Shown here in pieces: positions 1 to 64,000 of a DNA stretch of 64,000 nucleotides. Each line of letters opens with the position of its first letter. Position 1 is the first letter of the stretch. Source of the DNA: Brachycybe producta (Eukaryota; Arthropoda; Diplopoda; Playtdesmida; Andrognathidae); contig JAUPFP010000033.1 of assembly GCA_036925085.1 (NCBI GenBank), positions 1,906,501 through 1,970,500 on the forward strand, in the 5' to 3' direction. The notes under the pieces are model-generated. The model saw only the letters and a program-made list of their open reading frames with translations, had not been told where the DNA came from and did no database searches. Both the position numbers and the translations under genes were made by a program.

Positions 1-198
1 CAAAGCGAAATCTAGAGATCTTTTAAATGCTGGTAGAAACATGGCCAAAATGAAACGATGTACCTTCATGGTGTCCTTATAGAAGGTGACGTTTGTGTCT
101 GTCAGGTATTCATTCCTGTAAAAGTCTGAGACTCCTTGTGCCAGGGCTTCACCGTGTTCCTTCCATTGGATCGTAGTCTCAGTTGTACTTGCAGACAT
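1..198 (-). CDS. B0: BTB-domain protein, 5' fragment (runs off left edge)
   Basis: A 66-codon frame starts at the ATG read from 198 down and stays open to the window edge. The product begins MSASTTETTIQWKEHGEALA and contains EYLTDTNVTFYKDTMKVHRF and ILAMFLPAFKRSL, which align with EYLVDFSVTCHGQQMKVHKF and VLAFLFPILKESL of the neighbours, so it is the N-terminal half of a BTB domain. It is the most divergent copy: it has a longer N-terminus, FYKDT replaces the usual CHGQQ, and VHR replaces VHK. Orientation matches the rest of the array. The remainder of the BTB domain and any zinc fingers lie outside the window, so 'BTB-ZF' is inferred from the context. A CTCF-like core lies 155 bp upstream. 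Confidence 0.8.
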   Translation of the reverse strand, partial: MSASTTETTIQWKEHGEALAQGVSDFYRNEYLTDTNVTFYKDTMKVHRFILAMFLPAFKRSLDFAL

Positions 199-351
199 CT
201 TGTAGAATTAATCTCGTATTGAGAACTCTTTATGAAGACTTTGAAGAGATGGGGGGAGAAATTCAGTCATAAGCAAGCAACACCTTCGACACACACACAC
301 ATGAGAATTGCTATTTGTTACTGAAACCTTGGACAAAAGATTCACACGTTA

Positions 352-365
352 TCACTAGAGGGCCA
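352..365 (+). promoter_or_regulatory. CTCF-like element upstream of B0
   Basis: TCACTAGAGGGCCA lies 155 bp upstream of the B0 start. The core CACTAGAGGGC fits the CTCF consensus CCASYAGRKGGCRSY over its central ten positions. It lacks the ATGG core that YY1 would need. It occupies the same relative place and orientation as the elements of the other genes. Confidence 0.45.
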
Positions 366-454
366 AGTATTTCGTCTGCTAAAGTTATTACACTTAAAAC
401 TACGGCAAGCCGTTTGCAGCAAAAATGATTCTAGTCCAGTTTGATGGTTTTTAT

Positions 455-775
455 GAACAGCTGATTTGTCAAACTCTTGAATTATTCTGTCTTTCAGAAT
501 CAAAACAATAAGAAAGTAGAAGGGTAGCTCAATCATCAGAGTTGGTGGATAACTCTTTGTTGATGTTTTTCAAATTAAACTTTTTATAGACAAAAAAAAT
601 TAAAATATTGTCTACTAAGCATAATCTAGCTGTTTAAAGTTGTATCATTTTCAAACTTGCATAAAAACGTTTATTTTTTTAAATAAATCAACAAGAAAAT
701 ATTTTTATGTGATTGCAATCTACCCTTCTAGTTTCTAAACTTTATTTTGCATCAGAAAAGACAGAATCAGACAAT
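455..775. mobile_element. Family A foldback element (MITE-like)
   Basis: The element starts GAACAGCTGATTTGTCAAAC and ends near GACAGAATCAGACAAT. Internally it carries 'gtagaagggtagctcaatca' and, inverted, 'acccttctagtttctaaa'. At least nine related copies occur in the window, at about one per two or three intergenic spaces. There is no coding capacity, which is consistent with a non-autonomous DNA element. Confidence 0.6.
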
Positions 776-779
776 ATTT

Positions 780-2040
780 ATTTGTCCACACTTTGGCCCA
801 AATAAGTATGTTGTTAACATGCTAATGACATTCATAAACATGTACTCTTCTAGTTTCTAAAACGCTTCCGGTTTCTTTTACATAAATAATCAGCTCTTAT
901 TTCTGTGCTATTTTTCATTTGCTTAGTTTGTAATGGCTGCTTTAAAAAACAGTTTGAATCAGGGTTTTCATTTTTATTAAATTACGTTATTTTAACTTTA
1001 CAACTGTAAATGTTTTACGAAACAGAAGTTGTGCTTAAGTGTATACTAGTGTACAGTATAATGGTAAAGAAAAAAACTATTTGGTTATTTTTATCATTTT
1101 TGTTTACAATATATTTATATAAAAAAAAGAATTAAGGAATAAAGTTTACTGAAAGCTTCAAAAGCAAAAACATAGTACTACATTGGGCCGGAGTAGAACG
1201 AATCGGAATTTTGTTTATAACAAGCAGGCGGTTTTTTTTTGCGTTTTCAATCCGAACCAGGCTTAGTGAGCGGGGGTGGGGGGGGGGGCATCCATTGAGA
1301 TGCTTTGTTTATAAAAAAAATATTCCGGTTCCTTCCGTTCCGACTGTTCCAATTCGACGTAGTGTGCTACACTATTTAGAGTACTTTCATGCTGTTATTT
1401 TTTAAAATAAAACATTTTATTGCAGTTTCAAAAAAGACAAAAATTTAATGTTTGATATTCACAAAAGTGAACTTAAAAAATGCCATAATAATTATTAAAG
1501 GCAAAAAAGAATATAATGCTTTTTGGAATCAACAAAACTAGTTAAGAGGCTAGAAGTTGACTTGCAAATATAAATTATCTTTATATTAATTCTCGATTCT
1601 AGAAGAACCCTAGCTAGCCTCTGACCAGCTTCTTTGAATACAAAAAGCATAATTCTTTATTTTCACTTAATAGTTTCTGTAGCACTTTTTAATTTCTATT
1701 TAAAGTTACACATAAAGAACTACACACACACATTGTGGGAAAAATATTGAAATAAAAAAATATTGAAATTGTTGTTGGGTTTATATCAGTGGGGTTTTAT
1801 ATTTTCTGGTTTTGACAATGCATTTTCTATGCTGCACTTGGACTCTTGTCCCTCTGCCATAGGCCTTTATATGGCTGCTTGCAGAGTAATTTTTCAAAAT
1901 CAAAAAATCAAAATCAAAAAGTTCTCTTAAAATTGTCCACAGTCAAATATATTTCAGTTAGAATCGGCTGTTATGTTGAAAAACATAGAATACAACGGAT
2001 AATAATAATAATAAGGAACCATATATGAAAAACGAACTGA
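780..2040. other. Intergenic, AT-rich; G-run and degenerate repeats
   Basis: No gene is recognisable. A run of about eleven G lies near 1277-1287, inside a weakly inverted segment (about 1180-1375) whose arms both contain a TTTATAA stretch and GGAAT/ATTCC-type blocks. The segment 1830-1895 ('cttgtccctctgccat', 'ggctgcttgcagagtaat') resembles 11865-11915, so a dispersed repeat is likely. The rest is A/T homopolymer-rich with nothing supportable. Confidence 0.4.
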
Positions 2041-2047
2041 GATTACA

Positions 2048-2053
2048 TTTTAT
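2048..2053 (-). terminator. Poly(A) signal of B1
   Basis: AATAAA on the minus strand, 74 bp beyond the B1 stop codon, followed by a T/A-rich region. The position is typical for a short 3'UTR. Confidence 0.5.
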
Positions 2054-2126
2054 TAAAACATTTTTCAGTCTTTTTTTTTTTATAAATGACGAATTTATAT
2101 TCAATGACATAAATATGTCTATTAGA

Positions 2127-3773
2127 TTAGGAAGTGTTCTTAGGAAACTCGAAGTTTGGTCTGGCAGACGGCAATTCTACTTTATGCCTCGATGCACAAT
2201 GTACTCTGAGGTGGTCCCTTCGAAAGAAACCTTGTCCACAAATGTGACACACGTGATTCTTTGCACCATCACCAGAATGTTTCATTTTATGTATTTTCAA
2301 ATTGTAATTGTGTGAATATTCTGCACTGCAAATATCACATTTGTACGGTTTTAACCCCTTGTGCTTACTAATGACGTGTTTATTCAACGATCCGCTCGTC
2401 TGAAAACGATATCCACATTCCTCGCACATGTAGTCTCTCATATGTTGATGCATTATACGGATGTGTTTAGTCAAAGTATGCATATAAGCGGCAGTGTAGT
2501 TGCACTCCTTGCATTTGAACTTATCCATACGTTCGTGTTTTGCTAGAATGTGACACCGTAGTTGGTGTTTTGCGAAACACATGAAATCACAATCTGGACA
2601 CTTGACATTCTTTTCGAGCGGATTTCCATCGCCGTCTACTTTGTGTATGGCCATCATGTGTTGTAGAATATTCCGTTTATGAATCGATTTGAAATCGCAG
2701 TATTTACATTCGCAGCATTTTGACTCGATATGGGTCACGTACATCTCTTTCGTTGCAAATATCTTTTTACAACTCTTACACGTATAACGCACTGTCAAGC
2801 TTTCGTAATGGGTTTTCAAATGACTTTTGAGACGGTAGGAACGGTTTGTGCTGAAATCGCAGTGTGGACATTTGAGGTTTCGGTCGGTGTCCCCTTCTTC
2901 TTCGTTGTCCTCCTCCTCCTCCTCCTCCTCCTCCTCTCCCTCTTCTTGTTCAACTTCATCATCCACTACTGTTGGCTTGTCTTGCGAATCGTTCTCAAGA
3001 ATAGGTTTCGATTCGCAATCCTCTTTCGATTTGTCATCTCCGCCGTTAGGTGTTTCTATCAGGCTCTTTATAGTTTTCTCGGTGCCATGGCCCTTTGAAG
3101 ATGGTGTACTGCGTTTTGCTGCTGGCCTCTTACGAGAACGCGTGTTTTGTTTTGCACTCTTTGTCACCTTCTTGAGTTTAACACCTTTGTCAATCAATTC
3201 TTCTACACTACATTCGAATTCAGGATAATCATCTAAGTCAATCATATCCTCACTTTCGTCAATGACCTTCTTTTTTTCATTACGTGGTCTCAATCTGCTT
3301 AAAGGTGTTGCATCATTTTGTTCAGCAGCTTTATCCAAAACCTTGCTTTCTTTGTTTTGCCACTGGCGGATACTTTCCTTTAAACTCTTTACCTCCATTG
3401 CGTCTGCGATACGCATCAGACAGTCGACATGTTCTTCAGGAACGGTAGTTTTTCCAGTGTATGCAAATTGAAGCAAATATCCAATGTCTTCGGCATGGTA
3501 TGCAATGTTGTCCAAATTCAGTCCCTGAGCCTGAGGTATCGTTGAAAATTCACCTGAAACATCCTCTTCTTGCTCGAGACAGGAAGTGGCCTCGGCTCTG
3601 AGAGACTCCTTGACTATTGGAAAGAGAAATGCCAATACAAACTTGTGGACTTTCATCTGTTGTCCGTGACAAGTGACACTGAAGTCCACTAGATATTCTT
3701 CCTTGAAGAACTCCCATAGTTTTGTGGACAAGGCTCTGCCGTGTCCCGTCCACTCTAATAGCATTTCTCCCAT
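2127..3773 (-). CDS. B1: BTB-C2H2 zinc finger protein
   Basis: 548 aa, one uninterrupted coding exon. BTB spans about residues 5-130 (LEWTGHGRALSTKLWEFF at the start). The linker has R-L-R-P-R, a basic patch RSRKRPAAKR that could be a nuclear localisation signal, and a run of about 20 acidic residues coded by a GAG-type microsatellite. Eight fingers follow at about 302-534; F2 is C2HC (ends THIESKC) and F3 follows it directly. The tail after F8 (PSARPNFEFPK) is shared only with B2, as is F8 itself (CHICGQGF-[FY]-RRDHLRVH), so B1 and B2 are close relatives. The BTB part should mediate homo- or hetero-oligomerisation and the fingers DNA binding in the nucleus (family knowledge). Targets are unknown. 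A strong splice acceptor 17 bp upstream of the ATG supports this start. Confidence 0.93.
   Translation of the reverse strand: MGEMLLEWTGHGRALSTKLWEFFKEEYLVDFSVTCHGQQMKVHKFVLAFLFPIVKESLRAEATSCLEQEEDVSGEFSTIPQAQGLNLDNIAYHAEDIGYLLQFAYTGKTTVPEEHVDCLMRIADAMEVKSLKESIRQWQNKESKVLDKAAEQNDATPLSRLRPRNEKKKVIDESEDMIDLDDYPEFECSVEELIDKGVKLKKVTKSAKQNTRSRKRPAAKRSTPSSKGHGTEKTIKSLIETPNGGDDKSKEDCESKPILENDSQDKPTVVDDEVEQEEGEEEEEEEEEDNEEEGDTDRNLKCPHCDFSTNRSYRLKSHLKTHYESLTVRYTCKSCKKIFATKEMYVTHIESKCCECKYCDFKSIHKRNILQHMMAIHKVDGDGNPLEKNVKCPDCDFMCFAKHQLRCHILAKHERMDKFKCKECNYTAAYMHTLTKHIRIMHQHMRDYMCEECGYRFQTSGSLNKHVISKHKGLKPYKCDICSAEYSHNYNLKIHKMKHSGDGAKNHVCHICGQGFFRRDHLRVHCASRHKVELPSARPNFEFPKNTS
2893..2950 (-). repeat. 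Poly-Glu coding microsatellite in B1 linker
   Basis: TCC/CTC-type trinucleotide run on the plus strand encodes the acidic run (E with a few D/G) between the linker and F1 of B1. It is pure enough to be length-polymorphic. Confidence 0.85.
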
Positions 3774-3789
3774 GATATTGCTAATTCAC

Positions 3790-3822
3790 CTGAAGAGAAG
3801 AAGAAGAAAAAAAGAGCAGACG
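3790..3822 (-). other. 5'UTR splice acceptor of B1
   Basis: On the minus strand a pyrimidine tract of about 28 bases (CTCTTTTTTTCTTCTTCTTC...) ends in CTTCAG, 16 bases before the B1 ATG. This is a textbook 3' splice site. It implies that the B1 mRNA has at least one upstream non-coding exon. The matching donor was not identified with confidence. Confidence 0.65.
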
Positions 3823-4036
3823 AATCAATTTGCAAATCAAATATTATTGATTTGACTTTTTCTCTCTCTGTGAAAACTATGAACTTGTATACAATTTTAG
3901 ATCAATAGAGAGTAACGGGTCTAAAATAAAATCTTACGTGAGCTGGCCTTTTGAGATCATCAATGCAAATAGAGATGTTTTGAGCACAGTTCACTTCTAC
4001 AAATGGTTTTGAGTGACTTACAGTAATAATGCGCTC

Positions 4037-4051
4037 AAAAGATGGCAGCAC
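4037..4051 (+). promoter_or_regulatory. CTCF-like element upstream of B1
   Basis: AAAAGATGGCAGCAC, 264 bp upstream of the B1 ATG. It is one of the best matches to the array-wide consensus, in the common orientation. Confidence 0.6.
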
Positions 4052-4397
4052 TGTAATAGAAACACAAACCTTGGGGGGAAAACACATTTGCAGAATATAT
4101 AATTATTACAGTATGTTTCAAAAGTTATTCTTTACGAAAATGTATACAGGGTGGTACAGTATGAATTTAAATTTTGGTACAGAGTGGTGATTTTTTATTT
4201 AAATTTTTACTATTTACTAATATTTACTAAATTTCGCTATTTTTTTTAAAGTGGGTGAATAAAATATATGAAAATTTGATGTAATTTTTTTTAAAAAAAA
4301 AATTCATTTGATTTGGGACATTTTGAAATGAGACATAAAATTAAAATAATTAGGAAAAAAATCACGAAACTAAATCAAATGATTTAAGATGTTCTAT

Positions 4398-4690
4398 GAA
4401 CAGCTGATTTTCGAACTCTGAATATTCTGTATTTCAGATGCCAACACTAAAGAGAAGTTTTAAGTGTTAGAAACTAGAAAGGTTGCTGAATCACTTAATA
4501 TTTTCATGTTGAGATATATCTTTCAAAATAAACTTTTTTTTTTAGCTAAAAATTAAAAAAAAAATATTGTTTGCATAAAAGTTGGTTACTGCACTTCTGA
4601 AACAGAGATAAAAGCTTATTTTAAAAGATTACCCCCTTAAATGACAGAGCTACTATTCTAGTTTTTAAAACTTTCATGCATGTTAAAAAG
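4398..4690. mobile_element. Family A foldback element
   Basis: Starts GAACAGCTGATTTTCGAACT and contains 'gtgttagaaactagaaaggt' on one arm and 'ctattctagtttttaaaact' on the other. A central AT-rich stretch has 'attgtttgcataaaagttgg'. Same family as the copy at 455. Confidence 0.6.
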
Positions 4691-4813
4691 GTGGATTTGC
4701 ATGCAGAACCAACAATGTTCACAATTCTGAAAGCACGGAAACTATGCACTTTTCAACAGTTAGTGTAATTGCAAAACAACACTGTCTCGAGTCAAGATGA
4801 ATGGTTTTAAATT

Positions 4814-4819
4814 TTTATT
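4814..4819 (-). terminator. Poly(A) signal of B2
   Basis: AATAAA on the minus strand, about 78 bp past the B2 stop codon. Confidence 0.45.
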
Positions 4820-4896
4820 CTTATTGTTCAACAACAAACAAAAATAATACATCGGACGTTTTAAAAAAAAAAAACAGACGAAAACACTAGTTACAT

Positions 4897-6696
4897 TTAA
4901 CTGTTCATTAAGTAATTTAAACTGTCTTGAATTGCTGCCTCGTCAGCCTCGATTGTCTTTGCCACGTCTATTTCGTTAGGAGCGGTCTTAGGAAACTCGT
5001 AGTTCGGTTTGGCAGATGCCAGTTCCACTTTATGCTTGCACCTGCAATGTACTCTCAGGTGATCCCTTCTGTAGAAACCTTGTCCACAAATATGGCAGAC
5101 GTGATTCCGTACGGCACCACCTGTATGCTTTTGTTGGTGTAGCTTGAAGCTAAGCGTGTCGGAATACTCTGCTCCGCAAACTTCACACTTATGCGGTTTG
5201 ATGCCCTTATGTACTATCATAACATGACGAGAAAGTCCGCTACTCGTCTGACTCTGAAATCCACACTCCTCGCACATGTAGTCCCTTCGGCGTTGATGAA
5301 TGATCCGCACGTGTTTCAATAGATCGTTTCTAAACGGAGCTGTGTACGCACATTCCGTGCATTTATACTTGTTAAGAAGTTCGTGTTTTGCCAAAGAGTG
5401 ACGTCTGAGCTGATGTTTTGCAAAGCAAACGAAATTACACTGTGAGCACTGTAAGTTCTTTTCAAGTGGATTTCCAGCTCCGTCCACCATGTGTTTGGCT
5501 GCCATGTGTTGAAGGAGAACCACTCTTCGAAGGGTCTTGTGTCCACAATACTTGCACTCGTGTGGAAGTTCTTTGCCACACTTCGAATCGGAATGTATCC
5601 GAAACATGTTTCTCGTTCCGAACACTTTCTTACATGCTTTGCAAGTAAAACGCCTCGCTCGTTTGTTAGAATGACACTGTAAGTGACGTTTGAGAAAGTA
5701 TGGCTTTGCTGCAACATAATCGCAGTTTGGACACTTGAGACTTGTTTCTCCAACTTCTTCCACATGATCTACAGTTGTCGTTGTCAATTTCGTCTGCAAA
5801 GAAATCTCGTCATCTTCATCGAAATTACTCGCAGAGTGACCTTCTTCAGTGTTGTTCGTTTCATTCTTATCGACTCTATCCTCGTTCTTCTTAACCGTCT
5901 CCTGTGAATCTTGAAAATCTGAATTGTCCCTATCGACCACAGCAGATTCTAGACGGTTTTTTGAAGCAGCGAAGTTACTAACTGTAGAATCATTTTGCTT
6001 AGTTATTTGCTTTCTATGGTGTACGGTGTTTTTAGCCATACGGTTGCTACGTGACACGAAACGATGTACAACTTGTTTCGAAAGTAACAAATTCGGTCGC
6101 GACCGTTTCTTACGCTGTTGTTTTCTAATCACAACACAATCGGACTCTGTGTCATTGTCGGAGTCAACTGTAGTACTATCGAAAATATTTTTTAGTTGTA
6201 AACGAGGTCTTAGCCTGCTATTTGTGAGCAGTGATGTTTCGTTTCGTCCGTTGATCTGGTCGTAACACTCCGTGCTCTTATCGTTCAACCGGTCGAGACT
6301 GTCTTTTAGACTCTTGATCTCCATGTTATCTGCGATACGCATCAGACAATCAGCATGTTCTTTAGGAACTGTCGTCTTTCCTGTATATGCAAACTGAATC
6401 AGATAGTCCATATCTTCCGCATGGTCAGCGATGTTGTCCAAATTGAGACCCTGAGGTAGCGGTAGCATGGATTCACCTAATGCAATTCCTTCTTCATCGA
6501 AAGGAAAAGAACCACTTGACCTTAGAGATTCCTTGAGTATTGGAAACATAATGGCCAGTACGAACTTGTGGACTTTCATCTGTTGTCCATGACAAGTGAC
6601 ACTGAAATCAACCAGATATTCCTCGTTTAAGAATTCCCATAGTTTTGTGGACAAGGCTTTGTCGTGACCTTCCCATTCCAAATGCAACCCTTTCAT
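4897..6696 (-). CDS. B2: BTB-C2H2 zinc finger protein (MKG-start group)
   Basis: 599 aa. It begins MKGLHLEWEGHDKALSTK, the MKG start shared only with B3 and B4. BTB about 5-125. The linker (about 150-320) carries R-L-R-P-R, the basic stretch RKQQRKKRSRP and an acidic segment. Eight fingers at about 322-559, with F2 of C2HC type (HSDSKC). F8 and the following tail match B1. Beyond that a 40-residue extension rich in acidic and hydrophobic residues (ending LNYLMNS) is unique in the window and may form a short helix. In F6 the usual NRF/YRF is FQS, so the aromatic core residue of that finger is lost. The donor-like GTAAGC at 6854-6859 could belong to its 5'UTR intron, but no clear acceptor was found. 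Nuclear DNA-binding role inferred. Confidence 0.93.
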   Translation of the reverse strand: MKGLHLEWEGHDKALSTKLWEFLNEEYLVDFSVTCHGQQMKVHKFVLAIMFPILKESLRSSGSFPFDEEGIALGESMLPLPQGLNLDNIADHAEDMDYLIQFAYTGKTTVPKEHADCLMRIADNMEIKSLKDSLDRLNDKSTECYDQINGRNETSLLTNSRLRPRLQLKNIFDSTTVDSDNDTESDCVVIRKQQRKKRSRPNLLLSKQVVHRFVSRSNRMAKNTVHHRKQITKQNDSTVSNFAASKNRLESAVVDRDNSDFQDSQETVKKNEDRVDKNETNNTEEGHSASNFDEDDEISLQTKLTTTTVDHVEEVGETSLKCPNCDYVAAKPYFLKRHLQCHSNKRARRFTCKACKKVFGTRNMFRIHSDSKCGKELPHECKYCGHKTLRRVVLLQHMAAKHMVDGAGNPLEKNLQCSQCNFVCFAKHQLRRHSLAKHELLNKYKCTECAYTAPFRNDLLKHVRIIHQRRRDYMCEECGFQSQTSSGLSRHVMIVHKGIKPHKCEVCGAEYSDTLSFKLHQQKHTGGAVRNHVCHICGQGFYRRDHLRVHCRCKHKVELASAKPNYEFPKTAPNEIDVAKTIEADEAAIQDSLNYLMNS

Positions 6697-6853
6697 GGTT
6701 CCAACAGCAGACAGAAATTCTTAGTCAAATATATAAAAGAAAAGGGTGCAACAAGAAACATACAGTTTTATTATTTCTGCGCCTAAAGATTTATTCACTT
6801 TACATGGACGTTTGCAGGTTTTTGCTGCAAGGAGGTGACAATTTTATAAAACA

Positions 6854-6859
6854 GCTTAC
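6854..6859 (-). other. Candidate 5'UTR splice donor of B2
   Basis: GTAAGC on the minus strand about 160 bp upstream of the B2 ATG, between the CTCF-like element and the start codon. This is the interval in which donors are found for B3, B4, B9, B10, B12 and B13. The partner acceptor is unclear. Confidence 0.35.
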
Positions 6860-6982
6860 GTACAATATCTGATTGAGAGGAACCACTTCAAACATTAACA
6901 GAACGACCAAATTCATTGAATTTCATTCTTATAATCCTAATTTACCTTTGTAGGCTTGTAACAGATGTTATGTGTTACTATC

Positions 6983-6997
6983 AAAAGAGGGCAGCAC
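6983..6997 (+). promoter_or_regulatory. CTCF-like element upstream of B2
   Basis: AAAAGAGGGCAGCAC, 287 bp upstream of the B2 ATG. The T-to-G change (GATGG to GAGGG) is allowed in CTCF (K position) but destroys a YY1 core. Confidence 0.6.
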
Positions 6998-7070
6998 AAT
7001 AGTTGTGCAGTCTTGTAACTCTTGTTACAGAATAGACTTTAAAATCCTCTCTTCTGTGGTCATATATGTA

Positions 7071-7363
7071 ATACCTAGTACACACCTGATAATTTAAATG
7101 CATTTAAATAATGTGTTCTACAGAGCTCTGTGAAGGACAAACAAACAATATATCGAATTCAATTTATTCAGTTAATAATCTGAAAATATTGAGTTAATAC
7201 TTAAATATATAAACTATTGACAAACTATTGATTTTGTATTTTAATTTAAAATATTAATAATAAAGTCAATTTTTATTTGGGTTTATGTCCTTAACTGGAT
7301 TCCGTATAATTCACCTAAACACATTTAATTTGAATTCATTTAACTCATGTGTCTACAAGGTAT
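7071..7363. mobile_element. Family C foldback element
   Basis: A 293 bp element from ATACCTAGTACACACCTGAT to the inverted end GTGTCTACAAGGTAT. The imperfect terminal inverted repeats are about 35 bp and include TTTAAATG/CATTTAA blocks. Homologous to 14592-14862 and, inverted, to 29939-30326. No coding capacity. Confidence 0.7.
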
Positions 7364-7657
7364 AAGGGGACAGTGTATAAGATCGCTATGGTTATTTTTA
7401 AATCTGACATTATAGGAGTTAAGATTTTTTTCCACTTTCAGTTCCACTAGAACCAGTTTTCATAAATAAGCATTTAATTTAAAGTAAAAGAGTACAAGTA
7501 ATGCATTGCAATGAAGTTCAAATAACTGTCAATAGCATTTTGAAAAACATGACTTTTTGTTGGTGTTCCATGAAAAGTTTATTTTCAACATAAGTTGAGT
7601 TTTTCAATATTAAAAGTAATTAATACAATATGAAAGTATTATTTTTTTTTAAATATT

Positions 7658-7848
7658 CTGAAATTATTCCATGATTCAATAAAAAAAGAAATATTTAATC
7701 AGGAATATAAAGAAAAGCCATAAATTTTGCATTTAATATTTTTTTAATTAACAATGTCGAAACGCGTTAGCCATTGTATTAAATCCAAAATTTATGGCTT
7801 TTTTATATTCCTGATTAAAATTTTTTTTTAATTATGGAATAATTTTAG
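7658..7848. mobile_element. Long AT-rich foldback
   Basis: Left arm 'taatcaggaatataaagaaa' with 'agccataaattttgcattta' is mirrored by 'ccaaaatttatggctttttt' with 'atattcctgatta'. The outer parts pair 'aaattattccatgatt' with 'aattatggaataatttt'. The loop contains 'gtcgaaacgcgttagcc'. A single-copy foldback, probably a MITE remnant. Confidence 0.6.
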
Positions 7849-7849
7849 A

Positions 7850-8495
7850 CAATTTAGAAAAAAAATATTTTTATAGTAATTATTTTTATTGGTTATGTTA
7901 TACCTTTTCCACATTTATTTACTCACTAAATTATAAATTTCTTGTAAAAATATGCCTAAAAATCATGATTTTGCATTTTTGGGAGTCACAGATAAATGTA
8001 CAAAGATTCAAGAATTTTTAAAATAGTTGAAATTCTTGTAACCTTAAAATGGATCAGCTATATTGAAATCAATATAAGTTACATATATTATAGTACTCGA
8101 AATGTATGCGAAAATGTTTTCTATATAACAATAAAATCTTAAAAATTAACAAAACTAAATATCAGTGTAGTCATTTTCAGGCTTTTTCAATGGTTTTGAA
8201 TTGATAAAAAAATTGTGACTATTTTTTAAAATAATTAAAATAAAATTTGTTAAGAAAAAAAAAATTGGCAATTTTTTTTAAATGTACCCTTTTTATTTTA
8301 CTGAAGATTTCCATGAAATATTGATAGGAATTGATAAATACTTCGCAATAACGTGGTTACTATTAATTTTTCCATAGCTGTATATCTCTATATTGAGTTA
8401 ATATTTTAATATATATAAATTTGTGTTTCAACTAAACTCATTTAACTTAACGCATTTTAGCTCAAGTGTAAAATAGGGTATGAGTGTTCCTCCTT
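7850..8495. other. Intergenic, AT-rich, degenerate
   Basis: No gene is visible. At about 8385-8480 there is a degraded end of a family C element ('attgagttaatattttaata', 'aactaaactcatttaactta'). The rest is A/T-rich without structure I can support. Confidence 0.35.
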
Positions 8496-8661
8496 GGCTT
8501 GCAACCTTTCCTCTTTTGTGGAAGACAGTCCTTCATGTGGAGAAATGTCCTCCAGCCTCCACGAAAGCCACACATCCTCCTTTGTGGAGGACATTTTTGC
8601 CTTCATGGAGGCTGGAGGACATTTCTCCACACGGAGGACTGTCCTCCACAGGTGGCAAGCC
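8496..8661. repeat. GC-richer long hairpin (166 bp inverted repeat)
   Basis: GGCTTGCAACCTTTCCTCTT at the left is mirrored by the right end GGTGGCAAGCC. The arms of about 65-70 bp share GGAGAAATGTCCTCCAGCCT and its complement AGGCTGGAGGACATTTCTCC. Its composition is much richer in G/C than the surrounding DNA, and the GGAGGAC/GTCCTCC blocks recur four to five times, so each arm is also internally repetitive. It may be a foldback element or a source of a long hairpin RNA. Confidence 0.75.
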
Positions 8662-8776
8662 TAGTTGCTCCTGAAACGCATTTTTAGATATTCAATTTTA
8701 AGTAATGAAAAATGGTAATGTATAATATCAGTCAACTAATGAAAGACTCAAAACAACCACAAAATTATCAAATACA

Positions 8777-8782
8777 TTTATT
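8777..8782 (-). terminator. Poly(A) signal of B3
   Basis: AATAAA on the minus strand, about 85 bp past the B3 stop, within the conserved context TTTTTCAATAAATGT shared with B9 and, less exactly, B4 and B5. Confidence 0.55.
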
Positions 8783-8866
8783 GAAAAACAAAAAAAAAAT
8801 CATTTCAAAACAATAGTCCAAACTTACATTATATGTACAATAATAAATTTAAATATTTATATACAA

Positions 8867-10495
8867 TCAAGTATCTGTTGAGGCTGATTGCGTAGTTTCC
8901 AAATCGGAAATTTCCACCGGTATTTTTCCATAACGAGGATTTCCATTCTCTAACTCGATCCCATGCTCCTTTCGCATGTGGAGCCTCAAAGTGTCTCTAC
9001 GTTTTGAACGATGTCCACACGTGTGGCACACATATTTGTGTTCTACATTACCATCGTGACTTTGTCGATGGAGTTTGAAACTAAATGTACTACAATATTC
9101 AGCACCACAAATATCGCACTTGTGTGGTTTTAACCCCTTGTGTACCACCAAAACGTGACGATTCAGTGCTCCGCTTGTCTGATATCGGTTCCCACATTCC
9201 TCACACATGAAGTCTCTTCTATTTTGATGCTTTATACGTTCGTGTTTTGACAAACGTGTTTTAGAGGGAGCCGTGAAGCTACATTCCTTGCATTTATATT
9301 TGTCGACGAGATCGTGTTTTGCTAAAGAATGAGTTCGTAGTTGGTGCTTTGCATAACATACGAAGTCGCACTTCGGACACTTGACGTTCTTTTCGAGTGG
9401 ATTTCCGTCTGCGTCCACTTGATGCTTGGCCATTATGTGTTGTAAAAGGATCGCTTTTCGAGTCGTCGTGTGTCCGCAGTATTTGCAAGCTGGACGTTCC
9501 TTTTCACACTTTGAATCGCGATGTACCTCTAAAAGTTTTCTGCTTTCGAATAATTTCTTGCATATTTTGCAAGAGAATTGCTTCGGACCTTTTGCCTGTT
9601 TTCTAGCATGGCTTTCCAAGTGAATTTTAAGTAGATACGGAAAAGCTGCCATGTGATCGCACAGAGGACATTTGAGACTTTCATTTTTCATTTGTTTCGA
9701 AGGAGTTCCATTTTTGGCTTGCTCGTTCAAAGTTGTTTTTGTTAGATTCTTTATAGTTTTTGTAGGATTTTGCCTTTGAACTTTTCTGATAACTTTCTCT
9801 TCAGAATAATTGGCTTCACTTTGCTTCTGTGATTCACTATTCTGATTATTTTTTTTCTTTCTAGTTCTCTTGTACCCATCATTGTAATCGTCCGAACAGC
9901 TGTCGGAATACTCGATACTGTCTTGTCTAGATTTGTCGTCGATAATCGAATGAAAATCAAATTCATCATCATTATTATCAGTGTTATCGACCTCGACGCT
10001 TACTTCAATAACCTGAGTTCGTGGCCTTAATCGACTTAGAGGTGTCGCGTCATCATGGGCATTAACTTCATGTTTACTCTTGTCGTTCCACTGGTCGAGA
10101 CTTTCTTTAAGACTTTTGATCTCCATGCTATCTGCAATGCGCAATAGACAATCGGCATGTTCGTTAGGAACTGTCGTCTTCCCGGTGTATGCAAACTGAA
10201 TAAGGTAGTCCATGTCTTCTGGATGATCAACAATGTTGTCCAGATTGAGTCCCTCCGGTACAGGTAATGTAGCTCCACCTATTGCAATCCCCTGATCGAA
10301 AGGGATAGTACCATTTGACCTGAGGGACTCCTTAAGTATTGGAAACATAAGGGCCAGTACAAACTTGTGGACTTTCATTTGTTGTCCGTGACAAGTGACA
10401 CTGAAGTCGACCAGATATTCCTCGTTGAAGAACTCCCATAGTTTGGTGGACAAGGCCTTGCCGTGACCCTTCCACTCTAATTCCATTCCTTTCAT
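8867..10495 (-). CDS. B3: BTB-C2H2 zinc finger protein (MKG-start group)
   Basis: 542 aa, starts MKGMELEWKGHGKALSTK. BTB about 5-125; a proline-containing variant (VDHPEDMDYL) replaces the usual AEDMDYL. Linker with R-L-R-P-R, a D/N-rich acidic stretch, the basic cluster KRTRKKK, and a T/K-rich part just before F1. Eight fingers at about 276-516, including an intact F1 (CPLCDHMAAFPYLLKIHLESH) and a C2HC F2 whose tail is CEKERPA instead of CGTEP. The C-terminus (EISDLETTQSASTDT) is related to B4. F1 is present here but missing in B4, which makes B3 the unshortened relative. A 5'UTR intron is predicted at 10508-10616. Confidence 0.93.
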   Translation of the reverse strand: MKGMELEWKGHGKALSTKLWEFFNEEYLVDFSVTCHGQQMKVHKFVLALMFPILKESLRSNGTIPFDQGIAIGGATLPVPEGLNLDNIVDHPEDMDYLIQFAYTGKTTVPNEHADCLLRIADSMEIKSLKESLDQWNDKSKHEVNAHDDATPLSRLRPRTQVIEVSVEVDNTDNNDDEFDFHSIIDDKSRQDSIEYSDSCSDDYNDGYKRTRKKKNNQNSESQKQSEANYSEEKVIRKVQRQNPTKTIKNLTKTTLNEQAKNGTPSKQMKNESLKCPLCDHMAAFPYLLKIHLESHARKQAKGPKQFSCKICKKLFESRKLLEVHRDSKCEKERPACKYCGHTTTRKAILLQHIMAKHQVDADGNPLEKNVKCPKCDFVCYAKHQLRTHSLAKHDLVDKYKCKECSFTAPSKTRLSKHERIKHQNRRDFMCEECGNRYQTSGALNRHVLVVHKGLKPHKCDICGAEYCSTFSFKLHRQSHDGNVEHKYVCHTCGHRSKRRDTLRLHMRKEHGIELENGNPRYGKIPVEISDLETTQSASTDT

Positions 10496-10507
10496 GGTTG
10501 ATATCTA

Positions 10508-10616
10508 CTGATTTAAGGGCAAATATTTAGGATTAATAGAAAAATAACTAATGTACAGAAAAAAAGCATGTAACACACAAGTTTTAATTAAATTGATATG
10601 AACGTATAGGGCATAC
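10508..10616 (-). other. Predicted 5'UTR intron of B3
   Basis: Donor CAAG|GTATGC (10611-10616) and acceptor CCCTTAAATCAG|TAG (AG at 10508-10509) on the minus strand give a 109 bp intron just before the ATG. The sequence fits; no transcript evidence is available here. Confidence 0.5.
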
Positions 10617-10932
10617 CTTGATATTACAAAGGTATTTGAGAAACGGTTCTGCAAAAATGAAAAATTTCACTTTAAAAGAACTTAAAATGACAAACTTGAG
10701 AGCTTCACTTTAAATGAACATCAAGAAATTCAGTTGAAAATCGAGTTGCAAGTGTCAGATTAACATGTTCTAGTCTTTGACAATTTGTCAATTATTTTAC
10801 AAAACAAAATAACAATCCAAGACTTTCGATCAATTGGTGTTTCTTGCATAGTCACCTATAGCAGAGTAGACAGACCGAAATCTTGGCTAGACTATCTATT
10901 CTATTCTGTGCCTATAGTGTACTAATATTCAC

Positions 10933-10947
10933 AAAAGAGGGCAGCAT
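10933..10947 (+). promoter_or_regulatory. CTCF-like element upstream of B3
   Basis: AAAAGAGGGCAGCAT, 438 bp upstream of the ATG. Same variant as at B2 and B8 (GAGGGC). Confidence 0.55.
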
Positions 10948-11041
10948 AGTAGCTCTATAAAGCCTATAAGGTTAGGTTTTCCTATTGCACGTACAGGTAT
11001 GTAGGTGTTACATAATATTGAACTAAAAATAGTTTTTGTGA

Positions 11042-11231
11042 CAGGCAATTAGAAAACGGGATGAACAGAAGTTGGCTCCGCCCTTTTTATGACGAACGGC
11101 AACTTCTAATTGGCTTGTTGTATGGTTCGACGTTGAAAAGGGCGGAGCATGTGACGTCAGACTACATAATCAACCAATTAGAAGTTGCGTTTGTCATAAA
11201 AAGGGTTGGAGCCAACATTCCGTGCATCCCA
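11042..11231. mobile_element. Family B foldback element (CAGGCA ends)
   Basis: Starts CAGGCAATTAGAAAACGGGA and includes GTTGGCTCCGCCCTTTTTAT in the left arm. The right arm (AAAAAGGGTTGGAGCCAAC) pairs with it but its outer end is degenerate. Nearly identical to 58481-58683 in the left half and middle. Confidence 0.75.
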
Positions 11232-11259
11232 ACGCATATGACAGGTCCAATCCATTTTA

Positions 11260-12440
11260 CATTTACTGTAATATATATGCATAAACAATCAGTTTGAAAT
11301 GCAAAAAAATTAAAATTCCATAATTTCTAGAAAATTTGTGCTTAATTAGATGCATAATTTCACTTATTTCTTTAAAAACAAGGGAGGTTTGTTTTATCTT
11401 TGCTTCTATTCTTCAGAAATCAAAATAAGCTTTGATTCAAGTTAATTCAACAAGCACAACAAAGATTCAAGAATTTTTAAAATTCCAAGAAATGAGAGCC
11501 TGGGGGAACTTCTTTAAAAACAGAAACAAAAAAAATAAAAATTAAAAATATTTAAATAAACTTTTCAGACGTCCTGAAAAGGCCTCAACAGGTCCCACAC
11601 AAGTTCACAAAAACCTTAACAAAAATTCAAGAATTTTTACAATCTTTAAAAAAAAAAACTCTTGTGATTTTGAAGTTGTCTGCCATTTAATTTATTAAAC
11701 TTGTAAAAATATTGACCAAAATTGTAAATATATTCTTTTTAAAAATCATGCTTCAATCCAAAGTCGATTAAAATAATTTAATAGTTGAAACTATTTAAAT
11801 TATTTTATAATTTATATTTAATTTAATTGTGCTTTCTATATTTGCATTCCATATGCAGTTTTTGAACTAGTCCCTCCCCCCCCCCCTCTGCCATGGCTGC
11901 TTGCAGAATAATTATTTAAATTTATTTTTAATAACAAAATAGCATAATCCAATTTTGTTACCCATATAATGTCGTTTTTGATTTACTTTCTATTTGCATA
12001 AAACGCATAATATCTAAAAACAATTTGCAATTGTTTTTTTTATTTGCGTTTACTGTAATTAGTTTACACTTTAAAAGTAATTAATTAATAATTCACCACC
12101 CTTAAATGCAGAATAAACAAGAGTTCTAAAATATGTAAGTTGCTCATAATAACATAAATTCGAAAGAAAATAATTCCACTGTTTTTACAGTTTTTATTCT
12201 ATTTACCATGTTGTTGTTTTTTTGCCTTTTTTTAAATTTAAATTTTCAAAAAACAACCATAAAATGTATTTTAAGTTATTAAATGTTTATTTTTCGTTTT
12301 CTAGAATTTTCTTATTGTATTTCTGAAGCCCATTTCTCAATTTGTATGTAGATTACAAATCTTCTCATTGTAAATTTTAATATAATACGGTTATGAATAG
12401 TTAAGAAATCAAACACCACTCACTCGGCATTATGCAAAAC
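11260..12440. other. Intergenic, AT-rich, dispersed fragments
   Basis: No gene is visible. 11285-11375 contains a dispersed AT-rich repeat ('ccataatttctag', 'gcataatttcactta') also seen near 29770-29850 and 35585-35770. A run of about 13 C lies at 11872-11886, beside a segment resembling 1835-1895. Nothing else is supportable. Confidence 0.35.
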
Positions 12441-12441
12441 A

Positions 12442-12447
12442 TTTATT
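12442..12447 (-). terminator. Poly(A) signal of B4
   Basis: AATAAA on the minus strand about 98 bp past the stop, in the context TCTAATAAATGTTTTGC, similar to the 3' regions of B9 and B10. Confidence 0.55.
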
Positions 12448-12544
12448 AGAAAAAAAAATGATTTTAAAAACACACAAGTGATATTTCTAACGAGAATGTG
12501 TCGTATGATTATAATTATTATATTATATGATTATAATACATTAA

Positions 12545-14197
12545 TTATAAGCAATCAAATACATTTGTCGAGGTTGTCTGTGTGGTTTCTATATCGGAAC
12601 TGGCCGTTGGAAGTTTCTCGTACTGACGATTTCCACTCTCCAATTCTATCCCGTGTTCCTTTCGCATGTGAAGCCTCAAACTATGCCTTCGTTTCGTACG
12701 ATAGCCACATGTATCACATACGTGTTTGTGTTCCACGTTACCAACGTGACTTTGTATGTGAAAATTGTAACAGGATTTATTTTTATATTCCACACCACAA
12801 ATGTCACATTTATATGGTTTTACTCCCTTGTGTGTGACTAAAACGTGATGATTGAGTGTTCCACTAGTCTGATATCGGTTTCCACATTCTTCACACATGA
12901 AGTCTCTTCTGTTCTGATGAATGATGCGTTCGTGTTTCACTAGACGTGATCTAGCCGGAGCAGTGAAGCTGCATTCCTTACATTTGTATTTGTCGACGAG
13001 GTCGTGCTTAGCGGCAGAGTGGGCTCGTAATTGGTGTTTGGCATAACAAACAAAGTCACACTTCGGACACTTGACGTTCTTTTCGAGTGGATTTCCGTCT
13101 GCATCCACATGGTGTTTAGCCATTATATGTCGTAAAAGAATCTCTTTTCGATTTGTCGTGTGACCACAATATTTACACGTAGGAGGTTCGGTTCCACAAT
13201 TCCACTCACGGTGAATTTCCAACTGGGTTCTGCTATCAAATCCTTTCTTGCACATCCTGCATGTGAATTGTCTAGAACATTTGAGGCTTTTATTTTCGTC
13301 GACATCTGTTAAATTTGCCTTTCTTTCTTTTGAAGAAGTTCCACGCTTTTCATTGTTAATTTCCTCCTCGAAATCTGTTTTCGTTAATTTTGACAGTCTT
13401 CTTGTTGACTTTTGTCTTTTAAATGATTTCGTGGGTTTCTCTTTAGAGTCCTCGTCTTCACTTTGACGCTTCAGCGTTTTCTCCTTTCTGGAAATACTAA
13501 TTATTTTATTATCATCGTCATCATCATCATCATCATCATCATGATCACTGTCTGAAGAATCGTCAAAACACTCGGCACTGTCAAGACTATTGCTTAGTCT
13601 TGAATCTTCGTCGACAATGGAATGAGAGTCAAGGTCCTCGTCACTGTCCTTGCTACTAACGATGTCAATGCTTTCATCGATATTCTTTTTCGGCGGAGTT
13701 CGTTTTCTTCGTCTGCTACGATGACTCATGTCACTTTCGTCGGACTTGACGTCATGTTTACTCTCCTCGTGACACCGACCTAAACTGTCTTTTAAGCTCT
13801 TGATCTCCATGCTGTCTGCGATACGCCTTATACAATCGGCATGTTCGCTAGGCACCGTGGCCTTCCCGGTGTATGCAAACTGAATCAGATATTCAATGTC
13901 TTCGGCGTGGTCGGCGACGTTGTCTAAACTGAGACACTGCGCCTCGGATAGCTTCGAAGATTGTCCTGGAGTTACGTCCGTTACTAACTCTTGTTGTTCA
14001 AAACAGAAAGTGCCACTTGACCTCAGAGACTCTTTAAGTATTGGAAACATGAAAGCCAGAATAAACTTGTGGACTTTCATCTGTTGTCCATGACAAGTAA
14101 CACTGAAGTCCACTAGATATTCTTCGTTGAAAAATTCCCATAGTTTAGTTGACAAGGCTTTGTCATGTCCTTCCCATTGTAACTTCAACCCTTTCAT
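12545..14197 (-). CDS. B4: BTB-C2H2 zinc finger protein, F1 deleted
   Basis: 550 aa, starts MKGLKLQWEGHDKALSTK. BTB about 5-130. Linker: basic RRRKRTPPKK, then long D/E/S-rich acidic segments including a poly-Asp run, then K/R-rich sequence. Seven fingers at about 313-520. F1 is missing: the stub SLKC joins straight to SRQFTCRMC, whereas B3 has a complete F1 between SLKC and KQFSC, so an in-frame internal deletion removed it. The same stub-to-F2 join is seen in B11 (SLDCLKQFT). F2 is C2HC (HREWNC). C-terminus ends TTSTNVFDCL, with FDC echoing the IFDC ends of B9 and B10, so B4 appears to link the MKG genes with the B9-B12 group. Confidence 0.93.
   Translation of the reverse strand: MKGLKLQWEGHDKALSTKLWEFFNEEYLVDFSVTCHGQQMKVHKFILAFMFPILKESLRSSGTFCFEQQELVTDVTPGQSSKLSEAQCLSLDNVADHAEDIEYLIQFAYTGKATVPSEHADCIRRIADSMEIKSLKDSLGRCHEESKHDVKSDESDMSHRSRRRKRTPPKKNIDESIDIVSSKDSDEDLDSHSIVDEDSRLSNSLDSAECFDDSSDSDHDDDDDDDDDDNKIISISRKEKTLKRQSEDEDSKEKPTKSFKRQKSTRRLSKLTKTDFEEEINNEKRGTSSKERKANLTDVDENKSLKCSRQFTCRMCKKGFDSRTQLEIHREWNCGTEPPTCKYCGHTTNRKEILLRHIMAKHHVDADGNPLEKNVKCPKCDFVCYAKHQLRAHSAAKHDLVDKYKCKECSFTAPARSRLVKHERIIHQNRRDFMCEECGNRYQTSGTLNHHVLVTHKGVKPYKCDICGVEYKNKSCYNFHIQSHVGNVEHKHVCDTCGYRTKRRHSLRLHMRKEHGIELESGNRQYEKLPTASSDIETTQTTSTNVFDCL
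13509..13546 (-). repeat. Poly-Asp coding microsatellite in B4 linker
   Basis: ATC/GAT trinucleotide run coding for about ten Asp residues in the linker of B4. B13 has an independent shorter one. Confidence 0.85.
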
Positions 14198-14253
14198 GGT
14201 TTATACACGAATACAATTGGAGGTTGATTTTGGAGGAGAAAACAGTTGAAATC

Positions 14254-14375
14254 CTAAGAGAAACAGGGGTGCAATGCAAAACAAGTTTAGCTTAGATATA
14301 AATAGACAACGTACATATGGAGATATGAGTTTGCAAAATTTTTCTGGAGGATTGCAATTTGCTAAAATAACTTAC
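14254..14375 (-). other. Predicted 5'UTR intron of B4
   Basis: Perfect donor GTAAGT at 14370-14375 and acceptor CCCCTGTTTCTCTTAG (AG at 14254-14255) on the minus strand give a 122 bp intron ending 56 bp before the ATG. Among the strongest splice-site pairs in the window. Confidence 0.6.
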
Positions 14376-14512
14376 GAATTGGATGCGAGCTTTAGTTTCA
14401 ACATTAACTGTTTCTTTTCAGGTTATTTTACGTTTTTCAGTGAGGCATCATTCTATTACATAACTATGTTTACGCTTTATAATGATACCTTAATTTAATG
14501 TGAGTTACTCTC

Positions 14513-14527
14513 AAACGAGGGCAGCAC
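14513..14527 (+). promoter_or_regulatory. CTCF-like element upstream of B4
   Basis: AAACGAGGGCAGCAC, 316 bp upstream of the ATG. Carries the GAGGGC variant and an A-to-C change before it. Confidence 0.55.
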
Positions 14528-14591
14528 AATAGCTGTTTCAGAAAAGAATCATGAAATGAAATGAAAAATGAAATATGTTGGAACTGCTTTA

Positions 14592-14862
14592 TTACACACC
14601 TGATAATTTAAATGCATTTAAATAATAAACGTGTTCTACAGAGCCCCCCTGTGAAGGACAAACTATGTCGAATTGAATTCATTTTAATCTGAAAACACTG
14701 AGTTAATACTTAACTGTAATATATAAACTATTGACAAAATATTGATTTAGTATTTTAATTTAAAATATTAATAATAAAGTCAATTTTTATTTGGTGTTCA
14801 TGTCCTTAACTGGATTCCGTATAATTCACCTAAATACATTTAATTTCAATTCATTTAAAAAA
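14592..14862. mobile_element. Family C foldback element
   Basis: 'TACACACCTGATAATTTAAA' to 'CATTTAATTTCAATTCATTT', closely matching 7071-7363. The outermost right end is replaced by A-rich sequence, so this copy is truncated. Confidence 0.65.
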
Positions 14863-14970
14863 AAGGACCAAAAGTTCCCCATCACTTTTGAGTTTCCAGT
14901 TTGGATCATAATTTTCTATTACACACCATTGTGAATTTGCACTCATATTTTATTACACGAAAGCAAAACG

Positions 14971-14976
14971 TTTATT
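14971..14976 (-). terminator. Poly(A) signal of B5
   Basis: AATAAA on the minus strand, 146 bp past the B5 stop, in the context TTTCAATAAACGTTTTGC, related to B9 and B10. Confidence 0.45.
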
Positions 14977-15121
14977 GAAACAGTATTTCTGAACTTACAA
15001 ATAACATTTTTGAAAATTAAACAAACAAATTTAAAAACAATGAGAAATATTCTCCATTGGTTGGGTTGTCAAAGATTTGATACAGCAAGACTGTCTTCCC
15101 AAAGTTCCTGTTTTTGACTTA

Positions 15122-16507
15122 CTAGTCAATCCTGTGTTCCCTTTGCACGTGTACACTCAAAACAAGATGGTGTTTTGCACGATATCCGCAAGTGTCGCAA
15201 ACATATTTATATTCCTCGTCATTGCTGTGACATTCCATGTGCATTTTGAACTCTTTTTTAAGCTTATACTTCATACCGCAAATTTTACAAATGTATGGTT
15301 TCAAATCCATATGTTTCATTATAATGTGCCTTTTCAGAAATTCATTCCTCCGAAACCATTTCCCACATTCATGGCACTTAGTCTTAGGTATGTTCTTATG
15401 CGCGAACCGCTCATGATTCCTGAAACGTGAGCTTTTCAGAGTTGTGAAGTTGCATTCTTTGCATTTGTATTTTCGCAGACGTTCGTGTTTTATTCTTTCA
15501 TGTGCTCGTAGTTCATTTTCCGTGTAACATACAAAGTCGCACTTTGTACACTTGACGTTCATTTCGATTACATTTCCATCCATATCCATATGGTGTCTAG
15601 ACATTATGTGACGTTTAAAAAAAGCTCTTTTACGTGTCTGGTAGCCACAATGTTTGCATGTAAGAGTTTCTGTTTCGCAATCCGTATCGTAATCCGTATC
15701 GTCATTATCTAAAACATCATTCTCATCGGATCCATCATCTGTCGAACTTGATTTTTGTTCGTTCGAAGGGTTTTCGTGAATTTGATCGTTAGTTTCCTCC
15801 GTGGAATCTGTTTCTGTGACTTTTTGTGGACTTGTTTTAAAGTTTGTTTTTGAAACGAAATTGTCACTCTTCGAAGACTTTATTCTTTTCAGACGATACC
15901 TCCATTCAGATTTTTCTTCTTTCACTTTAACATAAGGATTTATTTCCTTATTATTATTATTGACACAAACTTCGTTCCCACTTCCGCTCATATAATTCGT
16001 CAGCCAAGATTGACTGAGGTTGCATTGCGTTGCAACATGCTTATGTTTAGACTTTTCTACACGTTTTCCATTGTAGTGCCACTGACAGATGCTTTTCTTT
16101 AAACTCTTAATCCCCATAATGTCTGCAATATGCAACATACAATTTTCATGTTCTTTAGGAACAGTTGTCTTTCCAGTGTATGCAAACTCAGTGAGATAGT
16201 TAATGTCTTCTGGATGGCGAGCTATGTGGTCCAGATTCAAACACTGTGGTGCAGGTTTTTTGGAGAATTCACCTAGACTTTCATCTTCAGCAATCTTTTC
16301 TTGATCGCAGCAAAGGACAGTGCCACCTGAGCCTAGAGCTTCCTTGAGCATGGGTATAAGCAGTGCAAGAATACACTTGTGGACTTTCTTTTGTTGGCCA
16401 TGACAGGTGACGGTGAAGTCCACTAGATATTCCTCTTTGAAGAACTCCCATAGTTTGTTGGTCAAAACTTTGGCATGATCTTCCCACTCTAAACATATTT
16501 CTCCCAT
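15122..16507 (-). CDS. B5: BTB-C2H2 zinc finger protein, F1 and F2 lost
   Basis: 461 aa from MGEICLEWEDHAKVLTNK. A longer frame reaches 16594, but a splice acceptor (CCTTTTTTCAG, AG at 16520-16521) separates those codons from the MGE start, so they are probably intron. BTB about 5-130 with the group-specific KKVHKC in place of QMKVHKF. Only six fingers, at about 284-461. F1 is absent and F2 has been reduced to the remnant DTDCETETLT before F3, having lost its first Cys pair. F4 has CYTENELRAH where nearly all paralogues have CYAKHQLR, so its recognition helix is altered. F6 (KWFRRNEFLKRH) is also unusual. The protein stops directly after F8 (EHRID) without the tail of its relatives. It is the most derived complete copy, yet its frame is intact. 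Confidence 0.92.
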   Translation of the reverse strand: MGEICLEWEDHAKVLTNKLWEFFKEEYLVDFTVTCHGQQKKVHKCILALLIPMLKEALGSGGTVLCCDQEKIAEDESLGEFSKKPAPQCLNLDHIARHPEDINYLTEFAYTGKTTVPKEHENCMLHIADIMGIKSLKKSICQWHYNGKRVEKSKHKHVATQCNLSQSWLTNYMSGSGNEVCVNNNNKEINPYVKVKEEKSEWRYRLKRIKSSKSDNFVSKTNFKTSPQKVTETDSTEETNDQIHENPSNEQKSSSTDDGSDENDVLDNDDTDYDTDCETETLTCKHCGYQTRKRAFFKRHIMSRHHMDMDGNVIEMNVKCTKCDFVCYTENELRAHERIKHERLRKYKCKECNFTTLKSSRFRNHERFAHKNIPKTKCHECGKWFRRNEFLKRHIIMKHMDLKPYICKICGMKYKLKKEFKMHMECHSNDEEYKYVCDTCGYRAKHHLVLSVHVQREHRID

Positions 16508-16720
16508 GTCTCGATCTCTCTGAAAAAAGGCGGATTTTGAAACTTGTCTATTAGTCAGTTTATGTAGATATATATCTATATAATAGAAAAGCATTGGTTA
16601 CTTATATAATATACTATTTTAATATTTTATACTTAATTCAGTTACTACTTACAAGTTACAACTTACAACCGGAGAGAGCTTGCGTTTTGTTCAAATGACT
16701 CGTTTCAAGTTGTTTGTATT

Positions 16721-17375
16721 ATTACACTAGCAACATCCAATGCAATTCAACTTGCAATGCAACCTGTGATGTGATTTGCAACTAGAACTTTGTAATAAAC
16801 TTCTATATCACACTGTGCAACCTAGTTGCGAATCAAGTTTTCAAAACTTCGTTTATGTCAAGGGGCCGCCGACATTCGGGTGAATCTCGTACAGTATATC
16901 GAAAGCCATTTTACTTTTAATCCGCGTTTTACTGAATTTTAAAATTTCAATTGTATTCTGGATTATCCAGTAAAATGCAGCTAAAAAGTAAAATGACTTT
17001 TCCATCCACACGAGGATCTGCTGGTGAATTCTTAGTGAAAATCGTACATGATTTTCTGTTTAATGTCTGCCCGCTTGGTTTGTGTCCACCATACTGAGAT
17101 CAACTAACAGGAAGTTCATAAACCGGAAGTCATGAAACCGGGAATTCGGTCAATGTTACATTTGTCATTTCCGGCAAACGGCCTGATTGGTTGTTTGTCT
17201 GAAAGTTTACTTGAAAAGTCTCTCAAAATTGAACCTGTTCAACTCGTTGAGACCGAGTTTGACACTAGTTTAAAGGGAAAGTTTTATCAAGTTGCATTAC
17301 GTCATATCACACTATAAACAAGGGAGTTGCATGTCACATTTCACATTTTATTGCATTAAACGTTGCTAGTGTAAT
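16721..17375. mobile_element. 655 bp element inserted in the B5 upstream region
   Basis: Terminal inverted repeats: ATTACACTAGCAACATCCAA on the left and, inverted on the right, CGTTGCTAGTGTAAT. The complementary blocks extend about 26 bp, including ATGCAAT/ATTGCAT. The interior has no transposase-like frame; a 61-codon frame inside it shows no recognisable domain. It sits between B5 and the B5 upstream element, which is otherwise unusually distant. Confidence 0.7.
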
Positions 17376-17393
17376 CACGGAATAGCGACTTCA

Positions 17394-17408
17394 CAAACAG
17401 GTGGCAGG
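17394..17408 (+). promoter_or_regulatory. CTCF-like element of B5, displaced by an insertion
   Basis: CAAACAGGTGGCAGG lies 890 bp upstream of the B5 ATG, but only about 230 bp once the 655 bp element is subtracted. That is the normal spacing in this array. The core AGGTGGCAG fits the CTCF pattern. Confidence 0.45.
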
Positions 17409-18485
17409 GCAGTCGATATTCAATCCAAGATAAGTTAGATAACCTCAAAGAGAGTAAACCAAAGATTTTATATGAGGATCTTTTAGAATCTTTGGAGTAA
17501 ACCTCCTATAGATACGCAGTACAGATTGTGAGAAACCACCAGCATAATGTTACCCATCTACATAGTTAGAAACTATACCGTACTGGGTACCTATTCATTC
17601 CCATGTCATTTCACTTGTTTTCACTTTTATGATTATTTGTTTTCAATGTATGTACAATGTACATTATTGTTTTGATTTGTATTCTGAGTCGTTTGTCGGC
17701 TAGTAGTCACGTTGGTGACCAGAGAGTAATAAATGCTATTCCTCTTCTTCTGAAGCTCTTTGCAAAGAGGTGATACTCTTTGCTAGTATCTATAGGAGGC
17801 TATGACAGAAACTCAACTAAGAGCTCTTCATAGGGAGCATTTTGTACAATAGCTGAGTGGCCAATAGATGGCACAAACTGTACTTAGAGCTTCAGATACA
17901 ATGCAATATAATGAACATAACCAAAAAAAATGGATGGTCTTTCCATCTAGCTTTGAAAACCAGACGACTCATCGCTCTCTTTTGACGTGTTTTTTTTTTG
18001 TAAATGAAGTTGCTTTATTTACTTTTATGAATTAATTTATCTGGATTCAATCTGAAAATGAGTCAGCCAGTCTGTAAAAAATATGCATTTTTGGATAAAA
18101 AATATTTGTAACAAAAAATGCTTAATTATTAGAAACTTGCATTAAGTTTCGTATATAATAAAAAAAAAGTTCGAAGAGTTTTATGAAATTTACGGTGTTC
18201 ATTTAACAATTTTGAAGATGGCGATATTTTTCACCAATTCACATATACTATCCACTAAGACAATTTTTAATAAAAACTTATTTAAAAAAATATTTAATAT
18301 AATAATAATGAATACAAAAAAAAGACACTCATACGTTGAATCTGAAAAAAAAGTAATGAAATGGTTGTTCTATTCATGATAATATCTGTCAAAATAAACG
18401 TTTTATGACAAGTTTCAAAAACACGAAAATTTATCTTGTTGACGACTAAGTAACCTCTAGTGAAAAATTCCGGTCACTTCTGGTA
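17409..18485. other. Intergenic: foldback remnant and family D element
   Basis: An inverted pair CCTCCTATAGATAC (about 17512) and GTATCTATAGGAGG (about 17789) suggests a foldback of about 290 bp. A family D copy follows (about 17812-18035). Beyond it, AT-rich sequence up to the B6 stop shows nothing further. Confidence 0.4.
17812..18035. mobile_element. Family D element with a CTCF-like core
   Basis: Contains GGCCAATAGATGGCACAAAC followed by TGTACTTAGAGCTTCAG, and 'ccatctagctttgaaaacca' near the right side. The same order is found at 38282-38510. The internal CCAATAGATGGCAC fits CCASYAGRKGGCRS with one mismatch. Confidence 0.55.
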
Positions 18486-20090
18486 CTATTCAGAGGTTGA
18501 TTTGCATGCACTATCTAACTGGCATGTTTCTATTATCGGTTCTTCAAGTTCAACGCCATGTTTCTTTCGAATGTGAATCCTCAACTGAAACTTGCTTCTC
18601 GAACCATACCCACATATGTGACATACATGCGTATATTCCACTTTACCCTCGTGGCGTCGCATGTGTATCTTGTAACTAAACCTGTCCGAATACGCCGCAT
18701 TGCAAATGTTGCACTTGTATGGTTTCACTCCCTTGTGTTGAACTAAAACGTGGTGATTGAGTGATCCACTAGTTTGAAATCGGAAGCCACATTCCTCACA
18801 CATGAAGTCTTTTCTGTTCTGATGCATTATTCGTTCATGTTGCCTTATTTGAGCAGTGTACGAAGCAGTGTAATCGCAATCCTTACACTTCAGCTTATTC
18901 AAGCGTTCGTGTTTTGCTAAAGTGTGACATTGTAGTTGGTGTTTTGCATAACAAACAAAATTGCAATCTGGACACTTGAGGTTCTTTTCGAGTGGATTTC
19001 CATCTGCGTCCACATGGTGTTTTGCCGAGATATGTTTTAGAAATGCAGTTTTATTGTGCGACTTGTGCCCGCAGTATTTGCAAATGAGTGGTTCCGTTCC
19101 GCACTTTGAGTCGCGATGCCTGCCTAACAAGTTGGAGCTTTCAAATACTTTCTTGCACCTTCTGCAAGTGAACTGCTTTGGTCCCTTTGGCGGTTTTGCA
19201 GTGTGGCGTTTCATGTGGCCATTCAGTTGACATCTATGTTTTGCAACGTAATCACAATGACGACATTTAAGGATCTTTTCTTGTCTAGTCGTCTCTTCTG
19301 TTTGGTCTTTTGTTTTCTCAGTACTGTTTGATTTCGTTGATTTTTGCAGAGCTTCTCTCAAATGTCGAACTGATTTGTTTTTGGAACATTGCGATGTCCT
19401 ATTTTGTTTAATTTTCTTCTTTCTTGATTTATCAATTCTCTCGTCATTTGAACTCACTTCGGAACACTCGTTACTGTCTAAACTCTTCCTCTCACTTAAT
19501 TCTTCATCGCTAATTAAATACGAATCAGAGTCTTCTTCCTCTGAAGTAAGTTTGTCCACACTTTCATCGTTGATGACCATTTTTACTTGAGGCCGTGGTC
19601 TTAGTCTCCTCAGAGATGGCACATTATTTTGTTCTGTCTTTTCAACACATTTTGTTCTCCCAGTCCATAGATCGAGACTTTTCTTTAAACTCTCGATCTC
19701 CATATTCTTCGCGATATGCATAAGACAATCGGCATGCTTGTAAGGAACGGCAACTTTCCCGGTGTATGCAAATTGAATCAGATATTCGATGTCCTCGGCG
19801 TGGTCAGCAACATTGTCCAAGCTGAGACATTGAGCCTCAAGTATCTTCAAGGATTGACCTAGACTTAAATCTGTACTTAGCTGCTCTTTATCGATAGGGC
19901 CAGTGCCACGTGACCTGAGAGATTCCTTGAGTATGGGAAAGAGAAAGGCCAACACAAACTTGTGGACTTTCATCTCTTGTCCATGACAAGTGACATTAAA
20001 GTCCGTCAGATATTCTTCGTTGAAGAACTCCCATAGTTTGGTGGACAAAGCTATGTCGTGATCCTTCCATTCTAATAGCAGTTCTCCCAT
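18486..20090 (-). CDS. B6: BTB-C2H2 zinc finger protein
   Basis: 534 aa from MGELLLEWKDHDIALSTK. BTB about 5-130, with EYLTDFNVTCHGQE. Linker: R-L-R-P-R, E/D/S-rich segment, KSRKKKIKQ, then T/E/K-rich sequence. Eight fingers at about 276-517. F2 is C2HC (HRDSKC). F5 has recognition residues Y/A/Q/Q (positions -1, 2, 3, 6), the 'tyrosine' class shared with B7, B8 and B15. The short tail (ETCQLDSACKSTSE) resembles the CQ-S-SKSTS end of B8. Its neighbours B5 and B9 belong to another sub-family, so B6-B8 form an insertion between two blocks of the KKVHKC group. Intron predicted at 20104-20162. Confidence 0.93.
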   Translation of the reverse strand: MGELLLEWKDHDIALSTKLWEFFNEEYLTDFNVTCHGQEMKVHKFVLAFLFPILKESLRSRGTGPIDKEQLSTDLSLGQSLKILEAQCLSLDNVADHAEDIEYLIQFAYTGKVAVPYKHADCLMHIAKNMEIESLKKSLDLWTGRTKCVEKTEQNNVPSLRRLRPRPQVKMVINDESVDKLTSEEEDSDSYLISDEELSERKSLDSNECSEVSSNDERIDKSRKKKIKQNRTSQCSKNKSVRHLREALQKSTKSNSTEKTKDQTEETTRQEKILKCRHCDYVAKHRCQLNGHMKRHTAKPPKGPKQFTCRRCKKVFESSNLLGRHRDSKCGTEPLICKYCGHKSHNKTAFLKHISAKHHVDADGNPLEKNLKCPDCNFVCYAKHQLQCHTLAKHERLNKLKCKDCDYTASYTAQIRQHERIMHQNRKDFMCEECGFRFQTSGSLNHHVLVQHKGVKPYKCNICNAAYSDRFSYKIHMRRHEGKVEYTHVCHICGYGSRSKFQLRIHIRKKHGVELEEPIIETCQLDSACKSTSE

Positions 20091-20103
20091 GTTGTGTCTC
20101 CCT

Positions 20104-20162
20104 CTGGAATGGTGATTTGCAATACATGTACAACAGTAATAAATATGCAGCTTTTACTATAC
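20104..20162 (-). other. Predicted 5'UTR intron of B6
   Basis: Donor CAG|GTATAG (20157-20162) and acceptor CACCATTCCAG|AGGGAG (AG at 20104-20105) on the minus strand give a 59 bp intron. That is short, but within the range of insect micro-introns. The acceptor lies 13 bp before the ATG. Confidence 0.5.
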
Positions 20163-20229
20163 CTGAGGAACAACTTGCCTGCACGCGCAATACACAATCA
20201 AGGACGTACCTATTATCCTTCTTCTCCAC

Positions 20230-20244
20230 AAAAGATGGCAGCAC
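20230..20244 (+). promoter_or_regulatory. CTCF-like element upstream of B6
   Basis: AAAAGATGGCAGCAC, 140 bp upstream of the ATG and 68 bp beyond the predicted donor, leaving room for a short non-coding first exon. Confidence 0.6.
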
Positions 20245-20499
20245 TGTATTTTACAAATCCGTCTGCAGCACTTTGCGAAATTAATTTCAGGCCCAACTTC
20301 AAGAGGAGGAAACTACGTGTTAATGATTGCTAATTCAAAATTAATGCTAATCTTATGAACTTTAGATAAGAAGTGTCATGTGAAAGTTGACGAGTTTAGT
20401 AGTACCTTTAACTTAGCAGTCATTAAGAATACGGCCCTTAGAAGTCGAAATAGCGAATTAGCACTTAAATGTTTTATGAAAATTGTAAACTTTTCAAAT

Positions 20500-20765
20500 T
20501 CTGGTTATTTCTGCATTATAGGAGCAATCTTTAAGAAGAAATTGAAAGTGTTAGAAATGAAAATAGTAGCTAAATTACTTTAATAGTATTTTCATTTTGT
20601 TGTCTTTCAAAATAAACTTTTTATCGACAAAAATAAAAAAAATTCGTTTAAAGTTGGGTATTATTTTAAAAGATATCAATATGAAGATTACATTAAGTAA
20701 TTGAGCTACATTTCTAGTTTCTAAAAACATTTTCATGTTTATCTTAATTTTGTTCCTGAACGAGG
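20500..20765. mobile_element. Family A foldback element
   Basis: Has 'aagtgttagaaatgaaaata', 'tctttcaaaataaacttttt', 'tttaaagttgggta' and the inverted 'cattt ctagtttctaaaaac' blocks of family A. The GAACAGCTG end is not recognisable, so this copy is degraded. Confidence 0.5.
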
Positions 20766-20769
20766 ACAA

Positions 20770-21165
20770 TTGAAACATGCTAAACAGGGTTTTAAGATTA
20801 AAACAATTTTATGTTGGCACCCTTCTCAGAGGGTAGTTGAAGACTGGAAGTTGAAGATCAACTTCTAAGTTTTCTTCATGAATTTTAACCTTAAATACAA
20901 TCCTCCAGAGTGACTTGGAAGTTTTCTGAAAACCTTTTTCTACGTAAAAAAAAATACAAACACGACAACTAATTCATTCCTCACATGCAACATAATATAT
21001 GCATTATTTTATACGATCGCATTTTGACAAGAAACATTAAATAATAACTACGTAACAACCGAGATTATTTTTTTCCCCAATTTTATCACAAAATTTGCAA
21101 AAATATTGATGTAATACATAAAAAAATCATGAAGAAACTTAGTTTCCGCTACCATCATAAACGTT
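20770..21165. other. Intergenic, 3' flank of B7
   Basis: A small imperfect repeat around 20829-20870 ('gaagactggaagttgaagat' followed by 'caacttctaagttttc'). Otherwise AT-rich sequence. No clear AATAAA close to the B7 stop was found. Confidence 0.3.
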
Positions 21166-23052
21166 TTACAGCGACATCGGTTCGCTTGCATCGGTTGTCA
21201 CTTCGAGGTCAATACCATGTTTCTTTCGCAAATGCTTTATTAGTGCCATCTTCTTCCGCAGACGATGTCCGCAGATGTTACATTCTTGCAAGTATCCTCC
21301 TTTATCCTCGTGAGTTAGCATGTGTGTCTTGTAGCTCCATTTGCTAGAATAGTCCACGTTGCACGTTTCGCACTTGTATGGCTTTAATCTCTGATGTACG
21401 ACTAAAGTGTGATTTTTCAATGTTGTTTTAGTCTGGAATTTGAAACCGCACTCCTCGCACGGGTAATCTTTTCTTTTTCGGTGTACAAATTGTTCGTGTT
21501 GCATTAATTGATTGCTGTAGGGAGCGGTGAAATCGCATTCTTTGCACTTAAGCTTGTTCCATCGTTCGTGTCTCGATAAAACGTGGGCTCGTAGTTGGTG
21601 TTTAGCGTAACAGACAAAATCGCATTGCAAACATTTAACGTTCCTTTCGAGTGGATTTCCGTCTGCGTCCACTTGGTGTCGAGACATTACGTGTTTGAAA
21701 AGGGCATACCTGTGAAGTGTTTTTAGCCCACAATATTTGCACACGTGAGGTTCCGTTCCACACTTTGAATCGCGATGAATATTTATCATATTATTGCTTC
21801 CAACATCTGTGTTGCATAACTTGCAAATGAACTGCTTTCGCTGTTTTTTTGTGTGGATTTTCATGTGCTGTTCTAGTCGAGACTTATATTTTGCAATGTA
21901 AATACAATGAGGACATTTGAAACTTTCTATTTCATTGACTTCTTCGTTGGCTGACAGTGTTGTGTCTTTGTTCAAACTCGTTCCACTGTTAATTTCAATC
22001 TCGTAGTCCGTTGCCACTAGCTGTGACAAACAATCGTCGAAACACTCGTTACTTTCAAAATTATCGAAACTTTCTATCGATTCTCGTTGCATAACAGGAT
22101 AAAAATCGGAAACATCTTCACATTTAACCACAACCACATTAGGCATTTTTTCAATGATATTAGGCAATGTCTCAACGACATGTGGCACTGTCTCAACGAC
22201 ATGTGGCACTGTCTCAACGACATGTGGCACTGTCTCAAGGACATGTGGCACTGTCTCAAGGACATGTGGCACTGTCTCAACGACATGTGGCACTGTCTCA
22301 ACGACATGTGGCACTGTCTCAACGACATGTGGCACTGTCTCAACGACATGTGGCACTGTCTCAAGGACATGTGGCACTGTCTCAACGACATGTGGCACTG
22401 TCTCAAGGACATGTGGCACTGTCTCAAGGACATGTGGCACTGTCTCAAGGACATGTGGCACTGTCTCAAGGACATGTGGCACTGTCTCAACGACTTTCCT
22501 CATTGTTTTACTGACATTAGGTGTTTTTTCTATGACACGATGCATTTTTTCAATAACGCGAGGCATTTCTTCAATGACATTAGGTCTTTTTCCAATGATA
22601 TTAGGCTTCCTTTCAATGACATCCGGTTCAATGTTGTTTTGCCACTGGTTGAGACTATCCTTTAAACTTTTTACCTCCAACATTTCTGCAATACGCATCA
22701 GACAATCGGCATGTTCTTTAGGAACGTTTGTCTTTCCAGTGTATACAAACTGAATAAGATAGTCAATATCTTCAGCATGCTCAGTAATGTTGTCCAAATT
22801 GAGAATTTGAGCCTGAGGTATCGCTGATAATCCCTTTCCTTGACCTTGATTGAGATAGAAAGTCGTTGCAGTTGACCTGAGTGAATCTTTGAGTATTGGA
22901 AACATTAGCGCCAATACAAATTTGTGGACTTTTATCTGCTTTTCGTGACAAGTGACACTGAAGTCCACAAGATATTCTTCCGTGAAGAACTCCCATAGTT
23001 TGGTGGATAAATCTTTATCGTGATCTTTCCATTCTAACAGCATTTCTCCCAT
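21166..23052 (-). CDS. B7: BTB-C2H2 zinc finger protein with heptad-repeat linker
   Basis: 628 aa from MGEMLLEWKDHDKDLSTK. BTB about 5-130, with CHEKQIKVHKF. The linker is dominated by a 7-residue repeat: about six degenerate units (such as RPNVIEE, MPRVIEK), then fifteen near-perfect units VPHV[LV]ET at about residues 189-294, then degenerate units again (LPNIIEK). Neither R-L-R-P-R nor a clear basic NLS is seen. Eight fingers at about 380-617, with F2 of the 'CNTDVGS' type shared with B13 and B14. F8 has CNICGHRLRKKMALIKH. The predicted repeat structure is unknown; Val/Leu and Glu with a Pro every seven residues argues against a long helix. Donor-like CCAG|GTAGTA lies far upstream; acceptors are ambiguous. 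Confidence 0.92.
   Translation of the reverse strand: MGEMLLEWKDHDKDLSTKLWEFFTEEYLVDFSVTCHEKQIKVHKFVLALMFPILKDSLRSTATTFYLNQGQGKGLSAIPQAQILNLDNITEHAEDIDYLIQFVYTGKTNVPKEHADCLMRIAEMLEVKSLKDSLNQWQNNIEPDVIERKPNIIGKRPNVIEEMPRVIEKMHRVIEKTPNVSKTMRKVVETVPHVLETVPHVLETVPHVLETVPHVLETVPHVVETVPHVLETVPHVVETVPHVVETVPHVVETVPHVVETVPHVLETVPHVLETVPHVVETVPHVVETVPHVVETLPNIIEKMPNVVVVKCEDVSDFYPVMQRESIESFDNFESNECFDDCLSQLVATDYEIEINSGTSLNKDTTLSANEEVNEIESFKCPHCIYIAKYKSRLEQHMKIHTKKQRKQFICKLCNTDVGSNNMINIHRDSKCGTEPHVCKYCGLKTLHRYALFKHVMSRHQVDADGNPLERNVKCLQCDFVCYAKHQLRAHVLSRHERWNKLKCKECDFTAPYSNQLMQHEQFVHRKRKDYPCEECGFKFQTKTTLKNHTLVVHQRLKPYKCETCNVDYSSKWSYKTHMLTHEDKGGYLQECNICGHRLRKKMALIKHLRKKHGIDLEVTTDASEPMSL
22171..22485 (-). 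repeat. 21 bp coding minisatellite in B7 (15 units)
   Basis: Fifteen units of CTCAACGACATGTGGCACTG+T (plus strand). They are identical except for one position (C/G) that switches Val and Leu in the product. All six frames of the array are open or nearly so, because 21 is a multiple of three and the unit lacks stops. Flanking units on both sides are heavily diverged. Confidence 0.95.
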
Positions 23053-23229
23053 TTTTTTTCTTTAGAATTCTTGGTGAAATTCTAAACCTGTTCGATAATA
23101 ACAATGATTTCTGTTATTGTTATATTAATTATATTAATTTATTATATTACATGTATACTACCTGGAATGAATAGTTTGTTGTTTTCAATGAGTAATGATT
23201 TCATATAAATGAAAATGATTCTAAAGCTA

Positions 23230-23246
23230 CCAGAAGATGGCAGCAC
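23230..23246 (+). promoter_or_regulatory. CTCF-like element upstream of B7
   Basis: CCAGAAGATGGCAGCAC, 178 bp upstream of the ATG. Matches CCASYAGRKGGCRSY at every position but the fifth. Confidence 0.65.
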
Positions 23247-23377
23247 AAATCTAATTTGCGTCAGTTATTGTAGATCAAGACACGGTACATAGAGGTAGCA
23301 AAACTCATGCCAGAAAGAAACGTCGTGCGTGAGTGAGCATTAATTGTATAGCCTCCCTTCGAGGTTCTATTTATTAC

Positions 23378-23652
23378 GAACAGCTGATTTGCAAATTCTT
23401 GATTATTTTGTTTTTCAGTAGAAAAACTTAAGAAAAACTAAAAAGTGTTTTAGAAACTAGAAGGTACTTTTTTATTGACAAAAAGTTAAAAAAAAAAATA
23501 TCGTCTGCTTAAAGTTGGGTTAATTTCAAACTGACATATATGAAAATACAGTTAAGTGACTGAGCTGCCCTTCTAGTTTCTAAAACACATTAAGTTTCTC
23601 TTCATTTTGCACATGAAAGACAGAATAATCAAAGAGTTCGAGAATCGTTAAC
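23378..23652. mobile_element. Family A foldback element
   Basis: GAACAGCTGATTTGCAAATT at the left and GACAGAATAATCAAAGAGTT plus CGAGAATC at the right, the two termini being inverted relative to each other. The internal 'agaaactagaaggtac' is mirrored by 'gcccttctagtttctaaa'. Confidence 0.7.
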
Positions 23653-23654
23653 TC

Positions 23655-24284
23655 ACTTTAAAACCAACTTAATCCGAAAATTCTAGCATACAAATTATTT
23701 CTTCTAACACGAAATTCGTTTAACATGAAAACGGCTGTCCACTGTACAAAAATGGTCATAACATTTATTTTGATATTTATTCTGTTATTTTTAGAAATTG
23801 TTTTAAAAACTGCAAGAGTAAAATAAATATCATGAAATTTGATTAAAATAATCTTTTTATTTCAACTTTGTTAATATTTTTCACTAATTTATATTTTTTG
23901 CATCTGCCAAAAAAATCAAAAGGATATATTTGTCTTCTTTCAAAACTTATTTGAAAAATGCTTCCATTCAATAAATTATTAGTTTCCAAACCTTTTAAAT
24001 TTATTAAAAATTGCTCCAAATACCGACATTAGAGCTCAGTTTCCTATTTTTTGCACTACGGAGTTCACTAATTATTAATTATATTAAAACCGACGAATTT
24101 CCAAGTTTTGTACAGCACCTGATCCCATTTATATCCTTCTGGCCCCACAAGCTACAATAATTTATATAAAAAAAAAACAATTTTATTAAAGTATTATGTA
24201 ACATCATAGATTACTTATTTCACTTTATATAATTAATACAAAAAATACAAAAATGGATGAAAAAGTGCGTCCTTTATTGACTTT
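23655..24284. other. Intergenic between two family A copies
   Basis: About 23690-23757 resembles part of family E ('aacacgaaattcgtttaaca', 'ggctgtccactgta'). The remaining AT-rich DNA shows no gene. Confidence 0.35.
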
Positions 24285-24570
24285 CAAAGTGTCATTATTC
24301 CGAGTTTCATGAACAAAATTAAGAGAAACTAGCAAGTGTTTTAGAAACTAGAAGGGTGGGTGACTTTCAATCACTTATGTTTATCTTTCAAAATAAACGT
24401 TTCAAAAACTAAATAATATATCATCTACTTAAAAGTTTGGTCATTTTTCAAATTGGCATAATAAAGTTTATTTTAAAAATTATATCAACATTCAATGAAA
24501 TTGAGCGCGCTACCCTTCTAGTTTATAAAACATCTTCAAATTTATCTTAATTAGGCTTCTAAAACGCAAT
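24285..24570. mobile_element. Family A foldback element
   Basis: Contains 'gtgttttagaaactagaagg', 'tctttcaaaataaacgtttc' and the inverted 'cctt ctagtttataaaaca'. The outer ends are degraded. Confidence 0.55.
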
Positions 24571-24622
24571 ATAATCATGCAATGTTTGTGGGGTCGTTTA
24601 CCACCGCCACCACCACCATAAA

Positions 24623-26242
24623 TTACGAAGTCGATTTCGATGCACCTTCTGATTGACATTCATTGGTTTTCGCGTCTTCCAGTTCCATACCGTGTTTCCT
24701 TCGCACGTGAATCCTTAGTTCACACTTCCTCCGCAAAGTGTGTCCGCAAATGTGGCATACAAACTTGTATTCCACTTTACCTTCATGACTTTGCATGTGT
24801 ATCTTGTAACTCAACCTATTTGAATACTCTGCATTGCAAATGGTGCACTTGTATGGTTTCACTCCTTTATGTGTGACTAAAACGTGACTATTGAGTTTTC
24901 CTCGATTAGGAAATCGGTACCCACATTCCTCACACATGTAGTCTCTTACGTTCTGATGTATCACACGCTCGTGTAGTAGTAGCTGACTCCTGTAGGGTGC
25001 AGTAAAGCTGCATTCCTTACACTTGAACTTGTTCTGTCGTTCGTGCTTCACGCTCACGTGAGCTCGTAGTTGGTGTTTTGCGTAACATACGAAATCACAA
25101 TCTGGACACTTGATATTTTTTTCGAGCGGATTTCCTTGTGAGTCCAATTGGTGTTTGGCCATTATGTGTTGTAGAAGGGTAGCTTTCTTATTCATCTTGA
25201 GCCCGCAGTATTTGCAAGAGAGAGGTTCAGTTCCACACTTTGAGTCGCGGTGTACATTTAATAGGTTTTTTCTTTCAAATCCTTTCTTGCATATACTGCA
25301 AGTAAATTGCATCGAACCTTTTGCCTCTCGTCTAGCATGGCTTCTCACGTGACGTTCTAGGTTGCACGGATATTTACCAACGTAATCGCATTGAGAACAC
25401 TTGAAGCTTTTCTGTTCTTCAACTATTTCATCTTTCGACGTTGTCGTATTTTCTCGCGACGATGTTTCATCGTTAGCTTTTTCCTCAGTGTCTCTTCTAG
25501 CTGGTTTCTTCGGAGTTTTTATAGGTTTTCGTTTTTTAACTGTTTCCTTTTTGGAATGACTGTCTCCATTTCGACGCTTCTGTGGTAGTCTAGTCTTAAA
25601 TTTGTTTTTTCTGGACCTACCATAATTGTCGGAACAATCAGAAGAATTCTCGTTACTGTCCAAACAATTACTCATATTAGATTCTTCGCCGTTGACGACA
25701 GAATGAATATCTAAGTCATCATCAGAGCTAATCGCGTAAAGACGGTCAATAACCTTTGGCTTTTTTCGTGGTCTTAGTCTCGTTCGAGGTGTGACGTTAT
25801 TTTGAGAAGTCTTTTCGTGTAACTGTCGAAGGCTGTCTTTTAAACTATTGATCTCCATCGTGTCTGCGATATGCATTAGACAATCGGCATGTTCTTTGGG
25901 AACTGTAGTTTTCCCAGTGTATGCGAACTGAATCAGATAATCCATGTCTTCGGCATGTTCAGTAATGTTGTCCAAATTGAGACACAATGGCGTCGGTAGT
26001 AAGTTTCCAACTTTCCCATTTTTTCCCGGTTCTTCTTCAATGAGAGGATAAGTGTGCCTGTTGGAGCTGAGGGACTCCTTGAGTACTGGTGACATGAAGG
26101 CCAGTACAAACTTGTGGACTTTCATCTGTTGTCCGTGACAAGTGACACTGAAGTCCACTAGATATTCCTCGTTGAAAAATTCCCATAGTTTGGTGGACAA
26201 TTGTTTGTCGTGACCCTCCCAGTCTAATAATATTTCTCCCAT
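24623..26242 (-). CDS. B8: BTB-C2H2 zinc finger protein
   Basis: 539 aa from MGEILLDWEGHDKQLSTK. A frame continues to 26335, but the acceptor ATTTATTTCAG|AACGAC (AG at 26249-26250) precedes this ATG, so the upstream codons are taken as intronic. BTB about 5-130. Linker with R-L-R-P-R, D/S/N-rich part and several basic clusters (KKRKPIKTPKKP). Eight fingers at about 282-522. F6 is unusual (YRFPNRGKLNSH against YRFQTSGSLN elsewhere). F5 belongs to the tyrosine class (Y/S/Q/L). The C-terminus resembles B6. Expected nuclear DNA-binding oligomeric protein. Confidence 0.93.
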   Translation of the reverse strand: MGEILLDWEGHDKQLSTKLWEFFNEEYLVDFSVTCHGQQMKVHKFVLAFMSPVLKESLSSNRHTYPLIEEEPGKNGKVGNLLPTPLCLNLDNITEHAEDMDYLIQFAYTGKTTVPKEHADCLMHIADTMEINSLKDSLRQLHEKTSQNNVTPRTRLRPRKKPKVIDRLYAISSDDDLDIHSVVNGEESNMSNCLDSNENSSDCSDNYGRSRKNKFKTRLPQKRRNGDSHSKKETVKKRKPIKTPKKPARRDTEEKANDETSSRENTTTSKDEIVEEQKSFKCSQCDYVGKYPCNLERHVRSHARREAKGSMQFTCSICKKGFERKNLLNVHRDSKCGTEPLSCKYCGLKMNKKATLLQHIMAKHQLDSQGNPLEKNIKCPDCDFVCYAKHQLRAHVSVKHERQNKFKCKECSFTAPYRSQLLLHERVIHQNVRDYMCEECGYRFPNRGKLNSHVLVTHKGVKPYKCTICNAEYSNRLSYKIHMQSHEGKVEYKFVCHICGHTLRRKCELRIHVRRKHGMELEDAKTNECQSEGASKSTS

Positions 26243-26648
26243 GTCGTTCTGAAATAAATGATAAATTGTGATAATTATCACAATGTTGGTTTTACAAGGT
26301 TTGAAAAGAACAAAGCAAATTTCATAAGATTTCATGATTGTTATTCTTATCCAATTGCAGGTATAGATCTGTGGTGAAAAATATCTATATGAAAGTCTTT
26401 AAAAGATAAGGATCGGGATGGACACAAAACAAGTGAAAATATATTAAATTTTGGCTGAACATGCTTGTACAAAAATTAAGGTAAAAATCAGGATTTTGTG
26501 TTTTTCTAAAAAAAAATTTTGTTAAAAATTGCAATGTCACTTACTTGACAAAGGTACGAGCGTATACTTACAGACAAATGAAAATCTGATTGAAAATTTG
26601 ACTTGATTGTTATACAGCGTACTTGACACCTTAATTTGTGTAGCTATC

Positions 26649-26663
26649 AAAAGAGGGCAGCAC
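26649..26663 (+). promoter_or_regulatory. CTCF-like element upstream of B8
   Basis: AAAAGAGGGCAGCAC, 407 bp upstream of the ATG. Identical to the B2 element. Confidence 0.6.
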
Positions 26664-27540
26664 AATAGTGGCGGCGCAGGGAGGTGGCTAGAGGACAGGG
26701 GGATTCCCAATAGGTTTCAGAACTTTTGACATTATATTACCCTATTATTTACTATTTTAGAAAAGTCTTCTTAAAAAAATTCTAATTTTGTATAAAATTA
26801 AAATGACACGATATTTAAAAAAAACCTTTATATGGCAGTTTGAAAAATTTGATTAATTAATAATTTTCTAAGGTTTTTAATTATTATTAAAATTAAAATT
26901 GATATTTTTAAACTGCCATACAATTTTTATTTTTTTAAACAAACATGACATTGGGTGGAAAATTCACTTTCAAATTTAACTTTTATCCTCAAATCTAGAT
27001 TTATCCTGATGTGTTTTGTAGGTGTTTTGATATACTCGGACTACTAAAAAGTCCATTGTTATATATTTAGAATTAGAGACTCGAGTTTCGAGTTAGATCT
27101 AACTTAGGCCATAAATTATTGCATTATTACGAGCTTCACTATAAGGGTCCTAAGTTGACCTGAAGTATTAATCGACTGTGAAAACTTTGCTAAACCACGT
27201 CTAGTCCGTAAATAGCAAAATATGCCCGTGTTATGCGAACAAATATGAAATTGAACAAAATTTGCCCCCTTTTTTCAAATTTACACCGTTGAAATTCATA
27301 TTTTAACCTCGTTTTCAACTAATGGAAAGAATTCATGAGTGTTAGTTAATAGACTGTGGATATTTTTTTTTAAAAATGTGTTAAGCAAATTTTTAGCGGT
27401 CAATTAACAATGTACGCTAGTACGAGCATAAATGGTTGATGTTCACAATGGTATTAAATCGGCTGTTAGCAAAAGTTACTTACGAGCTTCATACTGTCCA
27501 TTAATCAAAGCTCTAAAATTTATTTCTCGCCTGCAAAACA
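26664..27540. other. Intergenic with a small AT hairpin
   Basis: At about 26830-26925 'tatatggcagtttgaaaaat' is mirrored by 'atatttttaaactgccatac', a hairpin with arms of roughly 20 bp. The rest is AT-rich with no gene. Around 27120-27480 there is a weak inverted pair 'attacgagcttca' / 'ttacgagcttcat' in direct orientation. Confidence 0.4.
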
Positions 27541-27546
27541 TTTATT
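27541..27546 (-). terminator. Poly(A) signal of B9
   Basis: AATAAA on the minus strand, 68 bp past the stop, within TTTTTCAATAAATGTTTTGC. This string is shared almost exactly with B10 and in part with B3, B4 and B5. Confidence 0.6.
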
Positions 27547-27613
27547 GAAAAATATATTATAACTTACAAAATAGTCTTTTTTTATGAGAATTTTGTACAT
27601 TGCGTATCATTTG

Positions 27614-29194
27614 TTACGTGCAATCAAATATATACTCTATTGCTACAGTTTCTATATCCAAAGTGGTCGTAGCTTCTGCTGCTTCCTCTGCTGGAAGTTT
27701 CTCTTTTTGACGTTTTCCCTTCCTAAAATCAATCCCATGTTCATTTCTCATGTGGACTTTCAAAGGAAGAGCTGTTTTTGTACGATATCCACACATGTCG
27801 CATGCGTGTTTATATTCCTCTTCGTTGCTGTGACATTGCATATGAAGTTTAAACGCTACTTTTTGTTTATACTTTGTACCGCAGATGTCACACATGTATG
27901 GTTTCACTCCCATGTGTATGGCCATAACATGCTTTTTCAGTACTTCCTTCGTCTTAAAACGTTTACCACATTCTTCGCACATGTAGTCTCGCACGTCCTT
28001 ATGCGTTAAGCGCTCATGTTTCCTCAAACGTGTCATGTCCGGAGCGTGAAAGTTACATTCTTTGCATTTGTGCCTTCCCAGGTGTTCGTGCTTTATTCGA
28101 GCATGAGCTCGTAGTTGGTGTTTTGCAAAACAAACGAAATCGCACTTTGTACACTTGACGTTCATTTCGAGTGGATTTCCATCCATATCCACATGATGTA
28201 CAGCCATTATATGTCGCTTTAGCATTGTTTTTCGAATCGACTTGTGGCCACAGTATTTACACGTAGGACATTCTGTTCCACAATTTGCATCACGATGTGC
28301 AATATACTTAGTTTCGTTTTCAAATTCTTTATTACACATTTTGCAAGTGTACTGCTTTGAACGTTTTCGACTTTCATTTTTCTTCGAAGAAGATTCTTGA
28401 ATTTCACTGTTTGTTTCTTCGTTGGAGTCTGTTTTCGTTAGCTTCCGTGGAGTTTGAATCGAATTTCTTTTTCGAATTGGTTTATTTACTAAATGTTTAA
28501 CTTTTCTTTTACGCTTCTGTGGTTCTCTATTCTGGCTAGTTTCCTTCTGTGGCAGTCCATTCTGGTAATTTTTCTTCTCTGTAGGGCTACTAGCTATTTT
28601 GTCTCCCTCGGTATCGCAATCCTTGATACCGTTTGTACTCAACCTTGATTCTTTGTCAACAGTTGGAGGAATAGATACCGCCATTTTTTCATGATTTTGC
28701 TTCTTCAACCGAATTTGTGGCAATACATTGCATTGAGTTGTAATGTGGTTACGTTTAGGCTTCTCTACAAGTTTTCCCTTGTAGTGCCATTCACAGAGGC
28801 TTTTCTTTAAACTCTGGATCCCTAAACTGTCTGCGATGTGTAACATACAATCGGCATGTTCTTTAGGAACCGTTGTTTTTCCTGTGTATGCAAACTCAAT
28901 GAAATAATTCAAGTCCTCAGCATGATGAGCGACGCTGTCTAAATTGAGACGCTGAATTATGTTAATGGTTTCACCTGGACTTCCATCCTTAGCAAGAATT
29001 TGTTGAGTGTCACCTGATCGAAGGGCCTCCTTGAGTACGGGCATAAGAAGCACAAGAACACACTTGTGGACTTTTTTCTGTTGTCCGTGACAGGTGACAC
29101 TGAAGTCCACCAGATATTCCTCGTTAAAGAACTCCCATAGTTGGGTTGACAAATCTTTGTTGTGTCCCTTCCAATCTAAACGTATTTCTCCCAT
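27614..29194 (-). CDS. B9: BTB-C2H2 zinc finger protein (KKVHKC group)
   Basis: 526 aa from MGEIRLDWKGHNKDLSTQ. BTB about 5-120 with QQKKVHKCVLVLLMPVLKEA and a shortened loop (SGDTQQILAKDG). The linker lacks R-L-R-P-R. It has a Q/N/K-rich segment (QNGLPQKETSQNREPQ) and KRKRKVK. Seven fingers at about 284-490: F1 is absent, F2 is C2HC (HRDANC), and the hinge reads VDMDGNPLEMN. The tail RKGKRQKEKLP...IETVAIEYIFDCT is very close to B10. B9, B10 and the adjacent B11 and B12 form one block of recent duplicates. Intron predicted at 29199-29299. Confidence 0.93.
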   Translation of the reverse strand: MGEIRLDWKGHNKDLSTQLWEFFNEEYLVDFSVTCHGQQKKVHKCVLVLLMPVLKEALRSGDTQQILAKDGSPGETINIIQRLNLDSVAHHAEDLNYFIEFAYTGKTTVPKEHADCMLHIADSLGIQSLKKSLCEWHYKGKLVEKPKRNHITTQCNVLPQIRLKKQNHEKMAVSIPPTVDKESRLSTNGIKDCDTEGDKIASSPTEKKNYQNGLPQKETSQNREPQKRKRKVKHLVNKPIRKRNSIQTPRKLTKTDSNEETNSEIQESSSKKNESRKRSKQYTCKMCNKEFENETKYIAHRDANCGTECPTCKYCGHKSIRKTMLKRHIMAVHHVDMDGNPLEMNVKCTKCDFVCFAKHQLRAHARIKHEHLGRHKCKECNFHAPDMTRLRKHERLTHKDVRDYMCEECGKRFKTKEVLKKHVMAIHMGVKPYMCDICGTKYKQKVAFKLHMQCHSNEEEYKHACDMCGYRTKTALPLKVHMRNEHGIDFRKGKRQKEKLPAEEAAEATTTLDIETVAIEYIFDCT

Positions 29195-29198
29195 GTCA

Positions 29199-29299
29199 CT
29201 GAAAAGTTTAATTTAAAAAATGGTACACAGCAATATGATAATGAACAAAATACCATTTTATTTGTAAATATTAATTATTAGTAATTATAATTACCATAC
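29199..29299 (-). other. Predicted 5'UTR intron of B9
   Basis: Donor GTATGG (29294-29299) or the overlapping GTAATT, with acceptor TTAAACTTTTCAG|TGACATG (AG at 29199-29200). The acceptor is excellent and the donor choice is uncertain. Length about 101 bp. Confidence 0.5.
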
Positions 29300-29426
29300 A
29301 GCTTGAGCTTCTGTAGTCTACAATGCGAAATTCAAGCGTGGTATTTTCACCAGGTTGAATTTCATCCACTTTCTTTTTGCTTTCGCTAATCGCTATAGCC
29401 ACCTATATAACTCGCTATCAAGTGCC

Positions 29427-29441
29427 AAAAGGTGGCGCCAC
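29427..29441 (+). promoter_or_regulatory. CTCF-like element upstream of B9
   Basis: AAAAGGTGGCGCCAC, 233 bp upstream of the ATG, with AGGTGGCGCC at its core. This is the form usual for insect CTCF sites. Confidence 0.65.
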
Positions 29442-29478
29442 AGTCTTTTAAAGCCTGTATATTGCTACAACAAAAATA

Positions 29479-29669
29479 CAGGCAAGTAAAGGCAGAAGAT
29501 ACAGTCGTTTGCCCCGCCCCTTATGACGACTGGCAACTTTTAATTGGTTTGTTATGAGGTCTGATGTCATGTACCCCGCTCTTTTCAATTTCTAATTGGT
29601 TGATATTTGTACTGACGCTCATAAAAGGGGCGGAGCAAACAACTGTATCTTCTTGTCTTTACATGCCTG
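29479..29669. mobile_element. Family B foldback element with TA duplication
   Basis: A 191 bp element starting CAGGCAAGTAAAGGCAGAAG and ending inverted TCTTTACATGCCTG, flanked on both sides by TA. Left and right arms share GTTTGCCCCGCCCCTTATGA and its inverted counterpart. The interior 'ggcaacttttaattggtttg' links it with the copies at 11042, 41235 and 58481. The TA duplication suggests Tc1/mariner-type mobilisation. Confidence 0.75.
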
Positions 29670-29938
29670 TACAAAAAACAGGCTGACGGCGGGCAGGTGT
29701 AGGGCTTCAGGTACTATGTTTCTTGAAAAATGTTAAAACACTAAAATCTCAGAATACAATCAGGTTAAAATTTTGCATGAAATACACAAAACGCAGAATT
29801 TCAAAAATAATTATTTTAATCTTTGTGAATTTTTATTTGCATAAAAGTTTTAGACCTTCTACAATTATAATATAATTGCAAATCAATATGACTTATTATT
29901 TCAGTGGGATTTTTTTCAGCGAGTCTGAACTTTCCCTT

Positions 29939-30326
29939 ATACCTTGTACACACATGAGTTAAATGAATTCAAATTAAATGTGTTTAGGTGAATTATACGC
30001 GGAATCCAGTTAAGGACATGAACACCAAAAAAAATTGACTTTATTATTAATATTTTAAATTGAAATACTAAATCAGTATTTTGTCAATAAACTATTGACA
30101 AAATATTGATTTAGTATTTCAATTTAAAATATTAATGATAAAGTCAATTTATATTTGGTTCATGTTCGCATGAGATATATTATATTTAAGTATTAACTCA
30201 ATATTTTCAGATTATTAAGTGAATAAATTGAATTCGACAACATATTGTTTGTTTGTCCTTCACAGGGCTCTGTAGAACACGTTTATTATTTAAATGCATT
30301 TAAATTATCAGGTGTGTACTAGGTAT
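29939..30326. mobile_element. Family C foldback element, inverted and longer
   Basis: Starts ATACCTTGTACACACATGAG and ends GTGTGTACTAGGTAT. It runs in the opposite direction to 7071-7363 and, at 388 bp, has an extra internal inverted duplication of 'tattgacaaaatattgattt'. Confidence 0.7.
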
Positions 30327-30454
30327 TACAGCCAGTTCAGTCCACAGTTAAGACAGAGGTTAGAGTTGATCAATATTCCGACTTAAAAGGCAATAAGAAA
30401 AAACTAAAGTAAAGGCTTAATAACAAGAGAGTTTTATTACATATCTGCAAAACA

Positions 30455-30460
30455 TTTAAT
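30455..30460 (-). terminator. Poly(A) signal variant of B10
   Basis: ATTAAA on the minus strand, about 66 bp past the stop, in the same context as the AATAAA of B9 (TTTTTCATTAAATGTTTTGC). Confidence 0.5.
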
Positions 30461-30525
30461 GAAAAATATTTCAAAACTTACAAAATGTACTTTTTTTTAA
30501 TGAGAACTTTGTACATTATGCTATG

Positions 30526-32214
30526 TTAGATACAATCAAATATGTACTCTATTGCTACAGTTTCTATTTCCAAAGTGGCTGTTGCTGCTTCTGTTTCTAC
30601 TGGAAGTTCCTGTTTCTGTTTTGGACGTTTTCCCTTTCTAAAATCGAGCCCGTGTTCCTTTCGCATGTGGACTTTCAAAGGAAGAGCTGTTTTTGTACGA
30701 AATCCGCAAACGCCGCATGCGTGTTTATATTCTTCGTCATTATTGTGACATTGCATGTGAAGTTTAAACGGTACTTTATGCTTATACTTCGTACCACAAA
30801 TCTCGCACATGTATGGTTTTACACCTTTGTGTACCACCAAAACGTGTCTTTTCAGTACTTCCTTAGTCTTATACTGTTTTCCACATTCGTCGCACATGAA
30901 CTCTCTTATGTCTTTATGGGTTAAGCGTTCGTGTTTTCTCAAACGCGTACTGGAGGGAGCTGTGAAGCTGCATTCGGTGCATTTGTGCCTGCCCAGGTAT
31001 TCGTGCTTCGTACGGTCGTGAGCTCGTAGTTGGTGCTTCGCGTAACATACAAAGTCACACTTTGGACACTTGACGTTCATTTCGAGTGGATTTTCATCCA
31101 TATCCACATGGTGAACGGCCATTATGTGACGTTTAAGAAAAGCTTTTCGACGTGTTTTGTGGCCACAGTATTTGCACGTAGGAGGTTCTGTTCCACAGTT
31201 TGCATCACGATGTGAAACGTACTGAGTTTCGTTTTGAAATTCTTTATTACATAACTTGCAAACGTATTGCTTCAAACGTTTTCCACCGTTCTGCGGAGCT
31301 TTCGTTGACTTTCTTTTTCGGGTTTTCTTTACTACGATTCCAACTTCGCTTTTACGCTTTTGTGGTTCTTCAATCTGATCAGTTTCTTTTGGTTGCTCTA
31401 CAATCTGCTCAGTTTCCGTTGGCTGTTCTCCAATGTGATCAGTTTCCATCGGTAATTGTTCGCCAATAGGCTCAGTATCCGTTGGTTGTTCTCCAATGTG
31501 GTCAGTTTCCATCGGTAATTGTTCGCCAATCAGCTCAGTTTCCGTCTGCGTTTCTCCAATCTGGTCAGTTTCCTTCTCTGTGGCGCTATTAGTGGTTTTG
31601 TCTTCCTCATTGCCACAACCCTCGATATCGTTTGGGATATTACTAATCAAAATGATCTCTTGGGCGACTATAGGCGGATTATCTATGACCACGTTTTCCT
31701 CATTTTGCTCAGCGTTCTTCAGCTGAGGATCGGATTCTTCTATGATTTCATTAGATTCGGACTTGTCTGAAAGTTTCCCCTTCTTGTGCCATCGACAGAT
31801 GCTTTTCTTTAAACTCTTTATCCCCAAACTGTCTGCAATGTTTAAAATACAATCGGCATGTTCCTTAGGAACGGTCGTTCTCCCAGTGTATGCAAATTCA
31901 ATCAGATAGTTCATATCCTCTGCATGATGCGCGACGCTGTCTAAATTGAGACACTGAGGCTTCTTTGTTGATTCGCCAGCTGAACTTCCATCCTCAGCAG
32001 CAGGTTTTTCTTTATCGCAAATGAGAATGCCACTCGAACCGAGGGCTTCCTTGAGTATAGGCATAAGAAGCACAAGAACACACTTGTGGACTTTCTTCTG
32101 CTGCCCGTGACAACTGATACTGAAGTCCACCAGATATTCCTCGCCACAGAACTCCCATAGTTTATCGGACAAGGCTCTGTTATGTCCTTTCACCTCTAAC
32201 TGCATTTCCCCCAT
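30526..32214 (-). CDS. B10: BTB-C2H2 zinc finger protein (KKVHKC group) with linker repeat
   Basis: 562 aa from MGEMQLEVKGHNRALSDK. Nineteen further in-frame codons upstream are excluded because a splice acceptor (TTGTTGTGCAG, AG at 32241-32242) lies among them. The otherwise conserved first Trp of the BTB domain is Val (LEVKGH). BTB about 5-125, with EFCGEEYLVDFSISCHG. Linker: acidic part, then a repeated segment with two copies of a 21-residue unit (IGEQLPMETDHIGEQPT...) and flanking related pieces, then KKTRKRK. Seven fingers at about 319-525, F1 absent. F6 has KQYKTKEVLKRH. Tail ends IETVAIEYIFDCI as in B9. Repeat units contain Glu and Thr only as charged or polar spacers; function unknown. 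Confidence 0.93.
   Translation of the reverse strand: MGEMQLEVKGHNRALSDKLWEFCGEEYLVDFSISCHGQQKKVHKCVLVLLMPILKEALGSSGILICDKEKPAAEDGSSAGESTKKPQCLNLDSVAHHAEDMNYLIEFAYTGRTTVPKEHADCILNIADSLGIKSLKKSICRWHKKGKLSDKSESNEIIEESDPQLKNAEQNEENVVIDNPPIVAQEIILISNIPNDIEGCGNEEDKTTNSATEKETDQIGETQTETELIGEQLPMETDHIGEQPTDTEPIGEQLPMETDHIGEQPTETEQIVEQPKETDQIEEPQKRKSEVGIVVKKTRKRKSTKAPQNGGKRLKQYVCKLCNKEFQNETQYVSHRDANCGTEPPTCKYCGHKTRRKAFLKRHIMAVHHVDMDENPLEMNVKCPKCDFVCYAKHQLRAHDRTKHEYLGRHKCTECSFTAPSSTRLRKHERLTHKDIREFMCDECGKQYKTKEVLKRHVLVVHKGVKPYMCEICGTKYKHKVPFKLHMQCHNNDEEYKHACGVCGFRTKTALPLKVHMRKEHGLDFRKGKRPKQKQELPVETEAATATLEIETVAIEYIFDCI
31370..31575 (-). repeat. Coding repeat in B10 linker
   Basis: About 30 bp sub-units (encoding IGEQ[LP]..[TM]ET[DE].) arranged as two 63 bp higher-order units with partial units at both ends. 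Less homogeneous than those of B7, B12 and B16. Confidence 0.8.
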
Positions 32215-32240
32215 GTCCTTGAAATGGTGAATTGCGATAC

Positions 32241-32318
32241 CTGCACAACAACGATAGATGAACATGTACAATTAAATTTATAATAAGATTAAATGATTAG
32301 TAATTGTAATTAACATAC
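32241..32318 (-). other. Predicted 5'UTR intron of B10
   Basis: Donor AGCT|GTATGT (32313-32318) and acceptor TTGTTGTGCAG|GTATCG (AG at 32241-32242) give a 78 bp intron. GTATGT is a full donor match. Confidence 0.55.
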
Positions 32319-32424
32319 AGCTTTGTAGAGAGGGTTGGAATTTTCTTGTCTTCAATGGTTATTAACAGTATTTGGTTTATAAGTAATTAGCCACTTTCAC
32401 AAAAGATGGAAATTATCAAATCCC

Positions 32425-32437
32425 ACAAGATGGCAGA
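32425..32437 (+). promoter_or_regulatory. CTCF-like element upstream of B10
   Basis: CACAAGATGGCAG, 211 bp upstream of the ATG, with a broken second copy (CACAAAAGATGGAAAT) 27 bp to its left. The 3' half (CAC) is lost. Confidence 0.5.
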
Positions 32438-32439
32438 CA

Positions 32440-32885
32440 TCCAAGCAACATAAATATAGAGGTAGCGACACTAAATGAGAAGAAAGTTGTGTGTGAGTGA
32501 TCTGTAATAATATATAGCCTCTCTTCAAGGCCATCCTTTGTTAATTATTAATTCAATATGAGTATAGAGTTACTTCAACTAAATGCGTTGCCTATGGAAC
32601 ATTTCGTCAGGGTTAAGTGTGGCCATTGGATGGCGCCACCTATAGTTAGAGCTCAGTTACTTTTCAATTAAACTATATATATAATAATAAATAATAATTT
32701 TAATTAATTTATTCAATTAAAATACAAAAAAAAGTCTTATACAAAAAATCCAAGGTTTTTTTATTAAGAAAAATGGAACGTAAAATCTTAGGCTATACAA
32801 TTAACGTTCACTAACTCAAGCGACATTTTTCTGCAACATGGAGTTGAGCTACCTCTATATATTAATCTCGCATACTGTTGAATTC
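32440..32885. mobile_element. Family D elements, composite
   Basis: One end ('ataaatatagaggtagcgac', 'tgtgtgagtgatctgtaata') lies in reverse order, followed by 'tggaacatttcgtcagggtt' and GTGGCCATTGGATGGCGCCA and, at the right, 'catggagttgagctacctct'. This looks like one element nested in or fused to another. GGATGGCGCCACC is a CTCF-like core. Confidence 0.55.
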
Positions 32886-33260
32886 TTGCTGACGCCCTCT
32901 GGCGAACGGCCTTACACTATTGAATTCCCTATCCTAATATAAACCAATGGCCTAAAATGACAAGAGGTAAACATGATTTCACTATTTTAAACTGAAATAG
33001 TGAATTGAATTTAACAGCTAAGATTCAATAATAATCGAACATTATTAATTTTAATATTTTCACAAAACAAATAAAAACTTACACGCTATTACAAAATATT
33101 CTGTCTTGTCTGAAATGAAAGTGCATTTTATGTAATGAATCTTGAACTTCGGATTTCTGGAAATTAAAAAAAAATACAATTTTAAAAATTTGTTAAAATT
33201 TTAAGTTGTAAATTTAAATTTTAACCAGTTCTTCAAATGTGAAAATGTTATATACAATTT

Positions 33261-34799
33261 CTAAGATTGAATCATATACTCTATTGTTAAAGTTTCTAAA
33301 TCAAAACTATCTGTTGGAAGTTCCTGTTTTGGACGTTTACTTTTCTTAAATTCGACTCCGTGTTCCCTTCGCATATGCCTACTCAAACCAAGTTTACATC
33401 TCGAACGATATCCACAAGTGTCGCAAACATATATGTATTCCTCATCATTGTTGTGACATGCCATGTGAAGATTGAATTGTTTTCTATGCTTATACTTCGT
33501 ACCACAAATGTCACATATAAATGGCTTAACTCCCATGTGTACGGCCATAACGTGATTATTCAGAACTTCCTTTGTCTGAAACCGTTTTCCACATTCCTCG
33601 CACACAAACTCTCTTATGTTACTATGCGTTAACCGCTCGTGTTTCTTCATTCGTGTCGTGTTGGGAGCGGTGAAGCTACATTCCTTGCATTTGTGCCTAC
33701 CCACATGATCGTGCTTTGTTCTTTCATGTGCTTGCAGTTGGTGTTTCGTGTAACAGACAAAGTCGCACTTTGTACAATTGACGTTCATTTCGAGTGCATT
33801 TCCATCCATATCTACATGGTGTATCGCCATTATGTGACGTTTAAGAAAAAATATTCGACGTGTGGTATGGCCACAATATTTGCATTTAGGAACTTCTGTT
33901 CCGAATTTCGTATCACTAGGTACGACATCCTGCGTTTCGTCTTCAAATCCATTCGTACATACCTCGGAAGTGAACTGTTTCAAACAATCGAGACTTTCAT
34001 TTAAATTAGCTCCATCATTAAGCGACGTTTCTTGTTTTTCTTTCAAAATATTTTCGTGACTTTCAATTTTTGCTTCCTCGTTAAAGTCCGTTTTCGTTAC
34101 TTCCAGCGGAGTTTCCGTTGTTTTCTTTTCGATAAAATCATCTTTGCTTTTGCACTTCTGTGATAGTCCATTTTGGTTATTTTTGTCGATATCGTTCAGA
34201 CTAGTAATTAATAATGTCGGCTCTTCAACGACAATAAAAGGCAAATTCAAGTTAGAACAAACTATTAACTCGCCTTCCTCACTTTGCATAACATTTTTCA
34301 GTTGAATTCGTGGTTCGGGGCTACACTGAGTTGCAACATCACAATATTTCGGCTTATCTGCAAGTTTTCCCTTGTAGTGCCACTGACAGATGCTTTTCTT
34401 TAAACTCTGGATCCGCATACTGTCTGCAATGTGCAACATACAATCGGCATGTTCTTTAGGAACTTTCGTTTTTCCCGTGTACACAAACTCAATGAGATAG
34501 TCAATGTCTTCTGCATGGTGAGCAACACTGTCTAAATTGAAACATCGAGGTATGTCCGTGGATTCACCTGGACTTCCATCTTTAGAAATTTCTTCTTGAT
34601 CGCAAAGGAGATTGCCACTTGATCTGAGGACCCCTTTGAGTATTGGCATAAGAAGCACAAGAACACACTTGTGGACTTTCTTTTCTTGTCCGTGGAAAGT
34701 GATACTGAAGTCCACCAGATATTCCTCGTTGCAAAACTCCCATAGTTTGGTGGCCAAATCTTTGTCGTGATTTTCCCACTCTAAGCATATTTCTCCCAT
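33261..34799 (-). CDS. B11: BTB-C2H2 zinc finger protein with a decayed F2
   Basis: 512 aa from MGEICLEWENHDKDLATK. BTB about 5-125, with SITFHGQEKKVHKC (Cys of CHG replaced by Phe). No R-L-R-P-R and no obvious basic NLS. The stub SLDC followed by LKQFTSEVC marks the place where F1 was deleted, as in B4. F2 (about 278-305) is degenerate: first Cys to Ser, the His gone and the terminal Cys to Phe (DTKFGTE for DANCGTE), so it cannot bind zinc. Six intact fingers at about 306-484. The hinge is VDMDGNALEMN. Tail IEYMIQS. Otherwise close to B12 in F3-F6. An open frame with a lost zinc site suggests ongoing loss of this finger in the sub-family. Confidence 0.92.
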   Translation of the reverse strand: MGEICLEWENHDKDLATKLWEFCNEEYLVDFSITFHGQEKKVHKCVLVLLMPILKGVLRSSGNLLCDQEEISKDGSPGESTDIPRCFNLDSVAHHAEDIDYLIEFVYTGKTKVPKEHADCMLHIADSMRIQSLKKSICQWHYKGKLADKPKYCDVATQCSPEPRIQLKNVMQSEEGELIVCSNLNLPFIVVEEPTLLITSLNDIDKNNQNGLSQKCKSKDDFIEKKTTETPLEVTKTDFNEEAKIESHENILKEKQETSLNDGANLNESLDCLKQFTSEVCTNGFEDETQDVVPSDTKFGTEVPKCKYCGHTTRRIFFLKRHIMAIHHVDMDGNALEMNVNCTKCDFVCYTKHQLQAHERTKHDHVGRHKCKECSFTAPNTTRMKKHERLTHSNIREFVCEECGKRFQTKEVLNNHVMAVHMGVKPFICDICGTKYKHRKQFNLHMACHNNDEEYIYVCDTCGYRSRCKLGLSRHMRREHGVEFKKSKRPKQELPTDSFDLETLTIEYMIQS

Positions 34800-35024
34800 G
34801 TTTCTCTAAAATGGAGAATTTCGATACCTGCGTGAAAAAATTATAAGGCTCCTGTACCCTTTTATATATGGCTATATTTCTTAAGAAAACTTTACTTGTC
34901 TTGGATGTATGGATTCAAACGTGACACCTTTACCATAGCCTTCTATAGATACCTTGCCTTTACTATCAACCAGGGTGAATTAAAACGTCTAGTCACTACC
35001 GTGCCTTGTGTTGCACGTCTTTCT

Positions 35025-35040
35025 CGTATAGTGGCGCTGC
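35025..35040 (+). promoter_or_regulatory. Weak CTCF-like element upstream of B11
   Basis: CGTATAGTGGCGCTGC, 226 bp upstream of the ATG. GTGGCGCTGC is retained, but the AGR half is changed to ATA, so this is a weak candidate that relies on its position. Confidence 0.35.
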
Positions 35041-35044
35041 AATC

Positions 35045-35864
35045 TCATTATACAGTATGTCGTATAAGTCGAGCATCATAAGGCCCCCCCCAGATCTATT
35101 AATCTTTATTCTGTAATAAGGGGCTAATCTAATGGATCTTGAATCTCTGAATCTTCGAGTGCCAACACCACTGAATTTTTATCTCTGGATATTTCGTCTC
35201 GATTTTTCCATAATCAGGAAGAATTTTGGAGACATTGAGCATTTTCTGTGAATAATAATACAATTTATTATTATTGATTGTTTCAATGATGTCAGACCTA
35301 TGAGACACCCTGTAGAAACTTACCTTTCGCCGTGATTATTATGAGTGGGTTTTTTAATATACTAATTACCATAACCTTCTACTACATAACAGTTGTATAC
35401 TGTGTTGTATACTAGTTGTATATTGTGTAATTAGTAATAATTAATTAATAAGGCCAAAAGTTTGCATAAAATGCAAAAAAGAAACGTATAGGCCTACTCA
35501 TGGCTCCCCAACCCCTTTTGGGTACATAATAATACCATTTGAGGGCCATATATATGTGCAATAATAGTCAGTTTAATCCAAAATAAAAATTGCATAAAAT
35601 GCATAATTTTTAGAAATTTGTATAATTTCATTTACCTTATTTAAAAAAAAAACACTTTTGATGAGAGAAAAAAAAATTATACAAAAAGTTTTTTTTGTTG
35701 CATAAAATACACAATTTCTAAAAATAATTTGCACCTTTTTGAATTTTCATTTGCTTAAAAGTTTTGCTTTTAGTAAAACACTTTTAAGCTTAGAGATGTC
35801 GCATCCAATTTTGGCTTATAATTGGCCATTACACGAAATGAATATCCTATTTCGCAAAATTCTT
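35045..35864. other. Intergenic, AT-rich
   Basis: No gene. 35575-35780 holds the dispersed AT-rich repeat (two copies of 'gcataaaatgcataattttt'-like sequence) also seen near 11285 and 29770. No clear AATAAA next to the B12 stop was seen. Confidence 0.35.
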
Positions 35865-37796
35865 CTATGTTGTTACAGTTTCTTGATCACAACACCCGTC
35901 TACCGATAGGTCCTGTTTTCGACGTTTTCTTTTCATAAGCTTGAGCCCGTGTGCCTTTTGCTTGTGAACACTCAAACCACGTTTTTTTCTCGAACAATAT
36001 CCACACACGTCGCACACGAGTTTGTTGTAATCCTCACTATTGCTGTGACATTGCAGGTGACGTCTAAACGCTTCTTTTTGTTTATACTTTGTACCGCAAA
36101 TGTCACACATGTATGGTTTTAATCCCATGTGTATGGCCGAAACGTGATTATTCAGAACTTCCTTTGTCTGAAACCGTTTCCCACATTCCTCGCACATAAA
36201 TTCCCTTATGTTATTATGCGTAAGCTCGTGTTTCCTCATCCGTGTTATGTCTGGAGCAGTGAAGCTACATTCTTTGCATTTGACCTTGTCCGGGTGATCA
36301 TGTTTAACTCGCTCGTGTATTCGTAGTTGGTAATTTGCATAACATACGAAATCGCACTTTGTACAATTAATGTTCATTTCGAGTGGATTTCCATCCATGT
36401 CCACATGGTGTATGGCCATTATGTGACGCTTAAGAAAAAATATTCGACGTGTTTTGTGCCCACAGTATTTACACGTAGGAAATTCTGTTCCGCAATTTGT
36501 ATCACAGTGTGTAACGTACTGGGTTTCGTTTTCAATTTGTTTATTACATTTCTTGCAAGTGAACTGTTTCGAAGATTCGGAGTTTTTGCTTAAATTGTCT
36601 CCATCATCTTCAGAAGTTTCTTGGTTTTCTGCGAAAATAGTTTCTTGGTTTTCTTCGAAAACAGTTTCTTGGTTTTCTTCGAAAACAGTTTCTTGGTTTT
36701 CTTCGAAAACAGTTTCTTGGTTTTCTTCGAAAACAGTTTCTTGGTTTTCTGCGAAAACAGTTTCTTGGTTTTCTTCGAAAACAGTTTCTTGGTTTTCTGC
36801 GAAAACAGTTTCTTGGTTTTCTGCGAAAACAGTTTCTTGGTTTTCTGCGAAAACAGTTTCTTGGTTTTCTGCGAAAACAGTTTCTTGGTTTTCTGCGAAA
36901 ACAGTTTCTTGGTTTTCTGCGAAAACAGTTTCTTGGTTTTCTGCGAAAACAGTTTCTTGGTTTTCTGCGAAAATAGTTCCTTGATTTTCAATGTTGGCTT
37001 CCTCGTTCAAGTTCGTTAAAATCTGCAAAGTTTCTGTCGACTTTCTTTTTTGAGTTGGTTTATTTTTTAAATGATTATCTTTATTTTTATGGTTCTGTGG
37101 TTCACCATTCTGTTTAGTTTCTTTCTGAGTCAGTCCATTCTGGTTAGTTTCCTTCTCTGTGGGACTATTAGTTCTTTCGTTGTTGTCGGTGTCACAACCT
37201 GTGATACTGTTAGGACTACTACTCGATGTTGATTCTTCATTAATAGTATAATGAATAACAAAATCCACTGTTTTCTCACTTTGTATAACTTTTTCCAGCT
37301 GAAGTTCTGGTTCTAGGCTGCACTGAGTTGCAACATGATTATATTTAGGATTTTCTACAAGTTTTCCCTTGTAGTGCCACTGACAGATGCTTTGCTTTAA
37401 ACTCTTGATCCCCATACTGTCTGCAATTTGCAACATACAATCGGCATGTTCTTTAGGAACGGTCGTTTTTCCAGTGTACACAAACTCAATGAGGTAGTCA
37501 ATGTCTTCTGCATGGTGAGCAACACTGTCTAAATTGAGACATTGAAGACTGTTGGCGGATTCACCAGGACTTCCACCCTTAGCAAGCTTTTCTTGACCGC
37601 ATAGAAGAGTGTCACTTGATTTAAAGACATCCTTGAGTACGGGCAAAAGAAACACAAGAACACACTTGTGGACTTTCTTCTGTTGTCCATGACAAGAGAT
37701 AATGAAGTCCACCAGAAATTCCTCGTTGCAGAACTCCCATAGTTTGGTAGATAAGCCTTTGTCGTGATCTTCCCACTCTAAACGTATTTCTCCCAT
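35865..37796 (-). CDS. B12: BTB-C2H2 zinc finger protein with octapeptide-repeat linker
   Basis: 643 aa from MGEIRLEWEDHDKGLSTK, the longest product. Codons upstream to 37853 are excluded by the acceptor ACCATTTCAG|AGATCG. BTB about 5-125 (IISCHGQQKKVHKC). Linker: Q/N/K-rich segment like that of B9, QKRKSTE, then about fifteen copies of ENQETVF[AE]. Seven fingers at about 414-620, with F1 absent and F2 C2HC (HCDTNC). F4 has CYANYQLRIH. F5 has lost one residue between its histidines (KHELTH for KHERLTH), leaving H-x3-H, which still permits zinc binding. F8 begins CDVCGYCSRKKRGLSVHKQK and diverges from B9-B11. The repeat is strongly acidic and polar, likely disordered. Confidence 0.92.
   Translation of the reverse strand: MGEIRLEWEDHDKGLSTKLWEFCNEEFLVDFIISCHGQQKKVHKCVLVFLLPVLKDVFKSSDTLLCGQEKLAKGGSPGESANSLQCLNLDSVAHHAEDIDYLIEFVYTGKTTVPKEHADCMLQIADSMGIKSLKQSICQWHYKGKLVENPKYNHVATQCSLEPELQLEKVIQSEKTVDFVIHYTINEESTSSSSPNSITGCDTDNNERTNSPTEKETNQNGLTQKETKQNGEPQNHKNKDNHLKNKPTQKRKSTETLQILTNLNEEANIENQGTIFAENQETVFAENQETVFAENQETVFAENQETVFAENQETVFAENQETVFAENQETVFAENQETVFEENQETVFAENQETVFEENQETVFEENQETVFEENQETVFEENQETIFAENQETSEDDGDNLSKNSESSKQFTCKKCNKQIENETQYVTHCDTNCGTEFPTCKYCGHKTRRIFFLKRHIMAIHHVDMDGNPLEMNINCTKCDFVCYANYQLRIHERVKHDHPDKVKCKECSFTAPDITRMRKHELTHNNIREFMCEECGKRFQTKEVLNNHVSAIHMGLKPYMCDICGTKYKQKEAFRRHLQCHSNSEDYNKLVCDVCGYCSRKKRGLSVHKQKAHGLKLMKRKRRKQDLSVDGCCDQETVTT
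36616..36975 (-). repeat. 24 bp coding minisatellite in B12 (about 15 units)
   Basis: Unit GTTTCTTGGTTTTCTKCGAA+AACA on the plus strand, about fifteen copies with very few differences. Most of these are G/T changes that switch Ala and Glu in the product, plus A/T changes (Val/Ile) in the outermost units. Other frames through the array are also open. Confidence 0.95.
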
Positions 37797-37804
37797 GTCG
37801 ATCT

Positions 37805-37900
37805 CTGAAATGGTGAATTTCGATACCTGCGTGCAAAAATGATAACGAATCATTAATTAACCAATAACCATTTGCAAACTTAATGATCATTATAATATAC
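37805..37900 (-). other. Predicted 5'UTR intron of B12
   Basis: Acceptor ACCATTTCAG|AGATCG (AG at 37805-37806). The donor is tentatively GTATAT (37895-37900). A second acceptor-like TTGCACGCAG|GTATCG lies in between, so alternative acceptors are possible. Confidence 0.4.
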
Positions 37901-37971
37901 GGGTTGGTCCTTTCTTGTCTTGCACGCGCGATATCAAAGTTGAAAAATGCACACTTTGCAGTACATGATGT

Positions 37972-37988
37972 CCAGAAGATGGCACCAC
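37972..37988 (+). promoter_or_regulatory. CTCF-like element upstream of B12
   Basis: CCAGAAGATGGCACCAC, 176 bp upstream of the ATG. AGATGGCACC is a near-ideal insect-type core. Confidence 0.65.
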
Positions 37989-38024
37989 AGTCTTACACAG
38001 AAAGTATACTACACCAAGTATCTT

Positions 38025-38252
38025 ATACTAGCGTTAGTCCATTAGTATTAGCAGACCGCATGCGTATTGCCATCTTATCGTTTTATATCGGATTTTATAT
38101 AGGTTTCTTATAGTGAACGTCTCATCGGCAGTTTTCATTGGTGATCAATAGATGGCGCTGCTAACGCAAATTTGCAATCACTTTCCTATATAAAACGATA
38201 AAATGGCAATACGCATGCGGTCTGCTAATACTAATGGGCTAACGCTAGTGTA
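38025..38252. mobile_element. Foldback element with CTCF-like core in the loop
   Basis: Arms of about 62 bp: TATACTAGCGTTAGTCCATT...GCAGACCGCATGCGTATTGC on the left, and GCAATACGCATGCGGTCTGC...CTAACGCTAGTGTA on the right. The loop carries GATCAATAGATGGCGCTGCT. The left end lies 37 bp from the B12 element. Confidence 0.75.
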
Positions 38253-38281
38253 TCATATATCAAAATAAATATACGAAGGTA

Positions 38282-38510
38282 GTTAACTCACCAAGGAGCT
38301 TTTCTTCTGGAGCATTTCGTGACAAAACTGAATGTGGCCAGTAGATGGCGCAAATTGTACTTAGTGCTTCAGTTACATTAGGATTTAACGGACAAATAAA
38401 TTGATGACATTTTACACATGTCTTCCTTCTAGCTTCAAAAAACAGACGATCCTTCACTCACTTTTAACGTTTTTTTCTAACATGGAGTTGCTTTTACCTT
38501 TATAAATTTA
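38282..38510. mobile_element. Family D element with a perfect CTCF-like core
   Basis: Contains GTGGCCAGTAGATGGCGCAA, in which CCAGTAGATGGCGC matches CCASYAGRKGGCRS at all positions, then TTGTACTTAGTGCTTCAG. At the right are 'cttctagcttcaaaaaacag' and 'cactcacttttaacg'. Parallel in order to 17812-18035. Confidence 0.6.
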
Positions 38511-39169
38511 TGTTCTTTATATATGTTTATGTCTATTTATCCTTGGTTTTAAAAAGCAAACAAAGTTCTACCATAGTCTTTTTTTTTACAAACCTCAGCA
38601 CTTAAAAACAATTAATAATAATTTTATTATTTGTCTGATTATTATTAATTATGCAAATGTTAAAATTAGATTCAATATATATTTAAATAATTTATTCATA
38701 TAATTTAAGTAATTTAGTTAATTATATTTAAATAATTTAGTTAATTATATTTAAATAATTTAGTTAATTATATTTAAATAATTTAATAAATATCTTTTAA
38801 ACTTCGGTGCTATTAAAATATTTTAAAAATTAAAAGTATATTTTTTTAAAAAAAGATACGATTTTATTTTTTAAACATGATTTTTTTAATAATATAAATT
38901 AGATAAATAAAATAACAAAACAATGCCTTCGTCAACTATAATACAGAGGAGTTTTATATTGAAAACTTTAAACAAAATTAGTAGAATATCCAATATTAAA
39001 TACGAATTACGACAGGGGTTATCTTTTTCCAAAACATAAATCGAAAACTTAATTATTTAACAGTGCTAAAAGAATTTTCCAATTTATTTAAAAAAAAAGT
39101 ATCAAAAAATATGAATGAATCAAGAATATAACAAAAATGGTAGAAACGGTGAATTTGGTTGTTCATAAA
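38511..39169. other. Intergenic, AT-rich, short tandem repeat
   Basis: 38708-38790 has about 3.5 copies of a 23 bp unit TTAATTATATTTAAATAATT+TAG. The rest is AT-rich and featureless. Confidence 0.5.
38708..38790. repeat. 23 bp AT-rich tandem repeat
   Basis: Direct copies of TTAATTATATTTAAATAATT+TAG, three nearly perfect and a partial, non-coding. Confidence 0.8.
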
Positions 39170-40651
39170 TTAAGACGTAGGTTTACTCGAATTTTGTACT
39201 TCACATTGATCGGTTCCTGTTGGCTCTTCTTCGAGTTCGATACCGTGTTTCTTTTTCACATGAGTCCGCAACTCAAACTTTTTTCTTAACCGATGTCCAC
39301 AGACGTGGCAAACAAACTTATAATCCACTTTACCCTCATGACGTTGCATGTGCATCTTGAAACTAAACGAGTCTAAATACTCCACATTACAAATGTGACA
39401 CTTGTGAGGTTTCATTCCCTTGTGTTTAATCAAAACGTGCCTATTCAGTCTTCCGCTCGTCTTAAATCTTTCTCCACATTCCTCACACATGTAGTCCTTT
39501 CTTTTCTGATGTACAATTCGTTCGTGTTTTTGTAATTTATTAACATAAGGAGCTGTATAGGAGCATTCCTTACACTTGAATTTGTTCAATCGTTCGTGCT
39601 TGTATAAACAGTGAGTTCGTAATTGATGTTTTGCATAACATATGAAGTCGCAATTCGGACACTTGAGATTCTTTTCGAGAGGATTTCCTTCTGTATCCAC
39701 TTGATGTTTAGCCATGACATGTTGTTGAAGAGTCTGCTTATTAAGTGTTTTGTAATCGCAATATTTACAAGCGAGAGGTTCCGTTCCACACTTTGAATCG
39801 CGGTGAATATTTAACATGTTACTGCTTCCAACATCTGTATTGCAAAACTTGCAAACGAACGGCAATGTCTCTGTTTTGGAGTGGATATACAAGTGACGTT
39901 TGAGTCGTGATGGAATTTTAGCAACAAAATCACAGTGAGGACATTTGAAACTTTTCTTTTGTTGGACTGTGTCGTTTGCTGATGTTGGTGTTTCTTCGTT
40001 TGAAGCTGTTCCAACATTAGTTTCCTTCTTGAAGTCAGTTCTTGTTAGATTTTCCAGAGATTTTGTTTCCAGATTAATGCTCTTATTAGATTTTACATCA
40101 TCGTCATCATCATCATCATGAACATCGCTGAGACTACCTAGGTTGACAAATTTGTCAATAACATTCATTTGAGTTTGTGGTCTTAAATGCATGACATCTT
40201 TAGGTTCACTGATGTTTATAAGTTTCCCTTGACTACTGTACCGTCCGAGACTTTCCTTTAGGCTTTTAATCTCCATGTTATCTGCAATATGCATCAGACA
40301 ATTGGCATGTTCTTTAGGAACAATTATCTTTCCTGTATATGCAAAATGAATCAAATAGTTCATGTCTTCCGGATGGTCAACAATGTTGTCCAAATTGAGA
40401 CAGTTGACCTCTTGTATCTTTGAGGATCCATCTTTTGCTACCTCTTCATTCTCGATAGAAAAAGTGTCAGTGGACTCAAAAGACTCTTTGAGCAAGGGAA
40501 AGAGAAAAGCCAATACAAATTTGTGGACTTTCAGCTGTTGTCCGTGACAAGTCACACTGAAGTCCGCTAGAAATTCCTCGTTGAAAAACTCCCATAGTTT
40601 GGTGGATAACGCTTTATCGTGATCTTTCCACTCTACCAGCATTTCTCCCAT
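39170..40651 (-). CDS. B13: BTB-C2H2 zinc finger protein ('CNTDVGS' group)
   Basis: 493 aa from MGEMLVEWKDHDKALSTK. Thirteen in-frame codons upstream are excluded because the acceptor TTAATATTACAG|AGGGAT lies within them. BTB about 5-120 (EEFLADFSVTCHGQQLKVHKF, ending GRYSSQGK). The linker is the shortest among the close relatives, about 100 residues. L-R-P-Q replaces R-L-R-P-R, there is a run of Asp, and no basic NLS is evident. Eight fingers at about 237-475. F2 is CKFCNTDVGSSNMLNIH, almost identical to B14 and like B7. F5 recognition residues are Y/N/K/K. Tail EEEPTGTDQCEVQNSSKPTS. B13 and B14 are adjacent and the most similar pair in F1-F8 outside B16-B18. Confidence 0.93.
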   Translation of the reverse strand: MGEMLVEWKDHDKALSTKLWEFFNEEFLADFSVTCHGQQLKVHKFVLAFLFPLLKESFESTDTFSIENEEVAKDGSSKIQEVNCLNLDNIVDHPEDMNYLIHFAYTGKIIVPKEHANCLMHIADNMEIKSLKESLGRYSSQGKLINISEPKDVMHLRPQTQMNVIDKFVNLGSLSDVHDDDDDDDVKSNKSINLETKSLENLTRTDFKKETNVGTASNEETPTSANDTVQQKKSFKCPHCDFVAKIPSRLKRHLYIHSKTETLPFVCKFCNTDVGSSNMLNIHRDSKCGTEPLACKYCDYKTLNKQTLQQHVMAKHQVDTEGNPLEKNLKCPNCDFICYAKHQLRTHCLYKHERLNKFKCKECSYTAPYVNKLQKHERIVHQKRKDYMCEECGERFKTSGRLNRHVLIKHKGMKPHKCHICNVEYLDSFSFKMHMQRHEGKVDYKFVCHVCGHRLRKKFELRTHVKKKHGIELEEEPTGTDQCEVQNSSKPTS

Positions 40652-40659
40652 ATATCCCT

Positions 40660-40732
40660 CTGTAATATTAAAAATTGATACATAACACAATAATGATAAT
40701 GAACTTGTAAATATTTATGGCAAAAAGCTTAC
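40660..40732 (-). other. Predicted 5'UTR intron of B13
   Basis: Donor AAT|GTAAGC (40727-40732) and acceptor TTTTTAATATTACAG|AGGG (AG at 40660-40661) give a 73 bp intron whose 3' end lies eight bases before the ATG. Confidence 0.55.
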
Positions 40733-40841
40733 ATTAAAAATACCACTGTCAAATCTTTTTGATTATACCGTGGCACAGAGGCAATTACCCTACTTTTGTA
40801 GTTTAATACAGGTCTAAGGTTACATGGTACAAAGAGTTCAT

Positions 40842-40983
40842 TATACTATAGTTATGTTACGTTTATAGTCGACATTTCAGGCTGATATACTGTATGTCCT
40901 CTCTGGTTTGCAGTCAAATTGCACACAGATCAGAGAGATCACATTAAGCGCGAAATGTCGACTATGAACGTTACAGTATAGTA
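40842..40983. mobile_element. Short foldback element upstream of B13
   Basis: TATACTATAGTTATGTTACG and TATAGTCGACATTTC are mirrored by GAAATGTCGACTATGAACGT and TACAGTATAGTA. 142 bp in total, arms about 35 bp. It lies between B13 and its CTCF-like element. Confidence 0.75.
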
Positions 40984-41141
40984 GATATAAGCATTTTGGT
41001 TAAACCAGTGATAATACCACTGTATAGAACTCCCTCGTTATACTGACATAAAGGTATAAAATGTAAACAAAACAGTTCTTGTCAAATTTGTCAGTAAGCC
41101 TCTTTAAATTTTGAATGAAAGTGTTAAAATGGATAAAACTT

Positions 41142-41158
41142 CCAGAAGGTAGCACCAC
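41142..41158 (+). promoter_or_regulatory. CTCF-like element upstream of B13
   Basis: CCAGAAGGTAGCACCAC, 491 bp upstream of the ATG, or about 350 bp without the inserted 142 bp element. The GGC is changed to AGC, which would weaken binding. Confidence 0.45.
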
Positions 41159-41234
41159 TGACTATATGCTCCAGTTCTTTAACATGTAGTTGAGCTGCCT
41201 CCATGTATATGCCGTCATAGCTGCCCCCATGATA

Positions 41235-41372
41235 CAGGCATTTAGAAATCGGGAAGAACTTCAGTTGGCTCCGCCCTTTTTATGACGACCGGCAACTTCT
41301 AATTGGTTTGTTGCGTGGTTCGACGTTGAAAAGGGCGGAGCATGTGGCGTCAGACCCACCAAGAAGTTAACT
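41235..41372. mobile_element. Family B element, 3'-truncated
   Basis: TA followed by CAGGCATTTAGAAATCGGGA and GTTGGCTCCGCCCTTTTTAT, as in the other copies. It stops after 'catgtggcgtcagaccc', so the right arm is missing. Confidence 0.7.
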
Positions 41373-42040
41373 TTCTATTCTGTGTTCTAGTTATGTAGTT
41401 TCTAAACTAATTATATTTTTTAAGAATTTAAAATTTTTTTTACAAACAGTTGTTTCTTCTAGTATTTTATCTAAATCAATTATGGATTTTATTTATTTAT
41501 TAAGAAGCTGAGAATTTTAACCTAATGTTAAAATATTTTTTAAAAAAATTGCATTGCAATATTGTTATATTGCTTTGATGCTTAAAAAATTGCGCTTATA
41601 TTTAATGAAAAATAAATTTATAACACTCGATTTAAAGGAAAAAAAAACTCCCGATTTTATTTATATAAAAAAAAAACTATTTTAACAAAGCTGCGCCTGA
41701 GGCCTGAGTCCTGAGGCTAATTTCATACACAAGTTATGTTAGACAAATCTAGAGACAAAACAATTAAAAAAAATGCTGTCATAATTTGTTTTTTATCTAC
41801 TACTTATGGATAAATATACAGAGAAGGTTATGAATTTGTTTAAAAATTCCACATATTCTAAACACAACATACAGAAAAGAAAAAATTACACATTTTTCAA
41901 TTACACACATCCATCCTATGTTAAACATGAATTACTACAGGGACCATTTTCCTTTATGTAATGAGAGAAAATCTAATAATTATTTAACAACAAAGACGTT
42001 TCACATTAATAATAATCATTATAATGAAGTTACAAAAATA
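41373..42040. other. Intergenic, AT-rich
   Basis: No gene or repeat that I can support. 41694-41720 has 'gcctgaggcctgagtcctga', a local near-tandem of CCTGAG. Confidence 0.3.
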
Positions 42041-42130
42041 TTTAATAATGTACCAATAAATTGAATACAACGGTAGGATTAGGGAGGGGGGAGAATGGTA
42101 GAAACTGAAACGAATTTGGCAGTTCTTAAA

Positions 42131-42150
42131 TTACGAAGTCGGTATGCTCA

Positions 42151-42188
<38 letters not shown>

Positions 42189-43774
42189 TGGATTTGGCGT
42201 GGATGGGGTGCAGTTGGGTCCTCTTCTAGTTCGATACCGTGTTTCTTTTGAACGTGAGTCCGCAGCTCAAACTTTCTTCTCAAACGATGTCCGCAGATGT
42301 GACATACGAACTTGTATTCCACTTTACCTTCGTGGCGTTGCATGTGTATCTTGAAACTTATGGTGTTTACATATTCCACATTACAAATGTGACACTTGTG
42401 AGGTTTTACACCCTTGTGTTGAACCAAAACGTGATTACTCAATCTTCCGCTCGTCTTATATCGGTTGCCGCATTCCTCACACATGTAGTCTTTTCTTTTC
42501 TGATGTATAACTCGTTCGTGTTGAACTAATTTATTAATGTACGGAGCTGTGAAGCTACATTCCTTACATTTGAACCTGTTCACTCGTTCATGTTTGTATA
42601 AGGAGTGGATTCGTAGTTGGTGTTTTGCATAACATACGAAGTCACAATCTGAACATTTGACATTCTTTTCGAGTGGATTTCCGTCCGCATCCACTTGATG
42701 TTTGGCCATGATGTGTTGTTGAAATGTATGTTTGTAAAGTGTCTTGAATTCGCAGTATTTGCATGCGAGAGGTTCCTTTCCGCATTTTGAATCACGGTGG
42801 ATGTTTAACATGTTGCTGCTTCCAACATCTGCTTTGCAAAACTTACAAATGAACTTTGTGTGTGTTCTAGTATGGATTTCCATGTGGCGTTCGAGTCGAG
42901 AAGGAAACTTTGCTACGAAAACACAGTGAGGGCATTTGAGAGTTTTCTTATCTTTACTTGCTTCGTCTGCTGTCGTCGGTGTTTCTTCGTTTGAAGGGGT
43001 TCCACTGTTAGCTTCGTTTTCAGAGTTAGTTCCGGGAGTTTCTGCAGTGTTTGGCGTTTTGTCTGCTGTTTTCTTGGAGGGATCTACTACATTTTGACAT
43101 TTCTTGGCTGCACTCGTTCTAGTATATTTAGTCCTCCTCTTTCGAGACCTAGTTGTTTTTCTGTTATCGCCGTTGTCGGAACAATCATCGTCGAAAATAG
43201 AATTTGCTCCTAAGTCATCATCGTCATCATTGGAGCTCAATAAGTCAAGAGATTCGTCGGTAACCTTCACTTCAGTTCGTGGTCTCAGTCGGCTTGAACA
43301 TATGACATCTTTAGGTTCACTCTTCTCTTTAGGTTTCTTTTTGCTGTGCCATTGATCGAGGCTGGTCTTTAGACTCTGAATCTCCATGTTATCTGCGATG
43401 CGCATCAGACAATCAGCATGTTCCTTAGGAACGGTGGTTTTTCCGGTGTATGCAAACTGAATGAGATAGTCCATGTCCTCTGGATGGTCAGCAATGTTGT
43501 CCAAATTGAGACAGTGAAGCTGAGGTATCTTTGAGAATTCAACTGGACTACCGTCTTTAGTTAGCTCTTCACGTTCGAGAGAAAAGGTGCTACTTGACCG
43601 AAAGGACTCTTTGAGCATGGGAAAGAGAAGAGCCAGGACAAACTTGTGGACTTTTATCTGTTGTCCCTGACAAGCAACGCTGAAGTCCACCAGGTATTCC
43701 TCGTTGAAGTATTCCCACAGTTTATTGGACATGGCTTTGTCATGATCCTTCCACCTTAATTGCATTTCTCCCAT
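42131..43774 (-). CDS. B14: BTB-C2H2 zinc finger protein with poly-Asn tail
   Basis: 547 aa from MGEMQLRWKDHDKAMSNK. Codons upstream to 43834 lie beyond the acceptor ACCATTTCAG|AGATC. BTB about 5-130 with LWEYFNEEYLVDFSVACQGQ (His of CHG to Gln). Linker: R-L-R-P-R, D-rich part, RSRKRRTKYTR, then a T/A/N-rich stretch. Eight fingers at about 281-518. F1-F2 spacing is short (HTRTHTKFIC) and F2 is CKADVGSSNMLNIH. The tail contains eleven consecutive Asn coded by an ATT/AAT microsatellite just before the terminal MSIPTS. Without it the tail would resemble those of B8 and B13 (-KSTS, -KPTS). Expected nuclear DNA-binding protein. Confidence 0.93.
42151..42186 (-). repeat. AAT microsatellite coding poly-Asn in B14
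   Basis: Twelve or so ATT triplets on the plus strand, in frame, giving 11 Asn before MSIPTS. Likely polymorphic. Confidence 0.9.
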
Positions 43775-44121
43775 CTTGTCTTCCTTTTTTTTGATCTCTG
43801 AAATGGTAAAATTCGATATCTGGATGTGCTGCAATCATGTTTTCAAATATAAGGCCATTTACCCTTACCTCGGTAAGGCACTAAGGTTATATGAATTATA
43901 CAATATACCTTACTTACAAAATAAGCACTTTACCTGTATATTAAAACGTACAACTTGAAATAAACAGCTTTTGCTTTCAAATCTTCAACTGTGATTGATC
44001 AAAGAACGATTTTTGCAATTTTTCTTGCCTTTGTTTCTTCAAGTGCGATCCAAGCTATACAGTATACATGTAATTTCAATGACAATAATTATACAAAGCA
44101 AAAAAAAAAATACCTAAATAA

Positions 44122-44138
44122 CCAGAAGATGGCAGCAG
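44122..44138 (+). promoter_or_regulatory. CTCF-like element upstream of B14
   Basis: CCAGAAGATGGCAGCAG, 348 bp upstream of the ATG, nearly the array consensus. Confidence 0.65.
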
Positions 44139-44235
44139 TGTTTCCAACTTAAATTCAAGGTTCGCTTTATTATGATAACCGTGCTATGAGAGGCTTATGA
44201 GTTAGAATTGAAAGAGTCTATGGTAAACTACTAAA

Positions 44236-44550
44236 CTGCAAAGATAAATATAGGTATCTCAACTATAAGCCCTGCCTATGAAACATTCCGTGCTAGAGCT
44301 GAGTGTGGTCAATAGGTTGCGCCACCTCTACTTAGAGATAAATCACTTTTAATTACACTACAGTAATAAGATTCAATGAAAAAATTGAACATGCAAAAAC
44401 AGCGGATGGTCTAGAAATACATTCATGATTATCTTTATAGATAAGTAATTAGTGAAGATAAGAATAAAGAGAACCTTGAAGTGAGGCTATACAACTCACT
44501 CACGACGTGTTTCTCTAACATGATGTTTAGCTACCTCTATTATTTATCTT
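44236..44550. mobile_element. Family D element, most complete copy
   Basis: Left end AAGATAAATATAGGTATCTC; right end, inverted, GCTACCTCTATTATTTATCT. So the family has terminal inverted repeats of about 22 bp. Inside are GGTCAATAGGTTGCGCCACC (a mutated CTCF-like core) and 'tacttagagataaatcact'. No coding sequence. Confidence 0.65.
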
Positions 44551-44814
44551 TGTGGAACCGGTTTACAGACTTATGGCCCCTAAATTAATTCAAGAAGGAA
44601 ACTAGGCACTTGAACTTCAATATGAACCTTGTGAGAGCAAGGTTTCAACATAGAAAAATCCCTGTTCAAGGGGTACACAATAAAACAGGGGTTGTTTTTA
44701 AGTTTTCACGTTGGAACATTGTTCATAGGGTTCAAGTTGATAAGTTCAAGTGCTAACATTTTTCTCATTTGGGCCCTTGTACTTTCAAAAGTTCCAACAA
44801 AAAAACTTTAAAAA

Positions 44815-45085
44815 GCAAAAATTCCACCTGATTTTCAAACTCTAGAGAAATTGAAAGTGTGTGAGAAACTAGAAAAGTAGAAAAAAAAATATCAACTGCT
44901 TAAAGGTTGGGTCATTTTTCAAATTGACACAAAACAGCTTATTTTAAAAAATATCAACATGAAATTACCCTTAAGTGCTATCACTTAAGGGTAATTTTAT
45001 GTTGATATTTCTTCAAATAAGCTATCCTTCTAGTTTCTAAAACACTTTAAAAGTTTCGCTTAATTTTCTCAGTTTGTGGGGCATT
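44815..45085. mobile_element. Family A foldback with a near-perfect hairpin
   Basis: Carries 'gtgtgagaaactagaaaagt' and the inverted 'ccttctagtttctaaaacac'. The core at about 44950-45010 is a palindrome: ATCAACATGAAATTACCCTT + AAGTG, a four-base spacer, then its complement. The GAACAGCTG end is missing. Confidence 0.65.
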
Positions 45086-45272
45086 AATTACACTATAAAA
45101 CCAGCTTAATTATGCAACTAAACGGAAAAGTTTTCCCATTTATTTTTTTTATATAATAATGTAAAATTATCAAAAAAAAACACATTTTAATTTAAAATCA
45201 TAAATACAGAAAAAAATTTATGAAGTGCTTTTTCACAATATTTCTTATATAATTCCTTCAATTATGAGGGTT

Positions 45273-46871
45273 TCATGTTTCTTGTAACTGGCATGGATTG
45301 GTTGTCGTCTCTTCCAGTTCCATACCATGTTTCTTTTGAACGTGCCGTTTCAGTTCAAACTTTTTCCGTAAACCGTGTCCGCAGATGTGGCACACAAACC
45401 TGTACTCGACTTTTCCCTCGTGTCGTTGCATGTGAATCTTAAAGCTTAAAGTGTCTGAGTATTCTGCATCGCAAATGTTACACTTGTGTGGCTTTATTCC
45501 CTTATGACGAACTAAAATATGATGGTTCAGTTTATGTTTGTTCTGAAATCGGAACCCACATTCGTCACACATGTAGTCTCTTATGTTCTGATGCATTACT
45601 CGATCGTGTCTCTCTAATTGATTTATGTACGGAGCCGTATAGTTGCAGTTTTTACACTTGAACTTATTCAGGCGTTCGTGTTTTGATCTCTCGTGGACTC
45701 GTAATTGGTGTTTTGCGTAACATACGAAATCACAATCTGGACACTTGACATTCTTTTCGAGTGGATTTCCATCTGCGTCCACTCGATGTTTAGACATTAT
45801 GTGATATAAAAGGGCAGGTCTTTTATTTGGTCTGTGTCCACAATATTTACAAACGAGCGGTTCCGTGCCACACTTTGAATCGCGGTGTACATTTAACAGG
45901 TTTTTGCTATCGAATCGTTTCTTGCACGTCTTGCAAGTGTACTGTTTCGAAGCCTTCTTTGCTTGTCTTCTAGCATGACTTCTTAAGTGGCGTTCTAGTT
46001 GGCTTGGATATTTTCCAACGAAATCACAGTGAGGACATTCGTGGCTTTTCTTTTCTTCGATTCGATCATCTGTCGACATCACCGTCAGTTCTTTTGATAC
46101 CGGTTCGTTGTTAGTTTTCTCCTCAGAATCTATACTTTTCAGTTCCTGTATAGATTTTCTTGAGTTTTGCCTCTGAATTTGTTCCTTTTTGAAACAATCA
46201 TCTTCACTTTGAAGCTTCTGTGACACTGTCGTAGTTTTCTTCTTGGACCGCGTAATTCTTTCGTCTGAAATTGAAACGTCAAAACACATCATACTGTCCG
46301 AACTAGATTCTTCATTAGCAACAGAATCGTCAGAACTAAAGTCCACACTTTGGTCACTAAGATCTAATGATTGATTTCTTGTTTGTAAACTCCTTCGAGG
46401 TGTTGCATCATTTTGTTCAGCCTTGTTTGCAATATTCTTGTTATGCCACTGACCAAGGCTATCTTTCAAACTCTTGATTTCCATACTGTTTGCAATTCGC
46501 ATCAAACAATCGGCATGTTCTTTAGGAACGGTGGTCTTCCCGTCGTATGCAAATTGAATTAAGTAGTCCATGTCCTCTGCATGGTCAGCCACATTGTCCA
46601 AACTAAGACATTGACTTTGAGGTTTCTTACGGGATTCACCTAGACATTCATCCTTAGTTGGTTCTTCATGATCAAGAGGGAAAGTGACACTTGTCCTGAA
46701 AGACTCCTTTAACATCGGAAAGAGAAGAGCCAGTACAAACTTGTGGACTTTCAGGTGTTGTCCATGACAGGTGACACTGAAGTCCACCAAGTAATCTTCT
46801 TTGAAGAATTCCCTTAGTTTGTTGGATAAGACCTTGTCGTGGTTCTTCCATTCTAAAAGCAGTTCTCCCAT
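45273..46871 (-). CDS. B15: BTB-C2H2 zinc finger protein
   Basis: 532 aa from MGELLLEWKNHDKVLSNK. BTB about 5-130 with two unusual substitutions: the Trp of KLWEFF is Arg (KLREFFKEDY), and the FAYTGK motif is FAYDGK. The linker has S/D-rich acidic parts, and the usual R-L-R-P-R is degraded to SLQTRNQ. Eight fingers at about 279-521; F1 resembles B8 (YPSQLERHLRSHARRQAK) and F2 is C2HC (HRDSKC). F7-F8 match B13/B14 and B16-B20. The tail is short (TTTNPCQLQET). Two acceptor-like sites precede the ATG (TTTCTTTGCACAG and TTCTATTTTAG). Confidence 0.93.
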   Translation of the reverse strand: MGELLLEWKNHDKVLSNKLREFFKEDYLVDFSVTCHGQHLKVHKFVLALLFPMLKESFRTSVTFPLDHEEPTKDECLGESRKKPQSQCLSLDNVADHAEDMDYLIQFAYDGKTTVPKEHADCLMRIANSMEIKSLKDSLGQWHNKNIANKAEQNDATPRRSLQTRNQSLDLSDQSVDFSSDDSVANEESSSDSMMCFDVSISDERITRSKKKTTTVSQKLQSEDDCFKKEQIQRQNSRKSIQELKSIDSEEKTNNEPVSKELTVMSTDDRIEEKKSHECPHCDFVGKYPSQLERHLRSHARRQAKKASKQYTCKTCKKRFDSKNLLNVHRDSKCGTEPLVCKYCGHRPNKRPALLYHIMSKHRVDADGNPLEKNVKCPDCDFVCYAKHQLRVHERSKHERLNKFKCKNCNYTAPYINQLERHDRVMHQNIRDYMCDECGFRFQNKHKLNHHILVRHKGIKPHKCNICDAEYSDTLSFKIHMQRHEGKVEYRFVCHICGHGLRKKFELKRHVQKKHGMELEETTTNPCQLQET

Positions 46872-47042
46872 GTCTCTCTAAAATAGAACAAAAAATCAGT
46901 ACCTGTGCAAAGAAAAACAATAATAAGCCTGATCAGTTTAGGAATACATTTGTAAAACAAACTGAATGGAATTTTGTATCCTTGTTATTTTAATCCTTGT
47001 TGATCAAGATGGATGGAAATGATGAGAAAAAGTTTAAATCTG

Positions 47043-47059
47043 TCAGAAGATGGCAGCAC
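47043..47059 (+). promoter_or_regulatory. CTCF-like element upstream of B15
   Basis: TCAGAAGATGGCAGCAC, 172 bp upstream of the ATG. Confidence 0.65.
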
Positions 47060-47147
47060 AGTATTTATAATTTGATCAAAATAATGCGTCTGCTAAAGTT
47101 TCAAAATTAAAATTATTTCTGAACAGATAATTAATAAGATGGATCAT

Positions 47148-47345
47148 GAACAGCTGATTTTCAGGAGCAAAATTCAGTTTAGAAACTAGAAGGGTTGCTG
47201 AATCACTTAAAGATATTTTCATGTTGATGTCTTTCATTTTTAAAAAACAACCTAAAAAAAGCATATTTTGAAGGATGTCATCATGAAAAAAAACCATCTA
47301 TTCTTTTCATTTTGCTTCTGAAAGACAGAATAATCAGAGTTCCGG
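47148..47345. mobile_element. Family A foldback element, internally deleted
   Basis: GAACAGCTGATTTTCAGGAG at the left, then 'agaaactagaagggttgctg', and ending 'gaaagacagaataatcagag'. Shorter than the other copies. Confidence 0.65.
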
Positions 47346-48403
47346 ATCTAGAACTCTTAAAAGGTGTTTACACATTCGAATCCCGCGAATCTTGAAAAAT
47401 ATTCTAAATTTGAAAACTCCAATCTTCGCGCTTTTTTCGTCTTTGGAATCTTTCGAATCATAACCTAAAAAAAAATTGTTAAAATTAGTTTTAACTAAAT
47501 TGACGTCCAATAGAAGCGTTCAGTGCTAACAAAAAAACCGGCGATTGTTGCAATTTCGATTGGTATCCGGATTACCAATGGATCACATTGTGGCAGTGAC
47601 CCTGAGTGTCACCACACTTGTTTTTTATTATTAATAATTTAATATTATTTCATTTATTTGTATCTTCTTAATGAATCATATAGGATTCTTATATGAAGGA
47701 TTTGAGAGATTCGGGAACCTTTTAGGATTCGGATATTCGTCCCACCTCTAAATCTTAACAAATTGGTTGACCCAAATTGTGGCAAACGAATTGAATCGGT
47801 ACCGATCGATCGATATCAGTATATCCACACTTTTATTAGTATAGAAAATATAATTACGTGAGAAACAGTTTACTGTAACACAAAATGGAACGGACCAGAA
47901 TATTTTTTCGTGTTAAAAGAAAAGAATTTTTATTCTATTCTACGGGATCGGATCAAAAATACTGTATATTTCGCGTGTTATCCGAATTATTTCTGTTAAA
48001 GGGTTTCCATTGTGTATTAGGTAATACAACCTAATATGAACTGAAAAATCCATTAAGAATGTCAAAGGCGAAAAATTATTCATTTCCTCAATGAAAAATA
48101 CGAGTTGGAGGCCGACATTTATTAAAAAACTCTGGGTTCAAGATTTGTGCATGTAAGAAGTATTTTTTGGCAGAAAATAAAAAGTTTGAAACGAAATTTC
48201 AAAATTCTCCGAGAATTCCAGGTTGATAGAAGTGTCCTGTTATTTCAACCTACAAAAAGGGAACTTTCAAATTTGTCACATATAGGCCCTCTGTGTGACA
48301 TAATATGTTTGATTTCCTTTTCTTGTTTTAACATATAACATGCATAAATATATTTTATGTTAGTTTTTTAAAACAAATTTAATAATGTTACAAAATACAA
48401 GTA
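47346..48403. other. Intergenic; family E remnant
   Basis: 47868-48020 resembles the family E element at 59056 ('tgtaacacaaaatgg', 'tttttcgtgttaaaaga', 'gggtttccattgtg') but lacks clean ends. 47360-47720 has GATTCG/CGAATC-rich pieces at both sides. No gene, and no AATAAA close to the B16 stop was noted. Confidence 0.4.
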
Positions 48404-50185
48404 TTAAGTGGAGGTCAGTTCACACGCGTCTCGTAACTGGGCTGGTTCGGTTGTAGTCTCTTCCAGTTCCAATCCGTGTTTCTTTCTCATGTGAATCCGC
48501 AATTCGGATTTTCTTCTCAAATTGTGTCCGCAAATGTGACATACGAACTTGTACTCCACTTTACCCTCGTGACGTTGCATGTGGACCTTGAAGCTCAAAC
48601 TACTCGAATATTCAGCATTACAAATATTGCACTTGTGAGGTTTTATTCCTTTGTGTAGAACTAAAACGTGATTATTCAGTCCACCGCTAGTCCCAAATCG
48701 GTTCCCACATTCCTCACACATGAAGTCTTTTCTTTTCTGATGTGTTAAACGTTGGTGTTTTGACATACGTGTGCTCGAGGGAGCCGTGAAGCTGCATTCC
48801 TTGCATTTATATTTGCCTACGTATTCGTGTTTTGTTCTTACGTGATTTCGTAATTGGTATTGGGCGTAACAAACGAAATCGCACTTCGAACACTTGAGGT
48901 TCTTTTCGAGTGGTTTTCCCTCCGAGTCCACTTTATGCTGACAGATTAAATGTTTGGACAAGCATAACTTTGCTTCTGTCTTGTAATCACATAATTTGCA
49001 TGCAAACAGTTTGGTGCCGCAATTTGTAGCTCGGTGTTTATTAAAAAAAAATTGCGTTCCTAAATTTTTATTACATGTCCTGCAAATAAACTTCCTTGGT
49101 CCTATCGGTTTCTTTTTCGGTTTCGCATCGTGTGTTTGTAAGTGACGTTGGAATCTGGACGGCCATGTTGCAATGTAATCACAATGAGGACATTTGAGTA
49201 TTTCCTTTACTTTAACATCGCTTCGAGGATTCTCCAAAAATCTGTTTCGTTCAATTTTCTTCCTTGTGAATGTATGAATTCTTTTGTCTTTCTCTGTGCA
49301 ATCGTCAAGACACTTGTTACTGTTCAAACTCTCGCTCGTACTATAGTCTATGTCGACAACACACTCGAGAGTCATGTCGTCATCATCAGCGCTTATCGTA
49401 TCTACATTTTCAATAAAAATCTTTTTCAGTTGAGTTCGTGGCCTAAGTCTACTAAGAGGTTTGACGTCATTAGGTTTATTTTTGTTTTCACGTGGAATTT
49501 GGTCTGTAGGTTTGGCCTGGTCTGTAGGTTTGGCCTGGTCTGTAGGTTTGGCCTGGTCTGTAGGTTTGGTCTGGTCTGTAGGTTTGGTCTGGTCTGTAGG
49601 TTTGGCCTGGTCTGCAGGTTTGGCCTGGTCTGTAGGTTTGGCCTGGTCTGTAGGTTTGGCCTGGTCTGTAGGTTTGGCCTGGTCTGCAGGTTTGGCTTGG
49701 TCTGAAGGCTTAGTTTTGTCTATAGGTTTAGCATCGTCTGTAGCTTTTCTTTTGTTGTGCCACTTGCTTAGACTGTCTTTTAAATTCTTTATTTCCATCG
49801 TTTCTGCGATGTGCATCAGACAATCGGCATGTTCCTTGGGAACAGTGGCCCTTCCAGTGTATGCAAACTGAATCAGATAGTTCATGTCTTCTGGATGGTC
49901 AGCAATGTTGTCCATATTTAGACAGTGAACTTCGGGCATCTTCACAGACTGACCTGTATTTAAATCCGTTGCCAGCTCTTGTTGATCAACACTGAAAATG
50001 CCACTAGACCTGAGCGACTCCTTGAGCATTGGAAAGAGAAATGCCAGTATAAATTTGTGGACTTTCTGCTGTTGTCCATGACAGGTGACACTGAAATCCA
50101 CCAGATATTCCTCCTTGAAAAACTCCCATAATTTGTTGGACAAAACTTTGTCATGGCCTTTCCATTCTACTAATAGTTCACCCAT
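48404..50185 (-). CDS. B16: BTB-C2H2 zinc finger protein with hexapeptide-repeat linker
   Basis: 593 aa from MGELLVEWKGHDKVLSNK. BTB about 5-130. The linker begins with about thirteen copies of a hexapeptide (mostly AKPTDQ), followed by R-L-R-P-R, an acidic part and K/R-rich sequence. Eight fingers at about 332-576. F2 is CNKNLGTQFFFNKHRATNC (C2HC). The F3-F4 hinge is changed to VDSEGKPLEKN. F6-F8 and part of the tail are virtually identical to those of B17 and B18 (for example VLHKGIKPHKCNICN), whereas the BTB and linker differ clearly, which suggests gene conversion or unequal exchange at the 3' end. The repeat is basic/acidic alternating with Pro, so it is probably extended and disordered. 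Confidence 0.93.
   Translation of the reverse strand: MGELLVEWKGHDKVLSNKLWEFFKEEYLVDFSVTCHGQQQKVHKFILAFLFPMLKESLRSSGIFSVDQQELATDLNTGQSVKMPEVHCLNMDNIADHPEDMNYLIQFAYTGRATVPKEHADCLMHIAETMEIKNLKDSLSKWHNKRKATDDAKPIDKTKPSDQAKPADQAKPTDQAKPTDQAKPTDQAKPADQAKPTDQTKPTDQTKPTDQAKPTDQAKPTDQAKPTDQIPRENKNKPNDVKPLSRLRPRTQLKKIFIENVDTISADDDDMTLECVVDIDYSTSESLNSNKCLDDCTEKDKRIHTFTRKKIERNRFLENPRSDVKVKEILKCPHCDYIATWPSRFQRHLQTHDAKPKKKPIGPRKFICRTCNKNLGTQFFFNKHRATNCGTKLFACKLCDYKTEAKLCLSKHLICQHKVDSEGKPLEKNLKCSKCDFVCYAQYQLRNHVRTKHEYVGKYKCKECSFTAPSSTRMSKHQRLTHQKRKDFMCEECGNRFGTSGGLNNHVLVLHKGIKPHKCNICNAEYSSSLSFKVHMQRHEGKVEYKFVCHICGHNLRRKSELRIHMRKKHGLELEETTTEPAQLRDACELTST
49501..49732 (-). repeat. 18 bp coding minisatellite in B16 (about 13 units)
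   Basis: Unit GGTCTGTAGGTTTGGCCT on the plus strand, about 13 copies. Changes are few and mostly switch Ala/Thr or Thr/Ala/Ser in the product; the units nearest the BTB are most diverged. Confidence 0.95.
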
Positions 50186-50293
50186 GTCTCTTAAATCTGA
50201 AATTCAACAATACGTGCAGAAAATTAAAAGTTGAGGGGAATTTGTACACACACGGACAACGATTTTTTTTTACGAAAAATGAAGATTGATTTG

Positions 50294-50310
50294 CCAAAAG
50301 ATGGCAGCAC
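50294..50310 (+). promoter_or_regulatory. CTCF-like element upstream of B16
   Basis: CCAAAAGATGGCAGCAC followed by AATCTTTTAC, 109 bp upstream of the ATG. The extended 27 bp string recurs upstream of B17. Confidence 0.65.
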
Positions 50311-50384
50311 AATCTTTTACAAAACCTCCATCGAAAATTTTTCTTCTAAGTGGCTATACCTCCACTCCAAAGCCTCACGAATTG

Positions 50385-50686
50385 TTTATTATTGTCTTTC
50401 AGGCGTAAAAAAAAGAGAAAATAGAAAGGGTTTTAGAAACTAGAAATGTAGTTCAATCGCTTAAGGGTAATTTCATGTTGATACCTTTCAAAATAAAGTT
50501 TTTTTATGTCAGTTTAAAAATATGACTCAAATGATATTTTAAAAAAAGTTAATTTTGAAAGATATCAACGTGGAAAATACTACTATTGTAATTGAGTTAC
50601 TGTTCTAGTTTCTAACACTTTCAATTTATGCTTAGTGTCACTTTTGAAACACAGAATAATTAGAATTCGAAAATCAGCTGTTCTTA
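50385..50686. mobile_element. Family A foldback element
   Basis: Left 'gggttttagaaactagaaat'; right 'ttctagtttctaacacttt', ending with the inverted AATCAGCTGTTC (50675-50686). The interior has the AT-rich family core. Confidence 0.65.
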
Positions 50687-50689
50687 AAC

Positions 50690-51200
50690 CATCAATCTTA
50701 TGGACAAACCTCTTAGGCAAATAATAAAATTCAGAAATATGCAAATCCATTTTAGAAATTATGCGGTGCGCTTTATGCAATTAAACCCCCCCTCCCCCCG
50801 ATATGCAAAATGTACAAGAAAATTGTTTAAATTTTATGCAAATAAGTGTTTATTATATAGCTATAATCATCAAAGCAAAAATATAAAAAATGTAAAGTAA
50901 AAACGATTTTGTTTAAAAAAAACTTTTTCAAATCAATTTTTTTAATGAAAATAAATAATAAGGAATGGGATGAGATTGGGGATTAAATTGTTTTGCTACT
51001 TTTGGTTTCTTGGATGTAGAAATTCTGTCAAGGTTGCATTCTCTAATTTCTTTATTTCTAGAAATATTTACGGTCTTAATTAAAGGGGGGGAAGGTGGGA
51101 GAAGTTCCAGAAGTCCATCCTTTCACCCTGACATAACTACAACCATTCCAACCACCCTCTTCATGAGCAACCAATGAGATTTTTTAAATAAAAAAATTAC
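50690..51200. other. Intergenic, C- and G-runs
   Basis: 50783-50800 is a C-rich run and about 51084-51098 a G-rich run; the intervening sequence is AT-rich. The part near 50700-50850 ('gcaaataataaaa', 'gcaaatccattttag', 'ttatgcggtgcgctttatgc') belongs to the dispersed AT-rich repeat. No gene. Confidence 0.35.
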
Positions 51201-51207
51201 AAAAATA

Positions 51208-51213
51208 TTTAAT
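51208..51213 (-). terminator. Poly(A) signal variant of B17
   Basis: ATTAAA on the minus strand about 63 bp past the stop, in a 3' region (ACAAAAATATTTAATGATTT on plus) shared with B19. Confidence 0.45.
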
Positions 51214-51275
51214 GATTTTTAATAATACAAAAAAAAAAACTGCTGAAAGTCATTTATGCAACCGTAATACATGTA

Positions 51276-52826
51276 TTAAGTCGAGCTCGGTTCGACTGCA
51301 TCTTGTAACTGGGATGGTTCAGCTGTAGACTCTTCCAGTTCCAATCCATGTTTCTTTCTCATATGAATCCGCAATTCGGATTTTCTTCTCAAATTATGTC
51401 CGCAAATGTGGCATACGAACTTGTACTCCACTTTACCCTCGTGGCGTTGCATGTGGACCTTAAAGCTCAAACTACTTGAATATTCCATATTGCAAATATT
51501 GCACTTATGAGGTTTTATTCCTTTATGTAAAACTAAAACGTGATTATTCAGTCCATTTCTAGTCCCAAATCGGTTTCCACATTCATCACACATGTAGTCC
51601 TTTCTTTTCTGGTGTGTTAAACGTTGGTGTTTCAACATACGTGTGGTTGACGGAGCTGTGAAGTTGCATTCCTTGCATTTATACTTTCCAACGTATTCAT
51701 GTTTTATTTTCTCATGGCTTTGTAGTTGGTATTTAGCATAGCAAACGTAGTCGCATTTCGAACACTTGAGATTCTTTTCGATTGGTTTTCCTTCTGCGTC
51801 CACTTTATGCCTACAGATTACGTGTTTGAAAAGATTATGCCTTGTATCCGTCTTGTAATCACAGTATTTGCATGCTATAAATTCGGTACCGCAGTTCGTA
51901 GCACGATGTCTGTCAAACAAACTTTGTTTTCCTAAATCTTTATTGCACGTCTTACAAATGAACCTCTTTGTTTTTTTGGGATCCTTTTCCTGTTTCTCAC
52001 CATGGACACTTAAGTGACGATTGAGTCGGGATGGACATATTGCAATGTAATCACACTTGAGACATTTGAAGATTTTTTTCGTTTTAACCTTACTTCTTCG
52101 AGGCTTCTCTGATACTTTATTTGGTTGAACTTTCTGTCTTCTGCTGGCTGTACGAGTTTTTTTCTCGTTGTCCGTCGTGTCCGAGGCATCGTCAGGCCAC
52201 TCGTTAATATTTGAATTCTTGCTCGCATTAGATTCTTTCTCGACGCCAGTTTCGAGAGTCAAGTCGTCTTCATCATCAGCGCTCATTATATCTATATTTT
52301 CGGTATAAATCTTTTTTAGTTGGGTTCGTGGTCTTAATCGTCCAATTGGCGTAACGTCATTTTGTTCAGTCTTAACTTCAAGTATATTCATGACGCGCCA
52401 TTCGCTCATACTGTCTTTTAAACTCTTTATCTCCATCGTGTCTGCAATGTTCATGAGACAATCGGCATGTTCTTTAGGAACTGTGGCCTTTCCCGTATAT
52501 GCAAACTGAATCAGATAGTCCATATCCTCTGAATGGCTAGCAATGTTGTCCAAATTGAGGCACTGAGCTTCGGGTATCTTTGAAGATTGACTTTGACTTA
52601 AATCCGTTGCTACCTCTTGGTGATCGAAAGTGAAAGTGCCAGTACTTGTCCTCAGGGACTCCTTAAGCATGGGAAAGAGAAATGCCAATATAAACTTGTG
52701 GACTTTCATCTGTTGCCCGTGACAAGTGACACTGAAGTCCACCAGATATTCTTCTTTGAAGAAATCCCATAGTTTTTTGAGCAAATCTTTGTCATGATCT
52801 TTCCATTCTAAAAGTAGTTCACCCAT
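51276..52826 (-). CDS. B17: BTB-C2H2 zinc finger protein ('CNKDLG' group)
   Basis: 516 aa from MGELLLEWKDHDKDLLKK. The frame continues upstream to 52856, but an acceptor (TTGTTCAATTACAG|AGAGCC) lies in it. BTB about 5-130 with one extra residue in the loop (RTSTGTFTF). The WEFF motif is WDFF. Linker: R-L-R-P-R, DDEDD-type acidic stretch, and ASRRQKVQ plus other K/R clusters. Eight fingers at about 255-499. F2 is CNKDLGKQSLFDRHRATNC, the hinge VDAEGKPIEKN, and F6-F8 nearly identical to B16 and B18. Tail STAEPSQLQDAVEPSST resembles B18. Confidence 0.93.
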   Translation of the reverse strand: MGELLLEWKDHDKDLLKKLWDFFKEEYLVDFSVTCHGQQMKVHKFILAFLFPMLKESLRTSTGTFTFDHQEVATDLSQSQSSKIPEAQCLNLDNIASHSEDMDYLIQFAYTGKATVPKEHADCLMNIADTMEIKSLKDSMSEWRVMNILEVKTEQNDVTPIGRLRPRTQLKKIYTENIDIMSADDEDDLTLETGVEKESNASKNSNINEWPDDASDTTDNEKKTRTASRRQKVQPNKVSEKPRRSKVKTKKIFKCLKCDYIAICPSRLNRHLSVHGEKQEKDPKKTKRFICKTCNKDLGKQSLFDRHRATNCGTEFIACKYCDYKTDTRHNLFKHVICRHKVDAEGKPIEKNLKCSKCDYVCYAKYQLQSHEKIKHEYVGKYKCKECNFTAPSTTRMLKHQRLTHQKRKDYMCDECGNRFGTRNGLNNHVLVLHKGIKPHKCNICNMEYSSSLSFKVHMQRHEGKVEYKFVCHICGHNLRRKSELRIHMRKKHGLELEESTAEPSQLQDAVEPSST

Positions 52827-53024
52827 GGCTCTCTGTAATTGAACAAGAAAATCCAATACCTGTGTAAAAATAATAAACCTTATTAATTAACAAATACCTT
52901 TATAACAACACAAGTTGAAAGGAAATTATAACTTAAGTTAGTTTTGATCCGAAGACGAAACGATGAATGGACCAGGTCCAGGATGGTAATTTTCTTTTAC
53001 AAACATAAAAAAGATTAAACGTGG

Positions 53025-53040
53025 CAATAGATGGCAGCAC
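53025..53040 (+). promoter_or_regulatory. CTCF-like element upstream of B17
   Basis: CAATAGATGGCAGCAC followed by AATCTTTTAC, 199 bp upstream of the ATG. CAATAGATGGCAGC fits the CTCF pattern with one mismatch. Confidence 0.65.
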
Positions 53041-53161
53041 AATCTTTTACAATTCAATCTAAAAATACGTCTGCTGAAATTTTCAAATTAAATTACCATC
53101 ACAACCAACTAGTCAACGCTTGGATATAATTAGGGCTCGAATTTGTATGCCAATATCAAGC

Positions 53162-53386
53162 AAATGTTTCTCAATTTGTGTGTGACAACTGCCAGTTGTG
53201 AAGTAATCATGATTATTCATTAATCAAAAAGGCTGTTTAGAGGCTATATACGTCTAAATACTAGATATCTGTTGTCAACTAGAGTTCTAGCCTCTAATCA
53301 GTGTTTTTGATTTAAAAAAATCATAATTGTTGGTTGATCTAAAGGGATTGTTACTTCACAATTGGGCCACATATTGAGAAACATTT
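53162..53386. mobile_element. Foldback element upstream of B17
   Basis: AAATGTTTCTCAATTTGTGT at the left is mirrored by CACATATTGAGAAACATTT at the right. A second pair (AGTTGTGAAGTAATCATGAT / ATTGTTACTTCACAATTG) lies inside. 225 bp, single copy here. Confidence 0.7.
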
Positions 53387-53599
53387 TCTAGATATAGCAT
53401 GAAAATCCGAACCCTATAGATATGAAAAAATCCAATGATGAAGTTGGATGGGGCTAAAAAGAAGGTGCTCTGAGAAGATAATAGTGAATTAAACAAAAAT
53501 TTATGTTTGTGTCTTATATAAAAAAAGGGGTAATAATAAAAAAATTCAAGAATCACTGTTGAATCCTTTGATATCATCTCTTTTAAAATTGTGTTCACT

Positions 53600-53697
53600 G
53601 TTTCTCAGAATCGAATTTCAATTTTTCCTTATTATAGTTATTAGCTGTTGCACTTCTGAAACGCCGAATAATCAAGAGTTTGAAAATCAGCTGTTTC
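53600..53697. mobile_element. Family A right-end fragment
   Basis: Ends 'gaataatcaagagtttgaaa' + ATCAGCTGTT, the inverted terminus of family A. The left part is absent. Confidence 0.5.
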
Positions 53698-54125
53698 TAA
53701 AACATCTCTTAAGAAACTTATAGATTAATAAATTTACTATTGGGATTTAAGAGACTACATTGAGATTAACGGGGAGCCATTTGTTGATGGCCGTAATTTG
53801 ATAGGATGGGATGAAACGCAATTAGGTTTGTTACATTGCATTCTCTAATATCTTTGGTTAAATAAAAAAAAAATATTCAGGTATTATTTGGCACATTACA
53901 AAAGCCGATTTATAAATTTTCTTAGGTTGAACCACCCCATCGAAATAGAATTTTCAAAATTCCCCACACATGAAACTCTTATTTTTTTTACGATAAACGT
54001 AGATTATGTAACAACAACACAGATTAATTTTTCTAATTTTTATCACAAAAACTTAAAAAAATAAAATATAATAATAATAATACAAAAAATGACTTAAATC
54101 ATTTATGCTATACATAAAACATGTA
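53698..54125. other. Intergenic, AT-rich
   Basis: No gene. The downstream flank of B18 is AT-rich ('aaaataaaatataataataa'), with no distinct poly(A) signal to single out. Confidence 0.3.
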
Positions 54126-55658
54126 TTAATTCGAAGTCGGTTCACTCGTGTCCTGTAACTGGATTGGTTCGGTTGGACTCTCTTCCAGTTCCATTCCATG
54201 TTTTTTTCTCATATGAATCCGTAGTTGAGATTTCCTCCTCAAATTATGTCCACAAATGTGGCATACGAACTTGTACTCCACTTTACCCTCGTGACGTTGC
54301 ATGTGGACCTTGAAGCTCAAACTACTCGAATATTCAGCATTGCAAATATTGCACTTGTGAGGCTTTATTCCCTTGTGTAGAACTAAAACGTGATTATTCA
54401 GGCCATTTCTAGTCCCAAATCGATTGCCACATTCCTCACACATGTAGTCTTTTCTCTTTTGATGCGTTAAACGTTCGTGTTTCAACATGCGCGTGCTCGA
54501 AGGAGCGGTGAAGCTGCATTTCTTGCATTTGTATTTGCCCACGTATTCGTGTTTTATTTTCACATGAGTTCGTAGTTGGTGATCTGCATAACAAACGAAA
54601 TCGCATTTCGGACACTTGAGGTTCTTTTCGAGTGGATTTCCTTCTTCGTCCACTTGATGCATTGACATTATGTGTTTTGGAAGGTTTTGTTTTGTATCTG
54701 TCTTGTATTCACAGTATTTGCAAGTAAAAAATTCTGTGCCACAATTCGTAGCACGGTGTCTACGTAATAAACTTTTAGATCCTAGATCTTTATTGCACGT
54801 CTGGCAAATGAACTTCTTTGGCCCTTTTGGTTCCTCGTCCTGTTTTCCAACATGGGTTTTCAAGTGACATTGGAGTCGGTAGGGAAATTTCGCTACATAA
54901 TCACATTGTGGACATTTGAAGATTTTCTTTACTTTAACTTTACTTCGATGCTTCTGAGATACACTGTTTTGTTGAATTTTTTTCCTTCTGGGTGTACGAA
55001 TTATTTCGTCGTTGTCCGTGCCATCGTCATTACACTCGTTACTGTTCGAAGTCTTGCCCGTACTAGATTCTTTCTCAACAACTAATTCAAGAGTTAAGTC
55101 GTCATCATCGGCACTCACTACTTCCAGATTTTCGGTATAAATCTTTTTAAGTTGTGTTCTTGGTCTTAGTTTGCTTAGAGGTGTAACAATGTCATTTGGC
55201 TCATTATTGTCTGCAGCTTTCTTTTTGTTGTGCCACTGGCTTAGGCTGTCTTTTAAACTCCTGATCTCCATCGTTTCTGCAATATGCATCAGACAATCGC
55301 CATGTTCTTTTGGAACTGTGGCTTTTCCCGTATATGCAAACTGAATCAGATAGTTCATGTCCTCTGGATGGTCGGCTATGTTGTCCAAATTGAGGCACTG
55401 AGCCTCGGGTATCTTTGAAGATTGATCTGGATTTACATTAGTTGCCAGCTCTTGTTGATCGAAACAGAAAGTACCACTAGATCTGAAAGACTCCTTCAGC
55501 ATGGGAAAGAGAAATGCCAGTACAAACTTGTGAACTTTCACCTGTTGTCCATGACAGCTGACGTTAAAGTCCACCAGATATTCTTCCTTGAAGAACTCCC
55601 ATAGTTTATTGGACAAATCTTTGTCATGATCTTTCCTTTCCAAAAGCAATTCACCCAT
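54126..55658 (-). CDS. B18: BTB-C2H2 zinc finger protein ('CNKDLG' group)
   Basis: 510 aa from MGELLLERKDHDKDLSNK. The conserved first Trp is Arg (LLLERKDH). Codons upstream to 55721 are excluded by an acceptor (GTTCAATTTCAG|AGAGCC), and the hydrophobic stretch they would encode (MYLLLLLF) is not a credible signal peptide for this family. BTB about 5-130. Linker: K-L-R-P-R, acidic DDDD stretch, PRRKKIQQ, HRSKVKVKK. Eight fingers at about 249-493. F2 is CNKDLGSKSLLRRHRATNC; F4 has CYADHQLRTH, so helix position 1 is Asp instead of Lys. F6-F8 are shared with B16 and B17. Tail SPTEPIQLQDTSEPTSN. Confidence 0.93.
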   Translation of the reverse strand: MGELLLERKDHDKDLSNKLWEFFKEEYLVDFNVSCHGQQVKVHKFVLAFLFPMLKESFRSSGTFCFDQQELATNVNPDQSSKIPEAQCLNLDNIADHPEDMNYLIQFAYTGKATVPKEHGDCLMHIAETMEIRSLKDSLSQWHNKKKAADNNEPNDIVTPLSKLRPRTQLKKIYTENLEVVSADDDDLTLELVVEKESSTGKTSNSNECNDDGTDNDEIIRTPRRKKIQQNSVSQKHRSKVKVKKIFKCPQCDYVAKFPYRLQCHLKTHVGKQDEEPKGPKKFICQTCNKDLGSKSLLRRHRATNCGTEFFTCKYCEYKTDTKQNLPKHIMSMHQVDEEGNPLEKNLKCPKCDFVCYADHQLRTHVKIKHEYVGKYKCKKCSFTAPSSTRMLKHERLTHQKRKDYMCEECGNRFGTRNGLNNHVLVLHKGIKPHKCNICNAEYSSSLSFKVHMQRHEGKVEYKFVCHICGHNLRRKSQLRIHMRKKHGMELEESPTEPIQLQDTSEPTSN

Positions 55659-55810
55659 GGCTCTCTGAAATTGAACAACAAGTTCAATACCTGGTGCAAA
55701 TAACAATAATAAGAGATACACTTATAAAATCACAAGGGAAATTGTAGCTTTGATGGCAAAGTGAATAAAAAAAAATTCATTTACAAAGAAATGAAAAAAC
55801 GACTTATGTG

Positions 55811-55827
55811 CCAAAAGATGGCACTAC
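55811..55827 (+). promoter_or_regulatory. CTCF-like element upstream of B18
   Basis: CCAAAAGATGGCACTAC followed by CGTCTTTA, 153 bp upstream of the ATG. Confidence 0.6.
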
Positions 55828-55945
55828 CGTCTTTAATAAATGCCATTGAAAAATTTTTTTTTTCTCTAAGTGGCTAGACCTCCACCACAGAACAGCCCCT
55901 ACCCCACAATCCATGCTATACTTAATATGGCTGTAATAAAATGCA

Positions 55946-56152
55946 ATATATGTGTCTCAGAGATAAACTATGTTAAGTCACATTTCTTTTTTTTTTTTTT
56001 TTTTTAAATAACACGATTTTTAAATCTTACGAATCAGCTTGTCAAGTTCTAGTAGTGGTAAAAAGTGTTAAGTCCACAGTTTTAAAATGACTCCACTGTA
56101 TAATTTAGGCTTGCTGACTTAACACAGTTTACCTCTGAGACACTCATATATA
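55946..56152. mobile_element. Foldback element upstream of B18
   Basis: ATATATGTGTCTCAGAGATA and ACTATGTTAAGTCA are mirrored by TGACTTAACACAGTTTACCT and CTGAGACACTCATATAT. 207 bp, with an 18-base T run inside. Confidence 0.75.
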
Positions 56153-56565
56153 GTATACATTTAATAATGCAGAAATCTCATATTTTTTTGGGGAAGGATG
56201 TGACTGAAACTGAATTTATGGGAAATAGTGCTATTGAGATTAATGGGACTGTTGGGGACCATTGGAAAGTGTGGGGCTGACTGAACAAGTATAAGATGAT
56301 GAGATGGGGAGTTTTGCTACTTTTCATTCTGTTAAGTTGATTGCATTTTCTAATTTTTTTTTTAAATATTCACATAATCCGCATTGTCTGGTAGGAAGAA
56401 ATGCCGATATATCAGTTTCATTATAATATTAGTTGATCCCAAATATAAAAAAAAGAATTTTCAGATTTTTATAAATTATGGTAAATTGGTTACCCTATTT
56501 CGATGACATTAATTGTAAAAATTCTTTAAAAAGATATAGACGAAGGTTTCTCACAAAAACTTACA
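56153..56565. other. Intergenic, no gene
   Basis: AT-rich with several G-rich patches (56240-56310). Nothing recognisable. Confidence 0.3.
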
Positions 56566-56571
56566 AAAATA

Positions 56572-56577
56572 TTTAAT
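56572..56577 (-). terminator. Poly(A) signal variant of B19
   Basis: ATTAAA on the minus strand, 43 bp past the stop, in the same context as for B17. Confidence 0.45.
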
Positions 56578-56619
56578 GATATTTAATAATACAAAAAAAA
56601 ATGTCGAAAATCATTTATG

Positions 56620-58119
56620 CTAAATAATACATGTATTAAGTCGAGGTTGCAGTGATTCGATTGCATCTTGTAACTGAGATGATACGGGCTTTTCTAGTTC
56701 CATTTCATGTTTCTTCTTCATATGAAGTCTCAGGTCGGATTTTCTTCTCAAATTGTGTCCGCAGATGTGGCATACAAACTTGTATTCCACTTTACCCTCG
56801 TGACGTTGCATGTGTATCTTGAAGCTCAACCTATTTGAATATTCTGCATTGCAAATATTGCACTTGTGAGGCTTTATTCCTTTATGTACAACTAAAACGT
56901 GATTATGCAGTCCATTTCTAGTCCCAAATCGATTGCCACATTCCTCACACATGTAGTCTTTCATGTTTTGATGAGTTAAACGTTCATGTTTCAACATACG
57001 CGTGATCGAGGGAGCGGTAAAGGTGCATTCCTTGCATTTAAATTTGCCCGCGTATTCATGTTTTATTTTTTCGTGGTTTTGTAGTTGGCGTTTGGCGTAA
57101 CAAATGTAATCGCATTTCGAACACTTGAGGTTTTTTTCAAGTGGATTTCCTCCTGCGTCCAATTGGTGTACGGACATGACATGTACTGGAAGGTTATGTT
57201 TTATATCTGTCTTGTAATCACAATATTTGCACACAAAAGATGTTGTACCACAATTGGTAGAACGGTGTCTCTCAAGCAAGCTTTTGGTTCCTAAATCTCG
57301 ACTGCATGTCTTGCAAATGAACTGCTTTGGACCTTTTATATTCTTTTCCTGTTTTATACCGTGGCTTTTCAAGTGACGTCGAAGTCGAGAAGGATATTCT
57401 GCAACGTAATCACATTGAGGACATTTGAAATTTTTATTTCCTTTTACTTTACTTTGTGATACTTTTTTCTGTTGACTTTTCTTTCTGGATTTATTGATTG
57501 TTTCGTCGTCTTCATCGTCCGAACAATTGTCGTTACATTCGTTATTGTTGAAACTCACGTCAAGGAGAGATTGAAAAGCCAAGACGTCGTCTTTACCACT
57601 CAATACATCTACGTTTTCATTAAAAACATTTTTCATTTGAGTTCGTGGTCTTAATCGGCTTTCAGGTGTCACGTCAATTTGTTCGGTTTTATCTGCAAGT
57701 ATATTCATGCCGTGCCACTGGCTCAGACTTTCCTTTAAACTCTTTATTTCCATTGTGTTTGCGATTTGCATCAGACAATCAGCATGTTCATTAGGAACGG
57801 TGGCCTTTCCAGTATATGCAAACTGAATGAGATAGTCTATATCCTCTGGATGTTCTGTAATGTTGTCCAAATTGAGGCACTGAGCCTCATGAATCTTTGG
57901 AGATTGTTCTGGACTTACATTCGTTGCCAACTCTTGTTGTGCTTTGAGAGATTCCTTGAGCATTGGAAAGAGAAATGCTAGTATAAACTTGTGGACTTTC
58001 ACCTGTTGTCCGTGACAAGTGACACTGAAATCCACAAGATATTCCTCATTGAAGAATTCTCCTAGTTTGGTGGTCAATTCTTTGTTGTGACCCTCCCAGT
58101 CTAAAAGCAGTTCACCCAT
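56620..58119 (-). CDS. B19: BTB-C2H2 zinc finger protein ('CNKDLG' group)
   Basis: 499 aa from MGELLLDWEGHNKELTTK. BTB about 5-120 with two oddities: KLGEFF replaces KLWEFF, and about eight residues are deleted in the loop after the VLA helix (SLKAQQELAT where B18 has SFRSSGTFCFDQQELAT). Linker: R-L-R-P-R, N/D/E-rich region, KSRKKSQQKK. Eight fingers at about 233-476. F2 is CSRDLGTKSLLERHRSTNC, F4 CYAKRQLQNH, hinge LDAGGNPLEKN. F7-F8 are close to B16-B18. The C-terminus (QPRLNTCII) diverges. The upstream region contains a family D element rather than a clear own CTCF-like site. Confidence 0.93.
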   Translation of the reverse strand: MGELLLDWEGHNKELTTKLGEFFNEEYLVDFSVTCHGQQVKVHKFILAFLFPMLKESLKAQQELATNVSPEQSPKIHEAQCLNLDNITEHPEDIDYLIQFAYTGKATVPNEHADCLMQIANTMEIKSLKESLSQWHGMNILADKTEQIDVTPESRLRPRTQMKNVFNENVDVLSGKDDVLAFQSLLDVSFNNNECNDNCSDDEDDETINKSRKKSQQKKVSQSKVKGNKNFKCPQCDYVAEYPSRLRRHLKSHGIKQEKNIKGPKQFICKTCSRDLGTKSLLERHRSTNCGTTSFVCKYCDYKTDIKHNLPVHVMSVHQLDAGGNPLEKNLKCSKCDYICYAKRQLQNHEKIKHEYAGKFKCKECTFTAPSITRMLKHERLTHQNMKDYMCEECGNRFGTRNGLHNHVLVVHKGIKPHKCNICNAEYSNRLSFKIHMQRHEGKVEYKFVCHICGHNLRRKSDLRLHMKKKHEMELEKPVSSQLQDAIESLQPRLNTCII

Positions 58120-58274
58120 TTCTCTGAAATTAAACAATAAAATTAAATACAATGTGCTAAAACAATAACAAGCTTCATATTGTGGTTATGAATATGTCTG
58201 CAAACTTCTGGGGAAGTTGATTAACTTCAGTGTTTGTTTTTGACACTAACTTACCAAAATAAAAAAGTGGTCGG

Positions 58275-58455
58275 TCAACTATGCGCCAACACTTACGAAA
58301 CATTCCTTGCATTAGTTGAGTTTCGTCAATGGATGACGCCACTTCTACTTAGAGCTAAATTCTTTCTTATTTAAACATTGTGTAGTTTAAACCTCACTCA
58401 CACATTGATGTTTCCTCTAACAGTGAGCTACCCTCTCTGTATATTTATATTGGGA
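58275..58455. mobile_element. Family D element, compact copy, in the B19 promoter position
   Basis: 'acgaaacattccttgcatta', then CAATGGATGACGCCAC, 'tctacttagagctaaattc' and right end 'gagctaccctctctgtatat'. Its CTCF-like segment (58327-58342) lies about 208 bp upstream of the B19 ATG, where the own element of other genes lies. Confidence 0.5.
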
Positions 58456-58480
58456 TTTTCACATTTGCCAGAAAATTGGA

Positions 58481-58683
58481 CAGGCAATTAGAAAACGGGA
58501 TGAACAGAAGTTGGCTCCGCCCTTTTTATGACGACCGGCAACTTTTAATTGGTTTGTTGTTTGGTTCGACGTTGAAAAGGGCGGAGCATGTGACGTTAGA
58601 CTACATAACCAACCAATTAGAAGTTGCGTTCGTTATAAAAAGGGCGGAGCCAACTTCTGTTCATCCCGTTTTCAAATTGCCTG
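58481..58683. mobile_element. Family B foldback element, best-preserved copy
   Basis: 203 bp from CAGGCAATTAGAAAACGGGA to the inverted TCCCGTTTTCAAATTGCCTG (nearly perfect terminal inverted repeats of about 55 bp, including GTTGGCTCCGCCCTTTTTAT). Low divergence between arms suggests relatively recent activity. No clear duplication of flanking bases. Confidence 0.8.
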
Positions 58684-59055
58684 TGAAAATTCGAGCATTT
58701 TTAATAAATTAATAAAACAATACATTTGCTGTTAATTACCTAATAAATTACTTCCTCGCAGATTATTACTGAATTAATTTATGGAATCTGTTCGGTTGCA
58801 TTCTGTAATTACTTTGTTTTTAAATAATTTTCTATCCTCATTAATTATCACGAAGATTTAATTAAATGTCCATACCTTAATTATATCGGCTTCTGTCTCC
58901 CTTGCTCTCTACAAAAACAATTTTTACATTTGCCGTAATTATTTCATTGAAAGAAATTAAGATTCCAACAAGCTTAAAACTACAAAAATCTTTAATAATA
59001 TAAGATAAACGTTAGAAAATATATTTTATACTAGGCCTACAATTTATATATAGTA
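58684..59055. other. Intergenic, AT-rich
   Basis: No gene or repeat that I can support. Confidence 0.3.
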
Positions 59056-59212
59056 CAGTGGAAACCATTTAATGCGAAAAGGAAAAAGGATTCGAATATT
59101 TTTTTTGTGTTAAACGAATTTCGTATTAAAAGAAATGTTATGCTATTATAAGGTGCCAGACCGAACATGTATTTTCTGTTAGCCGATTTTTCGTGTTAAA
59201 CGGTTTTCACTG
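59056..59212. mobile_element. Family E element (pogo/Tigger-like MITE)
   Basis: 157 bp, flanked by TA on both sides. Starts CAGTGGAAACCATTTAATGC and ends inverted CGTGTTAAACGGTTTTCACTG. The CAGTGGAAACC-type terminus with TA duplication is typical of pogo/Tigger-related non-autonomous elements. Related, degraded copies lie at about 47868-48020 and 62095-62205. Confidence 0.75.
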
Positions 59213-59240
59213 TACAATATTTATTAAAATCATGGTTGAT

Positions 59241-60752
59241 TCACATGGCGTCTTGTAACTGGCACGAATCTTTTGACGCTGCTTCCTCTTCCAGTTCAAT
59301 ACCGTGCTTCTTTCGCATGTGAGTCCGCAGCTCGTATTTCCTCCTCAAATTGTGTCCGCATACGTGGCATACAAACTTGTACTCCACTTTACCCTGATGG
59401 CGTTGCATGTGAATCTTAAAACTCAACCTATCCGAATACTCGGCATTGCAAATGTTGCACTTGTGAGGTTTTATTCCTTTGTGTCGAACTAAAACGTGAT
59501 AATTCAATGTTTCGCTTGTCTGATAGCGATTCCCACATTCCTCACACATGAAGTCCTTCTTGTTCAGATGCGTTAAACGTTCGTGTTTCAATAAACGTGT
59601 ACTGGAGGGAGCAGTGAAGCTGCATTCTTTGCATTTGTACTTACCGACGAGATCGTGCTTAGCTAAAGAGTGAGTTCGTAGCTGGTGTTTTGCATAACAA
59701 ACAAAGTCGCACTTCGGACACTTGACGTTCTTTTCGAGTGGATTTCCTTCTGCATCCACTTGATGCATGGACATTACGTGTATTTGAAGGTTATATTTGA
59801 GACCAGTTTTGTATTCACAGTATTTGCAAGCAAATAATTCCGTGCCGCAGTTCGTTGCACGGTGTCTATCTAACAAGCTTTTGGTTCCTAAATCTTTATT
59901 GCATGTCTTGCAAATGAATGTCTTTGGTCCTTTTGGGTCATTTTTATGTTTAGCAACATGGGTTTTCATGTGAGACTGTAGTCGGTAGGGAAATTTTGCA
60001 ACGTAAACACAATCAGGACATTTGAAGGTTTGCTTTACTTTAAATTTACTATGAGGCTTCTCTGATATCCTGTTTTGTTGAATTTTCTTCCTTCTGGTTG
60101 TACGAATTGTTTCGCCGTTGTCAAGACACTCGTTACTATTTAAACTTTTCCTCATATTAGATTCTTTCTTAAGAACAGATTCGAGAGGCAAGTCGTTTTC
60201 AACAACACTAATTATATCAACATTTTCTGTATAAATCTTTTTCAGTTGAGTTCTTGGTCTTAGTTTGCTTAGAGGTATAACAACGTCATCAGGTTCATTC
60301 CTATTGGAAGGTTTCATTTTCTCGTGCCACTGGCTTAGACTCTCTTTCAAGCTATTAACTTGCATCGAGTTTGCTATGTGCATCATACAATCAGCATGTT
60401 CATTAGGAACAGTGGTTTTCCCAGTGTAAGCAAACTGAATCAGATAGTCCACATCCTCCGGATGGTCAGCAATGTTATCCAAATTGAGGCACTGTGCATC
60501 AGGTATCTTCAAAGATTGCCCTGGATTTAAATCCGTTGCTAGCTCTAGTTGATCGAAACAGAAAGTGCCACTTGACCTGAGAGACTCCTTGAGCATAGGA
60601 AAGAGAAATGCCAGTATAAATTTGTGGATTTTCTGCTGTTGTCCGTGACAGGTGACATTGAAGTCCACCAGATACCCTTCTCTGAAGAACTCCCATAGTT
60701 TGTTAGACAAATCTTTGTTGTAATCTTTCCATTCTAATAGCATTTCTCTCAT
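59241..60752 (-). CDS. B20: BTB-C2H2 zinc finger protein ('CNKDLG' group)
   Basis: 503 aa from MREMLLEWKDYNKDLSNK. The usual E-W-x-x-H is changed to E-W-K-D-Y, and EEYLVDF to EGYLVDF. BTB about 5-130. Linker: K-L-R-P-R, E/N/S-rich region, TTRRKKIQ. Eight fingers at about 245-489; F1 is CPDCVYVAKFPYRLQSH and F2 CNKDLGTKSLLDRHRATNC. F4-F6 (CYAKHQLRTHSLAKHDL, NRYQTSETLNYH) resemble B3/B4 rather than B16-B19, so the finger region looks mosaic. Tail EEAASKDSCQLQDAM. The upstream element lies only 78 bp from the ATG. Confidence 0.93.
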   Translation of the reverse strand: MREMLLEWKDYNKDLSNKLWEFFREGYLVDFNVTCHGQQQKIHKFILAFLFPMLKESLRSSGTFCFDQLELATDLNPGQSLKIPDAQCLNLDNIADHPEDVDYLIQFAYTGKTTVPNEHADCMMHIANSMQVNSLKESLSQWHEKMKPSNRNEPDDVVIPLSKLRPRTQLKKIYTENVDIISVVENDLPLESVLKKESNMRKSLNSNECLDNGETIRTTRRKKIQQNRISEKPHSKFKVKQTFKCPDCVYVAKFPYRLQSHMKTHVAKHKNDPKGPKTFICKTCNKDLGTKSLLDRHRATNCGTELFACKYCEYKTGLKYNLQIHVMSMHQVDAEGNPLEKNVKCPKCDFVCYAKHQLRTHSLAKHDLVGKYKCKECSFTAPSSTRLLKHERLTHLNKKDFMCEECGNRYQTSETLNYHVLVRHKGIKPHKCNICNAEYSDRLSFKIHMQRHQGKVEYKFVCHVCGHNLRRKYELRTHMRKKHGIELEEEAASKDSCQLQDAM

Positions 60753-60829
60753 GTCTCTGAAAATTCAACAAAAAAAATATTAAAATTTGAAGGGAAATTA
60801 TTTCTTTGTTGTTTTCTCTAACCATGAAA

Positions 60830-60846
60830 CCAGAAGATGGCAGCAC
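60830..60846 (+). promoter_or_regulatory. CTCF-like element upstream of B20
   Basis: CCAGAAGATGGCAGCAC then ATTCTTTTA, 78 bp upstream of the ATG, the shortest distance of the series. Confidence 0.65.
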
Positions 60847-61290
60847 ATTCTTTTATAATTCATTCCAAAAAAATGTGTCGTTTGCAGGCTCCCAGTCCAT
60901 ATGCCCTGTTTCCATTAGGTCAAAATAGGAGGCAAATTATGCAAATATTTCCTAAGAAGTTTGGAATGTTTCTGAGAGGCTGACGGATAGCTTAGCCATT
61001 TTTTAAAAGTGTATTAAGATGCTGCGATTTTTAATAATTTGAATAACAAAAAATTCTGGTTACAACTTCAAATTCAATTTAGATTAATGAAAAATCTCGG
61101 CAAATAAAACATCTTAAGAATGAAATCCTGGTCATTTTTTTATTATGAGTGATCTCAGTAATTAATTTTTAAAATAATTAATGTTTCAAATTAGCAAAAA
61201 TTATAAGAAAAAATATTAAGTAGACTTAATTAAAATATTTAATTGTGTAAATAAACAAATTAAATGCAACACATTTTTAGTTTAAAATGT
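60847..61290. other. Intergenic, AT-rich
   Basis: No gene or clear repeat. Confidence 0.3.
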
Positions 61291-61294
61291 TCTA

Positions 61295-61540
61295 GGAGCA
61301 GCTGATTTTTAAACCCTGTTTATTCTGCGTTTCACAAGAGCAACATTAAGGAGAAATTGAAAATGTGTTCGAAACTAGAATAGTAACTGAATTACTTTAC
61401 TGTTAAGCAGCATCGATCATTTGTTTGAAGTTGGATCATTTTTCAAACTTACATCTTAAATATTTGAAAAGATATCAACCATGAAATTACCTTGAAGTGA
61501 TTCAGCTACCCTTCTAGTTTTAAAACTCTTTCAAGTATGC
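61295..61540. mobile_element. Family A foldback element
   Basis: Starts GAGCAGCTGATTTTTAAACC; contains 'gtgttcgaaactagaatagt' and the inverted 'cccttctagttttaaaactc'. The right end is degraded. Confidence 0.6.
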
Positions 61541-61545
61541 TAAAT

Positions 61546-62267
61546 CATGACAGGCATAATGGTTACTACACTTGACTTGTGAAAACCTTTATTATAATTT
61601 ATTAAAGTTTATTATGAGTAACTATTGACAATGGGCTCTGGTCTTATGTTGTGAAACGCTTGCTTCACTTTGCTTATAAAACTGACCTCTAGTCATTACG
61701 GTTGTCCTACACTGGTACTGTGGACATACAAAACTAGTACACACTTTACAAAAACAGATCACTTACTTATAATGTCTTTAATTATTTTTAAAAATACTTG
61801 AATAGGAAATCCCCAATGGCCCTTGTTTATGTTTTCTAAAAAAAAAACAATAATTGAAATACTTCATGTGAATCGAATTACGTGTTAAAAATTCGACTTC
61901 ATTAAAAAAACCACACGAATTGCAAATGCATATGCAATTTTATGTTTCCATTTTAGCTACAAACTCTCAATTACGGTAACTGTATACATTATAAGCATAC
62001 TGTTGCAGTAATAGTAATTTTTTTTCTAGTGAAAATATGAAAGTTAGGAAAATATTCAATTACAATACAAGTTCATAAAATGTGAATTTTCTTTAACACA
62101 AAATGGAAGGAACCAGAATAAAAAACAATATATGTTCTAATCTAAGTGGCTGCGTCGAAAACATATTTTGCGTTAAATCCGATTGTTTGTGTGAAATGGT
62201 TTTCATTATATAATTAATTAATTATACAAAAAAAACATATGAAATTAGTCTTTTAGACTACATTATA
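61546..62267. other. Intergenic, 3' flank of B21
   Basis: About 62095-62205 is a degraded family E copy ('taacacaaaatggaaggaac', 'gaaatggttttcattata'). The rest is AT-rich with no gene. Confidence 0.4.
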
Positions 62268-64000
62268 TTAAGTTGTAGTAGGTTCAACTGCAACGTGTAA
62301 CTGGGACGATTCGGTTGTAACGTGCAACTGGGATGATTCGGGTGTAACGTGTAAACGGGATGGCTCGGTTGTAACGTGTAACTGGGATGGTTCGGTTGTA
62401 GTCTCTTCAAGTTCCATTCCATGTTTCTTTCTCATATGAGTCCGCAGTTCGGATCTTCTTCTCAAATTATGTCCGCAGACGTGGCATACAAACTTGTATT
62501 CCACTTTACCCTCGTGACGTTGCATGTGTATCTTGTAGCTCAAACTACTCGAATATTCCGCATTACAAATGTTGCACTTGTGAGGCTTCACACCTTTGTG
62601 GCGGACTAAAACGTGACATTTTAATTTACCACTAGATTTGAATCGGTATCCACATTCCTCACACATGTATTCCCTTATGTTTTGGTGCTTTGTGCGTTCG
62701 TGTCTCTGTAATTCACTAATGTAGGGAGCCGCATAGTTACATTCTTTACATTTGAACATGTTTGCACGTTTGTGTTTTGCTCTCAAGTGGTAAAGTAGCT
62801 GGTGTTTTGCATAACATACGTAGTCGCAGTCTGGACATTTGACATTCTTTTCGAGTGGATTTCCTTCTGCGTCCAATTGGTGCACGGACATAATATGGTG
62901 TAGAAGGACCAGCCTTCGTCGTGTCTTGTGTCCGCAGTATTTACAAACGGGAGTTTCTTTTCCGCAATTCGACTCACGGTGTGTCACCAACAACTTTCTA
63001 CTTTCAAATTTTTCTTTGCATATCTTGCAAACGAATTGCTTCGGAACTATTGGTTCTTCGGGATCTTTTGGAATCTTTTTTTTCTCAATATGGCTTTTCA
63101 GGTGACGTTGAAGTCGACATGGAAACTGTGCAACGTACTCACACTTCGGACATTTGAGGCTTTTTCGTTTATCATTTGCCGGCATTGTTGTTTGTTCATT
63201 CGATGATTCTTCGACATTATCTTCCTCCTGCTTTGAATCTGTTTTTGTTACCTTCCGCGGTGTTTTTGTCTTGTTTTGTCTTCGAACTATTTTCTTTTTT
63301 AAGAAGCGACCTTTACTTCGACGCTTCGGTAATACCCTCCTCTGTTGAATGTTCTTCTTTTTGGATTCGATAATCCTTTTGTCGTCATAATCGTCCGAAA
63401 CATCTTCGGAACACACGAAACTGTTCAAACTGATGCTCGTATCAGACTCTTCCTCGCTAACAGGAGAAACAGAATCTAAGTCATCCACACTTTTGCTAAT
63501 ATTTTTATTCAACTGAGGTCGCGGTCTTAATCGTTTTAGAGGTGTGACGTTATTTGAATCAGTTTTATCTGTCAGTTTTCTTTTCGAGTGCCACTGGTTG
63601 AGACTGTCCTTTAAACTCTTTATCTCCATCGTGTCTGCAATGTGCATCAGACAATCTGCATGTTCTTTATTAACCGTGGCTTTTCCAGTGTATGCAAACT
63701 GTATCAGATAGTCCATGTCCTCTGGATGGTCAGCAATGTTGTCCAAATTCAGACACTGAGCCTCGGGAATCTTTGAAGATTGGCCTACACTTAAATCTGT
63801 TGGTACTTCTGGTTGATCGAAACAGATAGTACCACTTGACCTAAAGGACTCCTTTAGCATGGGAAAGAGAAATGCCAGTACAAATTTGTGTACTTTCTTT
63901 TGTTGTCCGTGACAAGTGACACTGAAGTCCACCAGATATTCCTCTTTGAAGAATTCCCATAGTTTGGTGGACAAGGCCTTGTCGTGGCTCTTCCAGTCTA
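62268..64000 (-). CDS. B21: BTB-C2H2 zinc finger protein, 5' end beyond the window
   Basis: The frame is open to the right edge. The visible first residues read LDWKSHDKALSTKLWEFFKE, so only about six residues (probably M-G-E-x-x-L) are missing, and the TTG codon inside 'ALSTK' is not a start. BTB is complete except for these. Linker: R-L-R-P-R, S/D/E-rich part, PKRRSKGRFLKKK. Eight fingers. The F1-F2 spacer is the longest of the family (EKKKIPKDPEEPIVPKQ), F2 is C2HC (HRESNC), and F5 recognition residues are Y/S/E/R. The C-terminal tail contains four copies of a 9-residue repeat ([PS]S[QR]LHVTTE) where other members have a single EPSQLQD-type sequence. Confidence 0.92.
   Translation of the reverse strand, partial: DWKSHDKALSTKLWEFFKEEYLVDFSVTCHGQQKKVHKFVLAFLFPMLKESFRSSGTICFDQPEVPTDLSVGQSSKIPEAQCLNLDNIADHPEDMDYLIQFAYTGKATVNKEHADCLMHIADTMEIKSLKDSLNQWHSKRKLTDKTDSNNVTPLKRLRPRPQLNKNISKSVDDLDSVSPVSEEESDTSISLNSFVCSEDVSDDYDDKRIIESKKKNIQQRRVLPKRRSKGRFLKKKIVRRQNKTKTPRKVTKTDSKQEEDNVEESSNEQTTMPANDKRKSLKCPKCEYVAQFPCRLQRHLKSHIEKKKIPKDPEEPIVPKQFVCKICKEKFESRKLLVTHRESNCGKETPVCKYCGHKTRRRLVLLHHIMSVHQLDAEGNPLEKNVKCPDCDYVCYAKHQLLYHLRAKHKRANMFKCKECNYAAPYISELQRHERTKHQNIREYMCEECGYRFKSSGKLKCHVLVRHKGVKPHKCNICNAEYSSSLSYKIHMQRHEGKVEYKFVCHVCGHNLRRRSELRTHMRKKHGMELEETTTEPSQLHVTTEPSRLHVTPESSQLHVTTESSQLHVAVEPTTT
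62283..62398 (-). repeat. 27 bp coding repeat in the B21 tail (4 units)
   Basis: Four tandem copies of about 27 bp encoding EPSQLHVTT variants, just before the stop. It amplifies a motif (EP[SA]QL) that is present once in the tails of B16-B18. Confidence 0.9.

What the first reader, a model, noticed from the sequence alone, without database searches (positions are those of the whole stretch)
352..60846. A CTCF-like element precedes nearly every gene, in constant orientation
Sites at 352, 4037, 6983, 10933, 14513, 17394, 20230, 23230, 26649, 29427, 32425, 35025, 37972, 41142, 44122, 47043, 50294, 53025, 55811 and 60830 share the form CCANAAGRKGGCRSCAC, all reading on the plus strand while genes read on the minus strand, mostly 80-490 bp from the ATG. 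The surrounding intergenic DNA is not conserved, so the element is under constraint or inherited with the promoter. Substitutions (A/G then T/G before GGC, A/G after it) match the degenerate positions of CCASYAGRKGGCRSY.
Basis: partly seen in the sequence, partly recalled or inferred. Interest (0 to 1): 0.85.

Follow-up and report, generated by a model that had tools for sequence, protein, structure and literature searches.

The report
CTCF-like site at zinc-finger gene promoters
In an arthropod genome, a row of 58 related DNA-binding-protein genes almost all carry the same short CTCF-like signal just before the gene, pointing the same way, which suggests a shared promoter or insulator device like the one known from vertebrate protocadherin genes.

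Summary
The window is part of a one-directional array of 58 BTB-C2H2 zinc-finger genes (10 of 10 ORFs scanned are BTB-C2H2). A 17-bp CTCF-like element lies upstream of 55 of the 58, in all 55 antisense to the gene, at a median of 197 bp from the ATG. It tops an unbiased 8-mer count, and a vertebrate CTCF matrix typed from recall finds 40 of 58 at 14 bits, all 40 antisense. Between paralogues the flanks are on average near random identity, the element about 82% identical. The genome has an 11-finger CTCF orthologue.

Caveats: 5 of the 55 sites lie in a dispersed repeat carrying its own CTCF-like motif. Position 5 is A in 43 of 50 non-repeat sites, where CTCF prefers C or T; a YY1 core fits 37 of 50. 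Binding was not testable.

Best reading: a constrained promoter element, most likely bound by CTCF, pointing upstream and insulating or polarising each gene unit. The layout resembles clustered protocadherins with opposite site polarity. My paper searches listed no such array.

The parts
352..366 (+). partial CTCF-like core (TCACTAGAGGGC...) upstream of an older BTB-ZF relative (ATG 198)
   Evidence: read directly; not a full match
4035..4051 (+). CTCF-like element, antisense to gene with ATG 3773
6981..6997 (+). CTCF-like element (AGAGGGC type), antisense to gene with ATG 6696
10931..10947 (+). CTCF-like element, antisense to gene with ATG 10495
14511..14527 (+). CTCF-like element, antisense to gene with ATG 14197
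17394..17410 (+). distant partial CTCF-like core, 886 bp from ATG 16507
   Evidence: this gene has no scoring site in the 900 bp scanned
20228..20244 (+). CTCF-like element, antisense to gene with ATG 20090
23230..23246 (+). CTCF-like element, antisense to gene with ATG 23052
26647..26663 (+). CTCF-like element, antisense to gene with ATG 26242
29425..29441 (+). CTCF-like element (AGGTGGCGCC type), antisense to gene with ATG 29194
32423..32439 (+). decayed array-type element, gene with ATG 32214
   Evidence: 3 mismatches
32623..32639 (+). CTCF-like motif inside a dispersed repeat, same gene (ATG 32214)
37972..37988 (+). CTCF-like element, antisense to gene with ATG 37796
41142..41158 (+). CTCF-like element, antisense to gene with ATG 40651
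44122..44138 (+). CTCF-like element, antisense to gene with ATG 43774
47043..47059 (+). CTCF-like element, antisense to gene with ATG 46871
50294..50310 (+). CTCF-like element, antisense to gene with ATG 50185; with flanks 2 hits in the genome, itself and one array neighbour
53024..53040 (+). CTCF-like element, antisense to gene with ATG 52826
55811..55827 (+). CTCF-like element, antisense to gene with ATG 55658
58326..58342 (+). weak CTCF-like motif inside a dispersed repeat, gene with ATG 58119
60830..60846 (+). CTCF-like element, antisense to gene with ATG 60752
2127..63974 (-). window part of the tandem array of BTB-C2H2 zinc-finger genes, one long ORF each (e.g. 2127-3773, 4897-6696, 8867-10495 ... 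62268-63974)
   Evidence: ORFs; Pfam BTB and zf-C2H2 in 10 of 10 ORFs scanned; array catalogue

Best explanation
Each gene of this arthropod BTB-C2H2 array has its own small promoter, built around one CTCF-type site that lies antisense to the gene near the predicted transcription start. Shown: position, orientation, conservation beyond the flanks, and presence of a CTCF gene. Inferred: CTCF (or a CTCF-like multi-finger protein) binds it. Also inferred: with the motif pointing upstream, bound CTCF holds off cohesin, antisense transcription and neighbouring promoters coming from the gene's upstream side, so that each duplicated unit of about 3 kb stays a separately switched gene inside a dense one-directional array. 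The element persists because every duplication copies gene and promoter together and selection keeps the site while the rest of the spacer decays.
For: 55 of 58 array genes have the site, 55 of 55 antisense; shuffled upstream regions give a mean of 0.1, at most 1, of 58. In a 179-kb stretch 55 sites match at least 12 of 13 fixed CTCF positions: 54 antisense, 1 sense, 0 in catalogued coding DNA although 54% is coding; over the 264 kb scanned the reversed pattern gives 1. Unbiased 8-mer count: GTGCTGCC in 39 and TGCCATCT in 36 of 58 upstream regions, shuffle maximum 24; the complement GATGGCAG in 0. A recalled vertebrate CTCF matrix at 14 bits gives 40 of 58, all antisense, shuffle mean 0.15. 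Element identity 0.82, against 0.56 at fourfold sites and 0.28-0.31 in flanks, over 1485 pairs. The CTCF orthologue keeps the base-contact residues of fingers 3, 4 and 5. Three relatives outside the array, close to each other, one on the - and two on the + strand, have non-repeat sites antisense to the gene, so the orientation follows the gene and not the chromosome strand. A splice-acceptor-like TTCAG or TTTAGA lies within 120 bp of the ATG in 45 of 58, median exon start 6 bp before it, and a TATA-like box starts exactly 11 bp before the element in 12 of 51, which would put the element near the start site.
Against: No ChIP, expression or contact data. Position 5 is A in 43 of 50 non-repeat sites, not the C/T of the CTCF consensus, and 37 of 50 also hold a YY1 core. 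At a recalled-matrix threshold of 16 bits only 27 of 58 remain, and the weakest non-repeat site scores 5.2 of a possible 27.9. The TATA signal is weak: 15 of 51 genes within -16..-8, while one control window upstream reaches 12. A/T-rich 8-mers also exceed the shuffles (up to 29 of 58 upstream, poly-T 40 of 58 in the downstream control). Not universal: 3 of 58 array genes lack the site, the C3 copy and the relatives at C33:2.176-2.184 Mb have none, and the relative at 1889855 has a weaker one in the sense direction. One truncated gene (2003414) keeps a perfect site, so the site is not proof of a working gene. Paralogues are not independent, and each site was picked as the best match, which inflates element identity.
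Confidence: 0.6

Rival explanations
1. The element is a YY1/Pho site (core ATGGC) acting as an initiator or Polycomb-linked element, alone or together with CTCF, rather than a CTCF site.
For: AAGATGGC resembles the YY1 consensus (recalled); an ATGGC core is present in 37 of 50 non-repeat sites. Three relatives at C33:2.095-2.110 Mb also have a separate YY1-like GATGGCGGC nearby. In primates CTCF and YY1 often co-bind promoter-proximal, conserved regions (PMC4056453, passages seen).
Against: 11 of 50 sites have G at position 9 (AGAGGGC type), which breaks the YY1 core while the rest of the element is kept; AGRKGGC holds in 47 of 50. Conservation runs over 17 bp including CCA and CAC at the ends, longer than a YY1 site (recalled).
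Confidence: 0.12
2. Another multi-finger protein binds it, perhaps a BTB-ZF member of the array itself (autoregulation), with a CTCF-like but distinct preference (A at position 5, AGCAC at the end).
For: The array subtype differs from most genome-wide matches: A at position 5 in 8 of the first 100 listed of 409 genome matches against 43 of 50 here.
Against: A CTCF matrix alone finds the sites. Finger 6 of the local CTCF differs from human at three of four contact positions, so a shifted preference of CTCF itself is possible. No candidate binder was identified.
Confidence: 0.15
3. No function: the element is inherited with the duplicated promoter, or comes from a transposable element.
For: The genes are duplicates; 5 of 55 sites lie in a dispersed repeat; some neighbouring duplicates share flanks; a truncated gene keeps its site.
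Against: On average flanks are near random identity and fourfold sites at 0.56, yet the element stays at 0.82. The one array-type site searched with its flanks has 2 genome hits, both in the array; the other array-type sites were tested only against the one characterised repeat.
Confidence: 0.08

Closest known systems
Clustered protocadherin genes of vertebrates, above all Pcdh-beta (CSE/CTCF site at each promoter)
   Same: Tandem array of similar genes, each with its own promoter and a CTCF site at about the same distance before the start codon; Pcdh-beta genes each encode a full-length protein and have one site per promoter, except beta-1 (review PMC7811963, passages seen).
   Different: Unrelated protein family; arthropod; sites antisense to the genes here, forward at the Pcdh-alpha promoters (taking forward as the consensus on the sense strand); no enhancer with opposed sites identified; stochastic expression not testable here.
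Promoter-bound CTCF in mammals
   Same: Site near the start; position and orientation of promoter CTCF matter for its effect (PMC12695661, passages seen).
   Different: There forward sites activate and exclusively reverse ones rarely do; here the sites are reverse (assuming forward means CCASYAG on the sense strand; the passages seen do not define it).
KRAB zinc-finger gene clusters of mammals
   Same: Large tandem arrays of C2H2 genes (PMC10547256, passages seen); fingers here differ most at base-contact positions (30 of 32 close pairs), as recalled for KRAB genes.
   Different: BTB instead of KRAB; my search listed no report of one CTCF site per promoter there (listing only).
Arthropod TTK-type BTB transcription factors
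   Same: BTB zinc-finger proteins expanded in insects (PMC11426971, passages seen).
   Different: Membership not settled: a PDB sequence search with one array BTB domain gave only weak BACH1 and ZBTB17/NAC1 hits (E 0.003-0.004).
Insect small heat-shock gene cluster with predicted CTCF sites
   Same: Clustered insect genes with predicted CTCF sites (PMC8336396, passages seen).
   Different: There the sites mark the two ends of the cluster, not each promoter.

Membership tests
CTCF binding site | match to the CTCF weight matrix beyond chance | tested here: met
   matrix typed from recall, 14 bits: 40 of 58 upstream regions, shuffle mean 0.15, max 1
CTCF binding site | degenerate R/K/R/S positions vary as in CCASYAGRKGGCRSY | tested here: met
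   pos 9 39T/11G; pos 8 48A/2G; pos 13-14 AG 45, AC 3, GC 1, TG 1 of 50; clear at pos 9, slight at 8 and 13
CTCF binding site | C or T at position 5 (strict consensus) | tested here: not met
   A in 43 of 50 non-repeat sites; a preference, not absolute, in the recalled matrix, hence 'CTCF-like' and not filed as a proven CTCF site
CTCF binding site | a CTCF protein with conserved contact residues in the genome | tested here: met
   orthologue at C16:1697722-1699045, aligned over all 11 fingers; fingers 3, 4, 5 identical to human at helix -1, 2, 3, 6; finger 7 differs at 2 and 6 conservatively; finger 6 differs at 2, 3, 6 (positions by recalled helix numbering)
CTCF binding site | occupied by CTCF in vivo | not testable with these tools
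   no ChIP data
YY1/Pho site | ATGGC (CCAT) core kept | tested here: not met
   present in 37 of 50, absent in 13
Clustered-protocadherin-type regulation | tandem genes, each with own promoter-proximal CTCF-type site at similar distance from the ATG | tested here: met
   55 of 58 genes, median 197 bp, IQR 170-272; that each has its own promoter is inferred
Clustered-protocadherin-type regulation | promoter sites in forward (sense) orientation | tested here: not met
   55 of 55 antisense
Clustered-protocadherin-type regulation | opposed CTCF sites at a shared enhancer beyond the array | tested here: inconclusive
   three - strand sites at 2.090, 2.104 and 2.110 Mb; the first lies in the dispersed repeat, the others are promoter sites of + strand relatives; none in 2.1305-2.1405 Mb; DNA further out not fully fetched
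Clustered-protocadherin-type regulation | stochastic choice of one or few promoters per cell | not testable with these tools
   no expression data

The most novel reading that the evidence does not exclude
Arthropods independently built a protocadherin-like device: an array of about 58 transcription-factor genes, each gated by one oriented CTCF site at its core promoter, so that different cells switch on different members and gain different DNA-binding repertoires.
Probability: 0.1. Interest if true: 0.92.

Novelty: new variant of a known kind. Interest (0 to 1): 0.68.

Why it matters
One CTCF-type site per promoter across a whole tandem array is, to my recall, characteristic of vertebrate protocadherins. 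A second, unrelated case in an arthropod, with the opposite site polarity and with transcription factors as the product, would allow a direct test of whether this layout evolves for promoter choice or merely to insulate crowded duplicates. It would also bear on whether site orientation, which rules loops in mammals, matters in arthropods.

Tried and rejected
YY1/Pho as sole binder: less likely because 11 of 50 non-repeat sites have AGAGGGC-type cores. Origin of most sites in the one dispersed repeat that I characterised: rejected, 5 of 55 overlap it; one array-type site was searched against the whole genome with its flanks and had 2 hits, both in the array (that search skips very common words). 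Reading the sites at the chromosome-1 relatives as independent support: dropped, because they match copies of the dispersed repeat. Chance: rejected.

The A-type matches outside the array as promoters of zinc-finger genes: L001-L008 (8 of 30 such places) show no zinc fingers in any ORF of 90 or more codons within the 3-kb loci. Other zinc-finger genes of the genome as a control: only 9 kb could be fetched; one 12-of-13 site lies 1.6 kb upstream of, and antisense to, one of two genes; inconclusive. A background of 20 spread-out 10-kb stretches was asked for and not obtained, so the genome-wide pattern counts are the only genomic background. PDB search with one BTB domain: only weak hits, BACH1 and ZBTB17/NAC1 chains. 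Paper searches: one search found nothing; some searches gave listings, from which I read passages of PMC11426971, PMC10547256, PMC8336396, PMC12695661, PMC4056453 and PMC7811963; no paper was read whole.

Rows dropped: of 59 main-family BTB hits one (2073239) was dropped because it is a second BTB domain inside the ORF of gene 2073695, leaving 58. Four repeat-borne sites were left out (51 of 55) and five (50 of 55). One search kept 32 pairs only (BTB identity at least 0.80, length difference at most 60, at least 20 contact positions). One search dropped repeat islands matched by fewer than 4 of the 20 copies. My notebook gave 25 array places; the listing shows 26.


Full report
WHAT IS THERE. 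The window is G000:C33:1906501-1970500 of a 295-Mb eukaryotic genome. A long TTAGG repeat near the start of contig C1 (the arthropod telomere type, recalled) and the form of the CTCF gene point to an arthropod; I do not know the species. The genes are long single ORFs on the - strand. All 10 ORFs scanned carry a BTB domain and C2H2 fingers. In a whole-genome search with one BTB domain, the close matches lie on C33 except for one on C3. Fetching 200 kb of flanking sequence let me catalogue 59 close BTB hits, that is 58 genes after dropping a second BTB domain within one ORF, all on the - strand between about 1.909 and 2.084 Mb. The proteins have a median of 8 fingers.

THE OBSERVATION. In the array, 55 of 58 genes have a site scoring at least 14 bits within 900 bp upstream, and all 55 read antisense to the gene. 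Shuffled upstream regions give 0.1 on average, at most 1. The distance from the ATG has a median of 197 bp, and 53 of 55 lie within 77-497 bp. The three genes without a site are 1923007, 1941299 and 2038930. Because that scan was seeded, I also counted 8-mers in up to 600 bp upstream: the top ones are GTGCTGCC (39 of 58) and TGCCATCT (36 of 58), the sense-strand reading of the same element; 20 shuffles reach at most 24 for any 8-mer, and the complement GATGGCAG occurs in 0 of 58. Some A/T-rich 8-mers also exceed the shuffles (29 of 58; poly-T 40 of 58 in the downstream control), and ATTTCAGA, a splice-acceptor-like word, reaches 33. With a CTCF consensus (at least 12 of 13 fixed positions), a 179-kb stretch has 55 sites, 54 antisense and 1 sense, none in catalogued coding sequence although 54% of the stretch is coding. 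Over the 264 kb the consensus gives 61 sites and the reversed consensus 1; ten permuted consensuses give 0 to 3 except one with 25.

CONSERVATION. Over 1485 pairs of the 55 genes, mean identity is 0.82 in the element, 0.56 at fourfold-degenerate sites of the BTB domain (random expectation 0.26), and 0.28 and 0.31 in the two ungapped flanks. The sites were chosen as best matches, which inflates the first number, and flanks were compared without gaps, which lowers the last; the constant orientation is not affected by either. Some neighbouring duplicates still share flanks (up to 0.79). A truncated gene (2003414, 115 codons) keeps a perfect site, so a site does not prove a working gene.

IS IT A REPEAT? 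One array-type site with its flanks (window 50230-50370) hits only itself and one other array gene in the genome (that search skips very common words). By contrast, the region around 32623 gives 26 matches including itself, on many contigs. Twenty of these aligned show a dispersed repeat around the motif GTGGCGCCATCTATTGG; copies were found through that stretch, so its conservation there is biased. Five of the 55 array sites overlap this repeat, one of them weakly. The CTCF-like sites at the chromosome-1 relatives match repeat copies too, so I do not count them as support. I did not search the other array-type sites one by one against the whole genome.

WHO BINDS IT. Genome-wide, CCANNAGRKGGCRSCAC occurs 409 times against 0 for the reversed pattern, and the stricter CCANAAG form 56 times, 26 of them in this array, all 26 on the + strand. 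In the first 100 listed places of the looser pattern 8 have A at position 5, while 43 of 50 non-repeat array sites do. So the array has a subtype of the genome's CTCF-like motif. The genome has one clear CTCF orthologue on C16, matched in three pieces with 61%, 71% and 44% identity to human. Its fingers 3, 4 and 5 are identical to human at the usual contact positions, finger 7 is similar, and finger 6 differs at three (read; helix numbering recalled). YY1/Pho is the main rival: 37 of 50 sites hold its core, but 11 have AGAGGGC-type cores.

ANATOMY. A splice-acceptor-like TTCAG or TTTAGA lies within 120 bp of the ATG in 45 of 58 genes, with a median exon start 6 bp before the ATG; candidate donors, often about 70-110 bp upstream of the ATG, are of very uneven quality. 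This suggests a short non-coding first exon. A TATA-like box starts exactly 11 bp before the element in 12 of 51 sites, but only 15 of 51 have one in the -16..-8 range, and one control window reaches 12. If real, it would put the element between TATA box and start site. This is suggestive only.

OLDER RELATIVES. Three relatives at C33:2.095-2.110 Mb, close to each other, one on the - strand and two on the + strand, have non-repeat CTCF-like sites antisense to their gene, and the gene at 1900158 has one as well. The relatives at 2.176-2.184 Mb and the C3 copy have none, and the gene at 1889855 has a weaker one in the sense direction. So the trait is not universal in the family.

MECHANISM. Shown: one conserved, oriented CTCF-type element upstream of nearly every gene. 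Inferred: CTCF binding. By established knowledge (recalled) CTCF stops cohesin coming from the side its N-terminus faces; with the motif antisense, that side is the gene's upstream side. In mouse cells, position and orientation of promoter CTCF dictate its effect: forward sites just upstream of the start activate, exclusively reverse ones rarely do, sites further upstream block antisense transcription, and sites in the core promoter repress (PMC12695661, passages seen; they do not define 'forward', I assume the consensus on the sense strand). I therefore favour an insulating or polarity role over plain activation. Whether arthropod CTCF follows the mammalian orientation rule is open; from memory, Drosophila CTCF does not do so clearly.

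COMPARISON. The closest known layout is the clustered protocadherins: tandem genes with a CTCF site at about the same distance before the start codon, and in the beta cluster genes that each encode a full-length protein (PMC7811963, passages seen). There the alpha promoter sites are forward; here they are antisense. The fingers of the present proteins are less alike at base-contact positions than elsewhere in 30 of the 32 close pairs compared, as expected for a diversifying repertoire. My paper searches list no description of an arthropod BTB-ZF array with a CTCF site per promoter; the library holds open-licence papers only.

VERDICT. A real, strongly non-random and probably functional promoter element; CTCF is the likeliest binder but not proven; new variant of a known kind. 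On rereading the calls I mended several wordings and counts; none required a change of the odds.

Noticed in passing
window 32540-32720; L039-L058: A dispersed repeat of roughly 100 bp (26 matches including the window copy, a lower bound) carries its own CTCF-like motif (CCAATAGATGGCGCCAC type) and may account for many of the 409 genome-wide matches, like CTCF-spreading SINEs in rodents (parallel recalled).
   Followed up: partly
C33:1.902-2.091 Mb, L035-L037: Repeat copies near BTB-ZF genes mostly share one orientation relative to the gene: 10 of 11 in the array, 1 of 1 at the neighbour 1902639 and 5 of 5 at the chromosome-1 relatives, against 0 of 2 upstream of gene 2089485 and 0 of 1 at the C3 copy. 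Duplication makes these non-independent.
   Followed up: partly
array proteins: Zinc-finger base-contact residues are less alike than other finger residues in 30 of 32 close paralogue pairs, suggesting a diversifying DNA-binding repertoire.
   Followed up: partly
C33:2003082-2003414: An array gene truncated to 115 codons, probably a pseudogene, still has a perfect element.
   Followed up: no
C33:2072838-2073695: One ORF encodes two BTB domains in tandem.
   Followed up: no
C3:498011-498433 (L035): A close copy of an array gene lies on another contig and lacks the element upstream; possibly a retrocopy.
   Followed up: partly
C33:2095602, 2104421, 2109775: Three divergent BTB-ZF relatives have a CTCF-like site plus a YY1-like GATGGCGGC some 80-90 bp away.
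   Followed up: no
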